Assembly: GCA_026122225.1 (NCBI GenBank)
Contig: JANEZZ010000522.1
Location: forward strand, 1,054,001-1,118,000
DNA from: Heloderma charlesbogerti
Lineage: Eukaryota; Chordata; Lepidosauria; Squamata; Helodermatidae
Length of the DNA stretch: 64,000 nt
Direction of reading: 5' to 3'
Notes under the pieces: generated by a model
Seen by the model: only the letters and a program-made list of their open reading frames with translations
The model's database searches: none
Told to the model about the DNA's origin: nothing
Shown here: positions 1 through 64,000 of the stretch, in pieces
How positions within the stretch are numbered: the stretch's first letter is position 1
Layout of the letters: each line of letters begins with the position of its first letter
Position numbers and translations under genes: made by a program

Positions 1-569
1 AAATGGAGAGGAGGAAGAGGAGGAGGGGGGTCACGTATGCTGCCTTGGGCACTTCGCAGGAAAGGCAGAATATAAATGTAGTAAATCAATGAAATATGGA
101 GGAAGGCACTTCCTCAGATATCCTAGGCAAAGACTGTAAGGGCTTTCTCCCCACCAGAACCTCCAGAAAGTCTTGACTGGAGATAAGTTTTACTGATCAA
201 GTAGAACCACCATAAGTGGCAAGGGTAGGTCAATGTCTAGCACACAATTCACTTTCCTTAAACTTTTAATAAAATAACATGTGCCTGGATAACTTGATTT
301 TGTCTCCAGCACTCGTGAGGCAGTTGTTGATGGTTTTTGAAAATAACAATAACGTAATTTGATTCAGATGTCCTGGGTACATGCGTTGCTTGGCAGCTAT
401 TGATAAGCGAGCTAGGAGAATGAAGACGGATTAACAATTTGGAAGAAATATTCAATTAGACTCCTTCCTTCCCCAAGGAAATAACCTGAGAAGTAACTGA
501 GTTAGACTCCCTGTGTTGTCACCATCTCCATTTTTATGTGTTTATTTCTACTTTTCTATTCACCACCAG
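1..569. other. Unassigned sequence
   Basis: I recognise no gene or named repeat here. The only notable part is the last 30 bases, which form a pyrimidine-rich tract ending in AG and serve as the acceptor for the candidate exon at 570-627. The opening 30 bases are purine-rich (GGA/GAGG runs). Confidence 0.5.
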
Positions 570-627
570 TTCTGAGACGGATGACTGCTCACACCTAATT
601 CTGCAGGCCGAAAGTGCTAAAGTGGAG
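570..627 (+). CDS. Candidate 58-nt internal exon, gene unknown
   Basis: A pyrimidine-rich tract ending in CACCACCAG precedes this segment, and GAG|GTAAGT, a near-perfect splice donor, follows it. Only one of the three frames is open. It reads 1 nt plus 19 codons (SETDDCSHLILQAESAKVE) and ends at phase 0; the other two frames contain stops. The peptide is polar and helix-like and lies in non-repetitive sequence. I do not recognise the protein. It cannot be joined directly to the candidate exon at 17251-17367, because that frame would hit a stop, so the two would need an intervening exon or belong to different genes. A 58-nt open segment is easily produced by chance, so this is a lead only. Confidence 0.3.
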
Positions 628-633
628 GTAAGT

Positions 634-1665
634 CGATGCCTTTGCCATGCTGATGAATTTCAGCTTTAAGTTCACGAAGCAAAAGGCTTCAACGTAACCA
701 GACATCACAGGTCTTTGGACTTTGGGTTATAGTGTCCCGTCTCTCCATCCCTATAATTTACTTTACTTGGGGAAGCACGGCGTTGCCTTTGTTCCCATTA
801 TTGTTGTTAGGGATGCATGAGAATTTTGTTTGGGTTTGTTTTTACTTTGAATTTGCCCTGAACACAAATGCAAATGGGAGCACAATTTCTGGAAAAGCTC
901 GCATGTTCCCGAACTTGTGGTTGCATTCAAAAAGTGTGCTTTTTTTAAATGTGCACTTTCATGTTTTAGTCTATGGGAGGGAGGATGTGTGCATTTGGGG
1001 TGTGCATTTTAAAAAAGGTGCACCAAAATGCAGACTTTTTTCAGTTTGAAAAAAAAAGAAAAAGCTTGCCTTCTGGAACATGAATGAGACAAAGCTCAGA
1101 GGTGTAAATAGGAGAATATCGACAAGCTCAAATCTCGTTGATTCTCCTATCCCTTATTGTTGTTGGCTGTTGTTTTTTTCACCTAGCATCTCTACAGTGT
1201 TGAGAAGATTCAAACCACTTTATTAGACACCTCAGCAATCTTTCTGGTAACACTAAGTCAGTATTAGCACCATATTGCCATTGGGGAGGGATGCAAAGGG
1301 ACAAAGCTGAGTTCATGGCTTTTTTTATACATGAAATTTTATACATGTCTACTCAGACATAAGCTCCCTTTAGTTCAATGGGACTTACTTCCACAGTAAG
1401 GATTGTAGCCTTAGGTGGGATTTGAACTAGGAATTTCCCACCCCATAGCCAACACTCTTTTGGCCTCAATCCTCTACATACGTACTGGTGAGTAAGTCTC
1501 ACTGAACTCATTGGGCCTTACCTCTTTGTGGTAGAAATCCTACTTGGGTCACTTGCCCAAGAAACATAGGCATTCCTTTGCTCCAAGGAAGAACATGTTT
1601 AAGAACATCTCGGTCATTTGGGTGTCTATTTGTCCTTTCTAAATGTAAGTAGCTCCTTGGGAAGG
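634..1665. other. Unassigned sequence with low-complexity A/T-rich part
   Basis: No gene is visible. Around 900-1060 there are several GTGCATTTT / TGTGCACTTT-like words, a style also seen near 34150-34280, suggesting an old unnamed repeat. At 1337-1410 the wording (ACTCAGACATAAG, CAATGGGACTTAC) matches a short motif that recurs at 40250-40360, 41613-41680 and 59465-59550. Confidence 0.35.
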
Positions 1666-1670
1666 GGAAG

Positions 1671-1855
1671 GGCCATAGCTCAGTGGTTCAGCACAGACGT
1701 TGCATGCAGAAGGTCCCAGGTTCAAATCCATTATATCTCCAGGTAGGGCTGGAGAACTTCTGGCCTGAAACCCTAGAGAGCCACTGCCTGTCAGTGTTGA
1801 CAGTACTGGGCTAGATGGACCCCTGGTCTGAGTTAGTATAAGGCAGCTTCCCATG
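1671..1855 (+). mobile_element. tRNA-derived SINE (tRNA-Ala type head)
   Basis: The first 70 bases follow a tRNA-Ala(TGC)-like pattern. A TAGCTCAGTGGTT A-box lies at about 1676, a TTGCATGCAG anticodon-arm region follows, and a GGTTCAAATCC B-box lies at 1719-1729. After the tRNA-like head comes a unique body and a tail with CTAGATGGACC and AAGGCAGCTTCC, typical of a widespread squamate SINE. It is not a functional tRNA gene, because the acceptor stem does not close and the body continues. I do not know the exact family name. Confidence 0.75.
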
Positions 1856-2091
1856 AAAGGCCCAGTAATTTATATTACAGTGATTCTCCAATGCCCTAGT
1901 GCACTTCTATGGACATCAGTGTCTGGGATGAGTCTGTAGTTACAGCTTTAGGATTGGAGCCTTGTGGCATATACTTTTGGTGTGGTCCCAACCAATAAAT
2001 ATTTTAGGACAGTTAATCCTTTTCTCTTTGTCAAACCTTCATTTTCTTTTGAGCTTTGGTCCTCATTTCTTTCCTAGCTTCATAGAAAATA

Positions 2092-2168
2092 CTTCATAGA
2101 ATAATAGGGTTGGAAGGGGCCTACAAGACCATCGAGCCCAACCCCCTGCTCAGTGCAGGAAGCCTGAT
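2092..2168 (-). mobile_element. CR1 LINE 3'-tail fragment
   Basis: The word order TCATAGAATAATAGGGTTGG, then ACCATCGAG and CAACCCCCTGCTCAGTGCAGGA, is the reverse complement of the 3' end of amniote CR1 LINEs. The same end is seen in the larger copies at 12270, 32105 and 38520. The copy is severely 5'-truncated and abuts a 5S rRNA-like segment on its right. Confidence 0.8.
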
Positions 2169-2233
2169 TCCCAGGTGGTCTCCCATCCAAGTACTAACCA
2201 GGGCTGACCCTGCTTAGCTTTTGAGATCAGGCG
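2169..2233 (-). pseudogene. 5S rRNA-derived segment (5S pseudogene or SINE3-type head)
   Basis: On the minus strand this reads as the internal control region and 3' half of vertebrate 5S rRNA. GATCTCAAAAGCTAAGCAGG, TGGTTAGTACTTGGATGGGA and ACCACCTGGGAAT appear in 5S order, with substitutions (for example AAAAG for GGAAG and AGGGTCAGCC for AGGGTCGGGC). The 5' third of the gene is missing. The segment is fused directly to a CR1 tail, which points to a retrotransposed chimera or a 5S-derived SINE rather than a functional gene. Confidence 0.75.
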
Positions 2234-2396
2234 CATGGCCAGCAATGTGTATTTTGCTCCTTCCAAGACTCCAGATTCTCTTTTACAACATTGGTATTAA
2301 TATTTCTCTTCCATTCTTTTTAATTACATTTTTTTCAATCACAATTTTTAATTCTAGTTTTAGATTTCCCCTCTCTTCTTTGAGTGAAGAGGAAGC

Positions 2397-2398
<2 letters not shown>

Positions 2399-2433
<35 letters not shown>
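2399..2433. repeat. (TG)n microsatellite
   Basis: About 17 uninterrupted TG units. Confidence 0.95.
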
Positions 2434-2435
<2 letters not shown>

Positions 2436-3094
2436 TTTGGTAGGCCTCCTGACCTGGCATGTGGCCCCTTCTCAGTGTAATTATGTCATTTCTCTTACCA
2501 AACAGGATTTATGCATGGGCACAGCTGTTCTTTCCTCTGCCCATTCGCCAGTCTTTAAATTATTGGCATCCAACAATGCTTTACATAGCTGGTGAGCGGA
2601 AGCAGCAAAATAGAAGAACAGAGTTTGTTGTTCATGGTTTTGTATGGCGGACTACCTAAAGCCCCTCTAGCCCATTACGTTGAGCACTAAATCTTAACTG
2701 AACTGGGACTTAAATCCTCTTATTTTTCATCATGAGCGGCAAGCACACAAGTGCACACGTACACATGCAGGCGCAATGAATGGGTGCCAATGAAATCATG
2801 TTAAGCAAGTTTCTGCTGGAAAGTCCCTCTCAGCTGTCACTCTCCCACAGTCAATTAAAACCTGGGATTGGTTTGCCTCCCCCATCCTTAAAACATGTCA
2901 GTATGTCTCCTGGTTGTCCTCCTTTATTTATGGCCAAGAGAGTTTCTCCTTCAGTTTGGCGTGTCCATTCTTGTGGAGAGATGCTTTGCAGGCCGGGGAG
3001 GGGGAGTTGTTTCTATCTCTGGCACAGCTGTACAGCTTCCAGCTTTAGGGCTTACCCAGGCAATGAGTCAAAGCATTTTCCAGCCACATCTGTG

Positions 3095-3195
3095 TTGGGC
3101 CATGGCCATGCTGGTTGGAAATGATGGCGGTTGTTTGGCCACGCTGGCTGGGGATGTGCGGAGTTGTAGTCTAGCACAGCTGGGGGGGACTGTGA
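3095..3195. mobile_element. Degraded fold-back MITE, 'GGCACCAGG' family
   Basis: The order GGCCATGCTGGTTGG, then GGCTGGGGATG, then GAGTTGTAGTC and AGCACAGCTGG resembles the interior of the short palindromic MITE family seen better at 28048-28169 and 37258-37385. Both ends are eroded and no target duplication is visible. Confidence 0.45.
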
Positions 3196-3275
3196 CATAT
3201 TTAATCTAGGCTTGGGATGGAAGCCCCACGGCTGATGTGGGGGCATTATTTACTGAGTGGAGAATAGAAGGATAA

Positions 3276-3400
3276 AGCTGTCAGTTTCACTTTCTCACAC
3301 ATTTGAATTTCTTAAATCTCAAGTTCTTTCTCTTCCGAATATGAAGAAATCTTCACATTTCAGTAAATCGTTACAAAAAATGAACTGAAATGAGATTCTG
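3276..3400. repeat. Left member of a diverged direct repeat flanking the LTR-like element
   Basis: This shares word order with 4196-4318: GTCAGTTTCA, AATCTCAA, TTTTTCTCTTGAATATG-like and AAAAAATGAA. The pair is clearly related but too diverged to be a target-site duplication. It probably represents two parts or copies of an older repeat on either side of the LTR. Confidence 0.5.
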
Positions 3401-3402
3401 AC

Positions 3403-4115
3403 TGTCAGGGTTCCCCTTGTGACCTGGACCCCCTGAGCAACTCCTTAAGGAGCTCTTGCCTCCTTAAGAGTCCCACCGTCCTTCTTTTACCTTTCCCTTT
3501 CCAATAACATGGGGTTTAGGCTGTAGATGTGGGGTGACTGACACTCTAGACATGGGTTTAACCACAACAGTTTACTGGTAAATTAAAGTAAGCAAATCAC
3601 AACTAAAGGTATTTACAGAATAGAGCTGTGTGATACAAAAGGCATTAAGAGAAAATAAAAGCTGCAAAACGCAAGTTCCTTTACCCTAGTTATACTTAGA
3701 CTTCTCCAGGCTGCTTCTTCCTGCTCTCTCTTCAGGCTCTGGTCTCCCTGATTCTCCCGACTGGCTCTTGTGCTCTCTTTATATACCCTCCTCCCTCAAA
3801 ACTGAAAGTGCTGTTTCAAACCTGAAGAAATGAAACTTAACTGGAGAAATGAAACTGGACCTAACTGCGGAAATGAAACTACTCCTCTTAGGGATACCCC
3901 CTCTCAGCAAAAAAACTCCAGATCACTATGCCTGACCATTTTTACCTTTGCCTCTGTAGGCCTCAAACCTTCAAATCTCAAACAATCTGCATCAGCCAAA
4001 TCCAATAGGAATAGCAATTCCCAGCATGGAGAAGACCATGAAGGACTTGCTGTTAAAGATGAGGAGTCTTTGAGAAAAAGGGTGTGGCACTGGCAACTCT
4101 AATTCAGCCCTAACA
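3403..4115 (-). mobile_element. Solo LTR-like element
   Basis: On the minus strand the element begins TGTTAGGG and ends CCCTGACA, the TG...CA inverted ends typical of LTRs. Inside, on the same strand, a TATA-like GTATATAAAGAGAG lies about 3790-3775, followed by purine-rich sequence. Downstream, TTTTATTTTC/AAATACC-type A/T-rich sequence and CCAGTAAACTGTTGTGG fit an R/U5 region. No gag, pol or env remnant adjoins it, so it reads as a solo LTR. The 5-bp flanks (CTGAC on the left, TGGTT on the right) do not match, so the termini or the insertion history are uncertain. The 90-aa frame at 3830-4102 (+) inside it has no recognisable domain. Confidence 0.55.
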
Positions 4116-4195
4116 TGGTTGAAAACACAGGGATTTCAACCCAGACTTTTAATAGAGCTAAGCACTCAAAGCCCTGGACCTGGGTAGATGAATTT

Positions 4196-4318
4196 GTCAG
4201 TTTCAGTTTCTTCCACATCCGGATTTTTAAAATCTCAAATCATTTTTCTCTTGAATATGGAGAACTTAATGAATGTTAGTAAATTCTCATAAAAAATGAA
4301 ATGAAACAAAATCCTTGC
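4196..4318. repeat. Right member of the diverged direct repeat
   Basis: Partner of 3276-3400; see that entry. It is followed at 4327-4416 by a local triplication of CTAGTTCACCATGTTCACC-like units. Confidence 0.45.
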
Positions 4319-4485
4319 CCAACTCTAGTTCACCATGTTCACCATTTCAATCAAGTTCACCCATCTAGTTCACCATGTTCACCATTTCAATTTCTAGTTC
4401 AATCATGTTCACCATTTTGTTTTAAAATTGCAGATTATGAATTTCAGCTCTGATGAGGGGTAGTGTACTGTTTACAAAGAATAAG

Positions 4486-4490
<5 letters not shown>

Positions 4491-4516
<26 letters not shown>
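4491..4516. repeat. (GT)n microsatellite
   Basis: About 13 GT units. Confidence 0.9.
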
Positions 4517-4639
4517 GCAGGGGGACGAATATAAATAAAAGGGCTCCTAGAAGGCACTTATTATTACTGCAGGGTTTAGGGGAAAATATAATCTTTCTGG
4601 ATTTCACCATTTTCATTCTTTCCTTTCTTTTTTAGAGCT

Positions 4640-7515
4640 ACATGAACACTCCTGCCCTTTTGTTACAATGAAGGCACCTAAAGATGCAAAATATATTTAA
4701 AAAACCTCCCCCAAAGGACAGGTATCACCTAATACGTGCTTGTGACAACAATCTATACACCAAGTCATTAGTGCCAACGGCTGTGCATGTGGGGAGCGGA
4801 GGGGGTGGGAAGGGAGTGTCACATTTCCCCAGCTCTGCTTGTGATTTCACGACTGAGAAAACATCCTCCCTCTGCAATAGCAGTGTTTCTATGAAAGAAC
4901 ATTATGGGACCCCTTTCCCCCCTGGCCTGAGCTCAGAAAGCACCATATATACTCAGTGTTCTGGGCAGGAGGAGGAGTAGTCTGGAACTCAGCTCGCCCT
5001 TTGACTTTATAACACATCAGTATAGTGTTTAATCTGATTCAGTAATTGAAACACAAACCTTTAGGGCTGAATAGCTTCCTAAAAGGCCATTTTTTAGAAC
5101 TTCCTGTCTTTAATCAATCCCAGTGGTTGTTGTGGCTCTGCACACAGTTTGGAAATAGAAACCCATTCTGTTGCCTGACTTCGTTCTTCATGCATGAAGA
5201 AGTTCTCCTAACAACTCAAGAACGCCTCACTCTCGGCTAAGAAAGACTAATCATGGGGGTGGAACTCGGATAGTTTAGAATACGAATGCTCCCAGTTTGC
5301 AGAGGCTCATCTGATTACAAATTCAGACTCCTTTGGATTTGGTTCCAGCTTATAATGGGGTTTGCCCGTACTCCTAGACTGGCCTTCCTGCTAGTCTTTA
5401 ACCTTCCCAAGAAATAAAACCTACTGTTGAGAAGGGTGAAGGAGGTAATTGGTGGTGGCAGGGAGGATCCACTAGAGACAGGAGATGCCTCATTATTTCC
5501 TGCTGGGGAGCATGGGTTTGTAGTTTCCTCGGCCTCCCAGTTCAGTGCTTCTGTCTCTAATGAGCTCTCCCAGGTGCTGGTTACTCCCTCTCCCTCCTCA
5601 GGTATGGTTTTTTGACTGGTAAGGGGAGGACTGGCAGGGAAGTGGTGGTACATGCTTACCTCACTTCCTTTTTCTGAGGCTGAGCTTCCTTAGAAAAATT
5701 TGAAAATAATATTTTTAACTGTAAAAACTTGAAAACAAAACATTTAATGCCATGTTGTTGTTGTTGTTGTTGTCTTTGTCTAAGAGTGAAATCCTATTCC
5801 CCAGATTTGCTGGCTGGAAGAGGTTAGGAGAGGGTGAAGATACCCCTTTGCCATCAGTGAGGAACTTTGCTGATGTGTGGGTGTGGGGTGGGGGTTTGTC
5901 CACCCCAGGGGCCCCAGGTATCCCTGTGGAAAGCTCTGTGGGCGTAAATCCACCCTGAAGGCCTTGAAATAGACTGGTGGATCCAAAATGCCTCCATTCC
6001 CTGGTGATGTGCCCGGATTAGGCCCCTTATATTGATGTCATAGGGAAGGAAAACTTAAAAAGACCGCAGAGAGCCACTGGGAGAAAATACATCAAAAGAT
6101 GAAAACAAAACCCCATCGCACACCTCCCGTCATGGCTGCTTCTGAGCCAGCATGGTTCTGGATGCCACAGTGGCTCCACAGTAGATACCTCCTCCCACCC
6201 CACTTAGGATTGTTCTGCCTGTGGTTTTAGGTGGCTTCCACCCAGGTTATAAGAATGCAGGGGGTGACTTCAGCCTGCCCATTTATAGACCTTCTATGCT
6301 AGTTGTGTGAGTAATGTCACAAGATGTACAGCTCAGAGCATCGTATGACTGGTCATCTTCGTACCGTGTAAATGCCAGAGTGATACTAAGTTATCCAGGT
6401 ATTGCAGTTGATCCTAAAGGTTTTTGCAGATCTTCACAAAAATGGCATTACTGCTTTCCTTTACATTTGGAGGAGGGTTGGGCAGTCAAGGGATGTGTTG
6501 TTGTAAGACAGCCATATTTGTTCAAGCAGAATATGTGGCACTCCTCCTTAGACCTCTAGAGTCACGGACTGGAGGGTACATGATCTCTTTTTTGTAGACA
6601 CCCATAAACCCATTATTTACTTGTAAAATAAAGCAAGCAAGCAAGCAAGTGAGCAAGCAATTACAGTCCTTAATTCCAGGACAAAATGTTTTATAGGTCT
6701 GAAGTACAAATATTACTCTTTAAACAATAAAAACACTTGGCTGTGAACACAGCTGCATTTTGCATAATGGTTATTAGTGGTGGCACAAGATGTGCCACTG
6801 CCTGAGCTGAGATGATGTGAAGACTTCGTCGCTTCCCCCACCTCTGCCCCCTCCTTCCTTCTCTCCCCTGAATGCCTTGCTCTGAGGGGACCTTCATCAC
6901 GGAATTGTGGGCAAGGTGGCCATGGAGACTCCCTATGCTGCAGCATGACAGGTGGCTTCCAGGGCCACCTCATCCACAATACCTCTGTCTAATGAAGAAC
7001 CCCCAAAGAGCTAGGCATTTGGGCCTGGCGGGCTCTCTGGAACACCAATAACTTGCCTTGAGGACTCCTCACAGCGAGGCGGCAGGCTCTGGAGAACTGT
7101 GCTGGCTGCTTTCCTGCGGTGGCATTTGCTGCAGCAAGTGAGTAGCTTCTGTGGAGCGCCCACCTGCCTCGATGTCTCACTCTGAAGAGTCCTTCCTCAG
7201 AGCAAGGGCTTGGGCTTGGTGGGGAGTGGGCGCGTGATCTGCTGCACCTCCCTATCTGCTGCCTGGGTCTCACTCTGGCTCATGGGAAAGCCGGTCCAGA
7301 TGATTATCATAATGAAGCAAAGGAATTCCCAGGGTTGGTCTTCACCCAGTTTCTCTTATGCTTGCATATAACAAAAGATTCCAGTTTTTAACAAAAGTAC
7401 TGGTAGATTTTTTAATTATTTTTTTACCAGTCTTTTTCTTTTTCTTTGGTCTTTTTTACTTGTAAAGTATGAGTGCTGGTATGATGATATGCTTTAGCAG
7501 AGGCATTTTTCTTAT
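4640..7515. other. Unassigned, mostly unique sequence
   Basis: No repeat family or gene could be recognised. It contains a (GTT)n tract at 5755-5773 and an (AAGC)n tract at 6633-6660. The open frames here are short, overlap on both strands and show no domain-like composition. Confidence 0.5.
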
Positions 7516-7546
7516 TAAATATGGCTGTTGTTGTTCAGTCGTTCAG

Positions 7547-8116
7547 TCATGTCCGACTCTTCGTGACCCTATGGACCATAGCACGCCAGGCCTTCCTGTC
7601 CTGCGCTCTCTCCTGCAGTGTGCTCAAGTCCATATTCATTGCATCAGTGATGCTATCTAGCCATCTCATCCTCTGCCGTCCCCTTCTCCTTTTGCCTTCA
7701 GTCTTTCCCAGCATCAGGGTCTTTTCCAGTGAGTTTTCTCTTCGCATTAGGTGGCCAAAATATTTGAGCTTCAGCTTCAGTATCTGTCCTTCTAATGAGC
7801 AGTCAGGGCTGATTTCCTTTAGGATGGACTGATATGACCTCCTTGCAGTCCAGGGGACTCGTAAGAGTCTTCTCCAGCACCACAGTTCGAAAGCATCAAT
7901 TCTTCGACGCTCAGCCTTCCTTATAGTCCAGCTCTCACAGCCATATGTTACTACTGGGAAAACCATAGCTTTGATTAGACGGACCTTTGTCGGCAAGGTG
8001 ATGTCTCTGCTTCTTACTATGCTGTCTAGGTTTGCCATAGCTTTCCTCCCAAGGAGCAAGCATCTTTTAATTTCATGGCTACAGTCACCGTCTGCGGTGA
8101 TCCCATGCTTGTCCAT
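7547..8116 (-). pseudogene. BovB ORF2 C-terminal region
   Basis: This 189-residue open frame holds the conserved RTE/BovB C-terminal block downstream of reverse transcriptase. Landmarks are ADGDCSHEIKRCLLLGRKAM, YGCESWTIRKAERRRIDAFE, and WRRLLRVPW with RRRGRQRMRWLDSITDAM. It is open to the natural ORF2 end and therefore young-looking. Its start is artificial, created by the internal deletion that removed the polymerase. No function is expected. Confidence 0.88.
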
Positions 8117-8544
8117 TTTAGTTTGCTGATTCCCAAGATGTCGATGTTCAATCTTGCCATCTCACGTTTGACTACCTCCAGCTTACCTTGATTCATTGCT
8201 CTTACATTCCAGGTTCCTAAACAATATTGTTCTTTACAGCATCGGATTTTCTTTTCATCACCAGACACATCCACAGCTGAGTGTCCTTTCGGCTTTGGCC
8301 CAGCCGCTTCACTCTTTCTGGCGCTACTTGAAAATTCCCTCTGCTCTTCCCCAGTAGTATATTGGACACCTTCCGACCTGAGGGGCTCATCTTCCGGCAT
8401 CCTATCTTTTAGCCTTGTGATACGTTCCATGGGGTTTTCTTGGCAAGAATGCTGGAGTGGGTTGCCATTTTCTTCTCCAGTGGACCACATTTTGTCAGAA
8501 CTCTCTGCCATGACCTGTCCGTCTTGGGTGGCCCTGCACGGCAT
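8026..8544 (-). pseudogene. BovB ORF2 N-terminus (endonuclease start), broken
   Basis: The frame opens near the element's 5' end and reaches the start of the apurinic/apyrimidinic-type endonuclease domain, recognisable by LGTWNVRAMNQGKLE and MARLNIDILGISKLKW at about residues 108-145. This is the first conserved motif of RTE-clade ORF2. Right after it the frame crosses the internal deletion into ORF2 C-terminal sequence (HEIKRCLLLGRKAMA in another frame). The catalytic endonuclease residues beyond this point and the whole reverse transcriptase are missing. Confidence 0.85.
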
Positions 8545-8624
8545 AGCTTATGGCTTCACTGAGTTACGCAAGCCCCTTTGCCACAACAAGGCAGTGATCC
8601 ATGAAGGGGAAATATGGCTGCCCA

Positions 8625-11600
8625 GGCCATATTTGCAAATTGTTGCTTTGATTCAAATGCTCCAGTAGGCGGGTCCCCTCAGCAGAATTCTATTCATGGG
8701 ATGTTCCCACCAGTGGAAGGGAGGGAAATCACTTTCCACTGATTTTCTCTCCCCCCCTGCAATCCCCTAAACTCCCTTGAATCTGCCTCAGAGGGTTGAG
8801 AGACTTTCTGGGTCAGTATGGAGAGTGGCACACCGGGCTGCAGAGAGGAGGAATCTGTGACAATCACCTCCCTCCTCTCTTTCTCCAGCAGAAGTTCCAG
8901 TGGACTGGAGTTCCTTCTACAGATGGAAGGAACTCTTCTGTTCTTGGAGCATTAGCTAGGATCCAAGACAATATATGTAAATCAGCAGTTATAGGTGGCA
9001 AATTGATTTGCACTTTGTTTCTTTTTTCATCAGCACTTCACAGTCTCTTCTCCAACTCCATGCTGCTGCTGTTTTATTCCCTGTTTATTCACTAGCGTCC
9101 CTCTCCCTCTGCTACCAGCCCCCGAGGGTTAGGAGAGAAGGCAAGCAGAAGAACTATATAAGTGCCTTTCAGACAACCAATTTTCCAGCATAACCAGTGA
9201 CTCGAGGCCATCATACGTCCCCCAACATCATCATCATTCCCCCAACATCCTAATTACTTGTCTGTAATAGGAAGAGTCATAACCAGGAAGAAAAAACAGG
9301 CCTCTCCTCTCTCTTTTTGGCAGTAGAACTTTTCTCAAGGGTAGATGCTGGTTGAGCTACCTGGGCCTTCATGAAACATGTGAATGGGTCAGGGACCTGT
9401 GTTGGCTGAAACCCCCAACACATATGGACTGTGGGGACTGGCTATGTTGCATGGGTGCAAGAGATCACCTCTTTAATAAGCATCTGTGTACATGCCCTTA
9501 GATGCTGGTAACATTGTAGCTCCCTTCGTGCATTTATCATGTGAAGGGGTCTCCACACGATTACAGAGCAGTGGGGCTGGACTGCTGGCCCCATCCCTGA
9601 GGTTGCCCAGCTGCCCAGCCCTCCCTCCTTAATCTACACATTGAATTTAGACACCTGCAAGAGGCCTACACATGTAGACAGCTGTGTGAATAAGCTTTCA
9701 CAGGATTGGGATTTTGCATGATCAGGGTTTCTGACCCTGTGGAAGCCTAACTTGTCTTTAGAAGGCTAGTAATTTTCATAAGTGGACCCAGAGAACCTTA
9801 GGGAAATGTTTGATCCCCCATTGCTCCTGAGCTCTATTATGGAGGTATCCTCAGCACCACCATAGTTCTAAAAGGAAAAATCCTGACACAGAGATCTTAA
9901 ACTAAAACAATAGGGTGAACTGATGACATCTTTCCATCTGACTCGTTTTGTTTCCTTCAGTAAATGTGCAGCTGCAACTGATTTGTTTCATGGAACACTA
10001 ATGTCTTCCCTCAGGGCATTGCTTCTGTTACACCAATGTCATATCTTCCCAGCACCTATTTCTGAAAAAACATGTGATTCTTCCACCATGTGATTTCTCA
10101 TTGCTGTTGAGAAACTGTCCTGTGGAATGAGGGTGCACATATGTCTTGGACGTTTACTAGATACTGGCTTAAAAAAAAGTTCCAATAATTCAGAATCCAA
10201 AAAGTCAAGGAAAAATTACCCAGAGAAGAATTCTGTATGCCTCTTTAGGAAAAACAAAACAAAGCGGGGTTGCAATGAAGAAGGGGGGATTAAGTATTCT
10301 TCAGGCTCTGGAGCCAAGGTAGTTCCAGGGCATCACATATGCATCCGTAAAATACTTACTTATGTCGATTACCTTAGTACCCCAAGGGCGCAATCCTATC
10401 CGAATGCCCGTCAGCCTCTGAACCCAGAGGCTGATGGGTATCCTGTGTAGAGCAGGAGGAGTGCAGAAGTGAGCACCGCCTATGGGCATTTTTGCCTGTC
10501 TAGCTAGGGTTCTGCAGAGGGGGAAGGAAGGAGGCTGGGGAGGGCTGGGGATAGCTTGCATTCCCACTTCCCCAGTCCCCTCCCCACCCACAGAACTGCC
10601 CCCTTTCTCTCCTCTCCAAGGTTGCCTTTGCAACAGCCGGGATGGTTCTCCCCATGCCAGCTATGAGGGGGAGGGGACAAGGAGCTTGGACTCCTGGGTC
10701 TGAGGTCAGAGCACTGCTTTGGATCAAGGAAGTCGAACTATGCTACCTTGACCCTCGCTCCCTGATGCTGTCTAGGTGCCATAGGATTGCTCCCTAACAA
10801 TACTATATAACAACAACAATATCAGACTACAGGTTGAAATCCACACAAAATAGCAGAGGGTTTTTAGAAGGGAGGGAGTTAGAGGAAGACGTGTCACCTA
10901 TCAGGAGTAAAGTTGCTGGCGCTTGCTCATCCCAATACATTTGGTAGGGGTCCAATCAGGATCCATAAGGCTGCCTGGTGAACGTGAAATGGAAACTGGC
11001 AGGGATTTATTCATTTTTAATCGAGAAGTGGTTCTATCCTGGAATACATAGTTTGTTTTGGGAAGAGGGCTGTCATTTATAATAATTTCCAGAGACACAC
11101 AAATAACTTTGAAGATAATTGTCTGTGGAAGTATTTTATTTTGTCTCTTTGTTTTTAAGAATAACTACTTTTCATTGGCACTGTTGTATTGAGCTGTTTT
11201 TTAAAAAACCTATTTTATACACGGTTCTATGTTTTATAGGATATATATTTTATCTGATTTGTTGTTAGTTGCGCTTGGCATTGTTGTGTAGAAAGGTGGG
11301 ATATACATTTTAAATAAATATAATGAAAGAAACGACAGATTTTCAGATGTTGGCTACCTGGAGCGATTCATACCATTAGCAGGACTGGCTAATTTCAGGA
11401 TTGTTATCTAATTGTTTGTTTAATCACATTCCCATATGCTGAGGACTCCTATAGTCTGCTGTGCTTCATTTATAACTTGGCTCCTGAGGAAGATTTTGTG
11501 GAGACAAGTTCGGAGATTAACTTCCCTTCAGCTCTTGCCGAGTTGGGTCCTGACTGAATTCTGTGGCTTTCCATAGCTCTTTACTATTCGGCAGGAATCA

Positions 11601-12265
11601 AATTTACCAGAGTTCTTCATATGGAGATTTTGTGACTGTGGTTTACCACTATTTGTTATACACCTGTGCACAAGGCCCTTGCATATTCTAAAAAACTGAC
11701 TGTTCTGGTGATGCATCTTTGTTATTTACTTAATTCCAATGCTGACATGTTTTTTTTTTTCACCACTTGGAGTTTCAGTACTTGTAGGACAACCTTTTTC
11801 TTTCCGCCCCCCCCCCCAAGTCCTCCCGTACATTGCCTGGGCAATCAAGTCCCAAGTATGTGATGCTCGCAGGATGTTCTTAAGGACTGTATTAGCAGCT
11901 GCTTAGAGTTTCATCTCCAGGAAAATTAGCTATGGATGATGACACCTTTTCCTGCCTTGGTCCTATGCTGTGCAGGTAGGCGGCAGCCTAAAGGAACCCC
12001 GGTGGAGTCACATGTCTTGCTGAATACAATACTCAGTTCTGGCTGTCAAGGACAACAATGTGTGCCAAGATGGGAGTGCAGATGCAGTGTCTTTTCATTA
12101 GCATAGAAGAGTCCTGCCACATGCATAAATGCATGCCAGGATGTATTAATGCCCAAAGTGAGCCAACCAGCAGGCTCCCTCTAATCCTGCTGTTGTATAA
12201 TGAACGAGATTATTGACCAGGAGAAGTGAAGCCCGGGGAATGAATAAGGAACCAAGCCCTCCTTT
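8625..12265. other. Unassigned sequence with minor repeat traces
   Basis: No gene is visible. At about 11170-11330 the sequence ends in GGTGGGATATACATTTTAAATAAATA, the usual look of a LINE 3' tail on the plus strand. A separate fold-back element occupies 10386-10794. Confidence 0.4.
10386..10794. mobile_element. Fold-back MITE with GGGCGCAATCCTAT ends
   Basis: The left end GGGCGCAATCCTAT and the right end ATAGGATTGCTCCC are inverted repeats of each other. The element shares these ends with the 106-bp element at 61211-61316. An internal hairpin (CAGCCTCTG ... CAGAGGCTG) lies at about 10412-10434. A clean target duplication is not visible, so the exact limits are approximate. Confidence 0.55.
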
Positions 12266-12270
12266 TTTTC

Positions 12271-12650
12271 ATAGAATAATAGAATATAGGGTTGGAAGGG
12301 GCCTACAATACCATCGAGTCCAACCCCCTGCTCAATGCAGGAATCCAAGTCAGAGCATCCCTGACAGAGGGCTGTCCAGCCTCATCTTGAATGCCTCCAG
12401 TGTGGGAGAGCCCACCACCTCCCTAGGTAATCGGTTTCATTGTCGTATTGCTCCAACAGTCAGGAAGTTTCTCCTGATGTTCAGCCAGAATCTGGCTTCC
12501 TGTAACTTGAGCCCATTATTCCGTGTCCTGCTCTCTGGGATGATCGAGAAGAGATCCTGTTCTTCGTCTCTGTAACAACCTTTCAAGTACTTGAAGAGTG
12601 CTATCATATCGCCCCCTTTAACCATCACCAGATGCATAACTTTGTTCCTT
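12271..12650 (-). mobile_element. CR1 LINE 3' end
   Basis: The reverse complement carries the CR1 ORF2 C-terminal block plus the short 3' UTR ending in the CR1 octamer-type tail (ATTCTATG-like). On the minus strand about 12637-12437 retains KYLKGCYRDEEQDLFSIIPE and RTRNNGLKLQEARFWLNI. The copy is 5'-truncated near 12650, with frame damage, and cannot move. Confidence 0.88.
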
Positions 12651-12894
12651 CCGTGTTATTGCTCCAGCATTGTCAGGGTCGGTAACTTCATAGGTTTTCC
12701 TGGCTCTTCATACTGAAATACGACACCCATTCAGAGACAGGGGTGGGATCCATTCATTTCCAGTCTGTGTCAGGTTCGCATATCTTCATTCATAAGTCTG
12801 TTCCTTCTTGTTTCTCAATTAATCCACATTTTTTAAAAAATCTGCATGAAAATTTGTATTTAAATATGTATTTTTTGAACAAATTTTCTCGCAA

Positions 12895-12962
12895 AGTAGA
12901 TGCTGGCTGGAAATTATGGGAGTTGCAGCACAACACTTCTGGAGGGCACCAGGCTGGGGAAG
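12895..12962. mobile_element. Half of a 'GGCACCAGG' fold-back MITE
   Basis: GGGAGTTGCAGCACAACACTTCTGGAGGGCACCAGGCTGGGGAAG follows the order of the right arm in better copies (for example 63660-63745). The left arm is missing. The long word is quoted only as its parts: GGGAGTTGCAG, TTCTGGAGGGCACCAGG, CTGGGGAAG. Confidence 0.55.
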
Positions 12963-13362
12963 AGGCAGACGCTGGGTCAATGATTAATGACTGTTTCCAC
13001 TCTCCTCGTCCCACATCACCCACTGTCAGGGTTATCTTGCTAGTTGCTACCAGTCTGACTTGAAGGTAGATTCATCTTGTTCCATACATTTCCCTGCCTA
13101 TTATACTATGCCCCCTTATCATATGCTGGTGGTTCAAGCACATGGAACATATATAGCTGTTGCTGTATAAAATGCTTTCTGTGCATTATGTTCCACTACC
13201 AATGACCACTGCCTGCGCATTGCTTCCTGTGAACGCTATGCCTGTGTCAGGAGTGCTCCTCAGAACTGTCAGCTTCAGAGCCATAGTTTCTGCTAGATGC
13301 AACTGTTTCATAGCGTTCTAGTTCTACTGGAACTAAATGCTTGCTGTGTGAACATCAAGGCT

Positions 13363-13363
13363 G

Positions 13364-13396
<33 letters not shown>
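13363..13396. repeat. (ATC)n microsatellite
   Basis: About 11 uninterrupted trinucleotide units at the 3' end of the L3-like LINE, where such LINEs commonly end in simple repeats. Confidence 0.9.
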
Positions 13397-13894
13397 TTAC
13401 ATTCCTATACCACCCCATAGCTGAAGCTCTCTGGGCAGTTTACAGAAGTTAAAACATTAAAAACAATATCAAAAGTTTAAAAGCCATTGACACAAAAGCA
13501 CGCAGACAAAACACACAAACAACATATGGCTAAAAACAACTTTGAACTGCCAGTCATAACTAAAGACCCATCCAAGACTGATTAAAATTCATCATGTGAT
13601 GCTAAATGCCTGAGAAAAGAGATAGGTCTTAACCTGGTGCTGAAAAGATAACAATGTTGGTTCCAGGCAGACCTCATTGGGGAGCTTGTTCCACAGATGG
13701 GGGGCCACCACTGCGAAGGCCCTCTTCCTCATTGCCACCTTCTGAGTTTCCCTTGGAGGCAGCACTCAGAGGAGGACCTTAGATATTGAATGTAGAATGC
13801 AGGTAGGTTCATTTTGGGAGAGGCGTGCCGTCAGGTATCGTGGTCCCAAGCTGTGTAGGGCTTTATAGGTTAAAACCAGCACCTTGAATTAAGC

Positions 13895-14737
13895 TCAGAA
13901 GCATATAGGCAGCCAGTGCAAGTGGGCTAGATTCAGTCTTATATGTGCAGACCTTCTACTCCCAGGTATCAATCTGGTCTCTGCATTTTGCATGAGCTGC
14001 AGCTTCCAAATCATCTTCAAAGGAAGCCCCGTGTAGAGCGCATTGCAGTAATCTAACTTGGAGGTTACCAGAGCATAGACAACTGAAGCCAAGTTATCCA
14101 TGTCCAGATAGGGGTATTACTGGGCCATCAGCCAAAGATGGTAGAAGGCACTCCATGCCACTGAGGCCAGCTGAGCCTCAAGTGACAAGGATGGCTCCAG
14201 GAGGACCCCCAAGCTACAGACCTGCTCCTTCAGGGGGAGTGCAACCGCATTCAGAACAGGTTGAACACCCTCCATCTGGTCAGCAGAACCACCCACCAAC
14301 AGCATCTCAGTCTTGTCTAGATTGAGCTTCAGTTTATTAGCCCTCATCCAGTCCATTGTTGCAGCCAGGCACTGATTCAGCACATCCACAGCCTCACCTG
14401 ATGAAGATGAAAGCAGAAATAGAGTGTGTGTCATTGGCGGACTGATGACAGCACACTCCAAAACTCTGGATGTTTGGATGTCTGCACTCAATCGTTTCAT
14501 ACAGATGTTGAACATCATGGGGGACAAAACTGACTCCTGTGGAAGCCCATATTGGAGAATCCACAGTGCTGAGCAGTGTTTCCCAAGCACCACCTTCTGG
14601 AGCCGACCCTCCAAGTAGGAGTGAAACCATTGCAATGCAGTGCCTCCCACTCCCAATTCAGAGAGCAGTCCCAGAAGAATACCATGGTCGATGGTATTGA
14701 AAGCCACCGAGAGATCAATGAGAATCAACGGGGTCAC
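13895..14737 (-). pseudogene. L3-like ORF2 reverse transcriptase remnant
   Basis: Reading 14737 to 14117 gives RT motif A in the form LILIDLSVAFNTIDHGILL. It is followed by LGVGGTALQWFHSYLEGR, the QESVLSPMMFN block, and MRANKLKLNLDKTEMLLVGG (the post-catalytic KLNLDKTE motif). The catalytic YADD region is degraded to an SANDT-like sequence and lies across a frame change near 14450. A second frame (14101-13895) continues with ALVTSKLDYCNALYTGLPLK and ends in HLHWLPI, the standard C-terminal end of this LINE group. Stops and frame changes make it inactive. Confidence 0.85.
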
Positions 14738-15404
14738 GCTCCCCCTGTCTTTTTCCTGATATAGGTCATCATATAGGTGACCAAGGCTATTTCTGTGCCA
14801 AAACCTGGCCTGAACCCCAATTGAAATGGAACCAGATAATCGGTCTCATCCAAGAATGTCTGGAGCTGTTTGGCAACCACCTGCTCAAGGACCTTGCCCA
14901 GGAATGGAACATTTGCAACTGCCCTATAATTATTAAGGTTTATCCAAGTCTAGGGAGCTTTCTTCAGGAGTGGTCTCACCACCGCCTTTTTCAGGCAGCC
15001 TGGGACCATTCCCTCTCCCAAGGAGGCATTAGTCACCTCCCTAGCCCAGCCAGCTGTTCCCATCCTGCTAGTTTTTATTAGCCAAGAGAGGCAAGGATCC
15101 AGTATGGAAGTGGTTGTACGAACCTATCCAAGCACCTTGTCCACATCCTCGAGCTGTACCAACTGAAATTCATCCAAGAAAACTGGACAAGACTGTGCTC
15201 TGGATACCTCACCAGATTCACCTGCAGTACTGGAGTCTAAGTCCCAACGGATGCAAGATATCTTATTCTGAAAGTGCCTAGGCAGTGCATCACAGCAGGC
15301 CTCAGATGGTTCCATAGTGTCCTTAGGGCCAGAATGTAAAAGGCCCTGGACAATCCTAAAAAGCTCCACTGGGCAGCATATGGATGATTGAATAGAGGCA
15401 ATGC

Positions 15405-16227
15405 TAGGGATGTACGAAAGTCACTTACCTTTTCGCAGCTTTGATTCGCGGTGGGGGGGAGGCGCTCCATCCCTCCCCCCGGAATCCTCCCTGTGCCGGC
15501 TCTGCTCTGTGGTGGCTCCACGGAGCTGCTGGCCAGGGCCATCCGCAGCTGGAGTTCCGGCCATGGCCGGCTGCTGCGGCCGCAAATGGCGGCCGCTGTA
15601 GCAGCCATCATTTGCATCCTGCCAGGCTGCCGCGATAGGCTACGTAAGAATATACGTAGCCTATAATGGCAAAGAGCAGGGGCACAAACGGCGGCCGCTA
15701 CGCCGTTTGCGCTGCTGCTCTTTCCGTGATAGGCTACGTAAGTATTTATGTAGCCTATCACGGTAAAGGCAGCTACGCAAATGGCATAGTGGCTGCCATT
15801 TGCGTGGCTGCCTTTACTGTGATAGGCTATGTAAATACTTACATAGCCTATCACGGAAAGAGGAGCGGCACAAATGGCATAGCGGCCGCCGTTTGCGCCC
15901 CTGCTCTTTGCCGTGATAGGCTATGTAAATACTTACGTAGCCTATCACGGCGGCCTGGCAGGACACAAATGGCGGCCGCTACGGCGGCTGCCATTTGCGG
16001 CCACAGCAGCTGGCTGAGAGACCAGGTGCTGCCGCCGCTGCCGGAGCCGCCGGAGCCGCCGCCGGAGCCACCGCTGCCGCCACATCCGCCCCACGTAAGC
16101 TTCGTCCCGGGGGGGATTCCGCGGGGTGGCAGGGGGTGGGAGGCCGTTCCGCCATGGGTTTCGGGGGGCTGAATGCCAGTGCATTCGGCCTCACTGAAAT
16201 CTGTGGCGGAATTCTCCACCATCCCTA
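15405..16227. mobile_element. Palindromic-array hAT-type element, copy 1
   Basis: The terminal bases are TAGGGATG at the left and CATCCCTA at the right. The 8-bp target duplication GGCAATGC is exact (15397-15404 and 16228-16235). Four GATAGGCTAYGTAA-type palindromes sit near 15633-15668, 15725-15762, 15819-15856 and 15912-15950. They alternate with CAAATGGC/GCCATTTG palindromes near 15582, 15690, 15777, 15871 and 15966. The whole of 15605-15985 is also an inverted repeat about a centre near 15790. The left arm (A) has an outward donor AGGTAAGT on the minus strand (15430-15423). The right arm (B) has a decayed ACGTAAGC at 16093-16100, and its ATG has become ATT. It is inserted in the L3-like LINE. 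Confidence 0.93.
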
Positions 16228-16296
16228 GGCAATGCAATTTTTTTTCCTTGCTGCTCTCACTGCCTTTGAATGTACCTGGCCGTAGGCACACACCAG

Positions 16297-16440
16297 GATT
16301 TATAGCAGGTGAAGGCAACCTGGTTCCTTCCAGATGTTTTGAACTACAACTCCCATCAGCCCTGACTATTGGCCACATTGGCTGGGACTTATGGGAGTCC
16401 GTAACATTTGGAGGGCACCAGGTTGCTTCCCCCCTTTCTA
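16297..16440. mobile_element. Fold-back MITE, 'GGCACCAGG' family
   Basis: It starts with GAAGGCAACCTGG and ends with CCAGGTTGCTTCCCCCC, an inverted pair. The centre has ACTACAACTCCCATCAGCC and its imperfect complement. This is one of about ten copies of a short palindromic element in the window. The copy at 28048 shows the 8-bp duplication expected of hAT MITEs. Confidence 0.72.
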
Positions 16441-16462
16441 GAGTCTCCAATGGGGGTGCTGT

Positions 16463-16690
16463 AGTAATTTATTTATTTCATTTATATCCCACCTTTTTTC
16501 CTCTTTGAGGAACCCAAGGTGGTGTATATAATTCTCCTTGTCTCCATTTTATCCTCATAACAACAACCCTGTGAGGTAGGTTGGGCTGTGTCTGTGACTG
16601 ACCCAAAGTCAGCCAGTGAACTTCCATGGCCAAGTGGGGACTAGAACCCCAGCTCCCAGTCCAACACTACACCAAACTGGTAATTGACCA
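16463..16690 (-). mobile_element. MIR-like tRNA SINE with (ATTT)n tail
   Basis: The reverse complement starts with a tRNA-like head (GTGTAGTGTTGG, then GGGTTCTAGTCCCC as B-box). It continues with the MIR-like core ACCTACCTCACAGGGTTGTTG and ends in the CCACCTTGGGTTCC / GGGATATAAATG tail plus ATAAATAAAT. The same family is at 53349-53630 and 59576-59812. Confidence 0.75.
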
Positions 16691-17250
16691 TCTGTTTGAA
16701 TACTTAGTGGGAAGGTGGCCAAGAACCTCCCAGAATGATTACACTTAAGTCCTAGTGGTAGATGTCATGACATCACTCATTACAAAAGTATCATGACCCT
16801 TTATTCAAGCCTAGCAAAGCAGAATTTTAAAATGAATGGATGAGACAGAGCTGCAGGCTCTGGGACCCTCCCACTGTGTTTTCTGAACAATAGCAGAGAG
16901 GATAGAATACGGCCAGTGGTGAAATGGTGCCCGATGGAAGGCTGACTGATGTTCTTTACCATTGATGTGTCTGGTACCTTAATTTTGACTTGAGTTAAAG
17001 GAGCACATTTGAGTGCTCAAGTTCTGCAAGGAAGGTTTAAGCAGTGGCATGTGAGCTAAGTTCAGCTTTCTGACCACAGAAGAAATCCTATTCCTTTAAT
17101 TGCAGGGATGGCCAAGGGAGGTTAGCAATTGTTTGTTGCTTGGGGTGAGGAAGAAACCAGTGCAGGAAGCGGATTTGACTAGATTCTGAAAACAAATTCG
17201 ACAGCTGCACACATGCTGGTTTGAATATCTGGTCCTGTCTCGTCTGACAG

Positions 17251-17367
17251 TCATCATGCATTTATCTGTAGAAGATGCAATTAGGTCCTGGCTGCAGAGC
17301 AATTTGGGGATGCTCTGTTCCAAAAGCAGTAAAAAGATAGAGAGTTATGTGTTCTTCCCATGTCAAG
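17251..17367 (+). CDS. Candidate 117-nt internal exon, gene unknown
   Basis: The acceptor GTCCTGTCTCGTCTGACAG and the donor CAAG|GTAAGA enclose a segment open in only one frame: 2 nt, then 38 codons, then 1 nt. The peptide contains SVEDAIRSWLQSNLGMLCSK and KKIESYVFFPCQ. It looks like globular protein sequence and lies in non-repetitive DNA. It leaves phase 1 and so joins in frame to the candidate exon at 40998-41050 (junction codon GTG). I do not recognise the family. If real, the gene runs on the plus strand across most of the window, and the transposons here sit in its introns. Confidence 0.42.
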
Positions 17368-17374
17368 GTAAGAT

Positions 17375-18815
17375 GTATCAGCCATAGAGACTCCTGTAGG
17401 AAAATATGCATGATTAATATTTTCTCTTAATGGGTGAGATTTAAGGCCAGGCATCATTCAATCCCAGGTCCTAACAATCACTTAGCAATAGTTTATCAGA
17501 AGTTCTGGAGTGGAATTTTGAATAATTTCCCCATTTGTGCTGAGTGTAATGTGCTTCTCCTTGTAAAAGCCATGATGCAATACGGTTACAAATTTCTTCC
17601 ATCATGTGCTTTATTTCCAGCTTCAGGCTTGGCTTAGTCTAGCATAAAGCCAATTCCTATGCTCCCAGAGGTACATAAGTCAAGTGATAGCCCTCTGCAC
17701 AAAAATAAATGCTATCCTTAAAGAATAGAGTGTGGTACTATGCCTTGAAATCCCCTCCCCACCCCTAGGACTATTACAGAAGTGGTTGAAAGAAAGGTAT
17801 TTTTCAGTATATGCTTTCATATAAAAGAATCACTTGCCATAAACACTAACTTTGTGCCACAGGCTATGCCAATCATAAACTGAAAACAACTTCAGATTCA
17901 TGTTTCAAACGTAAAACACTGGATGTGGCTGTTTTTTTGTTTTTACAATGATGATTGAATTAATCATCATTAATTAATAATTCCTCCCACGGCATGGGAG
18001 TTGGGATGGAAGCTCAACCTCATAATCCACTCCTACTTTCTGCCCCCTCTGCCTCTTCCTTCCTAAAGACTGGAGGGTATAATTTGGTTGGATTTCCTGA
18101 AAAAGTATTTTGTTTAATAACAATAGCAATTGGAAAATATCCATCATAATGAGAGTTAAACTGTTCTGGAAATCTGCAATACGAAGACCCAGATATGGTG
18201 TGTAGCACAAGGCTACTTTTTAAATCACCAAAGCAATTCAGAGTCTAACAGAGCGATGCTCCTACACGTCAGTTGCCCAGTGCGCACTAACATCACTTTA
18301 AAATTGACATAGTGTAGTCTGGATCCTGCGCGCTCCCAGCAGCAAAGTTGGGAAGTAAATGGCGCCACACTAAGCAAAAGGCAACATAGCAACAATGGCA
18401 GACACAACCCATGCGTTTATGGTAATACCACCAATGGCCTCTAATCACAGCATGGTATGTCAGTGATGCCTCCACATCACCCATGCATGGCAGCGGGAAG
18501 ACATCTGTATGCCATCACGCCACCACGCAGTCAAGACACAATCCTGAAGACACAATGGTGCCACAGCAGCACAAACAGTGTCAACTGCTGCGGTTCCCCT
18601 AGAATATGTTTTGTAGCTAACATACAGCTCTGCAAACTGAGTTTGGGCCCCCTGATACCATACACAGCCAGCATGCAGCCACCCTTTTTGCAGGGAAACA
18701 CACAGGAACATGCAGGGAAGAAAGTCAAACAGTCCAGTACAATATGCAGCCAGATCACTTGGCGGAAAGCATGTATGGGAAGCCTCCAGGAGACAGGTTT
18801 GAGTCCCACTGGGTG
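17375..18815. other. Unassigned sequence
   Basis: I see no gene or named repeat. A T/A-rich block at 17940-17985 contains ATTAATCATCATTAATTAAT. The part at 18225-18815 has an even base composition and GCC/CAC-rich wording unlike its surroundings, and may belong to an older repeat that continues into the fold-back element at 18822. Confidence 0.4.
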
Positions 18816-18821
18816 AACGTT

Positions 18822-19137
18822 GGGCAGAATCCAACAGGGTGCTCATACGACCTGCCAACTCCATTGTGCAGGCAGCCCCCGTTGCTTGCACAATAGCGAT
18901 TTAGGACTTCCAGGGCAACCCCAAACCAGGCAGGTTGACGGAGCTTGCTGAAGGGAACGTCCAGAATTGAGCAATTCCGTTGCACAAGTAGGATCTACCA
19001 CATACGGGGGGGGGGGGGAATCTCCCTTGTGGATCCTACTTGCACAACGGAATTGGCGGGACCCACTGCTTGTGGAAGGCAACCATCGGGGCAGGCAAGA
19101 ATCAGCAGGGGCATAAGCTCACTGTTGGATTCTGCCC
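18822..19137. mobile_element. Fold-back MITE with GGGCAGAATCCAACAG ends
   Basis: The left end GGGCAGAATCCAACAGGGTG and the right end CACTGTTGGATTCTGCCC are inverted repeats. An inner stem of 24 perfectly complementary bases lies at 18972-18995 and 19032-19055 (CAATTCCGTTGCACAAGTAG and its complement). It is separated by a loop with 13 consecutive G at 19006-19018. No clear target duplication could be identified, so the superfamily is open. Confidence 0.7.
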
Positions 19138-19976
19138 TTTGCCCCTTTGAAGGAAAGGAGCCTTTTGCCAGGGAGGTTGAAGTGAAAAACTAGGATGAGC
19201 CACAACGGAAAACACAACTGCACTTTCACAGGAACAACTATTGTGATGTATTTATTGATCTATTTTATTCAAAGAAATATTTCTTTACCGCCTTTCAACC
19301 ATCATGGGCCATACAAAAATAAGTATATTCGAGGAAAGCTGCATACAAAAACTGTACATTTGGGAAAAGTTGCATAGAAAAATAAATGTGATTTTGTGTG
19401 TGTTTTTAAAACAATAATCCTTTGAAGGCTGATGCAGAAATGGGACAGAATGGACTTGAAAGAGAATGATGCATCTCTCCGTAGGGGGGATGTGCTATGA
19501 GGAACACAATACAAGGCCAGGGTGCGATAGAGCCCCATGCTGTCATCTGAGTTACATGTTAGATGCATGAAGTTAAATATTGCTGTCAGTCTGGTGCGAT
19601 TTGGCCGAGAAGTTAGAATCCCATTCTCTACCTTGGCTCTGAGAGAAGAGCAGAGGGGTGGCATTTGGGGGCTCTCTATTGACCTCTCTGCAAGTGTTTT
19701 GAGCCTTTGACTCATGATGCCTTTTTTGCCGGTGTAACATTATGCTGTCTCCAGGCATTGGACAAAGTAGGGTCCCAACCAAGCTCTGCTCATCTCCTGA
19801 AACACCCTGATGCCACCTATATTTGGCAACTATGCCAGTGGCATTGCACCAGCAGTTGGATGGCATGGCATCGTACAAGCATGTCCTTGGTGACAGGCCA
19901 ATATGGAGTTCCTGATGCCAGGGGATCTTGCGAATCGGCCACCACTGCAGAGGACTTAGAGTATCTCTACACCAGC

Positions 19977-20025
19977 CTAAAATCCTGCATTTAAAACAGG
20001 GCTTTCTGCTTCCGTTTTAAATGCA
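19977..20025. repeat. Short inverted repeat
   Basis: TGCATTTAAAAC and GTTTTAAATGCA form a perfect 12-bp stem with a loop of about 18 bases. No associated gene is visible. Confidence 0.6.
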
Positions 20026-20476
20026 AGATCATGACGGACTCCCTTTACATGGTCTTCCTTCCCGCCCTTTCCCCTTTATTTGAGTCTTCCATATGTTTCA
20101 TAATACAGCCTCTAGATGGTGCTGTGGCCTAGCTCCTCTCATTGCAGGTTTTCCTCTTTTCACAGGGAACTCGGGCGCGGTAATTTGGTAGCTTATCTCC
20201 AATCTTTTAAAGAATGGAAAAAAGGTCATTTACTGAGGGAGACACCCTGGAGGTTGACAACGTCATCTCACCTGCAAACTTCCGTGAGTTACCAATCTCA
20301 ACAGCAGGGCAAAAGCTCAGTGTGAAGGAGCCCTTAGCGTCCTATATATCTTTCCGTCCAGCATCCACAGGATTGCACTGTAATATGTTGGGTTGGATGA
20401 ACATTTGGCTGCCCCCCTCCTATGCTTTAGTTTCTCCATGCAGGGAGAAATGCAAACTGGAGGGTAGGCTGGCAAG

Positions 20477-21442
20477 TAGGGATGGACGAAAGGGACTTAC
20501 CTCGTCCTGCAGCTTGCTTCGCGGTGGGGGGGAGGCGCTTCAGTTCTCCCGCCGAAGTTCAGGCGAGGGGGGGGAGGCACCCCGCCTCGCCTGGCCAAAA
20601 TTCAGGCCGGGGGGGAGGCGCCCCATCCCTCGCCGGCAAAATTCAGGCTGGGTAGGAGCGCCCCGTCTACCCGGCCGCGAAAAAAAAAGTAAAACACACA
20701 CACACCCGTGATAGGCTACGTAACGATTTACGTAGCCTATCACGGCTAGATTTCCAAAGTCAGCCGTGATAGGCTATGTAAATCGTCATGTAGCCTATCA
20801 CGGGTGACTTTGGGAAAAAAAAAAAAAAGCATGTACGCAAATGGCGGCTTCCATGGGGACCGCCATTTGCGTTCCTTATTTTGGCATGTCTAGTCTACGT
20901 AAAGATTTACATAGACTACGGCGAAAATAAGGGCAACGCAAATAGTGTTCCCTTATTTTCGCCGTAGTCTACGTAAATGTTTACGTAGACTAGACATGCC
21001 AAAATAAGGAACGGAAATGGCGGCGCCCCATGGGCACCGCCATTTGCGTACGCGCTTTTTTTTTTTTCCAAAGTCACCTGTGATAGGCTACGTGACGATT
21101 TACGTAGCCTATCACAGCTGACTTTGGAAATCTAGCCGTGATAGGCTACGTAAATCATTACGTAGCCTATCACGGGTGTGTGTGTGTTTTTTTTACTTTA
21201 CTTTTTTTTTTTGCAATGGCGGCGGCGGCAGCTGGTCGGGAAACCGGCCCCCGCCCCTGCTGAACCGCCGCCAAACCGCTGCCAGGACCCGCCGCCGAGA
21301 GGGACATTTGCCGAAGGTAAGTCCCATCCCGGGGGGGGGGGGGCGGGTGGCCGGCGGAGAATTTCCCCAACACTTTCGGGGGGCCGAATGCGTTGGCACT
21401 CGGCCTCCCGAAGATTCGTGGAGAAATTCTCCGCCAACCCTA
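20477..21442. mobile_element. Palindromic-array hAT-type element, copy 2 (most symmetric)
   Basis: The 8-bp duplication CTGGCAAG is exact (20469-20476 and 21443-21450), with TAGGGATGG at the left and CAACCCTA at the right. The interior from about 20690 to 21200 is an almost perfect 500-bp palindrome centred near 20942, symmetric even in its (AC)n/(GT)n and poly-A/poly-T edges. Sub-palindromes lie near 20707, 20763, 20834, 20885, 20957, 21013, 21077 and 21135. The A arm (20477-20690) has about four tandem GGGGGGGAGGCGCC-type units and the donor AGGTAAGT (minus, 20502-20495). The B arm has ATG at 21216 and the donor AGGTAAGT at 21315-21322 (+). Confidence 0.95.
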
Positions 21443-21732
21443 CTGGCAAGCCAGGGATAGCGACCTAGAACCCAAGACACACTTGCCAGTCATACCAGCC
21501 CGAGTCCTGTGAATTCTGATCCACGTTTTCTCCAAATAACCTCAAACACCCCCCAAACAACACAATGTCTGGGGCATTCTGCTCCACTGGGCAGCAAAGA
21601 AAAAGGGAGAAAGACAGAAATGCAGCACAAATTAACATCCTGATGTGAAGCAAGGAAGGGCCACAACTAGCGCACATACAAGCCAACAACATTCAAGGCT
21701 TACTGCAGCGTTATCATCCATACCATGTATAT

Positions 21733-21808
21733 CCATGCACATGCTGGTTGGGGAGAATGGGAGATGTAGTCTAGCACATCTGGAGGGTGCCAGGTTGGGG
21801 AAGGCTGT
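21733..21808. mobile_element. Partial 'GGCACCAGG' fold-back MITE
   Basis: GCACATGCTGGTTGGGGAG, then AGATGTAGTCTAGCAC, then ATCTGGAGGGTGCCAGG match the right half of the family. The left half is missing. Confidence 0.6.
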
Positions 21809-21849
21809 AGCCCCCTGCTGTCCATCTGTAGAGGGGGACCTGGTCTAGG

Positions 21850-22700
21850 CATGTAGGCTGTGAGGAACCCTATGCGCATGGAACATTTCCTTCTACAGAC
21901 ATGCTCCCCAGCACATGGACGGTGGTGGTGCAGCTAGTGGAGTTGCGACAGCAGGGGCAGATCTGGGCTTATACCTCAGAGTTGTCAGCAAATATGCCTC
22001 CCCTTCCCCCTTTGGTGTGAAAGGATGCCTGAGCATAAGGCTTCATGGGAGTTCTAGTGGGCTGAAAGAGAGCCAATTTGCTTTCTACTTCCCATAAAAA
22101 GCCTGTTTATAATTATGAGCAAAGGGCATTGTCTGGTCTGTTTATCAGAGAAAGCACTGAAAGCCATAGAAACAAAACTGAAGGATTTAAGGAGGACAAA
22201 GAAACAGAGTTATGAGAGAGGCCTTTTGTTTGCAAGTTTAAATAGCTGTACGTACGCATCCATTTTGCAGGGAAGATGGTGAGCTGCTGCTTGTTGCTTG
22301 AAAGCAATGCCTGTGGCACCTGTGTGCGTGTCTTCCTCACACCGTGTACTCGGCGACACCTGCAAACCCACCCTCAGCATGCTGAGCAGCGTGCATTAGT
22401 GCAACTGCCAGCCATTTCCATTGGAGTTCCAAATTTTGCTGCTTACAGGACGGGCTTTGAAATCTGGAGGGAAAACACTTAAGGCAGAATTGGCCTGCAC
22501 AGTTGAGGCAAACGGTTCTTTTCTGAATCAAAACTGGAAGTTCGCTTCAGACTTATCCTGCAGTTCAGATCTGTATTCTACACAGAAGCTGTGTGTGTGT
22601 GCACATGTGAGGAAGAAAAAGGCCAGCAGGAAAAGGATTAAGAACCCCCGCCCCCAGCCATCTCTCCCCTTCTTGAAATCACACAGCACAATTAGTGTGT
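21850..22700. other. Unassigned sequence
   Basis: No gene or repeat could be recognised between the partial MITE and the third palindromic element. A short GT tract immediately precedes that element. Confidence 0.4.
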
Positions 22701-22704
22701 GTGT

Positions 22705-23565
22705 TAGAGATGGCAGAGAATTCTGCCACGGATCTCGGTGAGGCCGAATGCCAGTGCATTCGGCCCCCCGAACTCCGTGGTGGAACGGACTGCCACCCCC
22801 CACCCCACCCCGCGGATCCCCCCCTGGGACGAGACTCACCTGGGGCGGATCTTCCGGGTGGCGGCGGCTCCGGCAGCTGGTCTTCCGACCGGCTGCTGCC
22901 GCCGCCATTTCCACTCTTGTAAAAAAAAAAAAAAAGACGTGATAGGCTACGTAAAGATTTACATAGCCTATCATGGCTGGGTGGGTTAAAAACACACAAA
23001 AAACCACGTATATTGCGTTCCTTATTTTTGCCCTCTTAATCTACCTAAATATTTACGTAGACTATGATGGCAAAAATAAAGGGGAACGCAAATAGCATAG
23101 CGGGCGCTATTTGCATCCCTTTTTGATTCCCCGTTTTAGCCTACGTAGCCTACATAGGCTAAAACGGGGAATCAAAAAGGGACACAAATAGCGCCCGCTA
23201 TGCTATTTGCGTTCCCCTTTATTTTCGCCGTCATAGTCTATGTAAATATTTACGTAGATTAAGAGGGCAAAAATAAGGAATGCAAATGGCGGCGGCTGTA
23301 GCCACCGCCATTTGCGTACGTGGTTTTTTTGTTTTTTTACCCAGAGCCCTCCGTGGCTGGAAATCCGGCTGCGGACGGCTCTGGCCTGGCTGGGCCTGGC
23401 CGGCTGCTCTGCGGAGCTGCCGCGGAGCACAGCCGGCCGTGGAGGATTCCGGGGGGGAGGAACGGAGTGCCTCTCCCCCAGCGAGGATTCCGGGGGGAGG
23501 GACGGAACGCCTCCCCCCCACCATCAACATAATCTGCGAAAGGTAAGTGACTTTTGTACATCCCT
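22705..23565. mobile_element. Palindromic-array hAT-type element, copy 3
   Basis: The left terminus is TAGAGATGG and the right is CATCCCT. The flanks are GTGTGTGT on both sides (22697-22704, 23566-23573), consistent with an 8-bp duplication but inside a GT repeat and so weak alone. It is oriented opposite to copies 1 and 2, with the B arm at the left. B arm, minus strand: ATG at 22908, 23 open codons (MAAAAAGRKTSCRSRRHPED, then PPQ), then the donor AGGTGAGT (22841-22834). A arm: the donor AGGTAAGT at 23541-23548 (+). The palindrome array spans 22933-23335 with a centre near 23135. Its arm sequences are closest to copy 6. Confidence 0.9.
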
Positions 23566-23599
23566 GTGTGTGTGTGTGTGTGTGTGTAAAGCACTGCTG

Positions 23600-26500
23600 G
23601 TTCTTTCTCTTTAAAGCAGACTTGGACTGGATGATCCTCAAAAAGAGGATTGCCCTCTGTAAAACAGGAGACATGGCCACCCAGAGATAGTCTATATCTT
23701 GCATAGTCTTGCATTCTGGGAAGTGCAAAAAAAAAGAAAGCCAGAATGTTTCCAGGCATAGACCTCTGTGGGGAATAAAGACTAAAGATTACAGCTGGAT
23801 CATGTTTTACATGAAATCACTGGGAATAGGAAAGAATGTGGGGGTTTTTAAAACTGCCCCATCCTTTGTGTGCCCCTTTCAGAGGGGAAAGGGCTCTTCC
23901 TTGTCCAAGCCAAGATACAGAAAGTCTGGAATGAGACCGTTACTAGTGCATGAGGAGAGCCGGCCCGCACATCCCCACTGTACTCTACGTCTTCAGTCTC
24001 CAGTTGCACACAACAACCTGTGAACATGTGAGTAGGTCCTGACCGGCTGCTGAGTTGCTTGCTGACCCCTCCAAAGCATAAAAGAATAGCAACAGAGCAT
24101 CTGTGATGATCAGGGAAAGTCACTCAAGATGACAGCCACTGTATCCACATGGGGAGCATATGATAAATACTCTGAGTTCTTAGCCGGCCAAAACTGCCTT
24201 TGTGTGTGCGTGTGTGGGTGACAGAGGGTATTGGGAAGTGGGAAATGTTATGGTTTAAATAAAGGTTAATTCACTGCCAGATTAGAAATGTCAGTAGCAT
24301 ATTAAGTTACTATTGACTTCATGGGCCAAGTCTTCAGTCTCCTGTCTTTTCCTAATTCAACCCATCACCAATGCCTCCTCTCCCCTGGCTGCAAGGGGTT
24401 CCCTAAACAGTAACCGAAGCATAGAGCTCTCAACCCTGGATACATTGGGAGCCTTTTTGTCCCCTTCAAATAAACTTGGCAGGCTTTGACAGCAAAGCCG
24501 TAGATAATCTCCTGCCTTGGCCCGCCTTCTCTCCCAACCTGTTTGTTATGACTCCATTGGCTTCAAAGTTAAGAATAGAGTGACCTTTGTAAAGTCTATC
24601 TGCTTCCCAGCAGACCCTAGGAGAAGCACTGCAGGTGGTAGCAACAATCATCATCATCATCAAAATTATCATCCTCATCATGGTGATGGTGGTGGTGATG
24701 ATGATGAGAGACTGAGGACAAGGACTGAGTCATTTTGTTGTCTGGCAAAAACAACAATCCAGGAACAAACAATAGTCCCTGGTCCGTAACTTCCTGTGAT
24801 TTGACTTGGCCAACACAGTACTGTCTCTTTCAGGTTGTTTTATGACATTATGGAGATTCCATGCTGTTGCTTTCCTTTTTTCCCTTCCTGCTACACATAG
24901 ACACACATACACACATGCCCCAGAAGCACTAAGTGTGCAATGCTTGCTGAGCTGGCATCCAGGGGGGATGCAGCTGCCTTAAAGGTTAAAAAACCAACAC
25001 CATGGAAATGAGATGATGAAAAGCATTCAGCTGACTACTGGTGTTACCTTTCAGCGAATTCTCCAGCATAGAGCCTTACTGGAGGCAAGGACCATATAAG
25101 GAAGGATGCGAGCTCAGGTAACTTCCCCCTTGGGTCACAGCAAGGAGGTATCACTCAGAGATTGTGATGCCAGGGGTTGTGGGTGGGGGGCTGTATTGCA
25201 TGGGTTGACAGTGCTGCCTCCCACATTCTTCAGTATGTACGTGTGTGGCAATTAACAGAGATCCAGAAGACTTGCAGAGCTTTTTCATACATATGGCAAG
25301 CTCAAGGTGCATAATTACAGCCGGCCATGCAGTCATCTGATTGACCTTTTGCATTGGTCTTCATCTGGTAGATGGGGGCCAAATGCAGTTCTCAGCAATG
25401 GCAGGCCACTATTTTCTTTGTCTGTTCTTCTTTGTAAAGAGAAGGAAAGAAGCAGAGAGAGAGAAAGAGAGAGAGAGAAGGAGGAATGCCGAGATGCAAA
25501 GAAGGACAGAATTCATTTACTTTTAGCAGTCATACATGTATATTTCACACCTGCATGACAAGCTACACCTGCAAAAAAAACCCTTATTCTACACAACAAC
25601 TAAACAATAAACATAGATGCTCTGTCCTCCTTTGCATCTGGCTGACTTAAACAGCAAAGGAAAAAACTGGGCATATATGGCAAAAATCAATAAAGTAAAT
25701 ATGAAATGGTCTCAATTTCCACCTTGCAGGGATTAAATGTGAGTCCTGGATCTGAAAAGGTTGAAGATTACTGGCCTTTTGCGCGACCAGATATTTTTTC
25801 AGCTCACATTGAGGACTGTGAAAAATGACCTCATTGAGGCTGCAAATCAATCTGTCCATGCAATGAACCAATTAGATGGCTGCTTGGCTGTCATGCGGAT
25901 TAGGCTGGTTTTTGGTCACATGAATTGGCCTTCCAAGACACCAGTGTTCTGGAAATGAAGGCTGTTTATAACTCTGAAATGTTTGCAATGCTGAAATCTC
26001 TCCTTATTTTTCCCAGCTGCCTTGTTGTATCTTACAAATTTGCTTCCCAGCTTCCCAGCCAACCAGTTAACCAAACCAGCTCCCTCCACCCCCAACAAAG
26101 AACTGGTTGGAGAATGCACATGCAGGGCCTCTTTCACCCAGGAAATGGAGTGGAAACACTAGCAACAGTCTTGTGGAAAGTGTCCTCATAATTAGGCCAA
26201 TGCCAATTAACAGCAGATTCCAGTTGTGCACAAATACAGCCTGAAATGTTTGGTTTATGTTGAGATTGTACCTCTGATTGTACCACGTTTAAAATGTTCC
26301 ATTTCTGGTGGGGGGAGGGAGCAGAAAGAGGAAAAGAATTAAAGAAACAAGGGAACCATCTACCTGTGAGCCTGAGCAGATATAACCATTTTCTGCACAT
26401 AATAGTATCCTTTTTACAACCATGTTTTTCACCCTCAGCTTAAAAAAAAAAAAGACATGAAACCTACAACTACAGAAATATACAAGTGCATCTGATCACA

Positions 26501-28030
26501 GATTGACCCTATGTGTTACTTCGATTATCAAACCTCTGGAAACAGATGAATTTGTATTGGTTAGTCAGAAAGGTTTTCTCTCCAGGCTAAGGAGCCAAGC
26601 ACCAGGGAGATGCTTTAGCCTCCCCTGTCCTGCAAAGGTGCTTTAAGCCAAAATGAAATGAAATACAACAAAAAGATTCAGAAGGGCCATCTCAGCCATA
26701 TAAACAGCAAAACCTGTCAGAGAAGCAAGACCGTTTCTTATGGTCAGCTCAATATTCCAGGTGAAGACCACCATTGAATGGACGTCCTTCTGCTGCAGGA
26801 CATTGGCTCAGTGAGGGGATCCATTGGTTTGTGTTGTATTTAATATTGATACGTACCAGTCTTTTCTGATAAAGATGTGCATCTGTTTTTATAAGCCTTG
26901 CTGTCTTCCAAAGACAGCAATCAGTTATCTTCATCTGTGCATCATTCTCTTCTGCCGGTTGTACAGGAGTGCACAACCTTTTTGGTCCTGAGGGCCACAG
27001 TAGGTGTCTGCTAGGGTGGCAGGGGCCACACATATACGCACACATGCACATACATGCATGCACGCTCACCCCAGTAGCAACAGATCTTGGTCTTGCAGCA
27101 ACAGCATCAAAGCACTGAAGCCCATGCCATGGGCTCCAGTCACCTGCATGAAATCACACACCCTGCCCCCAAGGGGGAAAGGTTCTAGGAATAGGCTCTT
27201 TGGTTCCTGCCATAGAGTAGGAACCTCATTCTTAGAGCATCCCAGGACATAGGGAGAAACATTCAACCACAGCTTTGTGGGGCGGCCCAGGAAATGAGTT
27301 TCCTGCTCTATGGCCTGTTCCATAGAGTGTTTTCCTTCCCCTTTTTTTCAGTGGTGGCAGATGCTGGGGGGATGCCTGCAACCCCCAGTTCTTGCACCCC
27401 TGACACAGAGTAACAAGAAAGAAACAGGCCTGGTGCAATTTGAATGGATTTTCTGATTGCTTGCACAGCTTTGACTTGGCTCTTCGGTTCCTGGTAATAA
27501 CATGATGTGTAAGCTCTAACAATCATTAGGTAGCAAAGCTGCCATGCCGATGGCTGCGTTCAACCTGCTGTGACTTGACTATCCTGGTATCCAGAGATGT
27601 CTACTCCAGCAGCCCATGGTATCTTTACAGCCACGTGACAGAGATGGGGAAAGCTATGCTCTTACTATACTGTCCAGAGAGTGAACCAAAAAATGGAAGC
27701 AGGTTCCGACATCCTTTCTGTCCACATTCTTATTCAGCCACCGCCCAAAGCAGCAAACACACCAGGCCTTTTAGCATTCCTCTGAAGCCACTTCTGAGTT
27801 AGAAGACACACTCATTTCCACTTCGCATTAAGCCACTTTTCCTTGCTGTTACCTCTAAATCCAGAGCTTGTCTCGGCTACTAATCCACCAAACATCAGTA
27901 GCCAAATGAAGTTGAAATGCAACTGTTGTATGACAGACAGTGACAGTGTCTGGGAATTGGTGCAGTAGGGCACAGTAGAAGCTTCTGTTTGCGTAGTCTA
28001 AGCTGTGCTTCTTTGAAGAAGCAAATTTAC
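23600..28030. other. Unassigned, mostly unique sequence
   Basis: No gene could be supported. Simple-sequence patches occur at 24640-24715 (CAT/GGTGAT units) and 25453-25480 (AG-rich). A hAT-MITE-like sequence may span 26966-27402. Its left side is CAGGAGTGCACAACCTTTTTGG and its right side ends GCACCCCTG, giving near-inverted ends, but no matching target duplication is visible. The long left word is quoted only for its first 20 bases, CAGGAGTGCACAACCTTTTT. Confidence 0.35.
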
Positions 28031-28047
28031 CCACTGCAACGTACAGT

Positions 28048-28169
28048 CAGCCTTCCCCAACCTGGTACCCTGATTTGGACTACAGCTCCCAGCATTCCTG
28101 ATTGTTGGCTGGGGCTGATAGGACGTGAAATCCAAAATATCTGGAGGGTACCAGGATGGGGAAGACTGA
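28048..28169. mobile_element. Fold-back hAT-type MITE, 'GGTACCAGG' copy with 8-bp duplication
   Basis: The ends CAGCCTTCCCCAACCTGG and CCAGGATGGGGAAGACTGA are inverted. The flanks CGTACAGT (28040-28047) and CTTACAGT (28170-28177) match at 7 of 8 bases, as expected for a hAT insertion. The interior (ACTACAGCTCCCAGCATTCC and its partner) is self-complementary. This is the best-bounded copy of the family. Confidence 0.82.
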
Positions 28170-28328
28170 CTTACAGTTGTACAGGAAGAGCCCCCAGAAC
28201 TTCTGCAGTACATGTATTTATAAATTGCCTAACATTTCTACACAGTGATACTATTCATTGTATTATATATAATATACTATATGGACATATTTCCTAGCCC
28301 TGCTTTTGAACCATAAGGACTAGATCAG

Positions 28329-28650
28329 GTGTGGGCAACTGGGTGTGTGTGTGTCTGGGGGGCATAATCCTCCCCCCCCGATCGCACTGCGTGGGACACT
28401 GTGTACTCTGCAGGGCACCTAGAAAAAAAAATTGGGGTGCAAAATGGGTCGCTACGGTCATAACAAATAAGGAGCACTTAAAGGGTCCAATTTAGCTTCA
28501 GAACAAGTGACATTTGACCCACTTAGTGCTCTGTAATACCAAAACTGTGTCTTGTTTTTTAAAAATCACAACATTTTATTTTATTTTTGCTGTTGCCGCT
28601 GAATTTGGCAACACCAAGAGGCGGCGGGGGCTGCATGTTGCCCACCCCTG
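28329..28650. mobile_element. hAT-type MITE, CAGGTGTGGGCAAC ends
   Basis: The left end CAGGTGTGGGCAAC and the right end TTGCCCACCCCTG are inverted. The flanks GACTAGAT and GAATAAAT agree at 6 of 8 bases. No coding capacity is visible. The interior is A/T-rich except for the last 40 bases (GGCGGCGGGGG). Confidence 0.6.
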
Positions 28651-28814
28651 GAATAAATTATAATGCCCACTAGGCTTAGTTGATGAGATGTTCATCCCCC
28701 ACCCCCTGCACACTGCACTATATACCTTGTCTTGGGGCATATGTACAACCCCACCTGTTAGGTGGTAAAGGTGAAATTGGTATATTAATGACTATGTAGG
28801 ACAGTCATGTAGGA

Positions 28815-30106
28815 CAGTGGTCTCCAAACTTTTTGATCGTGCACCCCATCAGTAAAAATATTTTGAGCATGCACCCGCAAAATATTTATTTATTTATAAA
28901 TGATATACATGTACCACTGCACTAATATATTATGTACATTATAAAACATGCACAAAAATAGAAATTAAAAAAGGATGAGATAAAGATGAAATAAACCATG
29001 TTTCAAAATAATTTGTTTATTAACCTTTTTGCTCTCACTAAAAAAATATTATTAATAATAATATTTTTAGTGAGAGCAATGTGATTGAATATGTATCATT
29101 ATTTTTTGAAAATCGTGGTTTAACACTTTGTGATACAGTGATTCAAAGGTCTGGCTCTAAGTTTGGTTCATTTTGGTACTTGGTTTTAATAGCTGTCATA
29201 GCTGAAAAAGACACCTCACAAAAATACATACATCCAAATGGAAGAAGTGCATCGCTGGCTGCTCTTGCTAAATCATGATACTCATTTTTCAGTCCCATTC
29301 ACCAATTAAGCAAAGGCTTTTGTTGAAATTCAGCTAGCAAATTTCTATCTCCCCTGATGTCAATCAGTTGTTCTTGCAAACTAATCAGAAGGTGTTGCAT
29401 TTTTATATCTTTAACAAGTGGGTTCAAAACCCACTGAAACTCTTAGTTTGGAAGATTTTTAAACAGGTTAGAAAATTCAATTTCCAGGTTTTTAAAGTGT
29501 GCAAATACGAGAGTTTTTATAGGTGATGCCCTTACATAGCTTTTGGCAACAAAATCACATGCCAATGGAAACATTCCCAAACATCCACTTTCAAAATGCT
29601 CTCTCTCCATAGCACGAGTTTCTTTCGAAAAGCAGTTACTTTCTCATTCATTGTTAAAAGTCACCTTTACCTTGAAGGGACAGATTGTGTGTTTATTTTG
29701 TCAAAAGTGTCTGCTAGCTAGCATACTACTGACAGCCACTTGTCATCACTGAAAAGGTCAGCAAATTTGGAACAAATGTGCTCCCCTTCGGCAGGATGGC
29801 AGCTGCTCCAGTGCCACGGCCGAGCAAGCAGCCGCGCCTTCCTCTGCCGTGCCTGGCAGAGACTGGCACAGTTGCTCTCGGTGGCCGTGGCAGAGGCAGG
29901 ATAGGACTGGAGCCGAGAGAGAAATGCCATGGAGCTTCCCTCTCGGCTCCCGTCACATCCTGCTGCCTCTGCCACCACCATAGTTATGCACAACAGCAGC
30001 TCTTCAGGGCAGCAGGAGGCTGCTCAATTCTCAGGCAGCTTGCGCACCCCAATGGATCGTCTTGTGCACCCCCTGGGGTGTGCGCATGCCACTTTGGAGA
30101 CCACTG
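28815..30106 (-). mobile_element. hAT transposon (Charlie/ZBED5-like) with transposase remnant
   Basis: The terminal inverted repeats are CAGTGGTCTCCAAAC at the left and ACTTTGGAGACCACTG at the right. The 8-bp target duplication ATGTAGGA is exact (28807-28814 and 30107-30114). The coding strand is minus. The 5' part (29760-30100) is GC-rich and partly self-complementary (CTCTCGGCTCC/GGAGCCGAGAG). The transposase remnant occupies about 29060-29760, and the rest of the gene is missing. It is therefore an internally deleted relative of an autonomous element. Confidence 0.92.
29060..29760 (-). pseudogene. hAT transposase C-terminal half, decayed
   Basis: On the minus strand the order of blocks is that of ZBED5/Charlie-type hAT transposases. 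FSDDKWLSVV comes first, then HFESGCLGMFPLACDFVAKS, then DIKMQHLLISLQEQLIDIRG, and finally the hAT dimerisation block EYHDLARAASDALLPFGCMY with CEVSFSAMTAIKTKY and NEPNLEPDL. At least four in-frame stops and frame changes interrupt it. The N-terminal BED zinc finger and the first catalytic acidic residues are absent. In life this enzyme would excise and insert hAT elements using short terminal inverted repeats and 8-bp staggered cuts. Confidence 0.82.
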
Positions 30107-30119
30107 ATGTAGGACACAC

Positions 30120-31070
30120 CTTACCAGGGTGTTTACGACCAGCAGTGTGGAGAGATTGAAAGAGCACTGGCAGCGATGGAGTGGCTCTAGCCCCAACTAG
30201 CCAGTGGCAGCAGAATTACTTACACGTCTGTGCCCACTGGGATCCCCAGTTACACTCTAACCAGGCTGACTTTGTGCTGTGGCTATGCTCAGCCTCTTCA
30301 GATGCCGAGAGGCTCGTAATTTCCACAAAGCCAAAGCAAGCCAGATGTCTTCTTCAGAACAATGTGTATCATATGACAAGGCTGGAGTTAAACACAAGTC
30401 GCTATAGAGTTACATGTGTGCAAAAGAAAAAACACCCCAGACTCATCCGGCAAGAAATGCGTTCTTTTCATATGATGCTCATTTAGTATAACATATTCCT
30501 AGTAGAATAGATTTTTATCTTAGGATCTGAGGGAGCAACATCAAGGCTACACGGTAAACTACCACTAACAAAAAGGGTTAATATTTCTGCATCTTACAAG
30601 TATCCTGCTCTAACACTAGTGTCTCCTTTCCACTGAGAGGTGATAACAGAGATCACTAGGGAGTGTGCCTCCATTCTTGACGTTTGCTACTCGGGTTAGA
30701 TAACCAAATGCGGTAACCTTACACCCGCTGGGAGTGAAGGGTGCCAATTTATATGGGGCTGGGGCAAGAATGCAAAGCAGGGGTGCCCAACTATGCGCGC
30801 TCCCTGCTTGTGCTGGTGGGAGGGGATCCATGACAGGCACAGCCCACCTCAAACAGGCCTCTGTCATTATACCCTCAGCCTGAAGTCAACCCATCAGAGC
30901 AGCCACTATGCCAACAGATGGACACTAGATATTGCAGCTCTGGTAGGAGCAAGAGCAGTGAAGAAATGCAGCTGTTGAAGGATGCTTGAGATGTGCACAA
31001 GTCAAGAGGGGGCTGAATTGTCCCATTCAGAAGGGGCAACATACTGCAGGTTTTTGGTGTCACCTTCAAA
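30120..31070. other. Unassigned sequence
   Basis: No recognisable gene. At 30778-30800 the wording GCAGGGGTGCCCAACTATG resembles the end of hAT-type MITEs, but no partner end could be placed. Confidence 0.35.
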
Positions 31071-31077
31071 TGGATTT

Positions 31078-31228
31078 TCTTGATCTTCAGGTTTTGTTGT
31101 ACTGATCTTCAGATTTTTTTGTACTGATCTTCACATTATATTCATCTTCAAATTTTATTGATCTTCAAATTTTATTTTATTGAGCTTCAAATTTTATTTT
31201 ATTTGATCTTCAGTTTTTATTTTATTGA
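31078..31228. repeat. Minisatellite of GATCTTCA-ATTTTATT units
   Basis: Seven or eight imperfect tandem copies of a roughly 18-28 base unit (TTGATCTTCAAATTTTATTT and variants). Unit length varies mostly in the T/A-rich half. Confidence 0.85.
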
Positions 31229-31269
31229 TCCCAGCAATGAAGGAGGGCTATAAATATGTTGGTTGAATG

Positions 31270-32095
31270 AACAACTTAGCTTCCCAAGCCATCAATGGGG
31301 CAGTGCAGCTCAATTAATTCATGTTTCTCTTTTGCTCACTTGTGACAGCAGCAGAGCAGCAAAACCAAAATGCACAAAATGTATTTGAGGGGAGGTGTGC
31401 GAGTGTGTGTGGTGGGGTGTGCATTTGGGGGAGAAGAAAGCCATGCTATGAAATAAAAGATCAGAGGGCTGCAAGCATTTTGGAGGTTCAAGCATGCCAC
31501 ACACAAGCACTGGGCCTGTGGTCAGCTGGAAACATCGCAGTTTAAAATTCCACAATAGCCCTGCCATTTAATCCTTCTAATGCAAATTCCCCACACCTCA
31601 GTCCTAGCCCAGCACTGCTACTGTGGTGGCACAAGCCAAGCCTTTAAGCCCTTTTGAAGTATGCAAGGGTCCGTGTTTCTCAGCAGGAGGGCTGGAAAAC
31701 TATGTCAGCAATGCCAAAAATGCCCCTGTGATTACTGTACCTTTCGGAGCAGAAACCAGGAGAGCAACCCATTAATGCCTCCTAATCTGTCTAATAAATA
31801 AAACTAGTTCTTTGTGGACACATCGTCTCTGCAGCCGGCATGGAGGGTGGCTGGTATAACACATCCTGATCTGCAGCAGTGAGGCGGAGATTGCATTGTC
31901 TTCTCACCCATTAGTGCTGCCTCAAATTTCCTTGGATACGTTCTTTTCCTATGACATACTATGCATCATGCTAAAAAGGCCAGTGGAACAGCAAACGCTG
32001 GCCTAATAGGGATTTCACTTTGCACAAAAATATGGTGTTTCTTAGCATAATATTCGATGCCAAGTTGGTTTTAGAAAGTAAGAAATACAAAATAG
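31270..32095. other. Unassigned sequence
   Basis: No gene or named repeat recognised. Confidence 0.4.
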
Positions 32096-32102
32096 GTGAG
32101 GT

Positions 32103-32523
32103 AACTGGAAACAAAGCCCTGTGAAGAGAGACTAAAAGAACTGGGCATGTTTAGTCTTCAGAAGAGAAGACTGAGGGGAGATATGACAGCACTCTTCAAG
32201 TACTTGAAAGGTTGTCACAGAGAAGAAGGCCAGGATCTCTTCTCGATCATCCCAGAGTGCAGGACACGGAATAATGGGCTCAAGTTGCAGGAAGCCAGAT
32301 TCCGGCTGAACATCAGGAAAAACTTCCTGACTGTTAGAGCAGTACGACAATGGAACCAATTACCTAGGGAGTTGGTGGGCTCTCCCACACTGGAGGCGTT
32401 CAAGGCAAGGCTGGACAGCCATCTGTCGGGGATGCTCTGACTTGGATTCCTTCATTGAGCAGGGGGTTGGACTCAATGGCCTTGTAGGCCCCTTCCAACC
32501 CTACTATTCTATGATTCTATGAT
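32103..32523 (+). mobile_element. CR1 LINE 3' end
   Basis: A 5'-truncated CR1 on the plus strand, containing the ORF2 C-terminal coding block and the short 3' UTR. It ends in CTATTCTATGATTCTATGAT, the octamer-type CR1 tail. It is one of three similar copies (12271-12650 minus, 38520-38990 plus). Confidence 0.93.
32147..32440 (+). pseudogene. CR1 ORF2 C-terminal fragment (open)
   Basis: An open 97-residue frame reads MFSLQKRRLRGDMTALFKYL, then FSIIPECRTRNNGLKLQ, RFRLNIRKNFLTVRAVRQWN and LPRELVGSPTLEAFKARLD. This is the well-known C-terminal block of CR1 reverse transcriptase proteins downstream of the polymerase. It ends at its natural stop. It is a dead fragment, because endonuclease and polymerase are missing. 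Confidence 0.93.
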
Positions 32524-32524
32524 A

Positions 32525-34275
32525 TTTCTGTTCAGCCAGTCTCTATTGCTCTAAAAACAAACGTTTACAGATGACACAGAGTTTCTCGTCATGTAGCTTG
32601 TATTTCAGAAGTACAGGGCAGAACCGGAGGTGCTGCTAATTGTGTGAATGACATTAATGCGCCTGGGTGTTGATATGTAAATACCGCTCATGATAGCTTT
32701 ACAGAGAAATCCTAAGTAGGGAGGGGGAGCGGTGACGTGGTGGACAATCTGCCACTTCCAAAGCCCTGCCAACGAGATGGTGGGGCAGTTTTTGCCAGAG
32801 AGCCCTCCAGCAGTACTTTTTACCCCAATTTTGCCCCCCCCCCGGTTTCAGTGGGGAAGAAATTAATGAGCCAATTAATAAGCCAATTAATCCTTCTGGA
32901 GGATTCAAGGCCATCTCCAACCTGCCCTCAGTATCAGGGCCTGCTGCTGGCAGAAACACGACCTGCAGTAGATCTGTGCCTGTGATATGCAGCTTTCTGC
33001 AAGTACACTGGGCACCACCATACCAGGGTCCATGTATAGGGGCTATAGTGTGGCCCCCTCCAACTGAGGGATCGGGGGATTAGGATTACTCGCATTCATT
33101 CATTCATTCATTCATTCATATCCCAACTTTCTATGACAGAATCAAACTCAAGGTGGCTCACCATAAAAATATAAACCGCAAGGAAATTAAAAACAAACCT
33201 AACAATACAAAAAACAACAGAAAAAAACAGCATCATACAAAACATATAAGGCTCAAATAAAAATGCCCATGGGCATAAAGTTGTCAGCAGGCAAAGAGGG
33301 GGCTTCTTGTACCTTTCTTGTATTCCGTATTTATGTGCCACTGCTGAAAAGGCCCTCTCTTGGGCTCTTTAAAGGCTAGTGAAGATTATACCAACAGTCC
33401 TTGAGCATCACTGAAATTCCTTCCTCATTCTCCCTGACACCCCCTCAACTTTTCATTCTTTCCTCTGCCACTGTCCTGTCTTCTTGTTCCCAACTTCCCA
33501 CTCCGCTAGATTCCATTGACTAGTCTACTGTGTAATTTCACAGTGGGCCTGCATTGGCAGTGGAACCCTCTGGCGGCTCTTGTCTTTGCTGATATGATGT
33601 CACAGAGGGCTGGCCAATAATGGCACAGGAAACTGAGTGTTTATGAAGTCATTTAAAGTAGATTGTGGAACCTGTATTTTGGAGTCCATGAGCACTCTGG
33701 TGTCCACAAACATTACATTCTTGCCCCCTTCATGGCAACACCATATTTTTTTTCAAATGCCTGTTGTAGCTACACCTTCCAGAGCCTTTCTCCAGAGACA
33801 GCCAGACAACACTGTCTGTATGTAAGATAGGATATCCAAAGTCCATAAGTCTAAGATATTGATCTTGCAAGTATTTTTTGGTATTTCTTAGAAGAAATAC
33901 TTCTGAGTAGATCTAGTAAGAGCTGCTTGGATAAAACTTCAAGATATTTACAAATACATCGGGTTCCATCCAATCTGGTGTGAGCAACCTCCGCTTGAAA
34001 GCAATGTAAGTTTCCCTTGCTCTACTCCCCCTTACTCTACTCCCCCCAGCTAGTGGTGGGCCAACATGTGATGTCTGAGTTCCTCGAGGCTCCCGGAATT
34101 CCTCCTCGCTCAGATTGCCTTGTTTGTGCTCCCAAACATGAGCATCTCTTTTTTTTTTATGCACTTGCAGAAAATGTGCATTTTCAAAAGTGTTTAAGGT
34201 ACACATTTTCTCCAACTGGAAATGCGCATCCCCCACCGCAAGCTAAAGCATGAAAAAAGAAAATTAGAGGAAAGT
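32525..34275. other. Unassigned sequence with an (ATTC)n tract
   Basis: At 33093-33119 there is an (ATTC)n tract followed by ATATCCCAACTTTCTATGAC and CAAGGTGGCTCACCATAAAA, which looks like an inverted LINE or SINE tail of a common reptile type. I recognise no gene. Confidence 0.4.
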
Positions 34276-34287
34276 ATGCATTTTCAA

Positions 34288-35156
34288 TAGGGACGTCAGA
34301 GAATTTCTCCACGAAGCTCCGGGAGGCCGAATGCCAACACATTCGGCCCCCCGAAATTGGTGGAGAAGCAGTCCGCCCCCCCGCCCCCCCCCCGGGATGG
34401 GACATACCTTCAGCAAATGTCCCTGGTGGCGGCGGCTCCCGGTGGTGGCGCGTCGGCGGCGGCGGTGTGGCGGCGGCGGCCGGTCTTCCGACGGGCTGCT
34501 GCCGCCACCATTTCCAAGTAAAAAACAAAACAAAACAACAAACATGATAGGCTACGTAAAGATTTACATAGCCTATCACAGCTAGATTTTCAAAAAACAC
34601 CGTGATAGGCTACGTAAATCTTTACGTAGCCTATCACTGCTGACTTTGAAAAAAAAAAAAAAGCGCGTACGCAAATGGCGGCGCCCATGGGCACCGCCAT
34701 TTGCGTTCCTTATTTTGGCACAGGTAGTCTACGTAAATATTTACATAGACTATGGCGAAAATAAGGGCAACGCTAAAATAAGGGCTATTTGCGTTGCCCT
34801 TATTTTCGCTGTAGTCTACGTAAATATTTACGTAGACTACCCGTGCCAAAATAAGGAACGCAAATGGCGGTGCCCATGGGCGCCGCCATTTGCGTACGCA
34901 CTTTTTTTTTTTCCAAAGTCAGCCGTGATAGGCTACGTAAAGATTTACGTAGCCTATCACGGCTGACTGCAGGCCAGGGACGCAAATGGTGGCGGCTACG
35001 GCCGCCGCCATTTGCGTCCCGGCAGGAGAAGAACTTTCATGGCCAGAGAGGCGGGGCGCTGCCCCCCGGCCAGAATTTCGGGTGGAGCAACGGAGCGCCT
35101 CCCCCCCACCGTGAAGCAAGCTTCGGGATCAGGTAAGTGACTTTCGTCCATCCCTA
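34288..35156. mobile_element. Palindromic-array hAT-type element, copy 4
   Basis: The 8-bp duplication ATTTTCAA is exact (34280-34287 and 35157-35164), with termini TAGGGACG and CATCCCTA. The B arm is at the left. On the minus strand ATG is at 34511 and the frame MVAAAARRKTGRRRHTAAAD runs almost to the donor AGGTATGT (34409-34402), but a stop falls two codons before it. The A arm at the right has the donor AGGTAAGT at 35131-35138 (+). Palindromes near 34544, 34600, 34670, 34724, 34808, 34860 and 34922 form a nested inverted array. The last, near 34980-35020, is a CAAATGGTGGC/GCCGCCATTTG unit outside the symmetric core. Confidence 0.94.
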
Positions 35157-35617
35157 ATTTTCAAACACGAATGCAAAGTTTGGAAACTGCGAACATTTCT
35201 TGAGAAATGAGTTCTATGCCGGAGAGTCCCCCAACCCACTGGAGCAGTTTGGGGGGGGGTGCAGGGAGGAAGGGGAATCACCCCCCTTCCCATTCTGCAG
35301 ATGGAAGCCTTCTATCAGCAGAGCGATACTAGTTGAATGTCACCCATTGGCATAAAAACAACAGGCACACAGTAGATCTCATCACATAGGTCCATCTCTC
35401 TGCTGAGACAGCAACACATTTGAATCAGTGGAGAACCACGGAAGGCATGACATAACTTCAAGGAGCATTTCTCCTTGAGCACTGCAAAAAACAAATCTTA
35501 CAAAGGCATGATTGCGACAGGTCTCCCTGAGAAGTTGTAAGCAGTGGCGAGGATGGGAGCGAACCCCACCCAACAACTCTCCGTGATATAGAATTTGTAT
35601 TTGCTAAAGGGCCTCAG

Positions 35618-36045
35618 GGCCAAAGCAGACGTCACCTTAAAGACGTAGAAAGCAGCTACATTTTTTGTACTTTTTTTTTTTTCACTCTGGTGTAAACATA
35701 GGAGGCTTCATCCAGATTGGGACCATATCATGGGGGAAGGGGGGCTATAACCCTCCCCCCCACGCAATGCGGTCTCAATCTGGATGAAACCCCACCTCCA
35801 CTAGTGCAATTTATGGTGCAAAACAGTGCAAAATAGTGATCCATTTGCTTGAATGGACCACTATGTTGCACTATAACTTGAGGATGTGGGCCCTCCGATT
35901 TGGGTCACAACCACAGCAGGGGGGGAAGCCCCCTACTCCCAGGCCAGGGTCCCAGCCCGGATCAAGCTGCCAGCACTTCCATGAGAGTAAAATAGAACAA
36001 AATAGGTAGCTGCTTGCTACGTCTTTAATGGAATGTCTACTCGGG
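35618..36045. mobile_element. Fold-back MITE with AAAGACGTAG arms
   Basis: Left arm 35629-35690 (AGACGT...TTAAAGACGTAGAAAGCAGC) pairs with right arm 35985-36041 (GCTGCTTGCTACGTCTTTAA). A second inner pair, CTTCATCCAGATTGGGACC and GGTCTCAATCTGGATGAAAC, lies at about 35706-35727 and 35771-35791. The arms have diverged moderately. Flanking duplications were not resolved. Confidence 0.7.
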
Positions 36046-36049
36046 CGCT

Positions 36050-36690
36050 CAGGCTGGGCTAGGGAGGGGCCCTTATCTTACACGACCGCTAAGTAAGGGC
36101 AGCAGGGAAAGCTTTTGTTGCTGGGTGCCTCCACTTTCCTTACACTGATTGATAGCACAGAGTGCAACCCAGTGGAACAACCTCTCTTTCTCTCAAGCAA
36201 ATTCCTTCAGTGCGATACTCCCTCCCTTCTTTCATGATAGCAGCGTCCACATTTTTAAAAGGTGGATAAAAGAAGGATGGAAAACAGCTGTGTACAAGGG
36301 TCATCTGGGCACCGAGAAAAGTAGCCTTGGATATGGGTTGGCTATCACCGGGCCTCTCCTAACAGTGAGAATGGCTGGGCATATTTCCCATGGAAGCTGT
36401 GGAATCTCTTCCCTGGATGTTTCTAAGGGTTGCTTCTCAAGTTACTTTTCCCAACATGGTTAAGTATTAATGCCTCCATTGGAAGGAGCTTCTAAAATAT
36501 CATGTCCGGATGGCCAAGCAAGTGTCTGTCCAAATGTGTGCATTGAGAAGAATTAGATATCCATGTGGCTATGTCTCCATGACCCTTTTTTTGTTTTTAT
36601 ACCCATATCCCACTCAGGCTATTCACTAGGGCTGCAACAGTCTAATGGTTAAGCGGTACAATTCATCAACTGAGGTTTTAATGAACTAAA
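36050..36690. other. Unassigned sequence with an open frame of unknown nature
   Basis: A 104-residue plus-strand frame at 36149-36463 contains ATQWNNLSF and IFKRWIKEGWKT, wording that resembles the C-terminal ends of some LINE proteins, but no family could be assigned. No splice sites or host-gene features were found. Confidence 0.3.
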
Positions 36691-36695
36691 CACAG

Positions 36696-36828
36696 GGGTC
36701 AGCAACCTGGTGCCCTCCAGATGTTTTGGAGCTCAACTCCCATCATCCTGAGCTGGCATGGCCATTTGGGGATTATGGGAGTTGCAGTCCAACACATCCG
36801 GAGGGCACCAGGTTGGGGAAGGTCATTC
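36696..36828. mobile_element. Fold-back MITE, 'GGCACCAGG' family
   Basis: GTCAGCAACCTGGTGCCC at the left pairs with GGGCACCAGGTTGGGGAAG at the right. The centre holds CAACTCCCATCATCC and ATGGGAGTTGCAGTCC. Flanking duplication unclear. Confidence 0.75.
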
Positions 36829-37257
36829 TAAATGATGAGTTCCTTGGGGCAGGGACCTATCCTGTCATTCTTTGTAATGCACCATGTGCGTGGACAGCAT
36901 ACTAGCAAATAACTTCTTTGATGGCTTAGCTCTCCTCACCTGTGGGTATTTACCTGAGTACTGATTTAAGATATTTTGGGCCACCTTTTAGGGACAAATC
37001 CTCACAAGCTGGCTTCCAACACACAGAAGCACAAAATACATAATCAAAACATCTAAAATATACTGAAAGTCCCCCCCCAGGTTTTAGTGGATCTGTTGTG
37101 ATGCAGAGATCCTCTGCTCTGTTGCACATTTCCCTCCTGCCCCTCTGCACGAGACACGGGGGCAATGGCAGGACCAGCGCAGTGACTGCAGTGTGTGCAT
37201 ATCTGAACTGATGCCAATATAACATTCTCTATCCCATGTTTTTCCTATTCCTAGATT

Positions 37258-37385
37258 AGTGGTAGGCAACCTGGTGCCCTCCAGATGTTTTGGAGCACAA
37301 TTCCTATCAGCTTGAGCCAGCATGGTCAGGGACAATGGGGGTTGTAGTCCAAAACATTTGGGGGCACCAGGTTGCTTACCCCTCA
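37258..37385. mobile_element. Fold-back MITE, 'GGCACCAGG' family
   Basis: The ends are AGTGGTAGGCAACCTGGTG and CACCAGGTTGCTTACCCCTCA. The flanks CCTAGATT (37250-37257) and CCTAGATA (immediately right) match at 7 of 8 bases, supporting a hAT-type insertion. Confidence 0.75.
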
Positions 37386-37394
37386 CCTAGATAT

Positions 37395-38510
37395 ACATTC
37401 CTGTTCCTAATGAAGCCAGAGGATAAAGTGCTGACCTGTGTCAATGCTGAGGCTTCCTTGGTGTAGGGTGAAGAAAACGTGTGACCTAATTCAGGACATT
37501 TTAAAGTGGACCTTCCATTGGTCTTGAAAAGTACAATGGCCTTGCATGACCTCTAGGGATATCCTTGGCTCTTTTGGAGACAAAAAGGAATGCCTAAATC
37601 CAGAGGCTGCCTTCTGCGGCCCTTGAGACTTCCCATGCCCAACTCAAGCACTTGCTTGCTGTTTGTAGTCTCTCCGGTTGTCAGGGAGTTGTGGTGACCT
37701 CACCTGCTGGCTGTGTTGTTTCATGCAGGTCCTGGGCTGCTTGCTCATATGACAGAGGGGCTTCAGTAACACAAGACGGGAGCTGGTCACCATGACTATA
37801 TTAAGAACATTTCACACAGGCTCTTGCCTTCTGGTTTAGTTCAGTTTTTTCAAGGCTCTGGTGTCAGAAAACACACCTCTCTGCATTAGTGATGGAAAAC
37901 TGTAACTCGCACTGCCCTGGGTCAGAGCCCACGGGAGTGACCATGTGGGTTGGAGGCAGCTAAACATAGTGCTGCTAATTTTAAAGGGTAGGCAGATAAA
38001 GCGGTGGAGAAGAGCTACAGAAATGTGAATGTGGCCTTCGTTGATGGAAGGGCCGTGAGATTTGGGGCCCTGCAAAGAGGACTAGAAGTAGGTGAAGAAT
38101 TGCTACGTTTGTGACCCTGCTGTGGAATCAACCTTGCTAGTGTCAGTGCCAAGACACTTTCACATGCCAATTGCTGTCATAAAAAGAAAAATCCAGCCTC
38201 CAAATACTAGCCACACATCATCTTTCCAAGTTAAACCATCCCATCGACAGAAGGTAAAGAAACTGGCTGCTTAATTGTGGCTAAATACTCCTAGCAGTCA
38301 AGATTATCTTGAGAAGTCAGCAAATACGTTTTAACATGTGTGAAGTGACAGAAACCGTTACAGACGTTTGTTTGTGAGTTTGTCAGAGACAATTGCCGCT
38401 GAGCTGATTTGAGAGATTTGCCAGTACAAGGTAAGAAATTAGATCGTTCCCTGGACCACCTTTCGTGGGTATTGGCAATTTGCATCCCACAGCCTAAACC
38501 TGTCCTGGAA
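37395..38510. other. Unassigned sequence
   Basis: No gene supported. A good donor-like CAAG|GTAAGA at about 38430 has no open frame upstream and was rejected as an exon. Confidence 0.4.
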
Positions 38511-38519
38511 GAGGTTAGG

Positions 38520-38990
38520 AGTAGACACAGTCATTGGTTCAGAGGAGGGCAATGAAGATGATCAGGGGACTGGAAACAAAGCCCTATGAGGAGAGACTGA
38601 AAGAACAGGGCATGTTTAGCCTTGAGAAGAGAAGACTGAGGGGAGATACGATAGCGCTCTTCAAGCAGTTGAAAGGCTGTCACCGAGTGGAAGGCCAGCA
38701 TCTCTTCTTGATCATCCCAGAGAGCAGGACACGGAATAATGGGCTCAAGTTACAGGAAGCCAGATCCCAGCTGAACATCAGGAAGAACGTCCTGTTAGAG
38801 CAATATGACGATGGAACCAATGACCTAGGGAGGTGGCAGGCTCTCCCACACTGGAGGCATTCAAGATGAGGCTGGACAGCCATCTGTCAGGGATGCTCTG
38901 ACTTGGATTCCTGCATTGTGCAGGGAGTTGGACTCGATGGTCATATTGGTCCCTTCCAACCCTACTATTCTATGATTCTATAATTCTAAG
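38520..38990 (+). mobile_element. CR1 LINE 3' end
   Basis: The same type as 32103-32523 but slightly longer at the 5' side. It keeps ETKPYEERLKEQGMFSLEKR, RRLRGDTIALFKQLKGCHR and IIPESRTRNNGLKLQEA. A deletion near 38792 breaks the frame before the natural end. It ends in ACTATTCTATGATTCTATAA. Confidence 0.92.
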
Positions 38991-39041
38991 TATTCATGGG
39001 AACAGGAGGGAGGAAATTGGGTGTGTGTGTCACATGGATAC

Positions 39042-39282
39042 TTGGCAATACCCAGTGGAGGCAGGTGGCTCTGATCTCGGTGGAGCAGTGAATCCATTCT
39101 GGGTTTCAGTCAGAACTGGCCAGAACAGTTCTAAAGGAGCTATCCAAAATGCTGATTCCTATCTCCAAAATGGGTTCAGCACCTTGGATAGCTCCTTTAG
39201 GGTTTGGCTGGTTCTGACTGAAACCCAGAATGGATTCACAGGCCACCAAAATCAGAGCCACCCGCTACCACTGGCAATCCCC
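39042..39282. mobile_element. Near-complete palindromic MITE (arms about 110 bp)
   Basis: The left arm reads GGTGGCTCTGAT, then TGAATCCATTCTGGGTTTCA, GTCAGAACTGGCCA and AAAGGAGCTATCCAA. The right arm is its reverse complement (TTGGATAGCTCCTTTAGG ... TGAAACCCAGAATGGATTCA ... ATCAGAGCCACC), with only small differences and a loop of about 35 bases. The element consists almost wholly of a hairpin. Outer ends (GGCAATACCCAGTGG / CCACTGGCAATC) are inverted as well. Confidence 0.82.
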
Positions 39283-39289
39283 AAATATT

Positions 39290-40990
39290 TGTCATTGCTT
39301 CCTGTCTCAATGGGTGGATGCTTGGATGGTGGAAGGTCCCATAAGCAACCTGTTAGCTATTTGAGTACAAGAGAAAGAGCCTCTTCACAAAGAGAGACTT
39401 TGGCAAAATCAAGAAGTCCAAATTGAGAAGGGGTGGCCCATTAAGTCAATCCTCAGCTCTACATTAGCCCTTTGGTGTCAAATAATTTCCTGTAATCGCA
39501 TAATATCCTGCAGATTTAAGACTATCAATCCCATGATATAAAGCAGAGTACTACACACTGTGATTATGCAACTTCAAGACTACCAGTCCTATAATGCAGA
39601 ATAAAACAGAGTGAGGTATGCATGTGCAAGGATGACTCAATGTTTACACAATTTTAAAGATTACAGGTCCCATGCAATGGCACAACTTGCATGAAAGCAC
39701 ACACACGCAACAACATCTGGAACCTACAAAAATGATTGCGTCATTAATCATAGAAGCATAGACTGACACAAACAAATTTTATTTCAACCAAGGCATGGGT
39801 TTTTCTTCAAAAATCTGTTGATGGAGTATTGGCAACAGATTCCCCTGTGGCTTTTGATCCATCCCTAAATTCCAGACCCATACTCCTAACCATCAACCAC
39901 ATTTGACTTGCATGTTTTCAATTTCTCACATAAACATAGTACATATTTAATCTCCCAAGCACATATCGGAATTGTGACTGTTTATACTTAGCTTTCTATG
40001 TGGATGGGAGTGTAACCAAAATTGGGAGTGGGGGTGAGGGTGGCTATGCAACAAATAAATGAATCTGCTTTCCAAGCAGTGACACATTGGGGGTGGAACA
40101 TCTCCTTGGGAAGGATCATCTCGCCCACTTCAGGAGCTTTCACTGAAATATCAGAGATGGTCACAACTGGAGAGGGAATATGAACTGGAATTGACTTAAG
40201 CTAAAAAAAAGAAGAAGAAAAGTTTCCATACAACATACTCATATGCAAGTTTACTCAGAAGTGATTCCCACTGTGTTCAAGGGGGCATACTCCTAAGTAA
40301 GCATGCATAGGATTCCTATCTTACTCTCTAGTAAATGTGTGTAGGATTGTAGCCTTAATAGATTTTGTGGACAAGATCTGCATATTTGTAATTTGGGAAT
40401 TATCAGTGGTTGGACGTTTCTCTCTGGTACTTTAGATACTTTAGATAAAACATTGTGGGCTGGATCCAGATTTAGCTGTACTGAAAGTACACTAACTGAA
40501 ATCAATCAACTTACTTGTTCCATTAATTTTAATGGGTCTACTCTGAGTAGGGCTAATTAGCCAACCTATGGGTAGTATCCACTGCCAGTCCTGCTTAGAA
40601 TACACCCATTGAAATGAATGAGACTTAGCTTAGTAATGACTAACTTAAGTCCCATTCTTTTCAATGGGTCTACACTATGTAGGACTAACTTTGGAGACTA
40701 CTCCATGTTTGGAGAGTCTCATTCTGTTCAGTGTACATAACGGTGTGCTGCAGAGGAGCAGGTGTGTGTGTCTCTGTGTGTGAGAGTGAAAATTCTGAGT
40801 ACTCTGATGTGTGGCTTTTGCAATGTGCGCAGCGACATAGTTTAAAAACTTGCAATTCTAGAGGAGCATCATATTAATGGTACCTAAGATTTTTCATTAG
40901 AAATTCCAAAGTCTACAGCCTGAAAACAAGAGATGCTAACTAAGGATAGCAAATAAGAATAATTAAGTGTATTTATTTTAATCTTCTCCA
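39290..40990. other. Unassigned sequence with short reptile repeat words
   Basis: At 40248-40360 and 40545-40690 several short motifs (TACTCAGAAGTGATTCCCAC, CAATGGGTCTAC, GCATAGGATT) belong to a widespread but degraded fold-back family. At 40450-40475 GCTGGATCCAGATTTAGCTG matches the end of the element at 56124-56508. No gene is supported before the candidate exon. Confidence 0.4.
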
Positions 40991-40997
40991 CTTTTAG

Positions 40998-41050
40998 TGG
41001 CAGCGTCACAGACCCGAAATGCCTTGTTCTGTCGATGGAAGGAAAAACAG
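40998..41050 (+). CDS. Candidate 53-nt internal exon, gene unknown
   Basis: A strong acceptor (TTTTAATCTTCTCCACTTTTAG) is followed by a 53-nt segment and then CAG|GTAAAA, a moderate donor. The acceptor's last 20 bases are TTAATCTTCTCCACTTTTAG. All three frames are open. The frame compatible with the candidate exon at 17251-17367 reads V|AASQTRNALFCRWKEKQ and ends at phase 0. Its length is typical of a small internal exon. The family is not recognised. Being short and open in all frames, it gives weak evidence alone; the in-frame match to the upstream candidate adds a little. Confidence 0.33.
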
Positions 41051-41519
41051 GTAAAACCATGTACCCACACTCCTTTTTTGCCCTTCTTTTCCTGTGACCT
41101 TTTCTGCAGCCACCAGGTGGAAATCTGTATTTCTCTGTCTGCCCCCAGCCTTAAAACTATTGTTCTCAGATATCTACTTTAGTATGGGACATTGGCTGTT
41201 ATATGTGGGGTGGGTAAACCCCCCTCCCCCAAAAGAGACCACAAAGTTTCAAATAACAAGGTTTAAATTTTGCTGAAGAACAATGTTAATAAGAAAAAGT
41301 TTTAAAATCTGAATGGATACACATACCCCCCCCACACCAATATATGAGCAATCGAGTAATAAAAACAACCAGGGACAAACACATTCACTTAGTCTTACTA
41401 GACTGTGTCGCTATTTTATCCAGCTGCCTTATCCAAGCAATATCTTACTGTCATTGGTCCAGCTCTCTAAATCAGTTCTCCAGTTCCAACAGCTCTGACT
41501 ATTTCTTTCCTCTAGGACC

Positions 41520-41573
41520 CTTCCTTCCTTCCTTCCTTCCTTCCTTCCTTCCTTCCTTCCTTCCTTCCTTCCT
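41520..41573. repeat. (TTCC)n microsatellite
   Basis: Thirteen or so uninterrupted CTTC-type tetranucleotides. Confidence 0.95.
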
Positions 41574-41612
41574 TCTTCCCTCTGCCTCCCTGCCTTTGGC
41601 TTTTATCTAACA

Positions 41613-41680
41613 ATGCAATCCTATAGATGTCTACTCAATGGGACTTACTCCTAGGTAAGTGTGTATAGGATTGCACTATA
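41613..41680. mobile_element. Short fold-back repeat, GCAATCCTATA ends
   Basis: GCAATCCTATAGATGTCTAC and GTGTGTATAGGATTGCAC are near-inverted ends around ACTCAATGGGACTTACTCC. It is one of several degraded relatives (1337, 40248, 59465) of a common squamate motif. Confidence 0.5.
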
Positions 41681-42665
41681 AAAATAGCTCTTTCTCTCCC
41701 CAACTCTGCCAATCAGGATGATAGTTTCTTGTTCATTTATGCTAACTAAGTTTCTGTTTCCTGAGTTAGAACTGTTCTCTCTCTCCCCCACCCCCAACCT
41801 TCTGTTGGACTTTACAATCTCCTGCTTCCTGAGCTAAACTTCTTGACCTCTGTATTCTAGATATTTTGTTGCAGGTCCCACTTGTAATCACCACCATCAC
41901 CATGCCATCTAAAAGCAAACACAGTTGGTGAGTGCCAACAGAAATGGAACCAAAATAGGGCTGCTGAGAAATATGAGGGGGCTGTCCCAGCATGTAGGGG
42001 AACACTGAAGTTTGCAGAAGTACCATTTTAAAACAAACAAACAAAAAACAACTGAAAGGGCTAAACCACCTCCCCTCCAAAACAGCCAATGAGAACTGAG
42101 CATACTCAGTAGCCATGGGATGTTGGCTACTGAGAAAATAAAATTAAAAATAAATGTGGCAGAGGGAGTGGAATGCTTTGCTTTAACTCCACACAGGCTT
42201 ACAGCTGATAGTATCCTGGAGGATGGCAAGGCTGGGTGGCAGAAACTCTGAAGGACAGCGTTCCTGCCAGGAGGTGAGGATGTTGTTGTTGTTGTTGTTC
42301 AGTCGATAAGTCATGTCCAACTCTTCGTGACCCCATGGACCATAGCACGCCAGGCCTTCCTGTCCTGCGCTCTCTCCCGGAGTGTGCTCAAGTTCATATT
42401 CATTGCATCAGTGATGATCTAGCCATCTCATCCTCTACCGTCCCCTTCTCCTTTTGCCTTCAATCTTTCCCAGCATCAGGGTCTTTTCCAGTGACTTTTC
42501 TCTTTGCATTAGGTGGCCAAAATATTTGCGCTTCAGCTTCAGGATCTGTCCTTCCAATGAGCAGTCAGGGTTGATTTCCTTTAGGATGGACTGAGTTGAC
42601 CTCCTTGCAGTCCAGGGAACTTGTAAGAGTCTTCTCCAGCACCACAGTTCGAAAGCATCAATTCT

Positions 42666-43043
42666 TCACCACTCAGCCTTCCTTATAGTCCAGCTCTCAC
42701 AGCCATACATTACTACTTGGAAAACCATAGCTTTGATTATATGAACCTTTGTCGGCAAGGTGATGTCTCTGCTTCTTACTATGCTGTCTAGGTGTGCCAA
42801 AGCTTTCCTCCCAAGGAGCAAGCGTCTTTTAATTTCATGGCTACAGTCACCGTCTGCGGTGATCTTGGAACCCAAGAAAGTAAAATCTGTCACTTCCATT
42901 TCGTCTCCTTCTATATGCCAGGAAGTGATGGGGCCAGATGCCATGATCTTCGTTTTTTTAATGTTGAGTTTCAAACCAGCTTTTGCACTCTCCACTTTCA
43001 CCCTCAACAAGAGGCTTTTTAGATCCTCTTCGCTTTCTGCCAT
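42666..43043 (-). pseudogene. BovB ORF2, post-catalytic RT and C-terminal region
   Basis: The frame reads MAESEEDLKSLLLRVKVESA, then AGLKLNIKKTKIMASGP, and later ADGDCSHEIKRRLLLGRKAL and YGCESWTIRKAEW. Just upstream, in another frame at 43072-43061, the polymerase active site is visible as YADD followed by TTLI. A one-base shift between the active site and this frame is one of several lesions. Earlier RT blocks lie at 43744-43484, with VKWALGSITNNKASGDDSIP and AELFKILKDDAVKVLHSICQ. Confidence 0.88.
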
Positions 43044-43808
43044 TAGATGATTAAGGTGGTATCGTCTGCGTATCTGAGGTTGTTGATAATTCTCCCAGCA
43101 ATCTTAATTCCGACCTGTGATTCATCCAACCCAGAGTTTCTCATGGTGTACTCTGCATATAAATTAAATAAACAGGGCAACAATATGCAGCCTTGTCGTA
43201 CTCCTTTCCCAATTTTGAACCAATCGGTTGTTCCATGTCCGGTTCTTACTGTTGCTTCTTGACGAATGTTGGCGATTTGATCTCTAGTTCCTCTGCCTCT
43301 TCGAAACCCGTCTTGTACTTCCGGTAATTCTCAGTTCACATGCTGCTGAAGCCTAGGTTGTAGGATTTTGAGCATAACCTTGCTGGCATGTGAAATGAGC
43401 AGAATTGTACGGTAGTTTGAACACTCTTTGGCGTTGCCCTTCTTTGGAACTGGAATGTAAACTGACTTTTTCCAGTCTTGTGGCTACTGTTGAGTGTTCC
43501 AAATGTGTTGGCATATTGAGTGCAGCACCTTAACAGCATCATCTTTTAGGATTTTAAATAGCTCAGCTGGAATACTGTCATCTCCACTAGCTTTGTTGTT
43601 AGTAATGCTTCCTAAGGCCCACTTGACTTCACTCTCTAGGATATTCAGCTCAAGTTCAGTGACCGCACTATTATGGCTATCAGGGACATTAAGATCTTTC
43701 CTGTAGTTCTTCTGTGTATTCTTTCCCCTTCTTCTTAATCTCATCTGCTTCTGTTAGGTCCCTGCCTTCTTTGTCCTTTATCATGCGCATCTTTGCACAA
43801 AACATTCC

Positions 43809-44347
43809 TGTCAGGAGCGCTCTGGCGGCTTCTCCCAGTAGATTCCAATAGCCAACTCAAGACACAGCCGAAAGGATTTCTTTTCAAAACTTTAATCCTT
43901 TTACAACTTAATGGCTCTTTCAGATGCTAATCACCAGCGACTAAGCAAGGAACAGCAGGGTAGCCTAAGTTTCAAGTAGTCAGTTGATCCCCGTTTGAAA
44001 GAGAGTCACTTGAAGACCCAGAACTTATGGGCTAGGGAGAGATCCTCCCTCTTTCCCTTGGGTCTATGGGAGGCGGCTGTTGCTTGCACGCCAAACAGGC
44101 GCTACGCCTCCTCTCCACGCCCTCCATCACTCGTCGCTCTTTGCATCTGCGTTGAGCGTCTAAGAAGCCCCCCTCCCGCATTCCCTCACTACCCAGGTCG
44201 CTCTCGATCTCTGGAATGCTGGCAGGAGGAATCTCTGCCAGGTGCTGAGCCTGTGAGAGATGAGCTGGCCCCTCTCCCACGGATAGCTGTTCCTCCTCAG
44301 AATCCGAACTGCTCTGAGGCTCTCTGGGCTCAGTTTCCACCCTGACA
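43809..44347 (-). mobile_element. Solo LTR inserted in BovB
   Basis: The termini are TGTCAGGAGCGC at the left and CACCCTGACA at the right (inverted TGTCAGG/CCTGACA). The BovB sequence resumes immediately on both sides (ACATTCC ... TTCCCTTGATATC). The 5-bp flanks ATTCC and GTTCC differ at one base. On the minus strand a frame stays open across most of the LTR, rich in S, E and R (SSSDSEEEQLSVGEG and AEIPPASIPEIESDLG). No internal retroviral or Gypsy genes remain. I cannot tell ERV from Gypsy on ends alone. Confidence 0.78.
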
Positions 44348-44549
44348 GTTCCCTTGATATCTCCGATTTTCTTGCAAAGATCTCTAGTCTTTCCCATTCT
44401 ATTGTTTTTGTTTGATTTCTTTGCATTGTTCATTTAAGAAGGCCTTCTTGTCTCTCCTTGCTATTCTCTGGAACTCTGCATTCAGTTGGATATATCTTCC
44501 CCTTTCTCCCTTCCTTTTCGCTTCCCATCTTTCCTCAACTACTTGTAAA

Positions 44550-45553
44550 TAGGGATGTATGAAACACCTGGTTTTGTCCAGGGACATCTGTAGTGGGGGG
44601 GAGGCGCTCCATCCCTCCTCCAAAATCCTCGACGGGGGGAGAGGTGATCCGTTCTTCCCCCCCGGAATCCTGCCCGGCCAGCTCCACTCCGCAGCCAGGC
44701 CGGAAAGCCACCGGCTGGGCCAACCCGCAGTGGGGCCTCCAGCTGCTGCTGGGCTGGTACGGACGCAAATGGTGTCCTGAGTAGGGGACACCATTTGCAT
44801 CCCTATGGTAGCCCGTGATAGGCTACGTAAATATTTACGTAGCCTATCACGGCAAGCAAAAAAACCCCAACAGCGTATGCAAATGGTGGCAGCTATGGCG
44901 GCTGCATTTATGTTCCCTTTTTTTCACTGTTTTAGCCTACGTAAATATTTACGTAAGCTATTACGGCAAAAAAAAAGGGGAACACAAATGGCGTAGTGGG
45001 CGCCATTTGCGTTCCTTTTTTCCCCTCGCTGCTTTAGACTATGTAAATATTTACGTAGGCTATTATGGCAAAAGGAAAAAGGAATGCAAATAGCGCCCAC
45101 TACGCCATTTGCGTTCCCCTTTTTTCCCCACCTTAATAGCTTATGTAAATATTTACATACGCTAAAACAGCGAAAAAAAGGGAACGCAAATGGCGGCCAC
45201 CGTAGCTGCCGCCATTTGTGTACGCTGTTTTTTTTTTTGGCTTGCCGTGATAGGCTATGTAAATACTTATGTAGCCTATCACAGCCTCCGCAGGGACGTA
45301 AATGGTGTCCCTGCATTAGCCGTGATAGGCTACGTAATTATTTACGTAGCCTATCACGGCTATGATGAGGAAGCGAATGGCAGCTGCAGACACGGTCGCC
45401 ATTCGCAAGTCAGCACGGACGGCAGCAGGTAAGTGCTCCGTTTCGTGTGCCTTTCGTGGGGGGGGGGCTTCGTTCCGCCATGGATTTCAGGGGGCCGAAT
45501 GCACTGGCATTCGGCCTCACCGAGATCTATGGCAGAATTCTCTGACATCCCTA
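44550..45553. mobile_element. Palindromic-array hAT-type element, copy 5 (inside BovB)
   Basis: The termini are TAGGGATG and CATCCCTA. The flanks CTTGTAAA (44542-44549) and GTTGTAAA (45554-45561) match at 7 of 8 bases. BovB ORF2 continues across the insertion point. The A arm at the left has lost its donor (AGGTGTTT at the expected site). The B arm at the right has a perfect AGGTAAGT at 45427-45434 (+) but its ATG exon is not recognisable. Palindromes lie near 44816-44852, 44932-44966, 45030-45065, 45136-45170, 45246-45283 and 45320-45361. Between them stand CAAATGG units. Of the seven copies it is the largest and the most divergent in its arms. Confidence 0.93.
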
Positions 45554-46304
45554 GTTGTAAAGCCTCATCAGACAGCCACTTTGCTTTCTTGCATTTCTTT
45601 TTCTTTGGGATGGATTTAGTTGCTGCCTCCTGAACAATGTTACGGACCTCCGTCCATAGTTCCTCAGGCACTCTGTCTGTCAGGTCTAATCCCTGAAATC
45701 TATTCCTCACCTCCACTGTATATTCATAAGGGATATGATTTAGATCATACCTGAATGGTTTAGTGGTTTTCCCTACGTCCTTCAATTTAAGCCGAAATTT
45801 TGCAAGAAGAAGCTCATGATCTGAGCCACAATCAGCTCCAGGTCTTGTTTTTACTGACTGTATAGAGCTTCTCCATCTTTGGCTGCAAAGTACATAATCA
45901 ATCTGATTTCAATATTGACCATCTGGTGATGTCCATGTGTAGAGTCGCCTCTTGTGCTGTTGGAAAAGAGTGTTTGCTATGATCAGCATGTTCTCTTGGC
46001 AAAACTCTATTAGCCTTTGTCCTGCTTCATTTTGTACACCAAGGCCATGCTTGCCTGTTATTCCGGTGATTTCTTGACTTCCTGCTTTAGCATTCCAGTC
46101 CCCTATGATGAAAAGGACGTCTTTTCTTGGTGTTAGAAACTAGAAGGTGTCGTAGGTCTTCATAGAACCGATCAACCACAGCTTCTTTGGCCTCAGTGGT
46201 TGGGGCATAGACTTGAATGACTGTGATGTTGAATGGTTTGCCTTGGATTCATACTGAGATCATTCTATCATTTTTGAGATTGTACCCCAGTACTGCTTTT
46301 CCCA

Positions 46305-46645
46305 GCGTGGGCCGCGGTGGCTTAGTGGTTAAGACGCTGAACTGCAGACTGGAAGGTCGGCAGGTCAGCAGTTCGAGACCCGAGTGCTGCGTGACGGAGT
46401 GAGCTCCCGTCTTCAGTCCCAGCTTCTGCCAACCTAGCAGTTCGAAAGCAAGAAATTGCAAGTAGATAAATAGGTACCGCCTCGGCGGGAAAGGTAACAG
46501 CGTTCCGTGCACCTTGGTGTTCAGTCATGCCGGCCACATGACCACGGAAGCGTCTTCGGACAGCGCTGGCTCTTCGGCTTAGAAACGGGGATGAACACCG
46601 CACTCTAGAGTCGGTCACGACTGGTTGGGGACACCTTTACCTTTT
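46305..46645 (+). mobile_element. Sauria SINE, full length, inside BovB
   Basis: The tRNA-related head has an A-box-like TGGCTTAGTGGTT at 46318 and a B-box AGTTCGAGACC at 46370-46380. The conserved body includes TACCGCCTCGGCGGGAAAGG and GCCGGCCACATGACCACGG. The end reads AGTCGGTCACGACTGG, then ACCTTTACCTTTT. A 14-bp target duplication TACTGCTTTTCCCA flanks it (46291-46304, 46646-46659). Sauria SINEs are known to be mobilised by BovB-type LINE enzymes, and this one has landed in a BovB copy. Confidence 0.93.
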
Positions 46646-46794
46646 TACTGCTTTTCCCACCCTTTTGTTGACTATGAGTGCTACTGCATTTCTTCGAAGG
46701 GATTTTTGCCAACAGTAGTAGATATAATGGTCACCTGAATTAAATTCGCCCATGCCTGTCCATTTTAGTTCACTGCTTCCCAAGATGTCGATGT

Positions 46795-47190
46795 TCAATT
46801 TTGCCATCTCATGTTTGCCATCTCCAGCTTACCTTGATTCACTGATCTTACATTCCAGGTTCCTAAACAATATTGTTCTTTACAGCATCGGATTTTCTTT
46901 TCAGCACCAGACACATCCACAGCTGAGTGTCCTTTCGGCTTTGGTCCAGCCGCTTCACTCTTTCTGGTGCTACTTGGAAATTCCCTCTGCTCTTCCCCAG
47001 TAGTATATTGGACACCTTCCGACCTGAGGGGCTCATCTTCCGGCGTCATCTCTTTTAGCCTTGTGATACATTCCATGGGGTTTTCTTGGCAGGAATACTG
47101 GAGTGGGTTGCCATTTCCTTCTCCAGTGGACCACATTTTGTCAGAACTCTCCACCATGACCTGTCCGTCTTGGGTGGCCCTGCACGGCAT
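46795..47190 (-). pseudogene. BovB ORF2 start (endonuclease N-terminus)
   Basis: This begins MPCRATQDGQVMVESSDKMW and includes CCKEQYCLGTWNVRSVNQGK, where LGTWNVRS marks the start of the endonuclease domain. It is nearly identical to the frame at 8544-8026, which fixes the family and the 5' end. The frame breaks at about residue 128. Confidence 0.85.
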
Positions 47191-47269
47191 AGCTTATGGC
47201 TTCACTGAGTTACGCAAGCCCCTTCGCCACAACAAGGCAGTGATCCATGAAGGGGGAGGTGAGGATACA

Positions 47270-49205
47270 CTGCAACATTTATTGCATGTCCCCCTTGTAG
47301 TAACTAAATGTGGATCATGATGATGATAATGATGACCAAGTTTCTGAAATGCCAAGAGGGAACTAGGGGGAGTTCCAAAGGGAGAGTGCTGCTACCAAAA
47401 AGGCCCTGCTCCTTGTAGTCACATCAGCTTAATTAGAAAGCTGGGGTATCCAGAACAGGATCTTAGGGTGCAGGAAGGTTCATATAGGCACAGGCCTTCT
47501 CTTTGCATCCTTGCTGACCAGTCGTGGTGCACAGATGGAAGTAAGAGGGTGCTCTCCATGATTAATCTTTTTAAAATAGTGATGAAACAGAAGGAGGAAG
47601 CAGTCTCTTAGGTAAGCTAGACTGAAGCTGTTAGAGGGGTGCCTGAACCAGTGAAGGCATGCAGACTAGATAACCACCAGATTTCTTTCAGCTCTGTCAG
47701 TCAGTCTATGACCGTGGTTATCAACCACTATAATGGAAACATCTGTGTGGATCTCTGCTTGGGTCTACCAGGGCCAGCAACTAAATCCTCTTCTTTGCGC
47801 TTTTGTGCGTATATGTTTGTGTATGGGATGGGAAGTGCTTGATTTTGTCCATGTGGCGCCGGAGCCCCGCATATGCGCAAGACTGCTGGTTGCCATGAGC
47901 AGCTTTGATTAAAGCTTCCCGCGGAACATCTGAAAACCCATTTTTCCTGTATACATTAAGCTGTGGTCAAACATCATCCACATGGTTTGAAACGTACTCA
48001 TTAGAAACAACTCAGTAACAATGGAGGTCTCCGTCCACAGCAAGGGTGTGTCAGGTCTCTCGATCCATGTGCGTAAACAAGGGCACAACAAATGTTGTGA
48101 GTATAAACTCTCCAAACCTATAAGACTAAACTCCTGTGACATATTTATGTTCCCACATACACAAATCACATCAACTCTCACACTCTCCTATCTTGATGAG
48201 TCACTGGACTTCAAACAGAGTGCAGGAGGCAGCTGGATCCACTAAACAATGTCTTCGGCGCTATGAACGTGTGCCAGATAATAAGGGGGAGAATCACAAT
48301 TAAAATGTCAAGCTGTATCATATTTCCATAACAAAGTCAGAGAGGATTTCCCTCTCTGCTTTTTCTTTCCCTTTCTGTTTACCATGTTTAGAGAGCTGAG
48401 CCTGGGTTTTTCCATGCTGTGGTTTTCCAGCTATGCAGGAGATATACACAGTATATTATATGCACAACAGTTGCTTCCTACATGATATAATTTGTTGAAC
48501 ATACGCATTTAAAATGTATAACAGAATCATGAAGAGTTCCCTTTCTAAAAAGTGATTTCATTAGACAACTGACTTAAGCAGAATTTTGCTTTGAGGTTTC
48601 TGGTGCTATTCTTTGCTCTTTACTGCTCCCCGCTTCCCACTTGGCATCATCATAATCATTTGTGTCTTTTTGGTTTTCTAGCACTCTACCAGAAGTAGAG
48701 CAATAAGTCTTTTCTGTCTATTTCCAGTGAAAGGTTCTGAGACCAATCTCCCAAAGTCTTTTGAAAAACTCTTGATACATAAATATTGCTATTATATTTA
48801 GGCCAAAGATTCCCATTGACCACCAAATTCAGTATTAGCATTTTATCATTGCCTCCAAGCAGTCTGTTGTCTGGCCCAGATCCTCTTCCATGACATCAGA
48901 GTAGCTGAGCCAATGACAGCCAGAGGGACAACATCTCAATATTTCCCCTGTGCACTTTACAGATGCCCAACAGATATATTATTCAGTAATTACTGCTAAG
49001 TAGAACTCTTTGGGGATTTTTTTCAGATGTAAGTTGTCTTTCAGGGGAAGATGATTGAAAATGATATGTTTTCTCAATCTCTGGGTTGTTTGTTTCCATC
49101 CTCCTTTGACTGCTCCCTCTCTATATCCCAAATTGGTGGTGTAGTACTAGCATGTAGAATGGCTTTTGTTTTTTACCGCTCTTGCCCGCTGTCTATGTAG
49201 GCTGC
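47270..49205. other. Unassigned sequence
   Basis: No gene or named repeat recognised. The frames present are short and lack domain-like features. Confidence 0.4.
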
Positions 49206-49209
49206 CAAA

Positions 49210-49436
49210 ACAACCAATGAACAACCCACAGTTCTGAGTTGACGCATAATGACAACCCATGGTTTAAACAACCCAGGGTTCACAACCTAACACCAAATCA
49301 TGCATTCCCTTTCTGGGTTGTTATGGTTAACAAACCATGGTTTGTTAGTGCAGCTGGGTTTGCACATCATGACAACCCAGAATCCAACAACCCAGGGGTT
49401 AAATAAACCATGGGTTAGCATTATGTGTGAACCAGG
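49210..49436. mobile_element. Fold-back MITE of the 'AACCCATGGTTT' type
   Basis: GCATAATGACAACCCATGG at the left pairs with CCATGGGTTAGCATTATG at the right. An inner pair (CTGGGTTGTTATGG and CATCATGACAACCCAG) gives a second stem. The whole region is rich in AACCCA / TGGGTT words on both strands, as in the short fold-back hAT MITEs of reptiles. Exact limits are uncertain. Confidence 0.65.
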
Positions 49437-49947
49437 TCAATGTTACATGACCATGTAGCACCATTTCCAGGGACAATTTCAGCCCCATTTTCTAAGTGCA
49501 CCGCAGGAGCCTAGCTTTCTCAGAGGGACTTTAAATACCTTTAAATAATTTAAAAAAGAAAGAAAGAAAAAAGAAAATGGTTAAAATTGACTCTGATCAC
49601 CTCATATTACTGTAGGTTTATACATTCAAGATTTAAGAACATGCTAGATTCAACTTATGAATTGACTAATTTTGAGTTTTGGCAGCATTACTAAACAAGG
49701 CTAATGGTTTCTAGTTGTGGATAGACCAACCCTACATTATCTTTTAAAAAGCCATCTAAGATAGGAAACATCATTATATCTTGCAGTAGTGAGCTCCATA
49801 AATTATGCTATGTATCATTTAAAGAAAGACATCCTTTTGGCAGATCTGACCTTCCTGCCTTAGCAGGTAGTCTATCATCTTTTATTTTTTTAATTATTGT
49901 GAATGTCCACAAATAAAACAAACAAACAAACAAAAAACATAACAAAA

Positions 49948-49987
<40 letters not shown>

Positions 49988-50058
49988 ACATATTCTAAAA
50001 CCCTCAGTTTCAAATTATTACAATATTCTAGAAAGAGTAAAAGAAAGAAAGAAATAGG

Positions 50059-50882
50059 TTATACATAAACTTCAGTAAAAGCAGACCAAATATCCACATA
50101 TGTCCATTTGCAAGTTATGCCTACATCAACTCTTTCAAATGTTGCTAGTGTTGTTAAGTCTTCGATCCATTGTATTATAGGTGGTGAGCTTTTATCCTTC
50201 CAGTAACGCAGTATCAGTCTTTTAGCAACCAAAAGGGTACAAAAGATCCATTTACGCTGACCATGTGTTACGTTCCAAGAAGCAGGTAAGTAATTTAAAA
50301 GAACATTTACATCAGTAAATATTAAAGAGCTTTCCAATACAAAATTTATCCATATAATAGCTTCCTCCCAAAAGGCGGCAACCATTGGGCATTACCAAAA
50401 CATATGACTGCATTACACTTCCAACAATTAGCCGAATTTGACAAGCCTTTATTAAAAAGACGTTGTGGCATCCAATAGACCTGAAACAGACGTTTTTGCT
50501 GGATAGGGCATAACCGAAGATATGTTGAGATGTCTGATACTGATGCCAAAATGACAGTCCACTGATTAAACAAAATAGGACATTCCAATTTCCTGTTCCA
50601 TTCCTGCTGTAAACCACTTGTATCATATTTATTCATTGATAATAAACATTTATAAACATGACTCGTAGGTTGATATATCTGATCAGCTTCAATAAGTAAT
50701 TCCAGTAGCAAAGGAGACTCTGAAGCAATAAAAGCAGCAGGACCAAATCTAGATACCAACAAATGTTTCAGTTGCAAGTATTGCCATTCTGCTGTAGCAG
50801 GCAAATCAAAGTGATCTCGCAAAGTTGAAAATAACAAAAACTCATCATCACCCTCCACTAATTGATCCAGGGTAAAGATCAT
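50059..50882 (-). pseudogene. L1-clade ORF2 C-terminal domain remnant
   Basis: Two overlapping frames (50882-50346, then 50385-50059) carry the L1 ORF2 region downstream of RT. First is MIFTLDQLVEGDDEFLLFST, then RLCPIQQKRLFQVYWMPQRL and SNSANCWKCNAVI, which corresponds to the CCHC-type CWRC motif region with its final Cys/His spacing damaged. Then come AFWEEAIIWINFVLESSL and LLVAKRLILRYWKD. Together they reach the natural C-terminus. A frameshift near 50370 separates them. Endonuclease and polymerase are absent. Confidence 0.83.
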
Positions 50883-50983
50883 TTTATCTGTCCAGGTCCG
50901 CTATAAAAACATTTTCTTTGCAATTCTTAAATCTGGATTTCCCCATAAAGTCAATTTACCATGGTAAAAACATGGGTCAAACT

Positions 50984-51980
50984 TAGGGATGTCAGAGAAT
51001 TCCACCACGGATCTCGGTGAGGCCAAATGCCAGTGCATTCAGCCCCCCGAAATCTGTGGCAGAACGGCCTGCCCCCCCACCCCCCCACAGATCCCCCCCT
51101 GAGACGAGACTTACCTGGGGCGGATCTTCCGGGCGGCAGCGGCTCCGGCAGCGGCTCTGGCGGCAGCTCCGGCAAAGGCGGCGGCGGCGGCCGGTCTTCT
51201 GACCGACTGCTGCTGCCGCCATGTCCAGGCTTGTGGGGAAAAAAAAAAAAGTGATAGGCTACGTAAAGATTTACGTAGCCTATCATGGCTAGGTTTTAAA
51301 AAAAAGAAAAAAAGACGTGATAGGCTACGTAAATCTTTACGTAGCCTATCATGGTTGGGGGTGTGTTTAAAAAAAAAAAACGCGTACGCAAATGGTGGTG
51401 GCTACGGTCGCCGCCATTTGCGTTCCTTCTTTTTGGCCATCTTAATCTATGTAAATATTTACGTAGACTATGACGGAGAAAATCAAGGGGAACATGAATA
51501 GCGTAGCAGGCGCTAATTGCGTCCCTTTTTCATTCACCATTTTAGCCTATGTAAATCTTTACATAGGCTAAAACGGGGAATCAAAAGGGGACGCAAATGG
51601 CGCCCGCTACGCTATTTGTGTTCCCCTTGATTTTCGCCGTCAAAGTCTACGTAAATATTTACTTAGATTAAGACGGTAAAAAGAAGGAATGCAAATGGCG
51701 GCAGCAGTAGCCGCCGCCATTTGCGTACACGTTGTTTGTTTGTTTGTTTTTACCCAGAGCCCTCCGCAGCCGGAAATCCAGCTGCAGATGGCTCTGGCCT
51801 GGCCGGGCCTGGCCAGCTGCTCTGCGGAGCTGCCGCGGAGCACAGCTGGCCGTTCGAGGATTCCGGGAGGAGGAACGGAGCGCCTCCCCCCCAGCCAGGA
51901 TTCCGGGGGGAGGGACGGAATGCCTCCCCCCCCACCATCAACATAATCCACGAAAGGTAAGTCACTTTTGTACATCCCTA
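50984..51980. mobile_element. Palindromic-array hAT-type element, copy 6 (inside L1)
   Basis: The 8-bp duplication GTCAAACT is exact (50976-50983 and 51981-51988), with termini TAGGGATG and CATCCCTA. The B arm is at the left. On the minus strand, ATG at 51222 opens 36 codons (MAAAAVGQKTGRRRRLCRSC ... RPEDPPQ) ending exactly at a perfect donor AGGTAAGT (51116-51109). The A arm at the right has the donor AGGTAAGT at 51955-51962 (+). Nested palindromes lie near 51251, 51316, 51385, 51445, 51545, 51645 and 51695. This is the best-preserved pair of arms in the window. Confidence 0.95.
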
Positions 51981-52181
51981 GTCAAACTGTAATTGATGTG
52001 ACATTATACGCCACACTTCTCTAACTGCCAAAATTGTGGGAGGAGCTCTGTCTGTCTTAATATGCCGAGAACCTAATGCCATCCATTTAAAGAGAGGCTC
52101 CAGACAAGAAGATTCCAACACTGACGGAACATCTAATCTAAGTGGAAAAGACCAAAGTTTAGTACAAGTCAGCAAATAGCC

Positions 52182-52437
52182 CCAGTGGTACATTGCTAAA
52201 TCCAGAAAACCGAACCAGCCTTCATTAATTGGAAGTTGCATCCTTTTCAAAGATATTCTTGGTGGAAAGGACCCCAGAAGAATTTACAGAACAAAGCATT
52301 AAGTTTACATCTATCATCTATTTAAACTCTGTGTATACCATTCCCATTCTCCCCATGAATATCTTTGAAAAGGATGCAACTTCCAATTACCGAAGGCTGG
52401 TTTGGTTTTCCGGATTTAGCTATGTACCATTGGGCCT
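52182..52437. repeat. Inverted repeat at the L1 5' junction
   Basis: Arms 52182-52262 and 52357-52437 are about 80 bp each and inverted (AAAAGGATGCAACTTCCAAT shared), separated by 94 bp of L1 coding sequence. Both arms encode the same L1 block (KRMQLPI.EGWFGF.DLAMYH) in opposite directions. This fits a 5'-inversion event with overlap, or a second head-to-head copy. Confidence 0.8.
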
Positions 52438-52559
52438 GGTGGGGAATACGATAATACAAAGAAGGATTGTGAAGGTTAATGAGTTGATTTTTCTAACAAG
52501 ACACCGTTATTATACAATTGACATGTGCGCTACATTGCTTTTTAATTACTTTTATAGCA

Positions 52560-53340
52560 TTTGGCAGGGATGTGGAACTGGGATATAGATCATTTCCTTG
52601 AAATACAGCAGATGGCCCATGTCCCTGGTAGAATATTTCGAGCTCTTAGCCAGTTCTTTTTGTCCCTTATAAACTTCACTTACTGTAATAATGTGGTCAA
52701 AGGCCACATTATTTCCTTTGACTGGCATGCCATTAGTTTAGTGAAGTTACATCCAACAGCTGGGTGTGAATTGGGCTCTGTGTGATTCCCCTGGCAAACG
52801 GGAAAACAGCAAGCAAGGGAAACAAACTGCAGAGAAACTGGAACTGAAGCTATGTACATGCTTAAAAAAAGCCAAGCAAGACTAAGGTTCGTACATAGGC
52901 AGTTTTTAGCCATCTTTTTTCGGTGCTTATTACTTAGTTTTAGTTTGGTTCTGCCCAAAGGTGACTCTCATAATATCTAATGGCCTTTCCACACAGTAAG
53001 TCAATGCATGCCCCAACTGCATTTTAGCCTTTGGAATATTCTCACAAGTCCCCTTTGGCCACAAAAATGCTATTCCCCATTTGCACAGAACAGATAGGGA
53101 GCCATCATTTTATTTAGGTATTTTTACAGCCCTAAAACAGCTGCACTGGTTCCCCTATTCACCTTTCTGGTCTCTTTCTTTCCTCCCTTCTTCAGCCATG
53201 TCCATCCCACCCTGTCCAAAATAATGTGGCTTTACATTTCATGAAGAATCAATGTTTGTTGAGTTGAAGCTTGTCTCTGTATGCCCTTGCAAATTGTACA
53301 TCCCACATATTAGGAGGCTATAAAACATTTGTCAGTTAAT
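52560..53340. other. Unassigned sequence
   Basis: No gene or named repeat recognised. Confidence 0.4.
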
Positions 53341-53348
53341 TATGTGAT

Positions 53349-53630
53349 AATTTATTTATTTGTTTGTTTGTTTATTTATTTATTTATTTATTTTTATTAC
53401 CTTTATATCCCGCCTTTTTTCCTCCTTAAGGAACCCAAGGCGGCATCCATAATCCTCCTCCTCCCCATTTTAGCCTCACAACAACAACCCTGTGAGGTAG
53501 GTTGGGCTGAGAGTCTATGACTGGCCCAAAGTCACTCAGTGAGCTTCCATGGCCGAGTGGGGGTTATAACCTGGATCTCCCAACTCCCATTCCAACACTC
53601 TAGCCACTACACCACACTTGCTAAATTACA
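53349..53630 (-). mobile_element. MIR-like tRNA SINE with (TTTA)n tail
   Basis: This is the best copy of the family. The reverse complement runs from a tRNA-like head (GTGGTGTAGTGGCTAGAGTG) through a B-box-like GGTTATAACCCCC and the core AACCTACCTCACAGGGTTGT. It ends in the GCCGCCTTGGGTTCC / GGCGGGATATAAAGG tail and an ATAAATAAAT run. Other copies: 16463-16690 (-) and 59576-59812 (+). Confidence 0.8.
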
Positions 53631-53852
53631 TCTTCGCTGAGAATGACTTCCATTGAATCTATGGTCTGCTGTTTGTTTTAGACCTTATCTGACTTTCTGA
53701 ACATTCATGGGCTAAAGTGCAATTTAGTGCTCAAGTATATTCCACTCTTTCATCTGCCTTTTATTTATATATGTTATTTTATTTAGGGTACTAGCTGCTT
53801 TTCTTCTTAAAAGTACCCCAAACAGTATATGGGATTAATGATCATTTAAAAG

Positions 53853-53973
53853 TCACCTTGTTGTTGTTGTTCAGTCGTTCAGTCGTGTCCGGCTCTCCGT
53901 GACCCCATGGACCATAGCACACCAGGCCTTCCTGTCCTGCGCTCTCTCCCGGAGCGTGCTCAAGTCCATAAGA
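53853..53973 (-). mobile_element. 5'-truncated BovB 3' end
   Basis: It contains (GTT)n, TCAGTCGTTCAGTCGTGTCC, then CGTGACCCCATGGACCATAG and TCCCGGAGCGTGCTCAAG. It stops after about 120 bases. The flanks AGTCACCTT are duplicated on both sides (about 53844-53852 and 53974-53982), showing an independent short BovB insertion. Confidence 0.88.
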
Positions 53974-53989
53974 GTCACCTTAGTACAAT

Positions 53990-55150
53990 ATAATTAATAT
54001 AATATAATATAATATCTCACAATACAACTGAGCTCTATTTTGGGCCTGTTTTGCAGATGTCTCTATTCATGGTATTGACATGGTAGGCATGGTGTGCACA
54101 GTGGCAGGAAGGAATCAATAATGGCACATGGCCTTTGTGTCCCACACTATTCCTGACAGAAAGCCAATGATTTCCCATACTCTTCTACTGACAAGGAGTA
54201 GCTTTGGGCATCCCAGAGAAATACCTTCAGAGGACGTGTGACCTGTACTTCTCCCAGCATGTGTAGGTCTCATTCTAAAGAGGGAGATTCCTGTTCTCCC
54301 AGTGCTGAGACAGAATGAGTCTCTGCCTTCATGGGATATGCACATTTGCCCCTCTTCAGACCAGGCCTGGAAGCACAGGAAAAGAAAACACAAGTAGCTT
54401 ATGCTTCATTTATCACTGCATCTCAGAAATATCCAAAGCAGTTAAAACATCAGACATGCATCACTTCAAGCACCCCCTATGTTGAGGCACACGTTTATTT
54501 TCATTAAGCCTTCAAAATTGCACCTATGTTATTCACATACAGTAATGTTTGTTCACATTAGTTGATACTCAAAACAATTCAAGACAATTGACTGACGACG
54601 GCCAGTCTATTAGGGAGCAATTCACATTGCATGTGCTTGGTCTCACAATCCCTGTGGTGCTGTGCTGGCACTGCAGACCAACTCATGTGCTGTGCTGGCA
54701 TTGCAGACCACATAACAGCACTGGTCAACCCTACAAAACTCAGATGCAATGGAGCATTGCCACACAAAGCTACGAGGCAGTACCAGCTCCAGGTTTTGAG
54801 GGCCCTGAAATGGGCCCCGTCCCTCAGTGAGTCTACCTTCTCGCTGCCACTGGTATTGCTCCTCATTCTTTTTCTCCTCATTGCTAGCAGTTGCTTGCTT
54901 GATAGGCAGAGAGCCAGTGAGTAAGCAAGCAAGCAGTGGCATCTGCTGCTTTTCCTTCTCAGCACCACCCTTGTCTGGGCCAAAGTGAGAGGCAGGTGAA
55001 CAAGCAGGTTGCAATAGTGAAGGGGAGGAGCAACCCCAGGGGGCTCTTGTCAATGGACCCTTGCGGGGTGTGGGACCTTGGCAGGAGTCCAACCATGCCT
55101 ACCCTTGACACTGGACCTGCTATCAGATCATGGTACAGGTGGAGAGGTAA
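53990..55150. other. Unassigned sequence with a short tandem duplication
   Basis: A (TAATA)n-like stretch lies at 53992-54015. A 30-bp unit is duplicated at 54651-54711 (GTGCTGTGCTGGCACTGCAG, ACCA). Overlapping long frames on both strands here (54549-55092) are compositional and show no domain. Confidence 0.4.
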
Positions 55151-55159
55151 CATAATGGG

Positions 55160-55520
55160 GTATGACTGGGGCTGAAGAAGAACAGCTCAATTATGCAGCA
55201 GCCTAAAAGCATTTTGGGACACACTTGAGATGACAGACTTATAAAGGGCTTGAGAGGTAATCGGAGCACTCTGAATTGGGCCCGGAAGCATATTGGCAGC
55301 TCGTGTAGTTGAGCCAGAAAAGGAGTAATATGTCTCCCATGTGCCACACCTATCAGTTGTAGCTTGCCAACCTTCTTCAAAGGCAACCACACGTGTAGCA
55401 ATATTTATTTTAAGTGCAATTGCCAAAGCATGTACAGTTGATGCCAAATCTCTGCCTGAACAAAGCAGTTGCAGCCAGCTCACCAGCCAGAGCTGGGGAA
55501 AGGTCACTGCTACCACGGGA
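55160..55520 (-). mobile_element. L3-like LINE fragment
   Basis: On the minus strand the sequence reads VYKSVISSVSQNAFRLLHN-like 3' sequence preceded by a coding part and LVSWLQLLCSGRDLASTVHA. The DNA words CCCGGAAGCATATTGGCAGC, ATGTGCCACACC and CAACCTTCTTCAAAGGCA have the same order as in the L3-like LINE at 13.9-14.1 kb. It is strongly degraded. Confidence 0.6.
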
Positions 55521-55529
55521 TCTCTTTGA

Positions 55530-56115
55530 GATTACCCAGAACTGCCATGTAATTTACCAAGGACCTGGAGACTCACCTATAGCTGTGTGGGCCATATGCT
55601 CCATCAGCTATGCATTTCTATGGAACTGGGATGCCCCAAACCATTTTTGAGATGTTTGCTTCTTCGTACCAGGAGGAGGAGGAGGAGGAAAAGAAAAGAG
55701 AATTGCTTGTATATGTACAAACTGATAACGTGAGGGAGACAGCTAGGCTAGAATCATTCTCTCACACATCTAGTGTTCTATGTGCAAGGATTTGTTGTCG
55801 CTGTTGCTAGTATGGAGGCAGCTTCCAATCAGGTGTGTCCCGATCTGCTATCTGAAAAAGTACAGCTCACACACAGCATTACCACTTCACGAGGGCAAGA
55901 GTAAATGGAGCAATGGTAAGCCATCTGCTTACATATTGGTAAATATCAGCCATGGGTAGGGAGGATGCTTGAATATGACCTTTGTGAATTCTGATGCAAA
56001 CGGAGTTGTTCTGGAATATAAGTATCCTTCAGCTTTCACACTTCTCCGAATTTTGTGATGCAGTTATTATCAGCTCGAAATATATACCAAAATGCATTTA
56101 AAAATGTGTGTTTTA
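55530..56115. other. Unassigned sequence
   Basis: No gene or named repeat recognised. A GGA-rich stretch lies at 55671-55690. Confidence 0.4.
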
Positions 56116-56123
56116 GGATGCAG

Positions 56124-56508
56124 TGGGTTGGATCCAGATTTAGATGCATGCAAGTGGGCTGCATGCAGACTTCCCTGCCCCCTCCTCCCCATGGCAGCCC
56201 CTCTAAAAATGGTACAAAGATAGCTGTGTGGTTCTGCGGCATGGGGATGCTGTGGTGTGGGTGGGTGGAGGGGCTCGGGGAGGAGGGGATCCCCCCAATA
56301 TGGGCAGAAATACTTTCCTTGAGAGGAGCTCTGATCACCAAAGTTGCCTCTGCCCAATGGGGTGATCTCCCCCGTCTCCCTGCACCAAAGCCAACCCCAT
56401 TCAGCGGGGTCCCTGACCCGCTGTGTAGTCTTTTTTGGGCTGCTGTGAGGAGAAGGAGGCATGGAAGTCCACCTCCACCAGCACATGTCTAAATCTGGAT
56501 CTGACCCA
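56124..56508. mobile_element. MITE with TGGGTTGGATCCAGATTTAG ends
   Basis: The left end TGGGTTGGATCCAGATTTAG and the right end CTAAATCTGGATCTGACCCA are inverted repeats of about 20 bp. The interior is GC-rich and uncoded. A half-copy of the same end appears at 40450-40475. No clear target duplication; the superfamily is undetermined. Confidence 0.68.
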
Positions 56509-56519
56509 ATATGTTTAGA

Positions 56520-58735
56520 AATGAGAGAAAATGTGTTTAGAAACAGATATTTAATACATATTTATCTACACATTTTCATGCAGGTTTTATAATTTGATAA
56601 TTCACACATTAATATGGACACAGAGTGGAAGGGACATATGAATTAACACCTGCAAAATTGACACAGATCATAAATAGACTGATCCATTCCTATCACCGTG
56701 GTCAGGGGCAATGTGGACTGGGACCACAGTTGTGGAGGGGGGTTAGTCCTTTCTCCCATGTCATTTTCCCAATGAAAATTGTCCCTCATTGTAACAATAT
56801 GAAAGAGCCACTAGATGATGTCTGGGTTTGTTGTGATTCCTGGGAAGAGACAGGAACTAGTAAAGGACAACACCCACTTCCTTTGGCCTGAGGAGAGTAA
56901 GAGGCCAAAGACCGAGAGAGCTCTGTGAAACTTTTCCTTAAATCAAACTTAAAGTTGGTTTAGAAGGCAGAGTTTGTTTGATGTTGTAAGCGATCCTACA
57001 ATTGTGATGCATCCATGTAACCATATTTCTTCCTTAATAGGGTAAATACAGGGGGGATGGTTTTCACTGACCAAATTGTATGGGCCAGGGGAGGGATAAC
57101 AACGCCACAGCCCAAATCTAAATCCTCCCAGCTGATTGCAAAAATGAAAGGAGCAGGAGATCTGATCATGGATTACCATGGTTTCATCTAGTCTGGCTCT
57201 GAGATCTAGGCCTAAGTTTGTAATAACTGGTTCCCAAGGAGCTGATAGTTTTAGCAATGTAACCAAACACCTCTCCATCCTGCCAAAACGTAATTGCTTT
57301 TTCATGTCACAGTGAAAACAAAGTAAGGGGAGGTGCAGAGAAGTATATAACCCTATTTAAGCAGTCAACTACATAGAATGTTATTCATAACATACAGCAG
57401 CAGTCAGCCACTTCAAGTAGAGAGTTTCGAACTGAAACTAACGTAATGAAAAATTGTTTCAGGGTTTTTGATGAACACAGCAAATACCCAGTTTAAGCAA
57501 GGAGGGTATATGTAGACTGCAATGAACATCGTTACAATGCAACATTATGCATAATATAGAAGTCCATGTGCTAGTTAATATGACAGACCTATGAAAAATG
57601 TGTAATTGTTTCAAATTGTTTTAATTTTTTTAAATAAAAGCTTTAAAATTGTTTTAAGTTTTGATTGTAAGTGCGATGGCCCTGTTTAGGTCAAAAGGCA
57701 ATTCAAAAATTTATAAATACCTTTGGTTTTACATCGTGTAGATCTTCAACGCAAGAACACAGATTTCATTGGGAGGCATAAGATTTTATTTGGGAGGCAC
57801 ATAATGTTTAGCAAGTTCCTAATGCAATTTGAAACAAACAATACCAACAAACAAAAATGTATTTTGAGGGCATTTGTTGTTTATTTTGTTTTTTAGATTA
57901 CCTACTTTGTTGATTAGTTTATTTTAAAACCTCATAATAAAAATAGCAATATTACCAACATATGTCAAACCATCCCTTAAAAAAAAAGCAGCAAAATGAA
58001 TTTATGTGTTTGTTTATGCTACATATGAACCAATAATGCAAAGACAGGTAACAGTGCCAATTTAGATTCCATGTGTACCTCCTATTATATTACAACATTA
58101 TTGAAACACCTCCCTCCAAAAGCTATGTATTTGTCCACATTCCTACCACATGTTCCCAGAGAAAACCACCAGCATGTTATGGACAGATATGGAAAGATGT
58201 ATTTAGATAATTAGAAATAAATCTTAAACCCCTGATGAGCTTCTGTGGATGGATCAATCAATAAATAAATATTAATATACTGAACCTCCTGTGATTCCCG
58301 GGAACTGTAATTGAAGTTCTTAATGTCTATGTTTTGCTAGTTGAAAAAATTGTATATTATTTTCTATATATTCACTGATAATATAGTAAACATGCAATTT
58401 GAAACTCCATAAAAATAATGTTAAAAAAATCCCACACCTATCCATGCTCGACGTCTGGATGTCAGGGTCGGAGCCAGTGGCACATGCAGTATTAGAGGCG
58501 TGGCCAGCTGTGTAGATAATTTCTCAATAGGGCTATGAATGAATAGTTTCTGTACAGGGCAATAGGACTAATCACAGATGGTTTGAAATATGGGGCTGCA
58601 TGCAACTAGATTGGCCACTGCCCCTCTTCAATGTGCCTTGCTTCTTCATCTTTGACAGAACATTTTTGGGAGCAATTATCAAAAGGAAAATGCCGAGGTG
58701 ATTCACCGACCTGCCGAACTGCTCTGTCAGAGTTA
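56520..58735. other. Unassigned A/T-rich sequence
   Basis: No gene recognised. Around 57600-57720 (GTTTTAATTTTTTTAAATAA, then AATTTATAAATAC) it looks like a LINE 3' tail without an identifiable body. Confidence 0.4.
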
Positions 58736-58744
58736 AAGGTATCA

Positions 58745-59290
58745 AGTCATAGAGCTGGAAGGGACTTTGTAGGCTGGGCATCCCCAACCTTTTTGGACCT
58801 GTGGGCACATTCAGGAATTTGAGAAACTGCTGTGGCCACCACCACAAAATGCCTCCCATGGTGGAAGTGGCTAGTCACATAATGGCTGTCATGGGGGCCT
58901 GGCTAGTCAAAAGGGAGCTGAAGAGGTGGTGGGGGAGAGAAATAGCAAGGTTGGAGGCTGGGAGGGAGACAAAGGGGTAGAGGGGAGAGAAAGAGCAAGA
59001 CTAGAGGCTAGAGAGAAAGAAGACTGCCCTGACATTTTCCAAGATTTTTCTAAAAAAAATTTTTTTAAGGGGGCAGGGAGGGGAGAGCTTTGTGGGTACC
59101 ACTGGAGATCTCTGAGGTCACCATGGCACCCATGGGTGCTGCATTGGGGACCCCCTGATGTAGGCTATCTAGTCCAATCCCTTGACCAATACAGGATATC
59201 CGGAGTTAGAACATCCCCACCAGATGGCTGTCCAGCCTCTGCTTGAAGATACCTAGCAAGGAAGACCTCACCCCCACACCTCCAGAAGGA
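58745..59290 (-). mobile_element. CR1 3' end interrupted by a hAT-type MITE
   Basis: The left part (TCATAGAGCTGGAAGGGACT) and the right part (ATCTAGTCCAATCCCTTGAC ... GGCTGTCCAGCCTCTGCTTG) together give the reverse complement of a CR1 3' end. Between them sits the MITE at 58776-59158. Confidence 0.75.
58776..59158. mobile_element. hAT-type MITE inside CR1
   Basis: The left end GGGCATCCCCAACCTTTTTG and the right end TGCATTGGGGACCCCCTGA are imperfect inverted repeats. The 8-bp duplication TGTAGGCT is exact (58768-58775 and 59159-59166). CR1 sequence continues on both sides. No coding capacity is visible; the interior is purine-rich (GGGAGAGAAAGAGC). Confidence 0.85.
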
Positions 59291-59344
59291 ACTAGGGTGC
59301 CAATCCAGCCACCACCAGGGGTAGCTAATGTAGGTAGGTAGCAG

Positions 59345-59465
59345 GTACATCTGGTGTGGCTCTCCAGATGTTGTTGGACTACAGCTCCCAGCATTCCTCG
59401 CTACTGGCCACACTGCTAGGGCTTATGGGACTTAGAGTCTAGCAACATTTGGATGGCAACAGCCC
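59345..59465. mobile_element. Fold-back MITE, 'GGCACCAGG' family, diverged
   Basis: CTCCAGATGTTGTTGGACTA and CAGCTCCCAGCATTCC match one arm; GGCTTATGGGACTTAGAGTC and CAACATTTGGATGGC match the other. The terminal parts have decayed. Confidence 0.6.
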
Positions 59466-59575
59466 CCCCACCCTGAGATACACATTTGCCCGGGAGTAAG
59501 TCCTCTTTAATTCAATGGGGCCTACTTCTGAGTGGACACACACACATAGATAATTGTATTGGAAACTATATAACC

Positions 59576-59812
59576 AACATGGAGTAGTGGTCAGAGTGTC
59601 AGACTAGAACCTGGGAACCCAGGTTGAAATCCCCACAGCCACGAAGTTTATGAGGTGACCTTGGACCAGTTGCTCTCTCTCAGGCTAATTTACCTTGCAG
59701 GTTTGTTGTGAGCTTAAAGGGGGAGGGGGATGATGTACACTGCACTGCCTTGAGCTCTTCAGAGGAAGGGAGGGATACAAGTGTACTTAAATGAAACATA
59801 AAATAATATCAT
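59576..59812 (+). mobile_element. MIR-like tRNA SINE, diverged
   Basis: GGAGTAGTGGTCAGAGTGTC, then a B-box-like GGTTGAAATCCCC, TTACCTTGCAGGTTTGTTGT and GAGGAAGGGAGGGATACAAG run in the family order on the plus strand. More diverged than the copies at 16463 and 53349. Confidence 0.65.
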
Positions 59813-59943
59813 GCTTTATATCAGGTGAGTGTTGTGAGAATAAAAAACGATCGTAATGTGGTTAACATAGTAAAATGCTATAGACATGGTTATTGATAGT
59901 GATGATAGTAACAAGTAGGGATATCTGTCCTTTGAAAATCCAG

Positions 59944-60348
59944 GGCTGAATCTACACATAGCAGTTATACCATTTATCATACCATTTATCATAACTATTG
60001 GTGCCCATTGGTGTCATGTGTACCAATAGTTATGATAACAGTATGATAATAGTCTCCTGCCAACCTAGCACTCCTGCCAACCTAGCACTCCTGCCAACCT
60101 AGCAGTTCGAAAGCAAGAAATTGGAAGTAGATAAATAGGTACCGCCTCGGCGGGAAAGGTAACAGCGTTCCGTGCACCTCGGTGTTCAGTCATGCCGGCC
60201 ACATGACCACGGAAGCGTCTTCGGACAGCGCTGGCTCTTCGGCTTAGAAACGGGGATGAACACCGCACTCTAGAGTCGGTCACGACTGGTTGGGGACACC
60301 TTTTACCTTTTTATGATAATAGTATAACTGCTATGTGTAGATTCAGCC
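59944..60348. mobile_element. Fold-back MITE with GGCTGAATCTACACATAG ends
   Basis: The left end GGCTGAATCTACACATAGCA and the right end TGCTATGTGTAGATTCAGCC are perfectly inverted. The flanks are CAG on both sides (59941-59943 and 60349-60351), suggesting a 3-bp target duplication. An inner stem (ATCATAACTATTGGT / ACCAATAGTTATGAT) lies at about 59984-60035. A truncated Sauria SINE interrupts it. Confidence 0.8.
60054..60311 (+). mobile_element. 5'-truncated Sauria SINE with a tandem 17-mer at its start
   Basis: It contains the SINE body from CCAACCTAGCAGTTCGAAAG to ACACCTTTTACCTTTT, without the tRNA head. At the 5' end CTCCTGCCAACCTAGCA is repeated nearly three times (60054-60105). The 12-bp duplication TATGATAATAGT (60042-60053 and 60312-60323) marks the insertion site inside the fold-back MITE. 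Confidence 0.9.
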
Positions 60349-60837
60349 CAGCCCTTTTGGGGCCCCATGGATCCCCACTGCCTGCCCGGCTCAGTTGCGT
60401 TCACGGGCCTCAGGCTTTTCCTGAAATCCAGGGACTTTTTGTGTGTCTTTTCTTTTTTTTCTTGTCAATAGAAAGTTGCACAAATTGTGGGTGCGATTTG
60501 TGTAGTTTGGGAAATTCCGGCCATAATTTGTGCAAATTTGCCTGCAATTTGCTCGATGTTCTGTTGACGAGAAAAAGAGAGAGAAAAAAAAGTTGGGTCA
60601 GCTTGCAATTTGGCCAAGAAGATCAAGTCAAGCCAGCTCGCAGGTCAGTGAGTTGAAGTTTGGGCTGAGATGTTGAAAGTTGGTGAACTCCACCCTCCAG
60701 ACAGATTCCTCCAACATCCCTAATAACAATGGACTCTCCTTGAAAGCTGAGGCTGCAAAGTGCCATATGCTGGTTTGGGAGAGAGCCCTACCAAAATCAA
60801 TGGAACTCTTGGGAAATCTTTGCAGCCCCGGAACAAT

Positions 60838-60975
60838 CTTCTCCAACCTGGTGGCCTCCAGATATGTTGGACTACAGCTCCTATCACTCCCAGGGCAATG
60901 GCCCTGCTATCTGGGGATGATGAACATTGCAGTCCAACTCTATTGGAGGGTGCCAAGTTGGGGAAAGCTGCCCTA
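60838..60975. mobile_element. Fold-back MITE, 'GGCACCAGG' family
   Basis: TTCTCCAACCTGGTGGCC at the left and GGGTGCCAAGTTGGGGAAAG at the right are inverted. GACTACAGCTCCTATCACTCC and TGCAGTCCAACTC are the family's interior words. Confidence 0.72.
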
Positions 60976-61210
60976 GAATGATTCTGGCATGAAAACTTTG
61001 CTTCTCCTGTCCTGCGTCACCAACATTTTTATTTAAAAAGTGAGTGTTAATGAAACAGAAGCTATCCCTGGAAGTAAGAGGAAAGTTTTTTTTAAAAAAA
61101 AATTCCCATGCAAATGACATATCCTCTTGACTTGCAGAATCAGACATGCATTGGATATTGAAGATTAGCCACTGATTACAGTACTTTTTCCATGTCTGTT
61201 GTACCAATAA

Positions 61211-61316
61211 GGGCACAATCCTATGCCAGTTTAGATGAAAAAAAACACCCCCAACTCCCAGCATTCCCCAGCCAGCCATGCTAGCTGGGTGTCTAAACAT
61301 GCATAGGATTGCACCC
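61211..61316. mobile_element. 106-bp fold-back MITE flanked by TAA
   Basis: The left end GGGCACAATCCTATGCCAGT and the right end GCATAGGATTGCACCC are inverted. TAA stands on both sides (61208-61210, 61317-61319), matching the TWA duplications of PIF/Harbinger-type elements, although three bases are weak evidence. It shares its ends with the 10386-10794 element. The middle holds TTTAGA/TCTAAA and CCAGCCAGCCATGCTAGCTG. Confidence 0.65.
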
Positions 61317-61975
61317 TAAAACGATTAAAAGGGAGCAAGCATTTCTGCTCCCCCCTCCGCACTCTCTGTATGCTCTGTTCTGGGTTAACAACTATTATGA
61401 CTAAAGTAAGGAAACGCTAGACTCTAAGGTCAAAGTTAAGCAGAATGCAAAGGTGAGGGACTGATAATACATGAGACTGTAGCTGAATATTTATCCACCG
61501 GGCAGGGACAACATGTGAGGCACAGTGCTGGTGAAAGGTGAGCGGCTGAGACTGTGTGCACATGAGATTGGAGCTCTCTTGTTTGCTCACAGGGTGGGCA
61601 GGGGCAGTGCAGAGGCCCAGGGCTCGTGGGAGGGGAGATGGTAAATAGAACGTGGAGCACGCTTGCCATTGAGATGGCACAGATTAATCCACAGCAAGAT
61701 ATATTCCCAGGACTTCATTTTACTTTATTCCTTGCTGCACCAGAAGCGGAAAACTTGCTATATACTCAGTGTCTTAGTGATAAATAGGTTGTGCAAGAAC
61801 ATTTTTTTTCCAGTTTGGAATCCCGTTTGTCTTCATTACTGAAAACCATGTATGTTTTTCTTTGTCATTCAGTTTGGGCAACCAGTCCAGATCTTTCAGT
61901 ATTGGACTGATGTGATCATGACACTATGGCATGCACCAGTTATCTAATGGGCAGTCAGTGTGAGTGCCTACTCAC

Positions 61976-62003
61976 CCCACCCCACCCCACCCCACCCCAC
62001 CCC
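61976..62003. repeat. (CCCCA)n pentanucleotide tract
   Basis: About five and a half ACCCC units. Confidence 0.9.
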
Positions 62004-62286
62004 ATGGAAATAAAAAAAGTGTGTTGGAGTAATTGAGAGTACAGAGGATAGAGCAGGAACTGAGAGGCAGGAGGAAGGACTGAGTCCTACGACACCATTC
62101 CCTGACTATTGTAGGTTCATCTATTCAAAGGTATCCAAGCATGTAGTGGAAATTGCTAAGCTGCAAGCTTACTCAGGAGATTCATCAACTAGCGCTTAAG
62201 GTGATGAATTGGTTGGGGTCAATTTTAATCAGTGCAGCTGCATTCTTCTGCATTCTTCCTTATTTCTGGAGGTATTTGTTTCTTAT

Positions 62287-62893
62287 TAGGGATGTATGAA
62301 AGTCACTTACCTGATCCCGAAGCTTAATTCACGGTGGGGGGGAGGCGCTCCGTCCCTCCCCCCAAAATTCTGGCCGGGGGGGAGGCGCCCCGCCCCTCCG
62401 GCCGCGAAACCTCCTTTCCTTATTTCCCTTATTTTTGCGTTCCCCTTATTTTCGCCATAGTCTACGTAAATGTTTACGTAGACTACGCATGCCAAAATAA
62501 GGAACGCAAATGCGTAGTACATTTCCATTTGCGTACGCACTTTTTTTTCCCCCCAAAGTCAGCCGTGATAGGCTACGTAAACATTTATGTAACCTATCAC
62601 GGTGTTTTTTAAAAATCTAGCCGTGATAAGCTACGTAAATCTTTATGTAGCCTATCACATTTGTTCGTTTGTTTTTTTAACTTGGAAATGGTGGCGGCAG
62701 CAGCCAGTCGGAAGACCGGCCGCCGCCGCACCGCCGCCTGAGCCACCGCCGCCAGGGACATTCAAACAAGGTAAGTCCCGTCCCGGGGGGGTGGCGGGGG
62801 GGTGGCAGACCATTTCTTCACCAATTTCGGGGGGCCGAATGCGCTGGCATTCGGCCTCCCCGAGATTCGTGGAGAAATTCTCTGACATCCCTA
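62287..62893. mobile_element. Palindromic-array hAT-type element, copy 7 (internally shortened)
   Basis: The 8-bp duplication TTTCTTAT is exact (62279-62286 and 62894-62901), with termini TAGGGATG and CATCCCTA. Arm A at the left has the donor AGGTAAGT (minus, 62312-62305). Arm B at the right has ATG at 62688, a frame that stops after 17 codons (MVAAAASRKTGRRRTAA), and the donor AGGTAAGT at 62769-62776 (+). Only three palindromes of the GATAGGC/GTAGTC type remain (near 62455, 62565, 62622). Much of the left half of the array is deleted, so the element is about 260-400 bp shorter than the others. Confidence 0.94.
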
Positions 62894-63112
62894 TTTCTTA
62901 TGCAAAACTGTAATAGAGAAGAGACACAAGCCAACAGTCCCCATATGTCTCCCCATAATATGCAGTTTGGGCCTCATGTAATATGATATTGTCACCAAAG
63001 CCCTTGGAATTCTGGACCTAGAACCAACTTCCTGGCATGACTTTGTGTTTCTGTACTGTATATTCAAAGAAGAATTAAGCTCTTCAGGAATTCTGAAAAA
63101 GAAAATATGGAG

Positions 63113-63530
63113 TACAGATGTCAGAGGAATCCAGGGGGTGAAGCTCAGTGAGCTTTCATAAGCTTGGCATCCTGGACTTTGGCTTGCTTTTCTGTAAACT
63201 GGCCCAATCCAATCTGCATTGAGTCAGGCCAGTTTGTGGATTTTGGGTTTTTTTAACATTTGCAATTTTGTAAAAAGCAATCTCCGCAAATTACAGCTGA
63301 GATTTGTGCAAATTATGGCTGCAATGTGTGCAAATTACACAAGTTACAGCTGCAATTTGCACAAATTATGGCCACAATTTGCATAATTTGCTCAAATGGC
63401 TTTTTACACATTTTTAGACCCCCCGCCTCCGATTTCAGGAAGAAACCTGCAAATGCAAGCCAAGTCAGGGGTGCTGGGGAAATCTGGTGAGCCCCAAAAG
63501 GGCCAGATTTCCTGGCAATGGACATCCCTA
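63113..63530. mobile_element. Non-palindromic relative with TAGGGATGTC-type ends
   Basis: The left end TACAGATGTCAGAGGAATCC and the right end GCAATGGACATCCCTA resemble the B and A termini of the palindromic family. The flanks ATATGGAG (63105-63112) and GTAGGGAG (63531-63538) match at 6 of 8 bases. The interior has no large palindromes; at 63255-63395 it carries a tandem array of CAAATTATGGCTGCAATTTG-like units. Confidence 0.68.
63255..63395. repeat. Minisatellite of AATTTGTGCAAATTATGGCTGC units
   Basis: About six imperfect copies of a unit of 20-24 bases, each itself partly self-complementary (AATTTGCACAAATT). A short version of the same wording occurs at 60481-60560 in the related element. 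The call name shows the unit shortened: GTGCAAATTATGGCTGC is its core. Confidence 0.75.
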
Positions 63531-63659
63531 GTAGGGAGGGGAGATGGAGATGTGTGTGCCAGCCCCTCCAGCCCCAATCCCCCCCTCGTGTTGAGGGGGA
63601 AGGTCTGTAGTGAGACTGTAACCACATTCACCTGAATGCAGTTGCAGTCTTTCACAGGA

Positions 63660-63745
63660 TCAGGAACCTTTATTGCACAGGGAATAATGGGAGTTGCAGT
63701 CCAACACATCTGGAGGGCACTGGGCTGGGGAAGACTGCCCTGAAC
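63660..63745. mobile_element. Half of a 'GGCACCAGG' fold-back MITE
   Basis: ATAATGGGAGTTGCAGTCCA, then ACACATCTGGAGGGCACTGG and GCTGGGGAAGACTG match the right arm of the family; the left arm is absent. Confidence 0.65.
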
Positions 63746-64000
63746 ACACCCCTCCCTGTTGGGGATAGCTTTGAGAATGTTGTTAATGGATTAAGAAGAA
63801 AGGGAATAATTTGTGGTGCTTCCTCTATAGATTTTTGCGATATTTGTTACATTATGTATAACTTGTAATATGACATGAAACCCCAGATTCTCTGTCTGTT
63901 ATAGATTTAGATCCAAGCATATCAATAAAAACTGAGTTAAAACAGCAAAGAACCTGTCAACGTAGTGAGCTGTGGAAGTGCCACCGTTTACAGAAAGCAG

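Follow-up and report, generated by a model that had tools for sequence, protein, structure and literature searches.

Seven Elements in the Window

Seven elements, 607 to 1004 bp in length, lay inside 48 kb of the 64,000 bp stretch of probably reptilian DNA analysed here (the window; Table 1). All seven copies listed in the initial annotation were present, and together they covered 6,128 of the 64,000 bp (9.6%), in agreement with its figure of nearly 10%. Six were obtained from a pairing scan, and the copy 22705 (copies are named by their first position) was added by inspection. No further copy or fragment of the family was detected by blastn (E ≤ 1e-4) in the window outside these seven. The elements had a GC content of 51–61% and were CpG-rich.

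A Pfam scan of ten reading frames of the window showed a reverse transcriptase in two, one of them below the cut-off, and nothing in the other eight. No transposase was found by Pfam in three frames overlapping elements (two in 15405 and one overlapping 44550), and no Rfam family of structured RNA reached its gathering score in the window.

Table 1. Copies of the element and the donor-like sites of copy 62287, with their counterparts in other copies.
Feature	Position	Strand	Length (bp)	Target duplication	Palindrome arms	Remarks
Copy 1	15405..16227	+	823	GGCAATGC (both sides)	15511-15786 / 15794-16072	End A at left
Copy 2	20477..21442	+	966	CTGGCAAG	20680-20937 / 20947-21210	
Copy 3	22705..23566	-	862	Undecidable	22982-23148 / 23150-23343	Diverged ends TAGAGATG and CATCCCTG; within GT microsatellite
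Copy 4	34288..35156	-	869	ATTTTCAA	34600-34780 / 34786-34962	
Copy 5	44550..45553	+	1004	(C/G)TTGTAAA	44785-45047 / 45050-45311	Within minus-strand BovB LINE
Copy 6	50984..51980	-	997	GTCAAACT	51371-51555 / 51558-51741	Within rejoinable frame, L1-like by eye
Copy 7	62287..62893	+	607	TTTCTTAT		No large palindrome; best self-complementary pair only 62565-62610 / 62611-62658
End-A donor-like site CAG/GTAAGT	62305..62313	-				Outward, 18 nt from tip; equivalent place in 6/7 copies, others start 15423, 20495, 23540, 35130, 51954
End-B donor-like site AAG/GTAAGT	62768..62776	+				Outward, 117-129 nt from tip in 5/7 copies, others start 21314, 22834, 45426, 51109

Ends, Target Duplications and Flanks

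The copies had been described as sharing their termini. Short ends of the TAGGGATG/CATCCCTA type were recovered, but exactly these sequences stood at both ends in only four of the seven copies: 20477 terminated in CAACCCTA, 34288 started with TAGGGACG, and 22705 diverged at both tips. The perfect terminal repeat measured 5–9 bp in six copies and 0 in 22705, where the first base differs. Among the first 16 terminal bases, 8–12 matched between the two ends.

The 8-bp duplications were exact in five of the seven copies, for which 8 was the sole exact length among 2–12, and that of 44550 showed a single mismatch, as annotated. The duplication of 22705, described as exact but repetitive, was both, but it was uninformative as evidence because this copy sits in a (GT)n tract where lengths of 3, 5, 7 and 9 also fit. 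With 400,000 random pairs of positions 600–1009 bp apart, the chance of an exact 8-bp match was 1.5e-5, and that of a match with at most one mismatch 5.3e-4.

The target consensus of Ac-type hAT elements is nTnnnnAn. The target bases were those already reported, with T at position 2 in six of the seven sites and A at position 7 in four. When the microsatellite copy was excluded, the T2/A7 score was 9/12 at the six informative sites (binomial p = 8e-4, a small sample). TA at positions 4–5, the Buster type, was seen in none of the seven targets.

Segmental duplicates with common flanks had been named as the outcome that would overturn the annotation; no similarity was found by blastn (E ≤ 1e-3) among the 14 flanks of 500 bp. 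Removal of 44550 together with one duplication restored the BovB reading frame, with 165 codons across the junction. Removal of 50984 rejoined a 125-aa frame across its junction, which was identified as L1 solely by visual inspection; searching the PDB with this frame gave no support, with one chance-level match (E 0.63). The proposed activity of the family after L3, BovB and L1 insertions was borne out for BovB by the empty site and suggested for L1 by the rejoined frame, but not supported for L3.

Central Palindrome

The centre of six of the seven copies was occupied by a near-perfect palindrome of 362–562 bp, composed of smaller palindromes centred around TACGTAAATATTTACGTA and around GCAAATGGCG. 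Its arms, 167–279 nt long and spaced by 1–9 nt, were 86–96% identical (gaps not counted). DNA folding gave z values of −13.9 to −43.3 in all seven copies when each was compared with 15 dinucleotide-shuffled versions of itself. A search of viral and prokaryotic contig collections for one palindrome pattern gave no exact match, a result which says little because of the nature of these collections.

Within one copy, both arms carried the same copy-specific differences and arm-specific ones were almost absent, for which reason the arms appear, from these alignments, to evolve in concert. The scoring covered five element pairs, which are non-independent and four of which have a common centre. The ratio of copy-specific to arm-specific differences at non-CpG columns was 5:0 for 20477/34288, 3:0 (plus one cross) for 22705/50984, 12:2 for 44550/50984, 19:0 (plus one cross) for 44550/22705, and 28:0 for 15405/44550, a pair with poorly aligning arms and unlike centres. 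When all columns were counted, the ratios were, in the same order, 7:0 (plus one cross), 5:1 (plus one), 17:5 (plus one cross), 27:2 (plus two) and 35:4 (plus three cross).

In the alignments, the same central module ended the arms of 22705, 50984 and 44550, and another module those of 20477 and 34288. Since arm centres are common within groups, it is less parsimonious to suppose that a palindrome formed afresh in every copy. One arm of 22705 has lost or replaced a stretch. The changes within arms were weighted towards CpG, affecting 57 of 225 CpG sites as compared to 46 of 1,004 other sites. Selection for arm pairing would give the same pattern as conversion.

Outward Splice-Donor-Like Sites

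Eleven donor-like sites of at least 11 bits, scored with a generic donor table, were present in the 6,128 bp of elements, whereas shuffled sequences had 0.5 (no more than 3 in any of 60), and these represented 11 of the 21 such sites in the window. All 11 faced outward, and there was no inward site of at least 10 bits. The end-A site was missing from 44550. The end-B position read AGGTATGT in 34288 and a poor ACGTAAGC in 15405, and in 44550 the end-B site held its position despite strongly different surrounding sequence.

Discussion

Several features support the assignment to a non-autonomous hAT-type family: the 8-bp duplications, the short ends, the Ac-like target bias, the unrelated flanks and the clean empty site in BovB. 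The view of the copies as one family holds in that the elements are related, but the aligned ends were 58–89% identical and formed several groups; judged on sequence, the most suitable classification is a non-autonomous hAT family of Ac type that comprises several subfamilies. Their targets follow, in this small sample, nTnnnnAn and not the Buster nnnTAnnn. They also resemble MITEs in being short, multiple and unrelated in their flanks, with no recognised coding in the parts scanned. The length of all copies and the terminal repeats of six fall within the hAT ranges (repeats of 5–27 bp, length under 4 kb) given in the available text of PMC3517528. In that of PMC11008031 the typical terminal repeat is 15 bp, a length that no copy attains, with perfect terminal runs of 0–9 bp.

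We propose, with a probability of about 0.8, that the copies are separate insertions of one non-autonomous Ac-type hAT family, the arms of which were corrected against each other during its spread. The ends, the duplications, the unrelated flanks and the BovB empty site point to separate cut-and-paste insertions. A transposase supplied in trans would mobilise the copies by this chemistry. As the family multiplies, the arms would be corrected against each other through copying from a cruciform or fold-back template, perhaps in the repair following excision, so that new copies would begin near perfect and later decay in place, CpG quickest.

The packing of seven copies into 48 kb is what segmental duplication, instead of transposition, might have produced. 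This origin was rejected on the flank comparison and the BovB empty site, and with a different duplication at each site it can be practically dismissed. A place in the P superfamily, as relatives of Galileo, is very unlikely. Galileo does have foldback-like long inverted repeats and duplications of 7 or 8 bp according to the available text of PMC4168063, but there the repeats are terminal and the target is GTATTAC-like, whereas the present copies have short terminal repeats (tips matching over at most 9 bp), a central palindrome and other targets, none of the seven duplications having the Galileo target.

The outward sites can be read in two ways, both compatible with the hAT explanation. They may be subterminal repeats that bind the transposase, approximately GACTTACCT in the inward direction from each end, with a chance match to the splice consensus, for which we see somewhat less than even odds. 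In most copies the two ends carry the motif in opposite orientation, an arrangement in which hAT subterminal repeats occur. The unequal distances from the tips and the single site per end fit this less well, and of the three altered forms at end B, two (AGGTGAGT and AGGTATGT) still resemble usable donors, an argument which is weak because the changes are few. Alternatively, and at the level of function, each copy might also work as a mobile two-way promoter whose ends each supply a short first exon with a splice donor, so that host sequence on either side could be transcribed from it and spliced to it. This is doubtful, and a transposase-binding repeat accounts for the sites equally well. The excess and outward orientation of the donor-like sites, and the end-B place kept in 44550, are consistent with such a promoter. 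So are AAATGGCGG, which we take to resemble the core of a YY1 site and which occurred 19 times out of 19 inside elements (0.2 in shuffles), and a CpG observed/expected ratio of 0.86–1.10 inside elements versus 0.25 outside. Also on this side, ATTAAA was absent where 5.7 were expected (a count this low arose in 1 of 200 shuffles), and AATAAA was found twice where 5.8 were expected (22 of 200). Against it stand the generic nature of the donor table and the missing end-A site of 44550. GC boxes were rejected, with a GGGCGG count of 9 versus 11.5 in shuffles. The ratio of CpG to non-CpG decay was 5.5 in the arms (six pairs; 2.5–10.8 per copy) and 3.2 in eight control repeat pairs of the window (2.8–5.4), a comparison of small numbers that assumes near-perfect arms at insertion. 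Relative CpG decay in the arms being at least as fast as in the controls, there was no sign of germline protection, and the control does not support a protected CpG island of the kind expected of an active promoter. Also rejected was the idea that end B provides a coding first exon: the length from ATGG(C/T)GGC to the B donor had phase 0 in two copies and 2 in four, stops occurred in three of six, and 44550 lacked this start, the varying phase and stops arguing against a conserved coding exon.

The mode of insertion is ordinary for hAT elements; the concerted palindrome and the paired outward donors are the unusual part. Maize Ac/Ds resembles the family in its (C/T)AGGGATG-type ends and 8-bp duplications; Ac encodes a transposase and has AAACGG-type subterminal repeats. 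The human palindromic repeats at 11q23 and 22q11 are near-perfect and several hundred base-pairs long, but they are single AT-rich loci, whereas here the palindromes are carried by a mobile family. Sea-urchin TU elements are modular and foldback-forming, with long repeats as termini. Galileo and Foldback-like elements of the P superfamily share the modular, foldback-forming organisation, and a secondary insertion in one Galileo repeat can enter both, a sign of arm-to-arm copying; in the available text of PMC4168063 their long repeats are the termini, whereas the present copies have short termini and carry the long palindrome inside. The Drosophila hAT MITEs Mar and Vege are likewise non-coding, of 610–884 bp, with terminal repeats of 11–12 bp and 8-bp duplications, but as described in the available text of PMC3517528 they are AT-rich, unlike the GC- and CpG-rich copies with their giant central palindrome, and Mar targets the Buster-type nnnTAnnn. 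A literature search gave no description of the family in the titles and abstract openings among the matches listed.

The fullest version of the model, in which the hAT family would spread a self-correcting palindrome between two outward first-exon/splice-donor units as an orientation-independent promoter and exon trap, the palindrome being kept by arm-to-arm conversion, is improbable on the sequence features considered here. If the exon trap were true, a new transcript might become available on either side of each landing site.

Instability is the general expectation for long palindromes. Yet this family carries palindromes of 362–562 bp to new sites, with arms that seem to change jointly; in a genome with many copies, the rate of arm correction and the frequency of palindrome breakage could be measured. 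Should neither the concerted arms nor the use of the donors hold genome-wide, the family would be a conventional hAT MITE whose interior is unusual. Use of the outward donors would make it a natural, dispersed two-way gene trap, through which a transposon lacking recognised coding capacity gives host genes new first exons.

Copies, ends and insertion sites

Between positions 15405 and 62893, seven elements of 607–1004 bp, named by their start positions, totalled 6128 bp or 9.6% of the window, matching the nearly 10% of the initial annotation. Scanning for pairs of ends resembling TAGGGATG/CATCCCTA that are bordered by the same 8-mer gave six of them; the seventh (22705) came from inspection. 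The termini described as common to all were both exact in four copies; the exact pair was missing in the other three. The 8-bp target site duplications (chance of an exact match at random position pairs, 1.5e-5) were confirmed as exact in five copies, in which no other length was exact, and with one mismatch in 44550; that of 22705, inside a GT repeat, is uninformative. Segmental duplication with shared flanks was checked, and the 14 flanks showed no mutual similarity at E ≤ 1e-3. Elsewhere in the window there was no further piece of the family at E ≤ 1e-4. Ends A and B, the two tips of a copy, shared a perfect run of 0–9 bp and 8–12 of their first 16 bases.

Positions of the elements and of other features in the window
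Feature	Positions	Observation
Copy 15405	15405–16227	weaker B site ACGTAAGC
Stop-free frame (+)	15660–16169	170 codons
Stop-free frame (-)	15240–15920	227 codons
Copy 20477	20477–21442	
Copy 22705	22705–23566	
Copy 34288	34288–35156	weaker B site AGGTATGT
Inverted repeat	36703–36815	55 nt, 82%, begins CAACCTGGTGCCCTCCAGATGTTTTGG
Self-palindrome	39038–39288	~250 bp, imperfect (78%)
Copy 44550	44550–45553	no A site
CpG-rich repeat pair	46423–46647; 60088–60313	~226 bp, 98% identical
Copy 50984	50984–51980	
Inverted repeat	52178–52437	85 nt, 91%, 90-nt gap
Copy 62287	62287–62893	

The aligned ends (85 + 180 bp) were 57.8–89.2% identical pairwise. Copies 22705 and 50984 formed a pair (89%, tree support 0.644), 34288 grouped with 62287 (87%) and 20477 (82%) with a support of 0.999 for the trio, and 15405 and 44550 stood apart from the other copies with no useful support.

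When 44550 was removed and its flanks joined with one duplication, an open minus-strand frame of 165 codons, which reads as BovB, ran across the junction. The empty site is clean, the element having inserted into a BovB copy already present, as the annotation had proposed. Joining the flanks of 50984 likewise restored a 125-aa frame, L1-like when read by eye, a reading that a PDB search with this frame did not support; none of the joined frames at the remaining five copies was recognised. The 85-nt inverted repeat next to 50984 seems to be L1-like sequence that was duplicated in inverted orientation. Together with BovB, CR1-like pieces and a tRNA-type SINE in the window point to a host that is probably a squamate reptile.

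Palindromes and arm evolution

In six copies the best self-complementary arms, the halves of a central palindrome, measured 167–279 nt with 86–96% identity, a gap of 1–9 nt and a span of 362–562 bp; 62287 had a pair of only 94 bp. Folding energies lay 13.9–43.3 SD below dinucleotide shuffles (15 per copy) in all seven, 62287 being the least extreme. The arms are built of small palindromes centred on TACGTAAATATTTACGTA and GCAAATGGCG, and the elements contained every window occurrence of TACGTAAA (33/33) and AAATGGCGG (19/19), and 27 of the 31 of GCAAATGG. The long stop-free frames of 15405, with a recurring VIGYV-type peptide and no match in a Pfam scan, are probably a by-product of this palindromic repeat. 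The self-palindrome at 39038, unlike the seven elements by similarity search, is perhaps another MITE; the inverted repeat at 36703, of a kind common in squamates, is possibly a short hairpin MITE.

Four-way arm alignments were scored for five of the 15 possible pairs, not independent, among the six arm-bearing copies. Outside CpG columns, more differences were common to the two arms within a copy than to one and the same arm in two copies (5:0, 3:0, 12:2, 19:0 and 28:0), the cross pattern occurring 0, 1, 0, 1 and 0 times; over all columns the counts were 7:0, 5:1, 17:5, 27:2 and 35:4 (cross pattern 1, 1, 1, 2 and 3), the last pair being poorly aligned with differing centres. Plain pairwise distances, calculated over the inner 185 bases, agreed for 20477/34288 (within 0.034–0.040, between 0.068–0.085) but disagreed for 50984 (within 0.090, against 0.076–0.085 to arm A of 22705) and for 22705 (within 0.135), where a stretch absent from one arm spoils the alignment. 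One central module is common to 22705, 50984 and 44550 and a different one to 20477 and 34288, so we prefer arm-to-arm correction to repeated new palindrome formation; selection for arm pairing could also have acted instead of such correction.

Age and CpG content

The arms differed at 2–9% of non-CpG sites, i.e., about 1–4.5% change per arm since insertion if they were perfect at that time. The CpG observed/expected ratio was 0.86–1.10 inside the elements and 0.25 outside. CpG sites had changed at 57/225 against 46/1004 other sites in the arms (ratio 5.5), and at 41/180 against 188/2678 (ratio 3.2) in eight other repeat pairs of the window, which include one self-palindrome and three pairs from the same three copies compared among themselves; a ninth, 73.6% identical, fell outside the 75% identity limit. 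Relative to other sites, CpG change in the arms was thus no slower than in the controls, and the high CpG content is best attributed to the elements' sequence and young age rather than to protection. The CpG-rich repeat pair, resembling a tRNA-type squamate SINE, was the most similar among the repeat pairs compared.

Outward donor-like sites

With a splice-donor scoring table and a cut-off of at least 11 bits, 21 donor-like sites were found in the window, 11 of them within elements (shuffled elements: 0.5 on average, maximum 3 in 60 shuffles). All 11 faced outward, and no inward-facing site of at least 10 bits was present within elements. The A site lay 18 nt from the tip in six of the seven copies, the B site 117–129 nt from the tip in five. 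A simple pattern for acceptor-like sites matched once in each of two of the seven copies.

This orientation would fit transcripts that run out of the element at either end, as would the absence of ATTAAA (0 against 5.7 expected; 1/200 shuffles as low) and a mildly low AATAAA count (2 against 5.8; 22/200). However, GGGCGG was not enriched (9 against 11.5 in shuffles) and the would-be exon is not coding. A transposase-binding repeat would explain the motif as well, and we rate it above the two-way transcripts.

Transposase is the defining feature of hAT membership; by the criteria used here, namely element size, termini, target site duplications and target preference, the proposed non-autonomous hAT-type family appears to be right. 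What is unusual in it is the paired outward donor-like sites and the interior, a large palindrome whose arms appear to evolve together.
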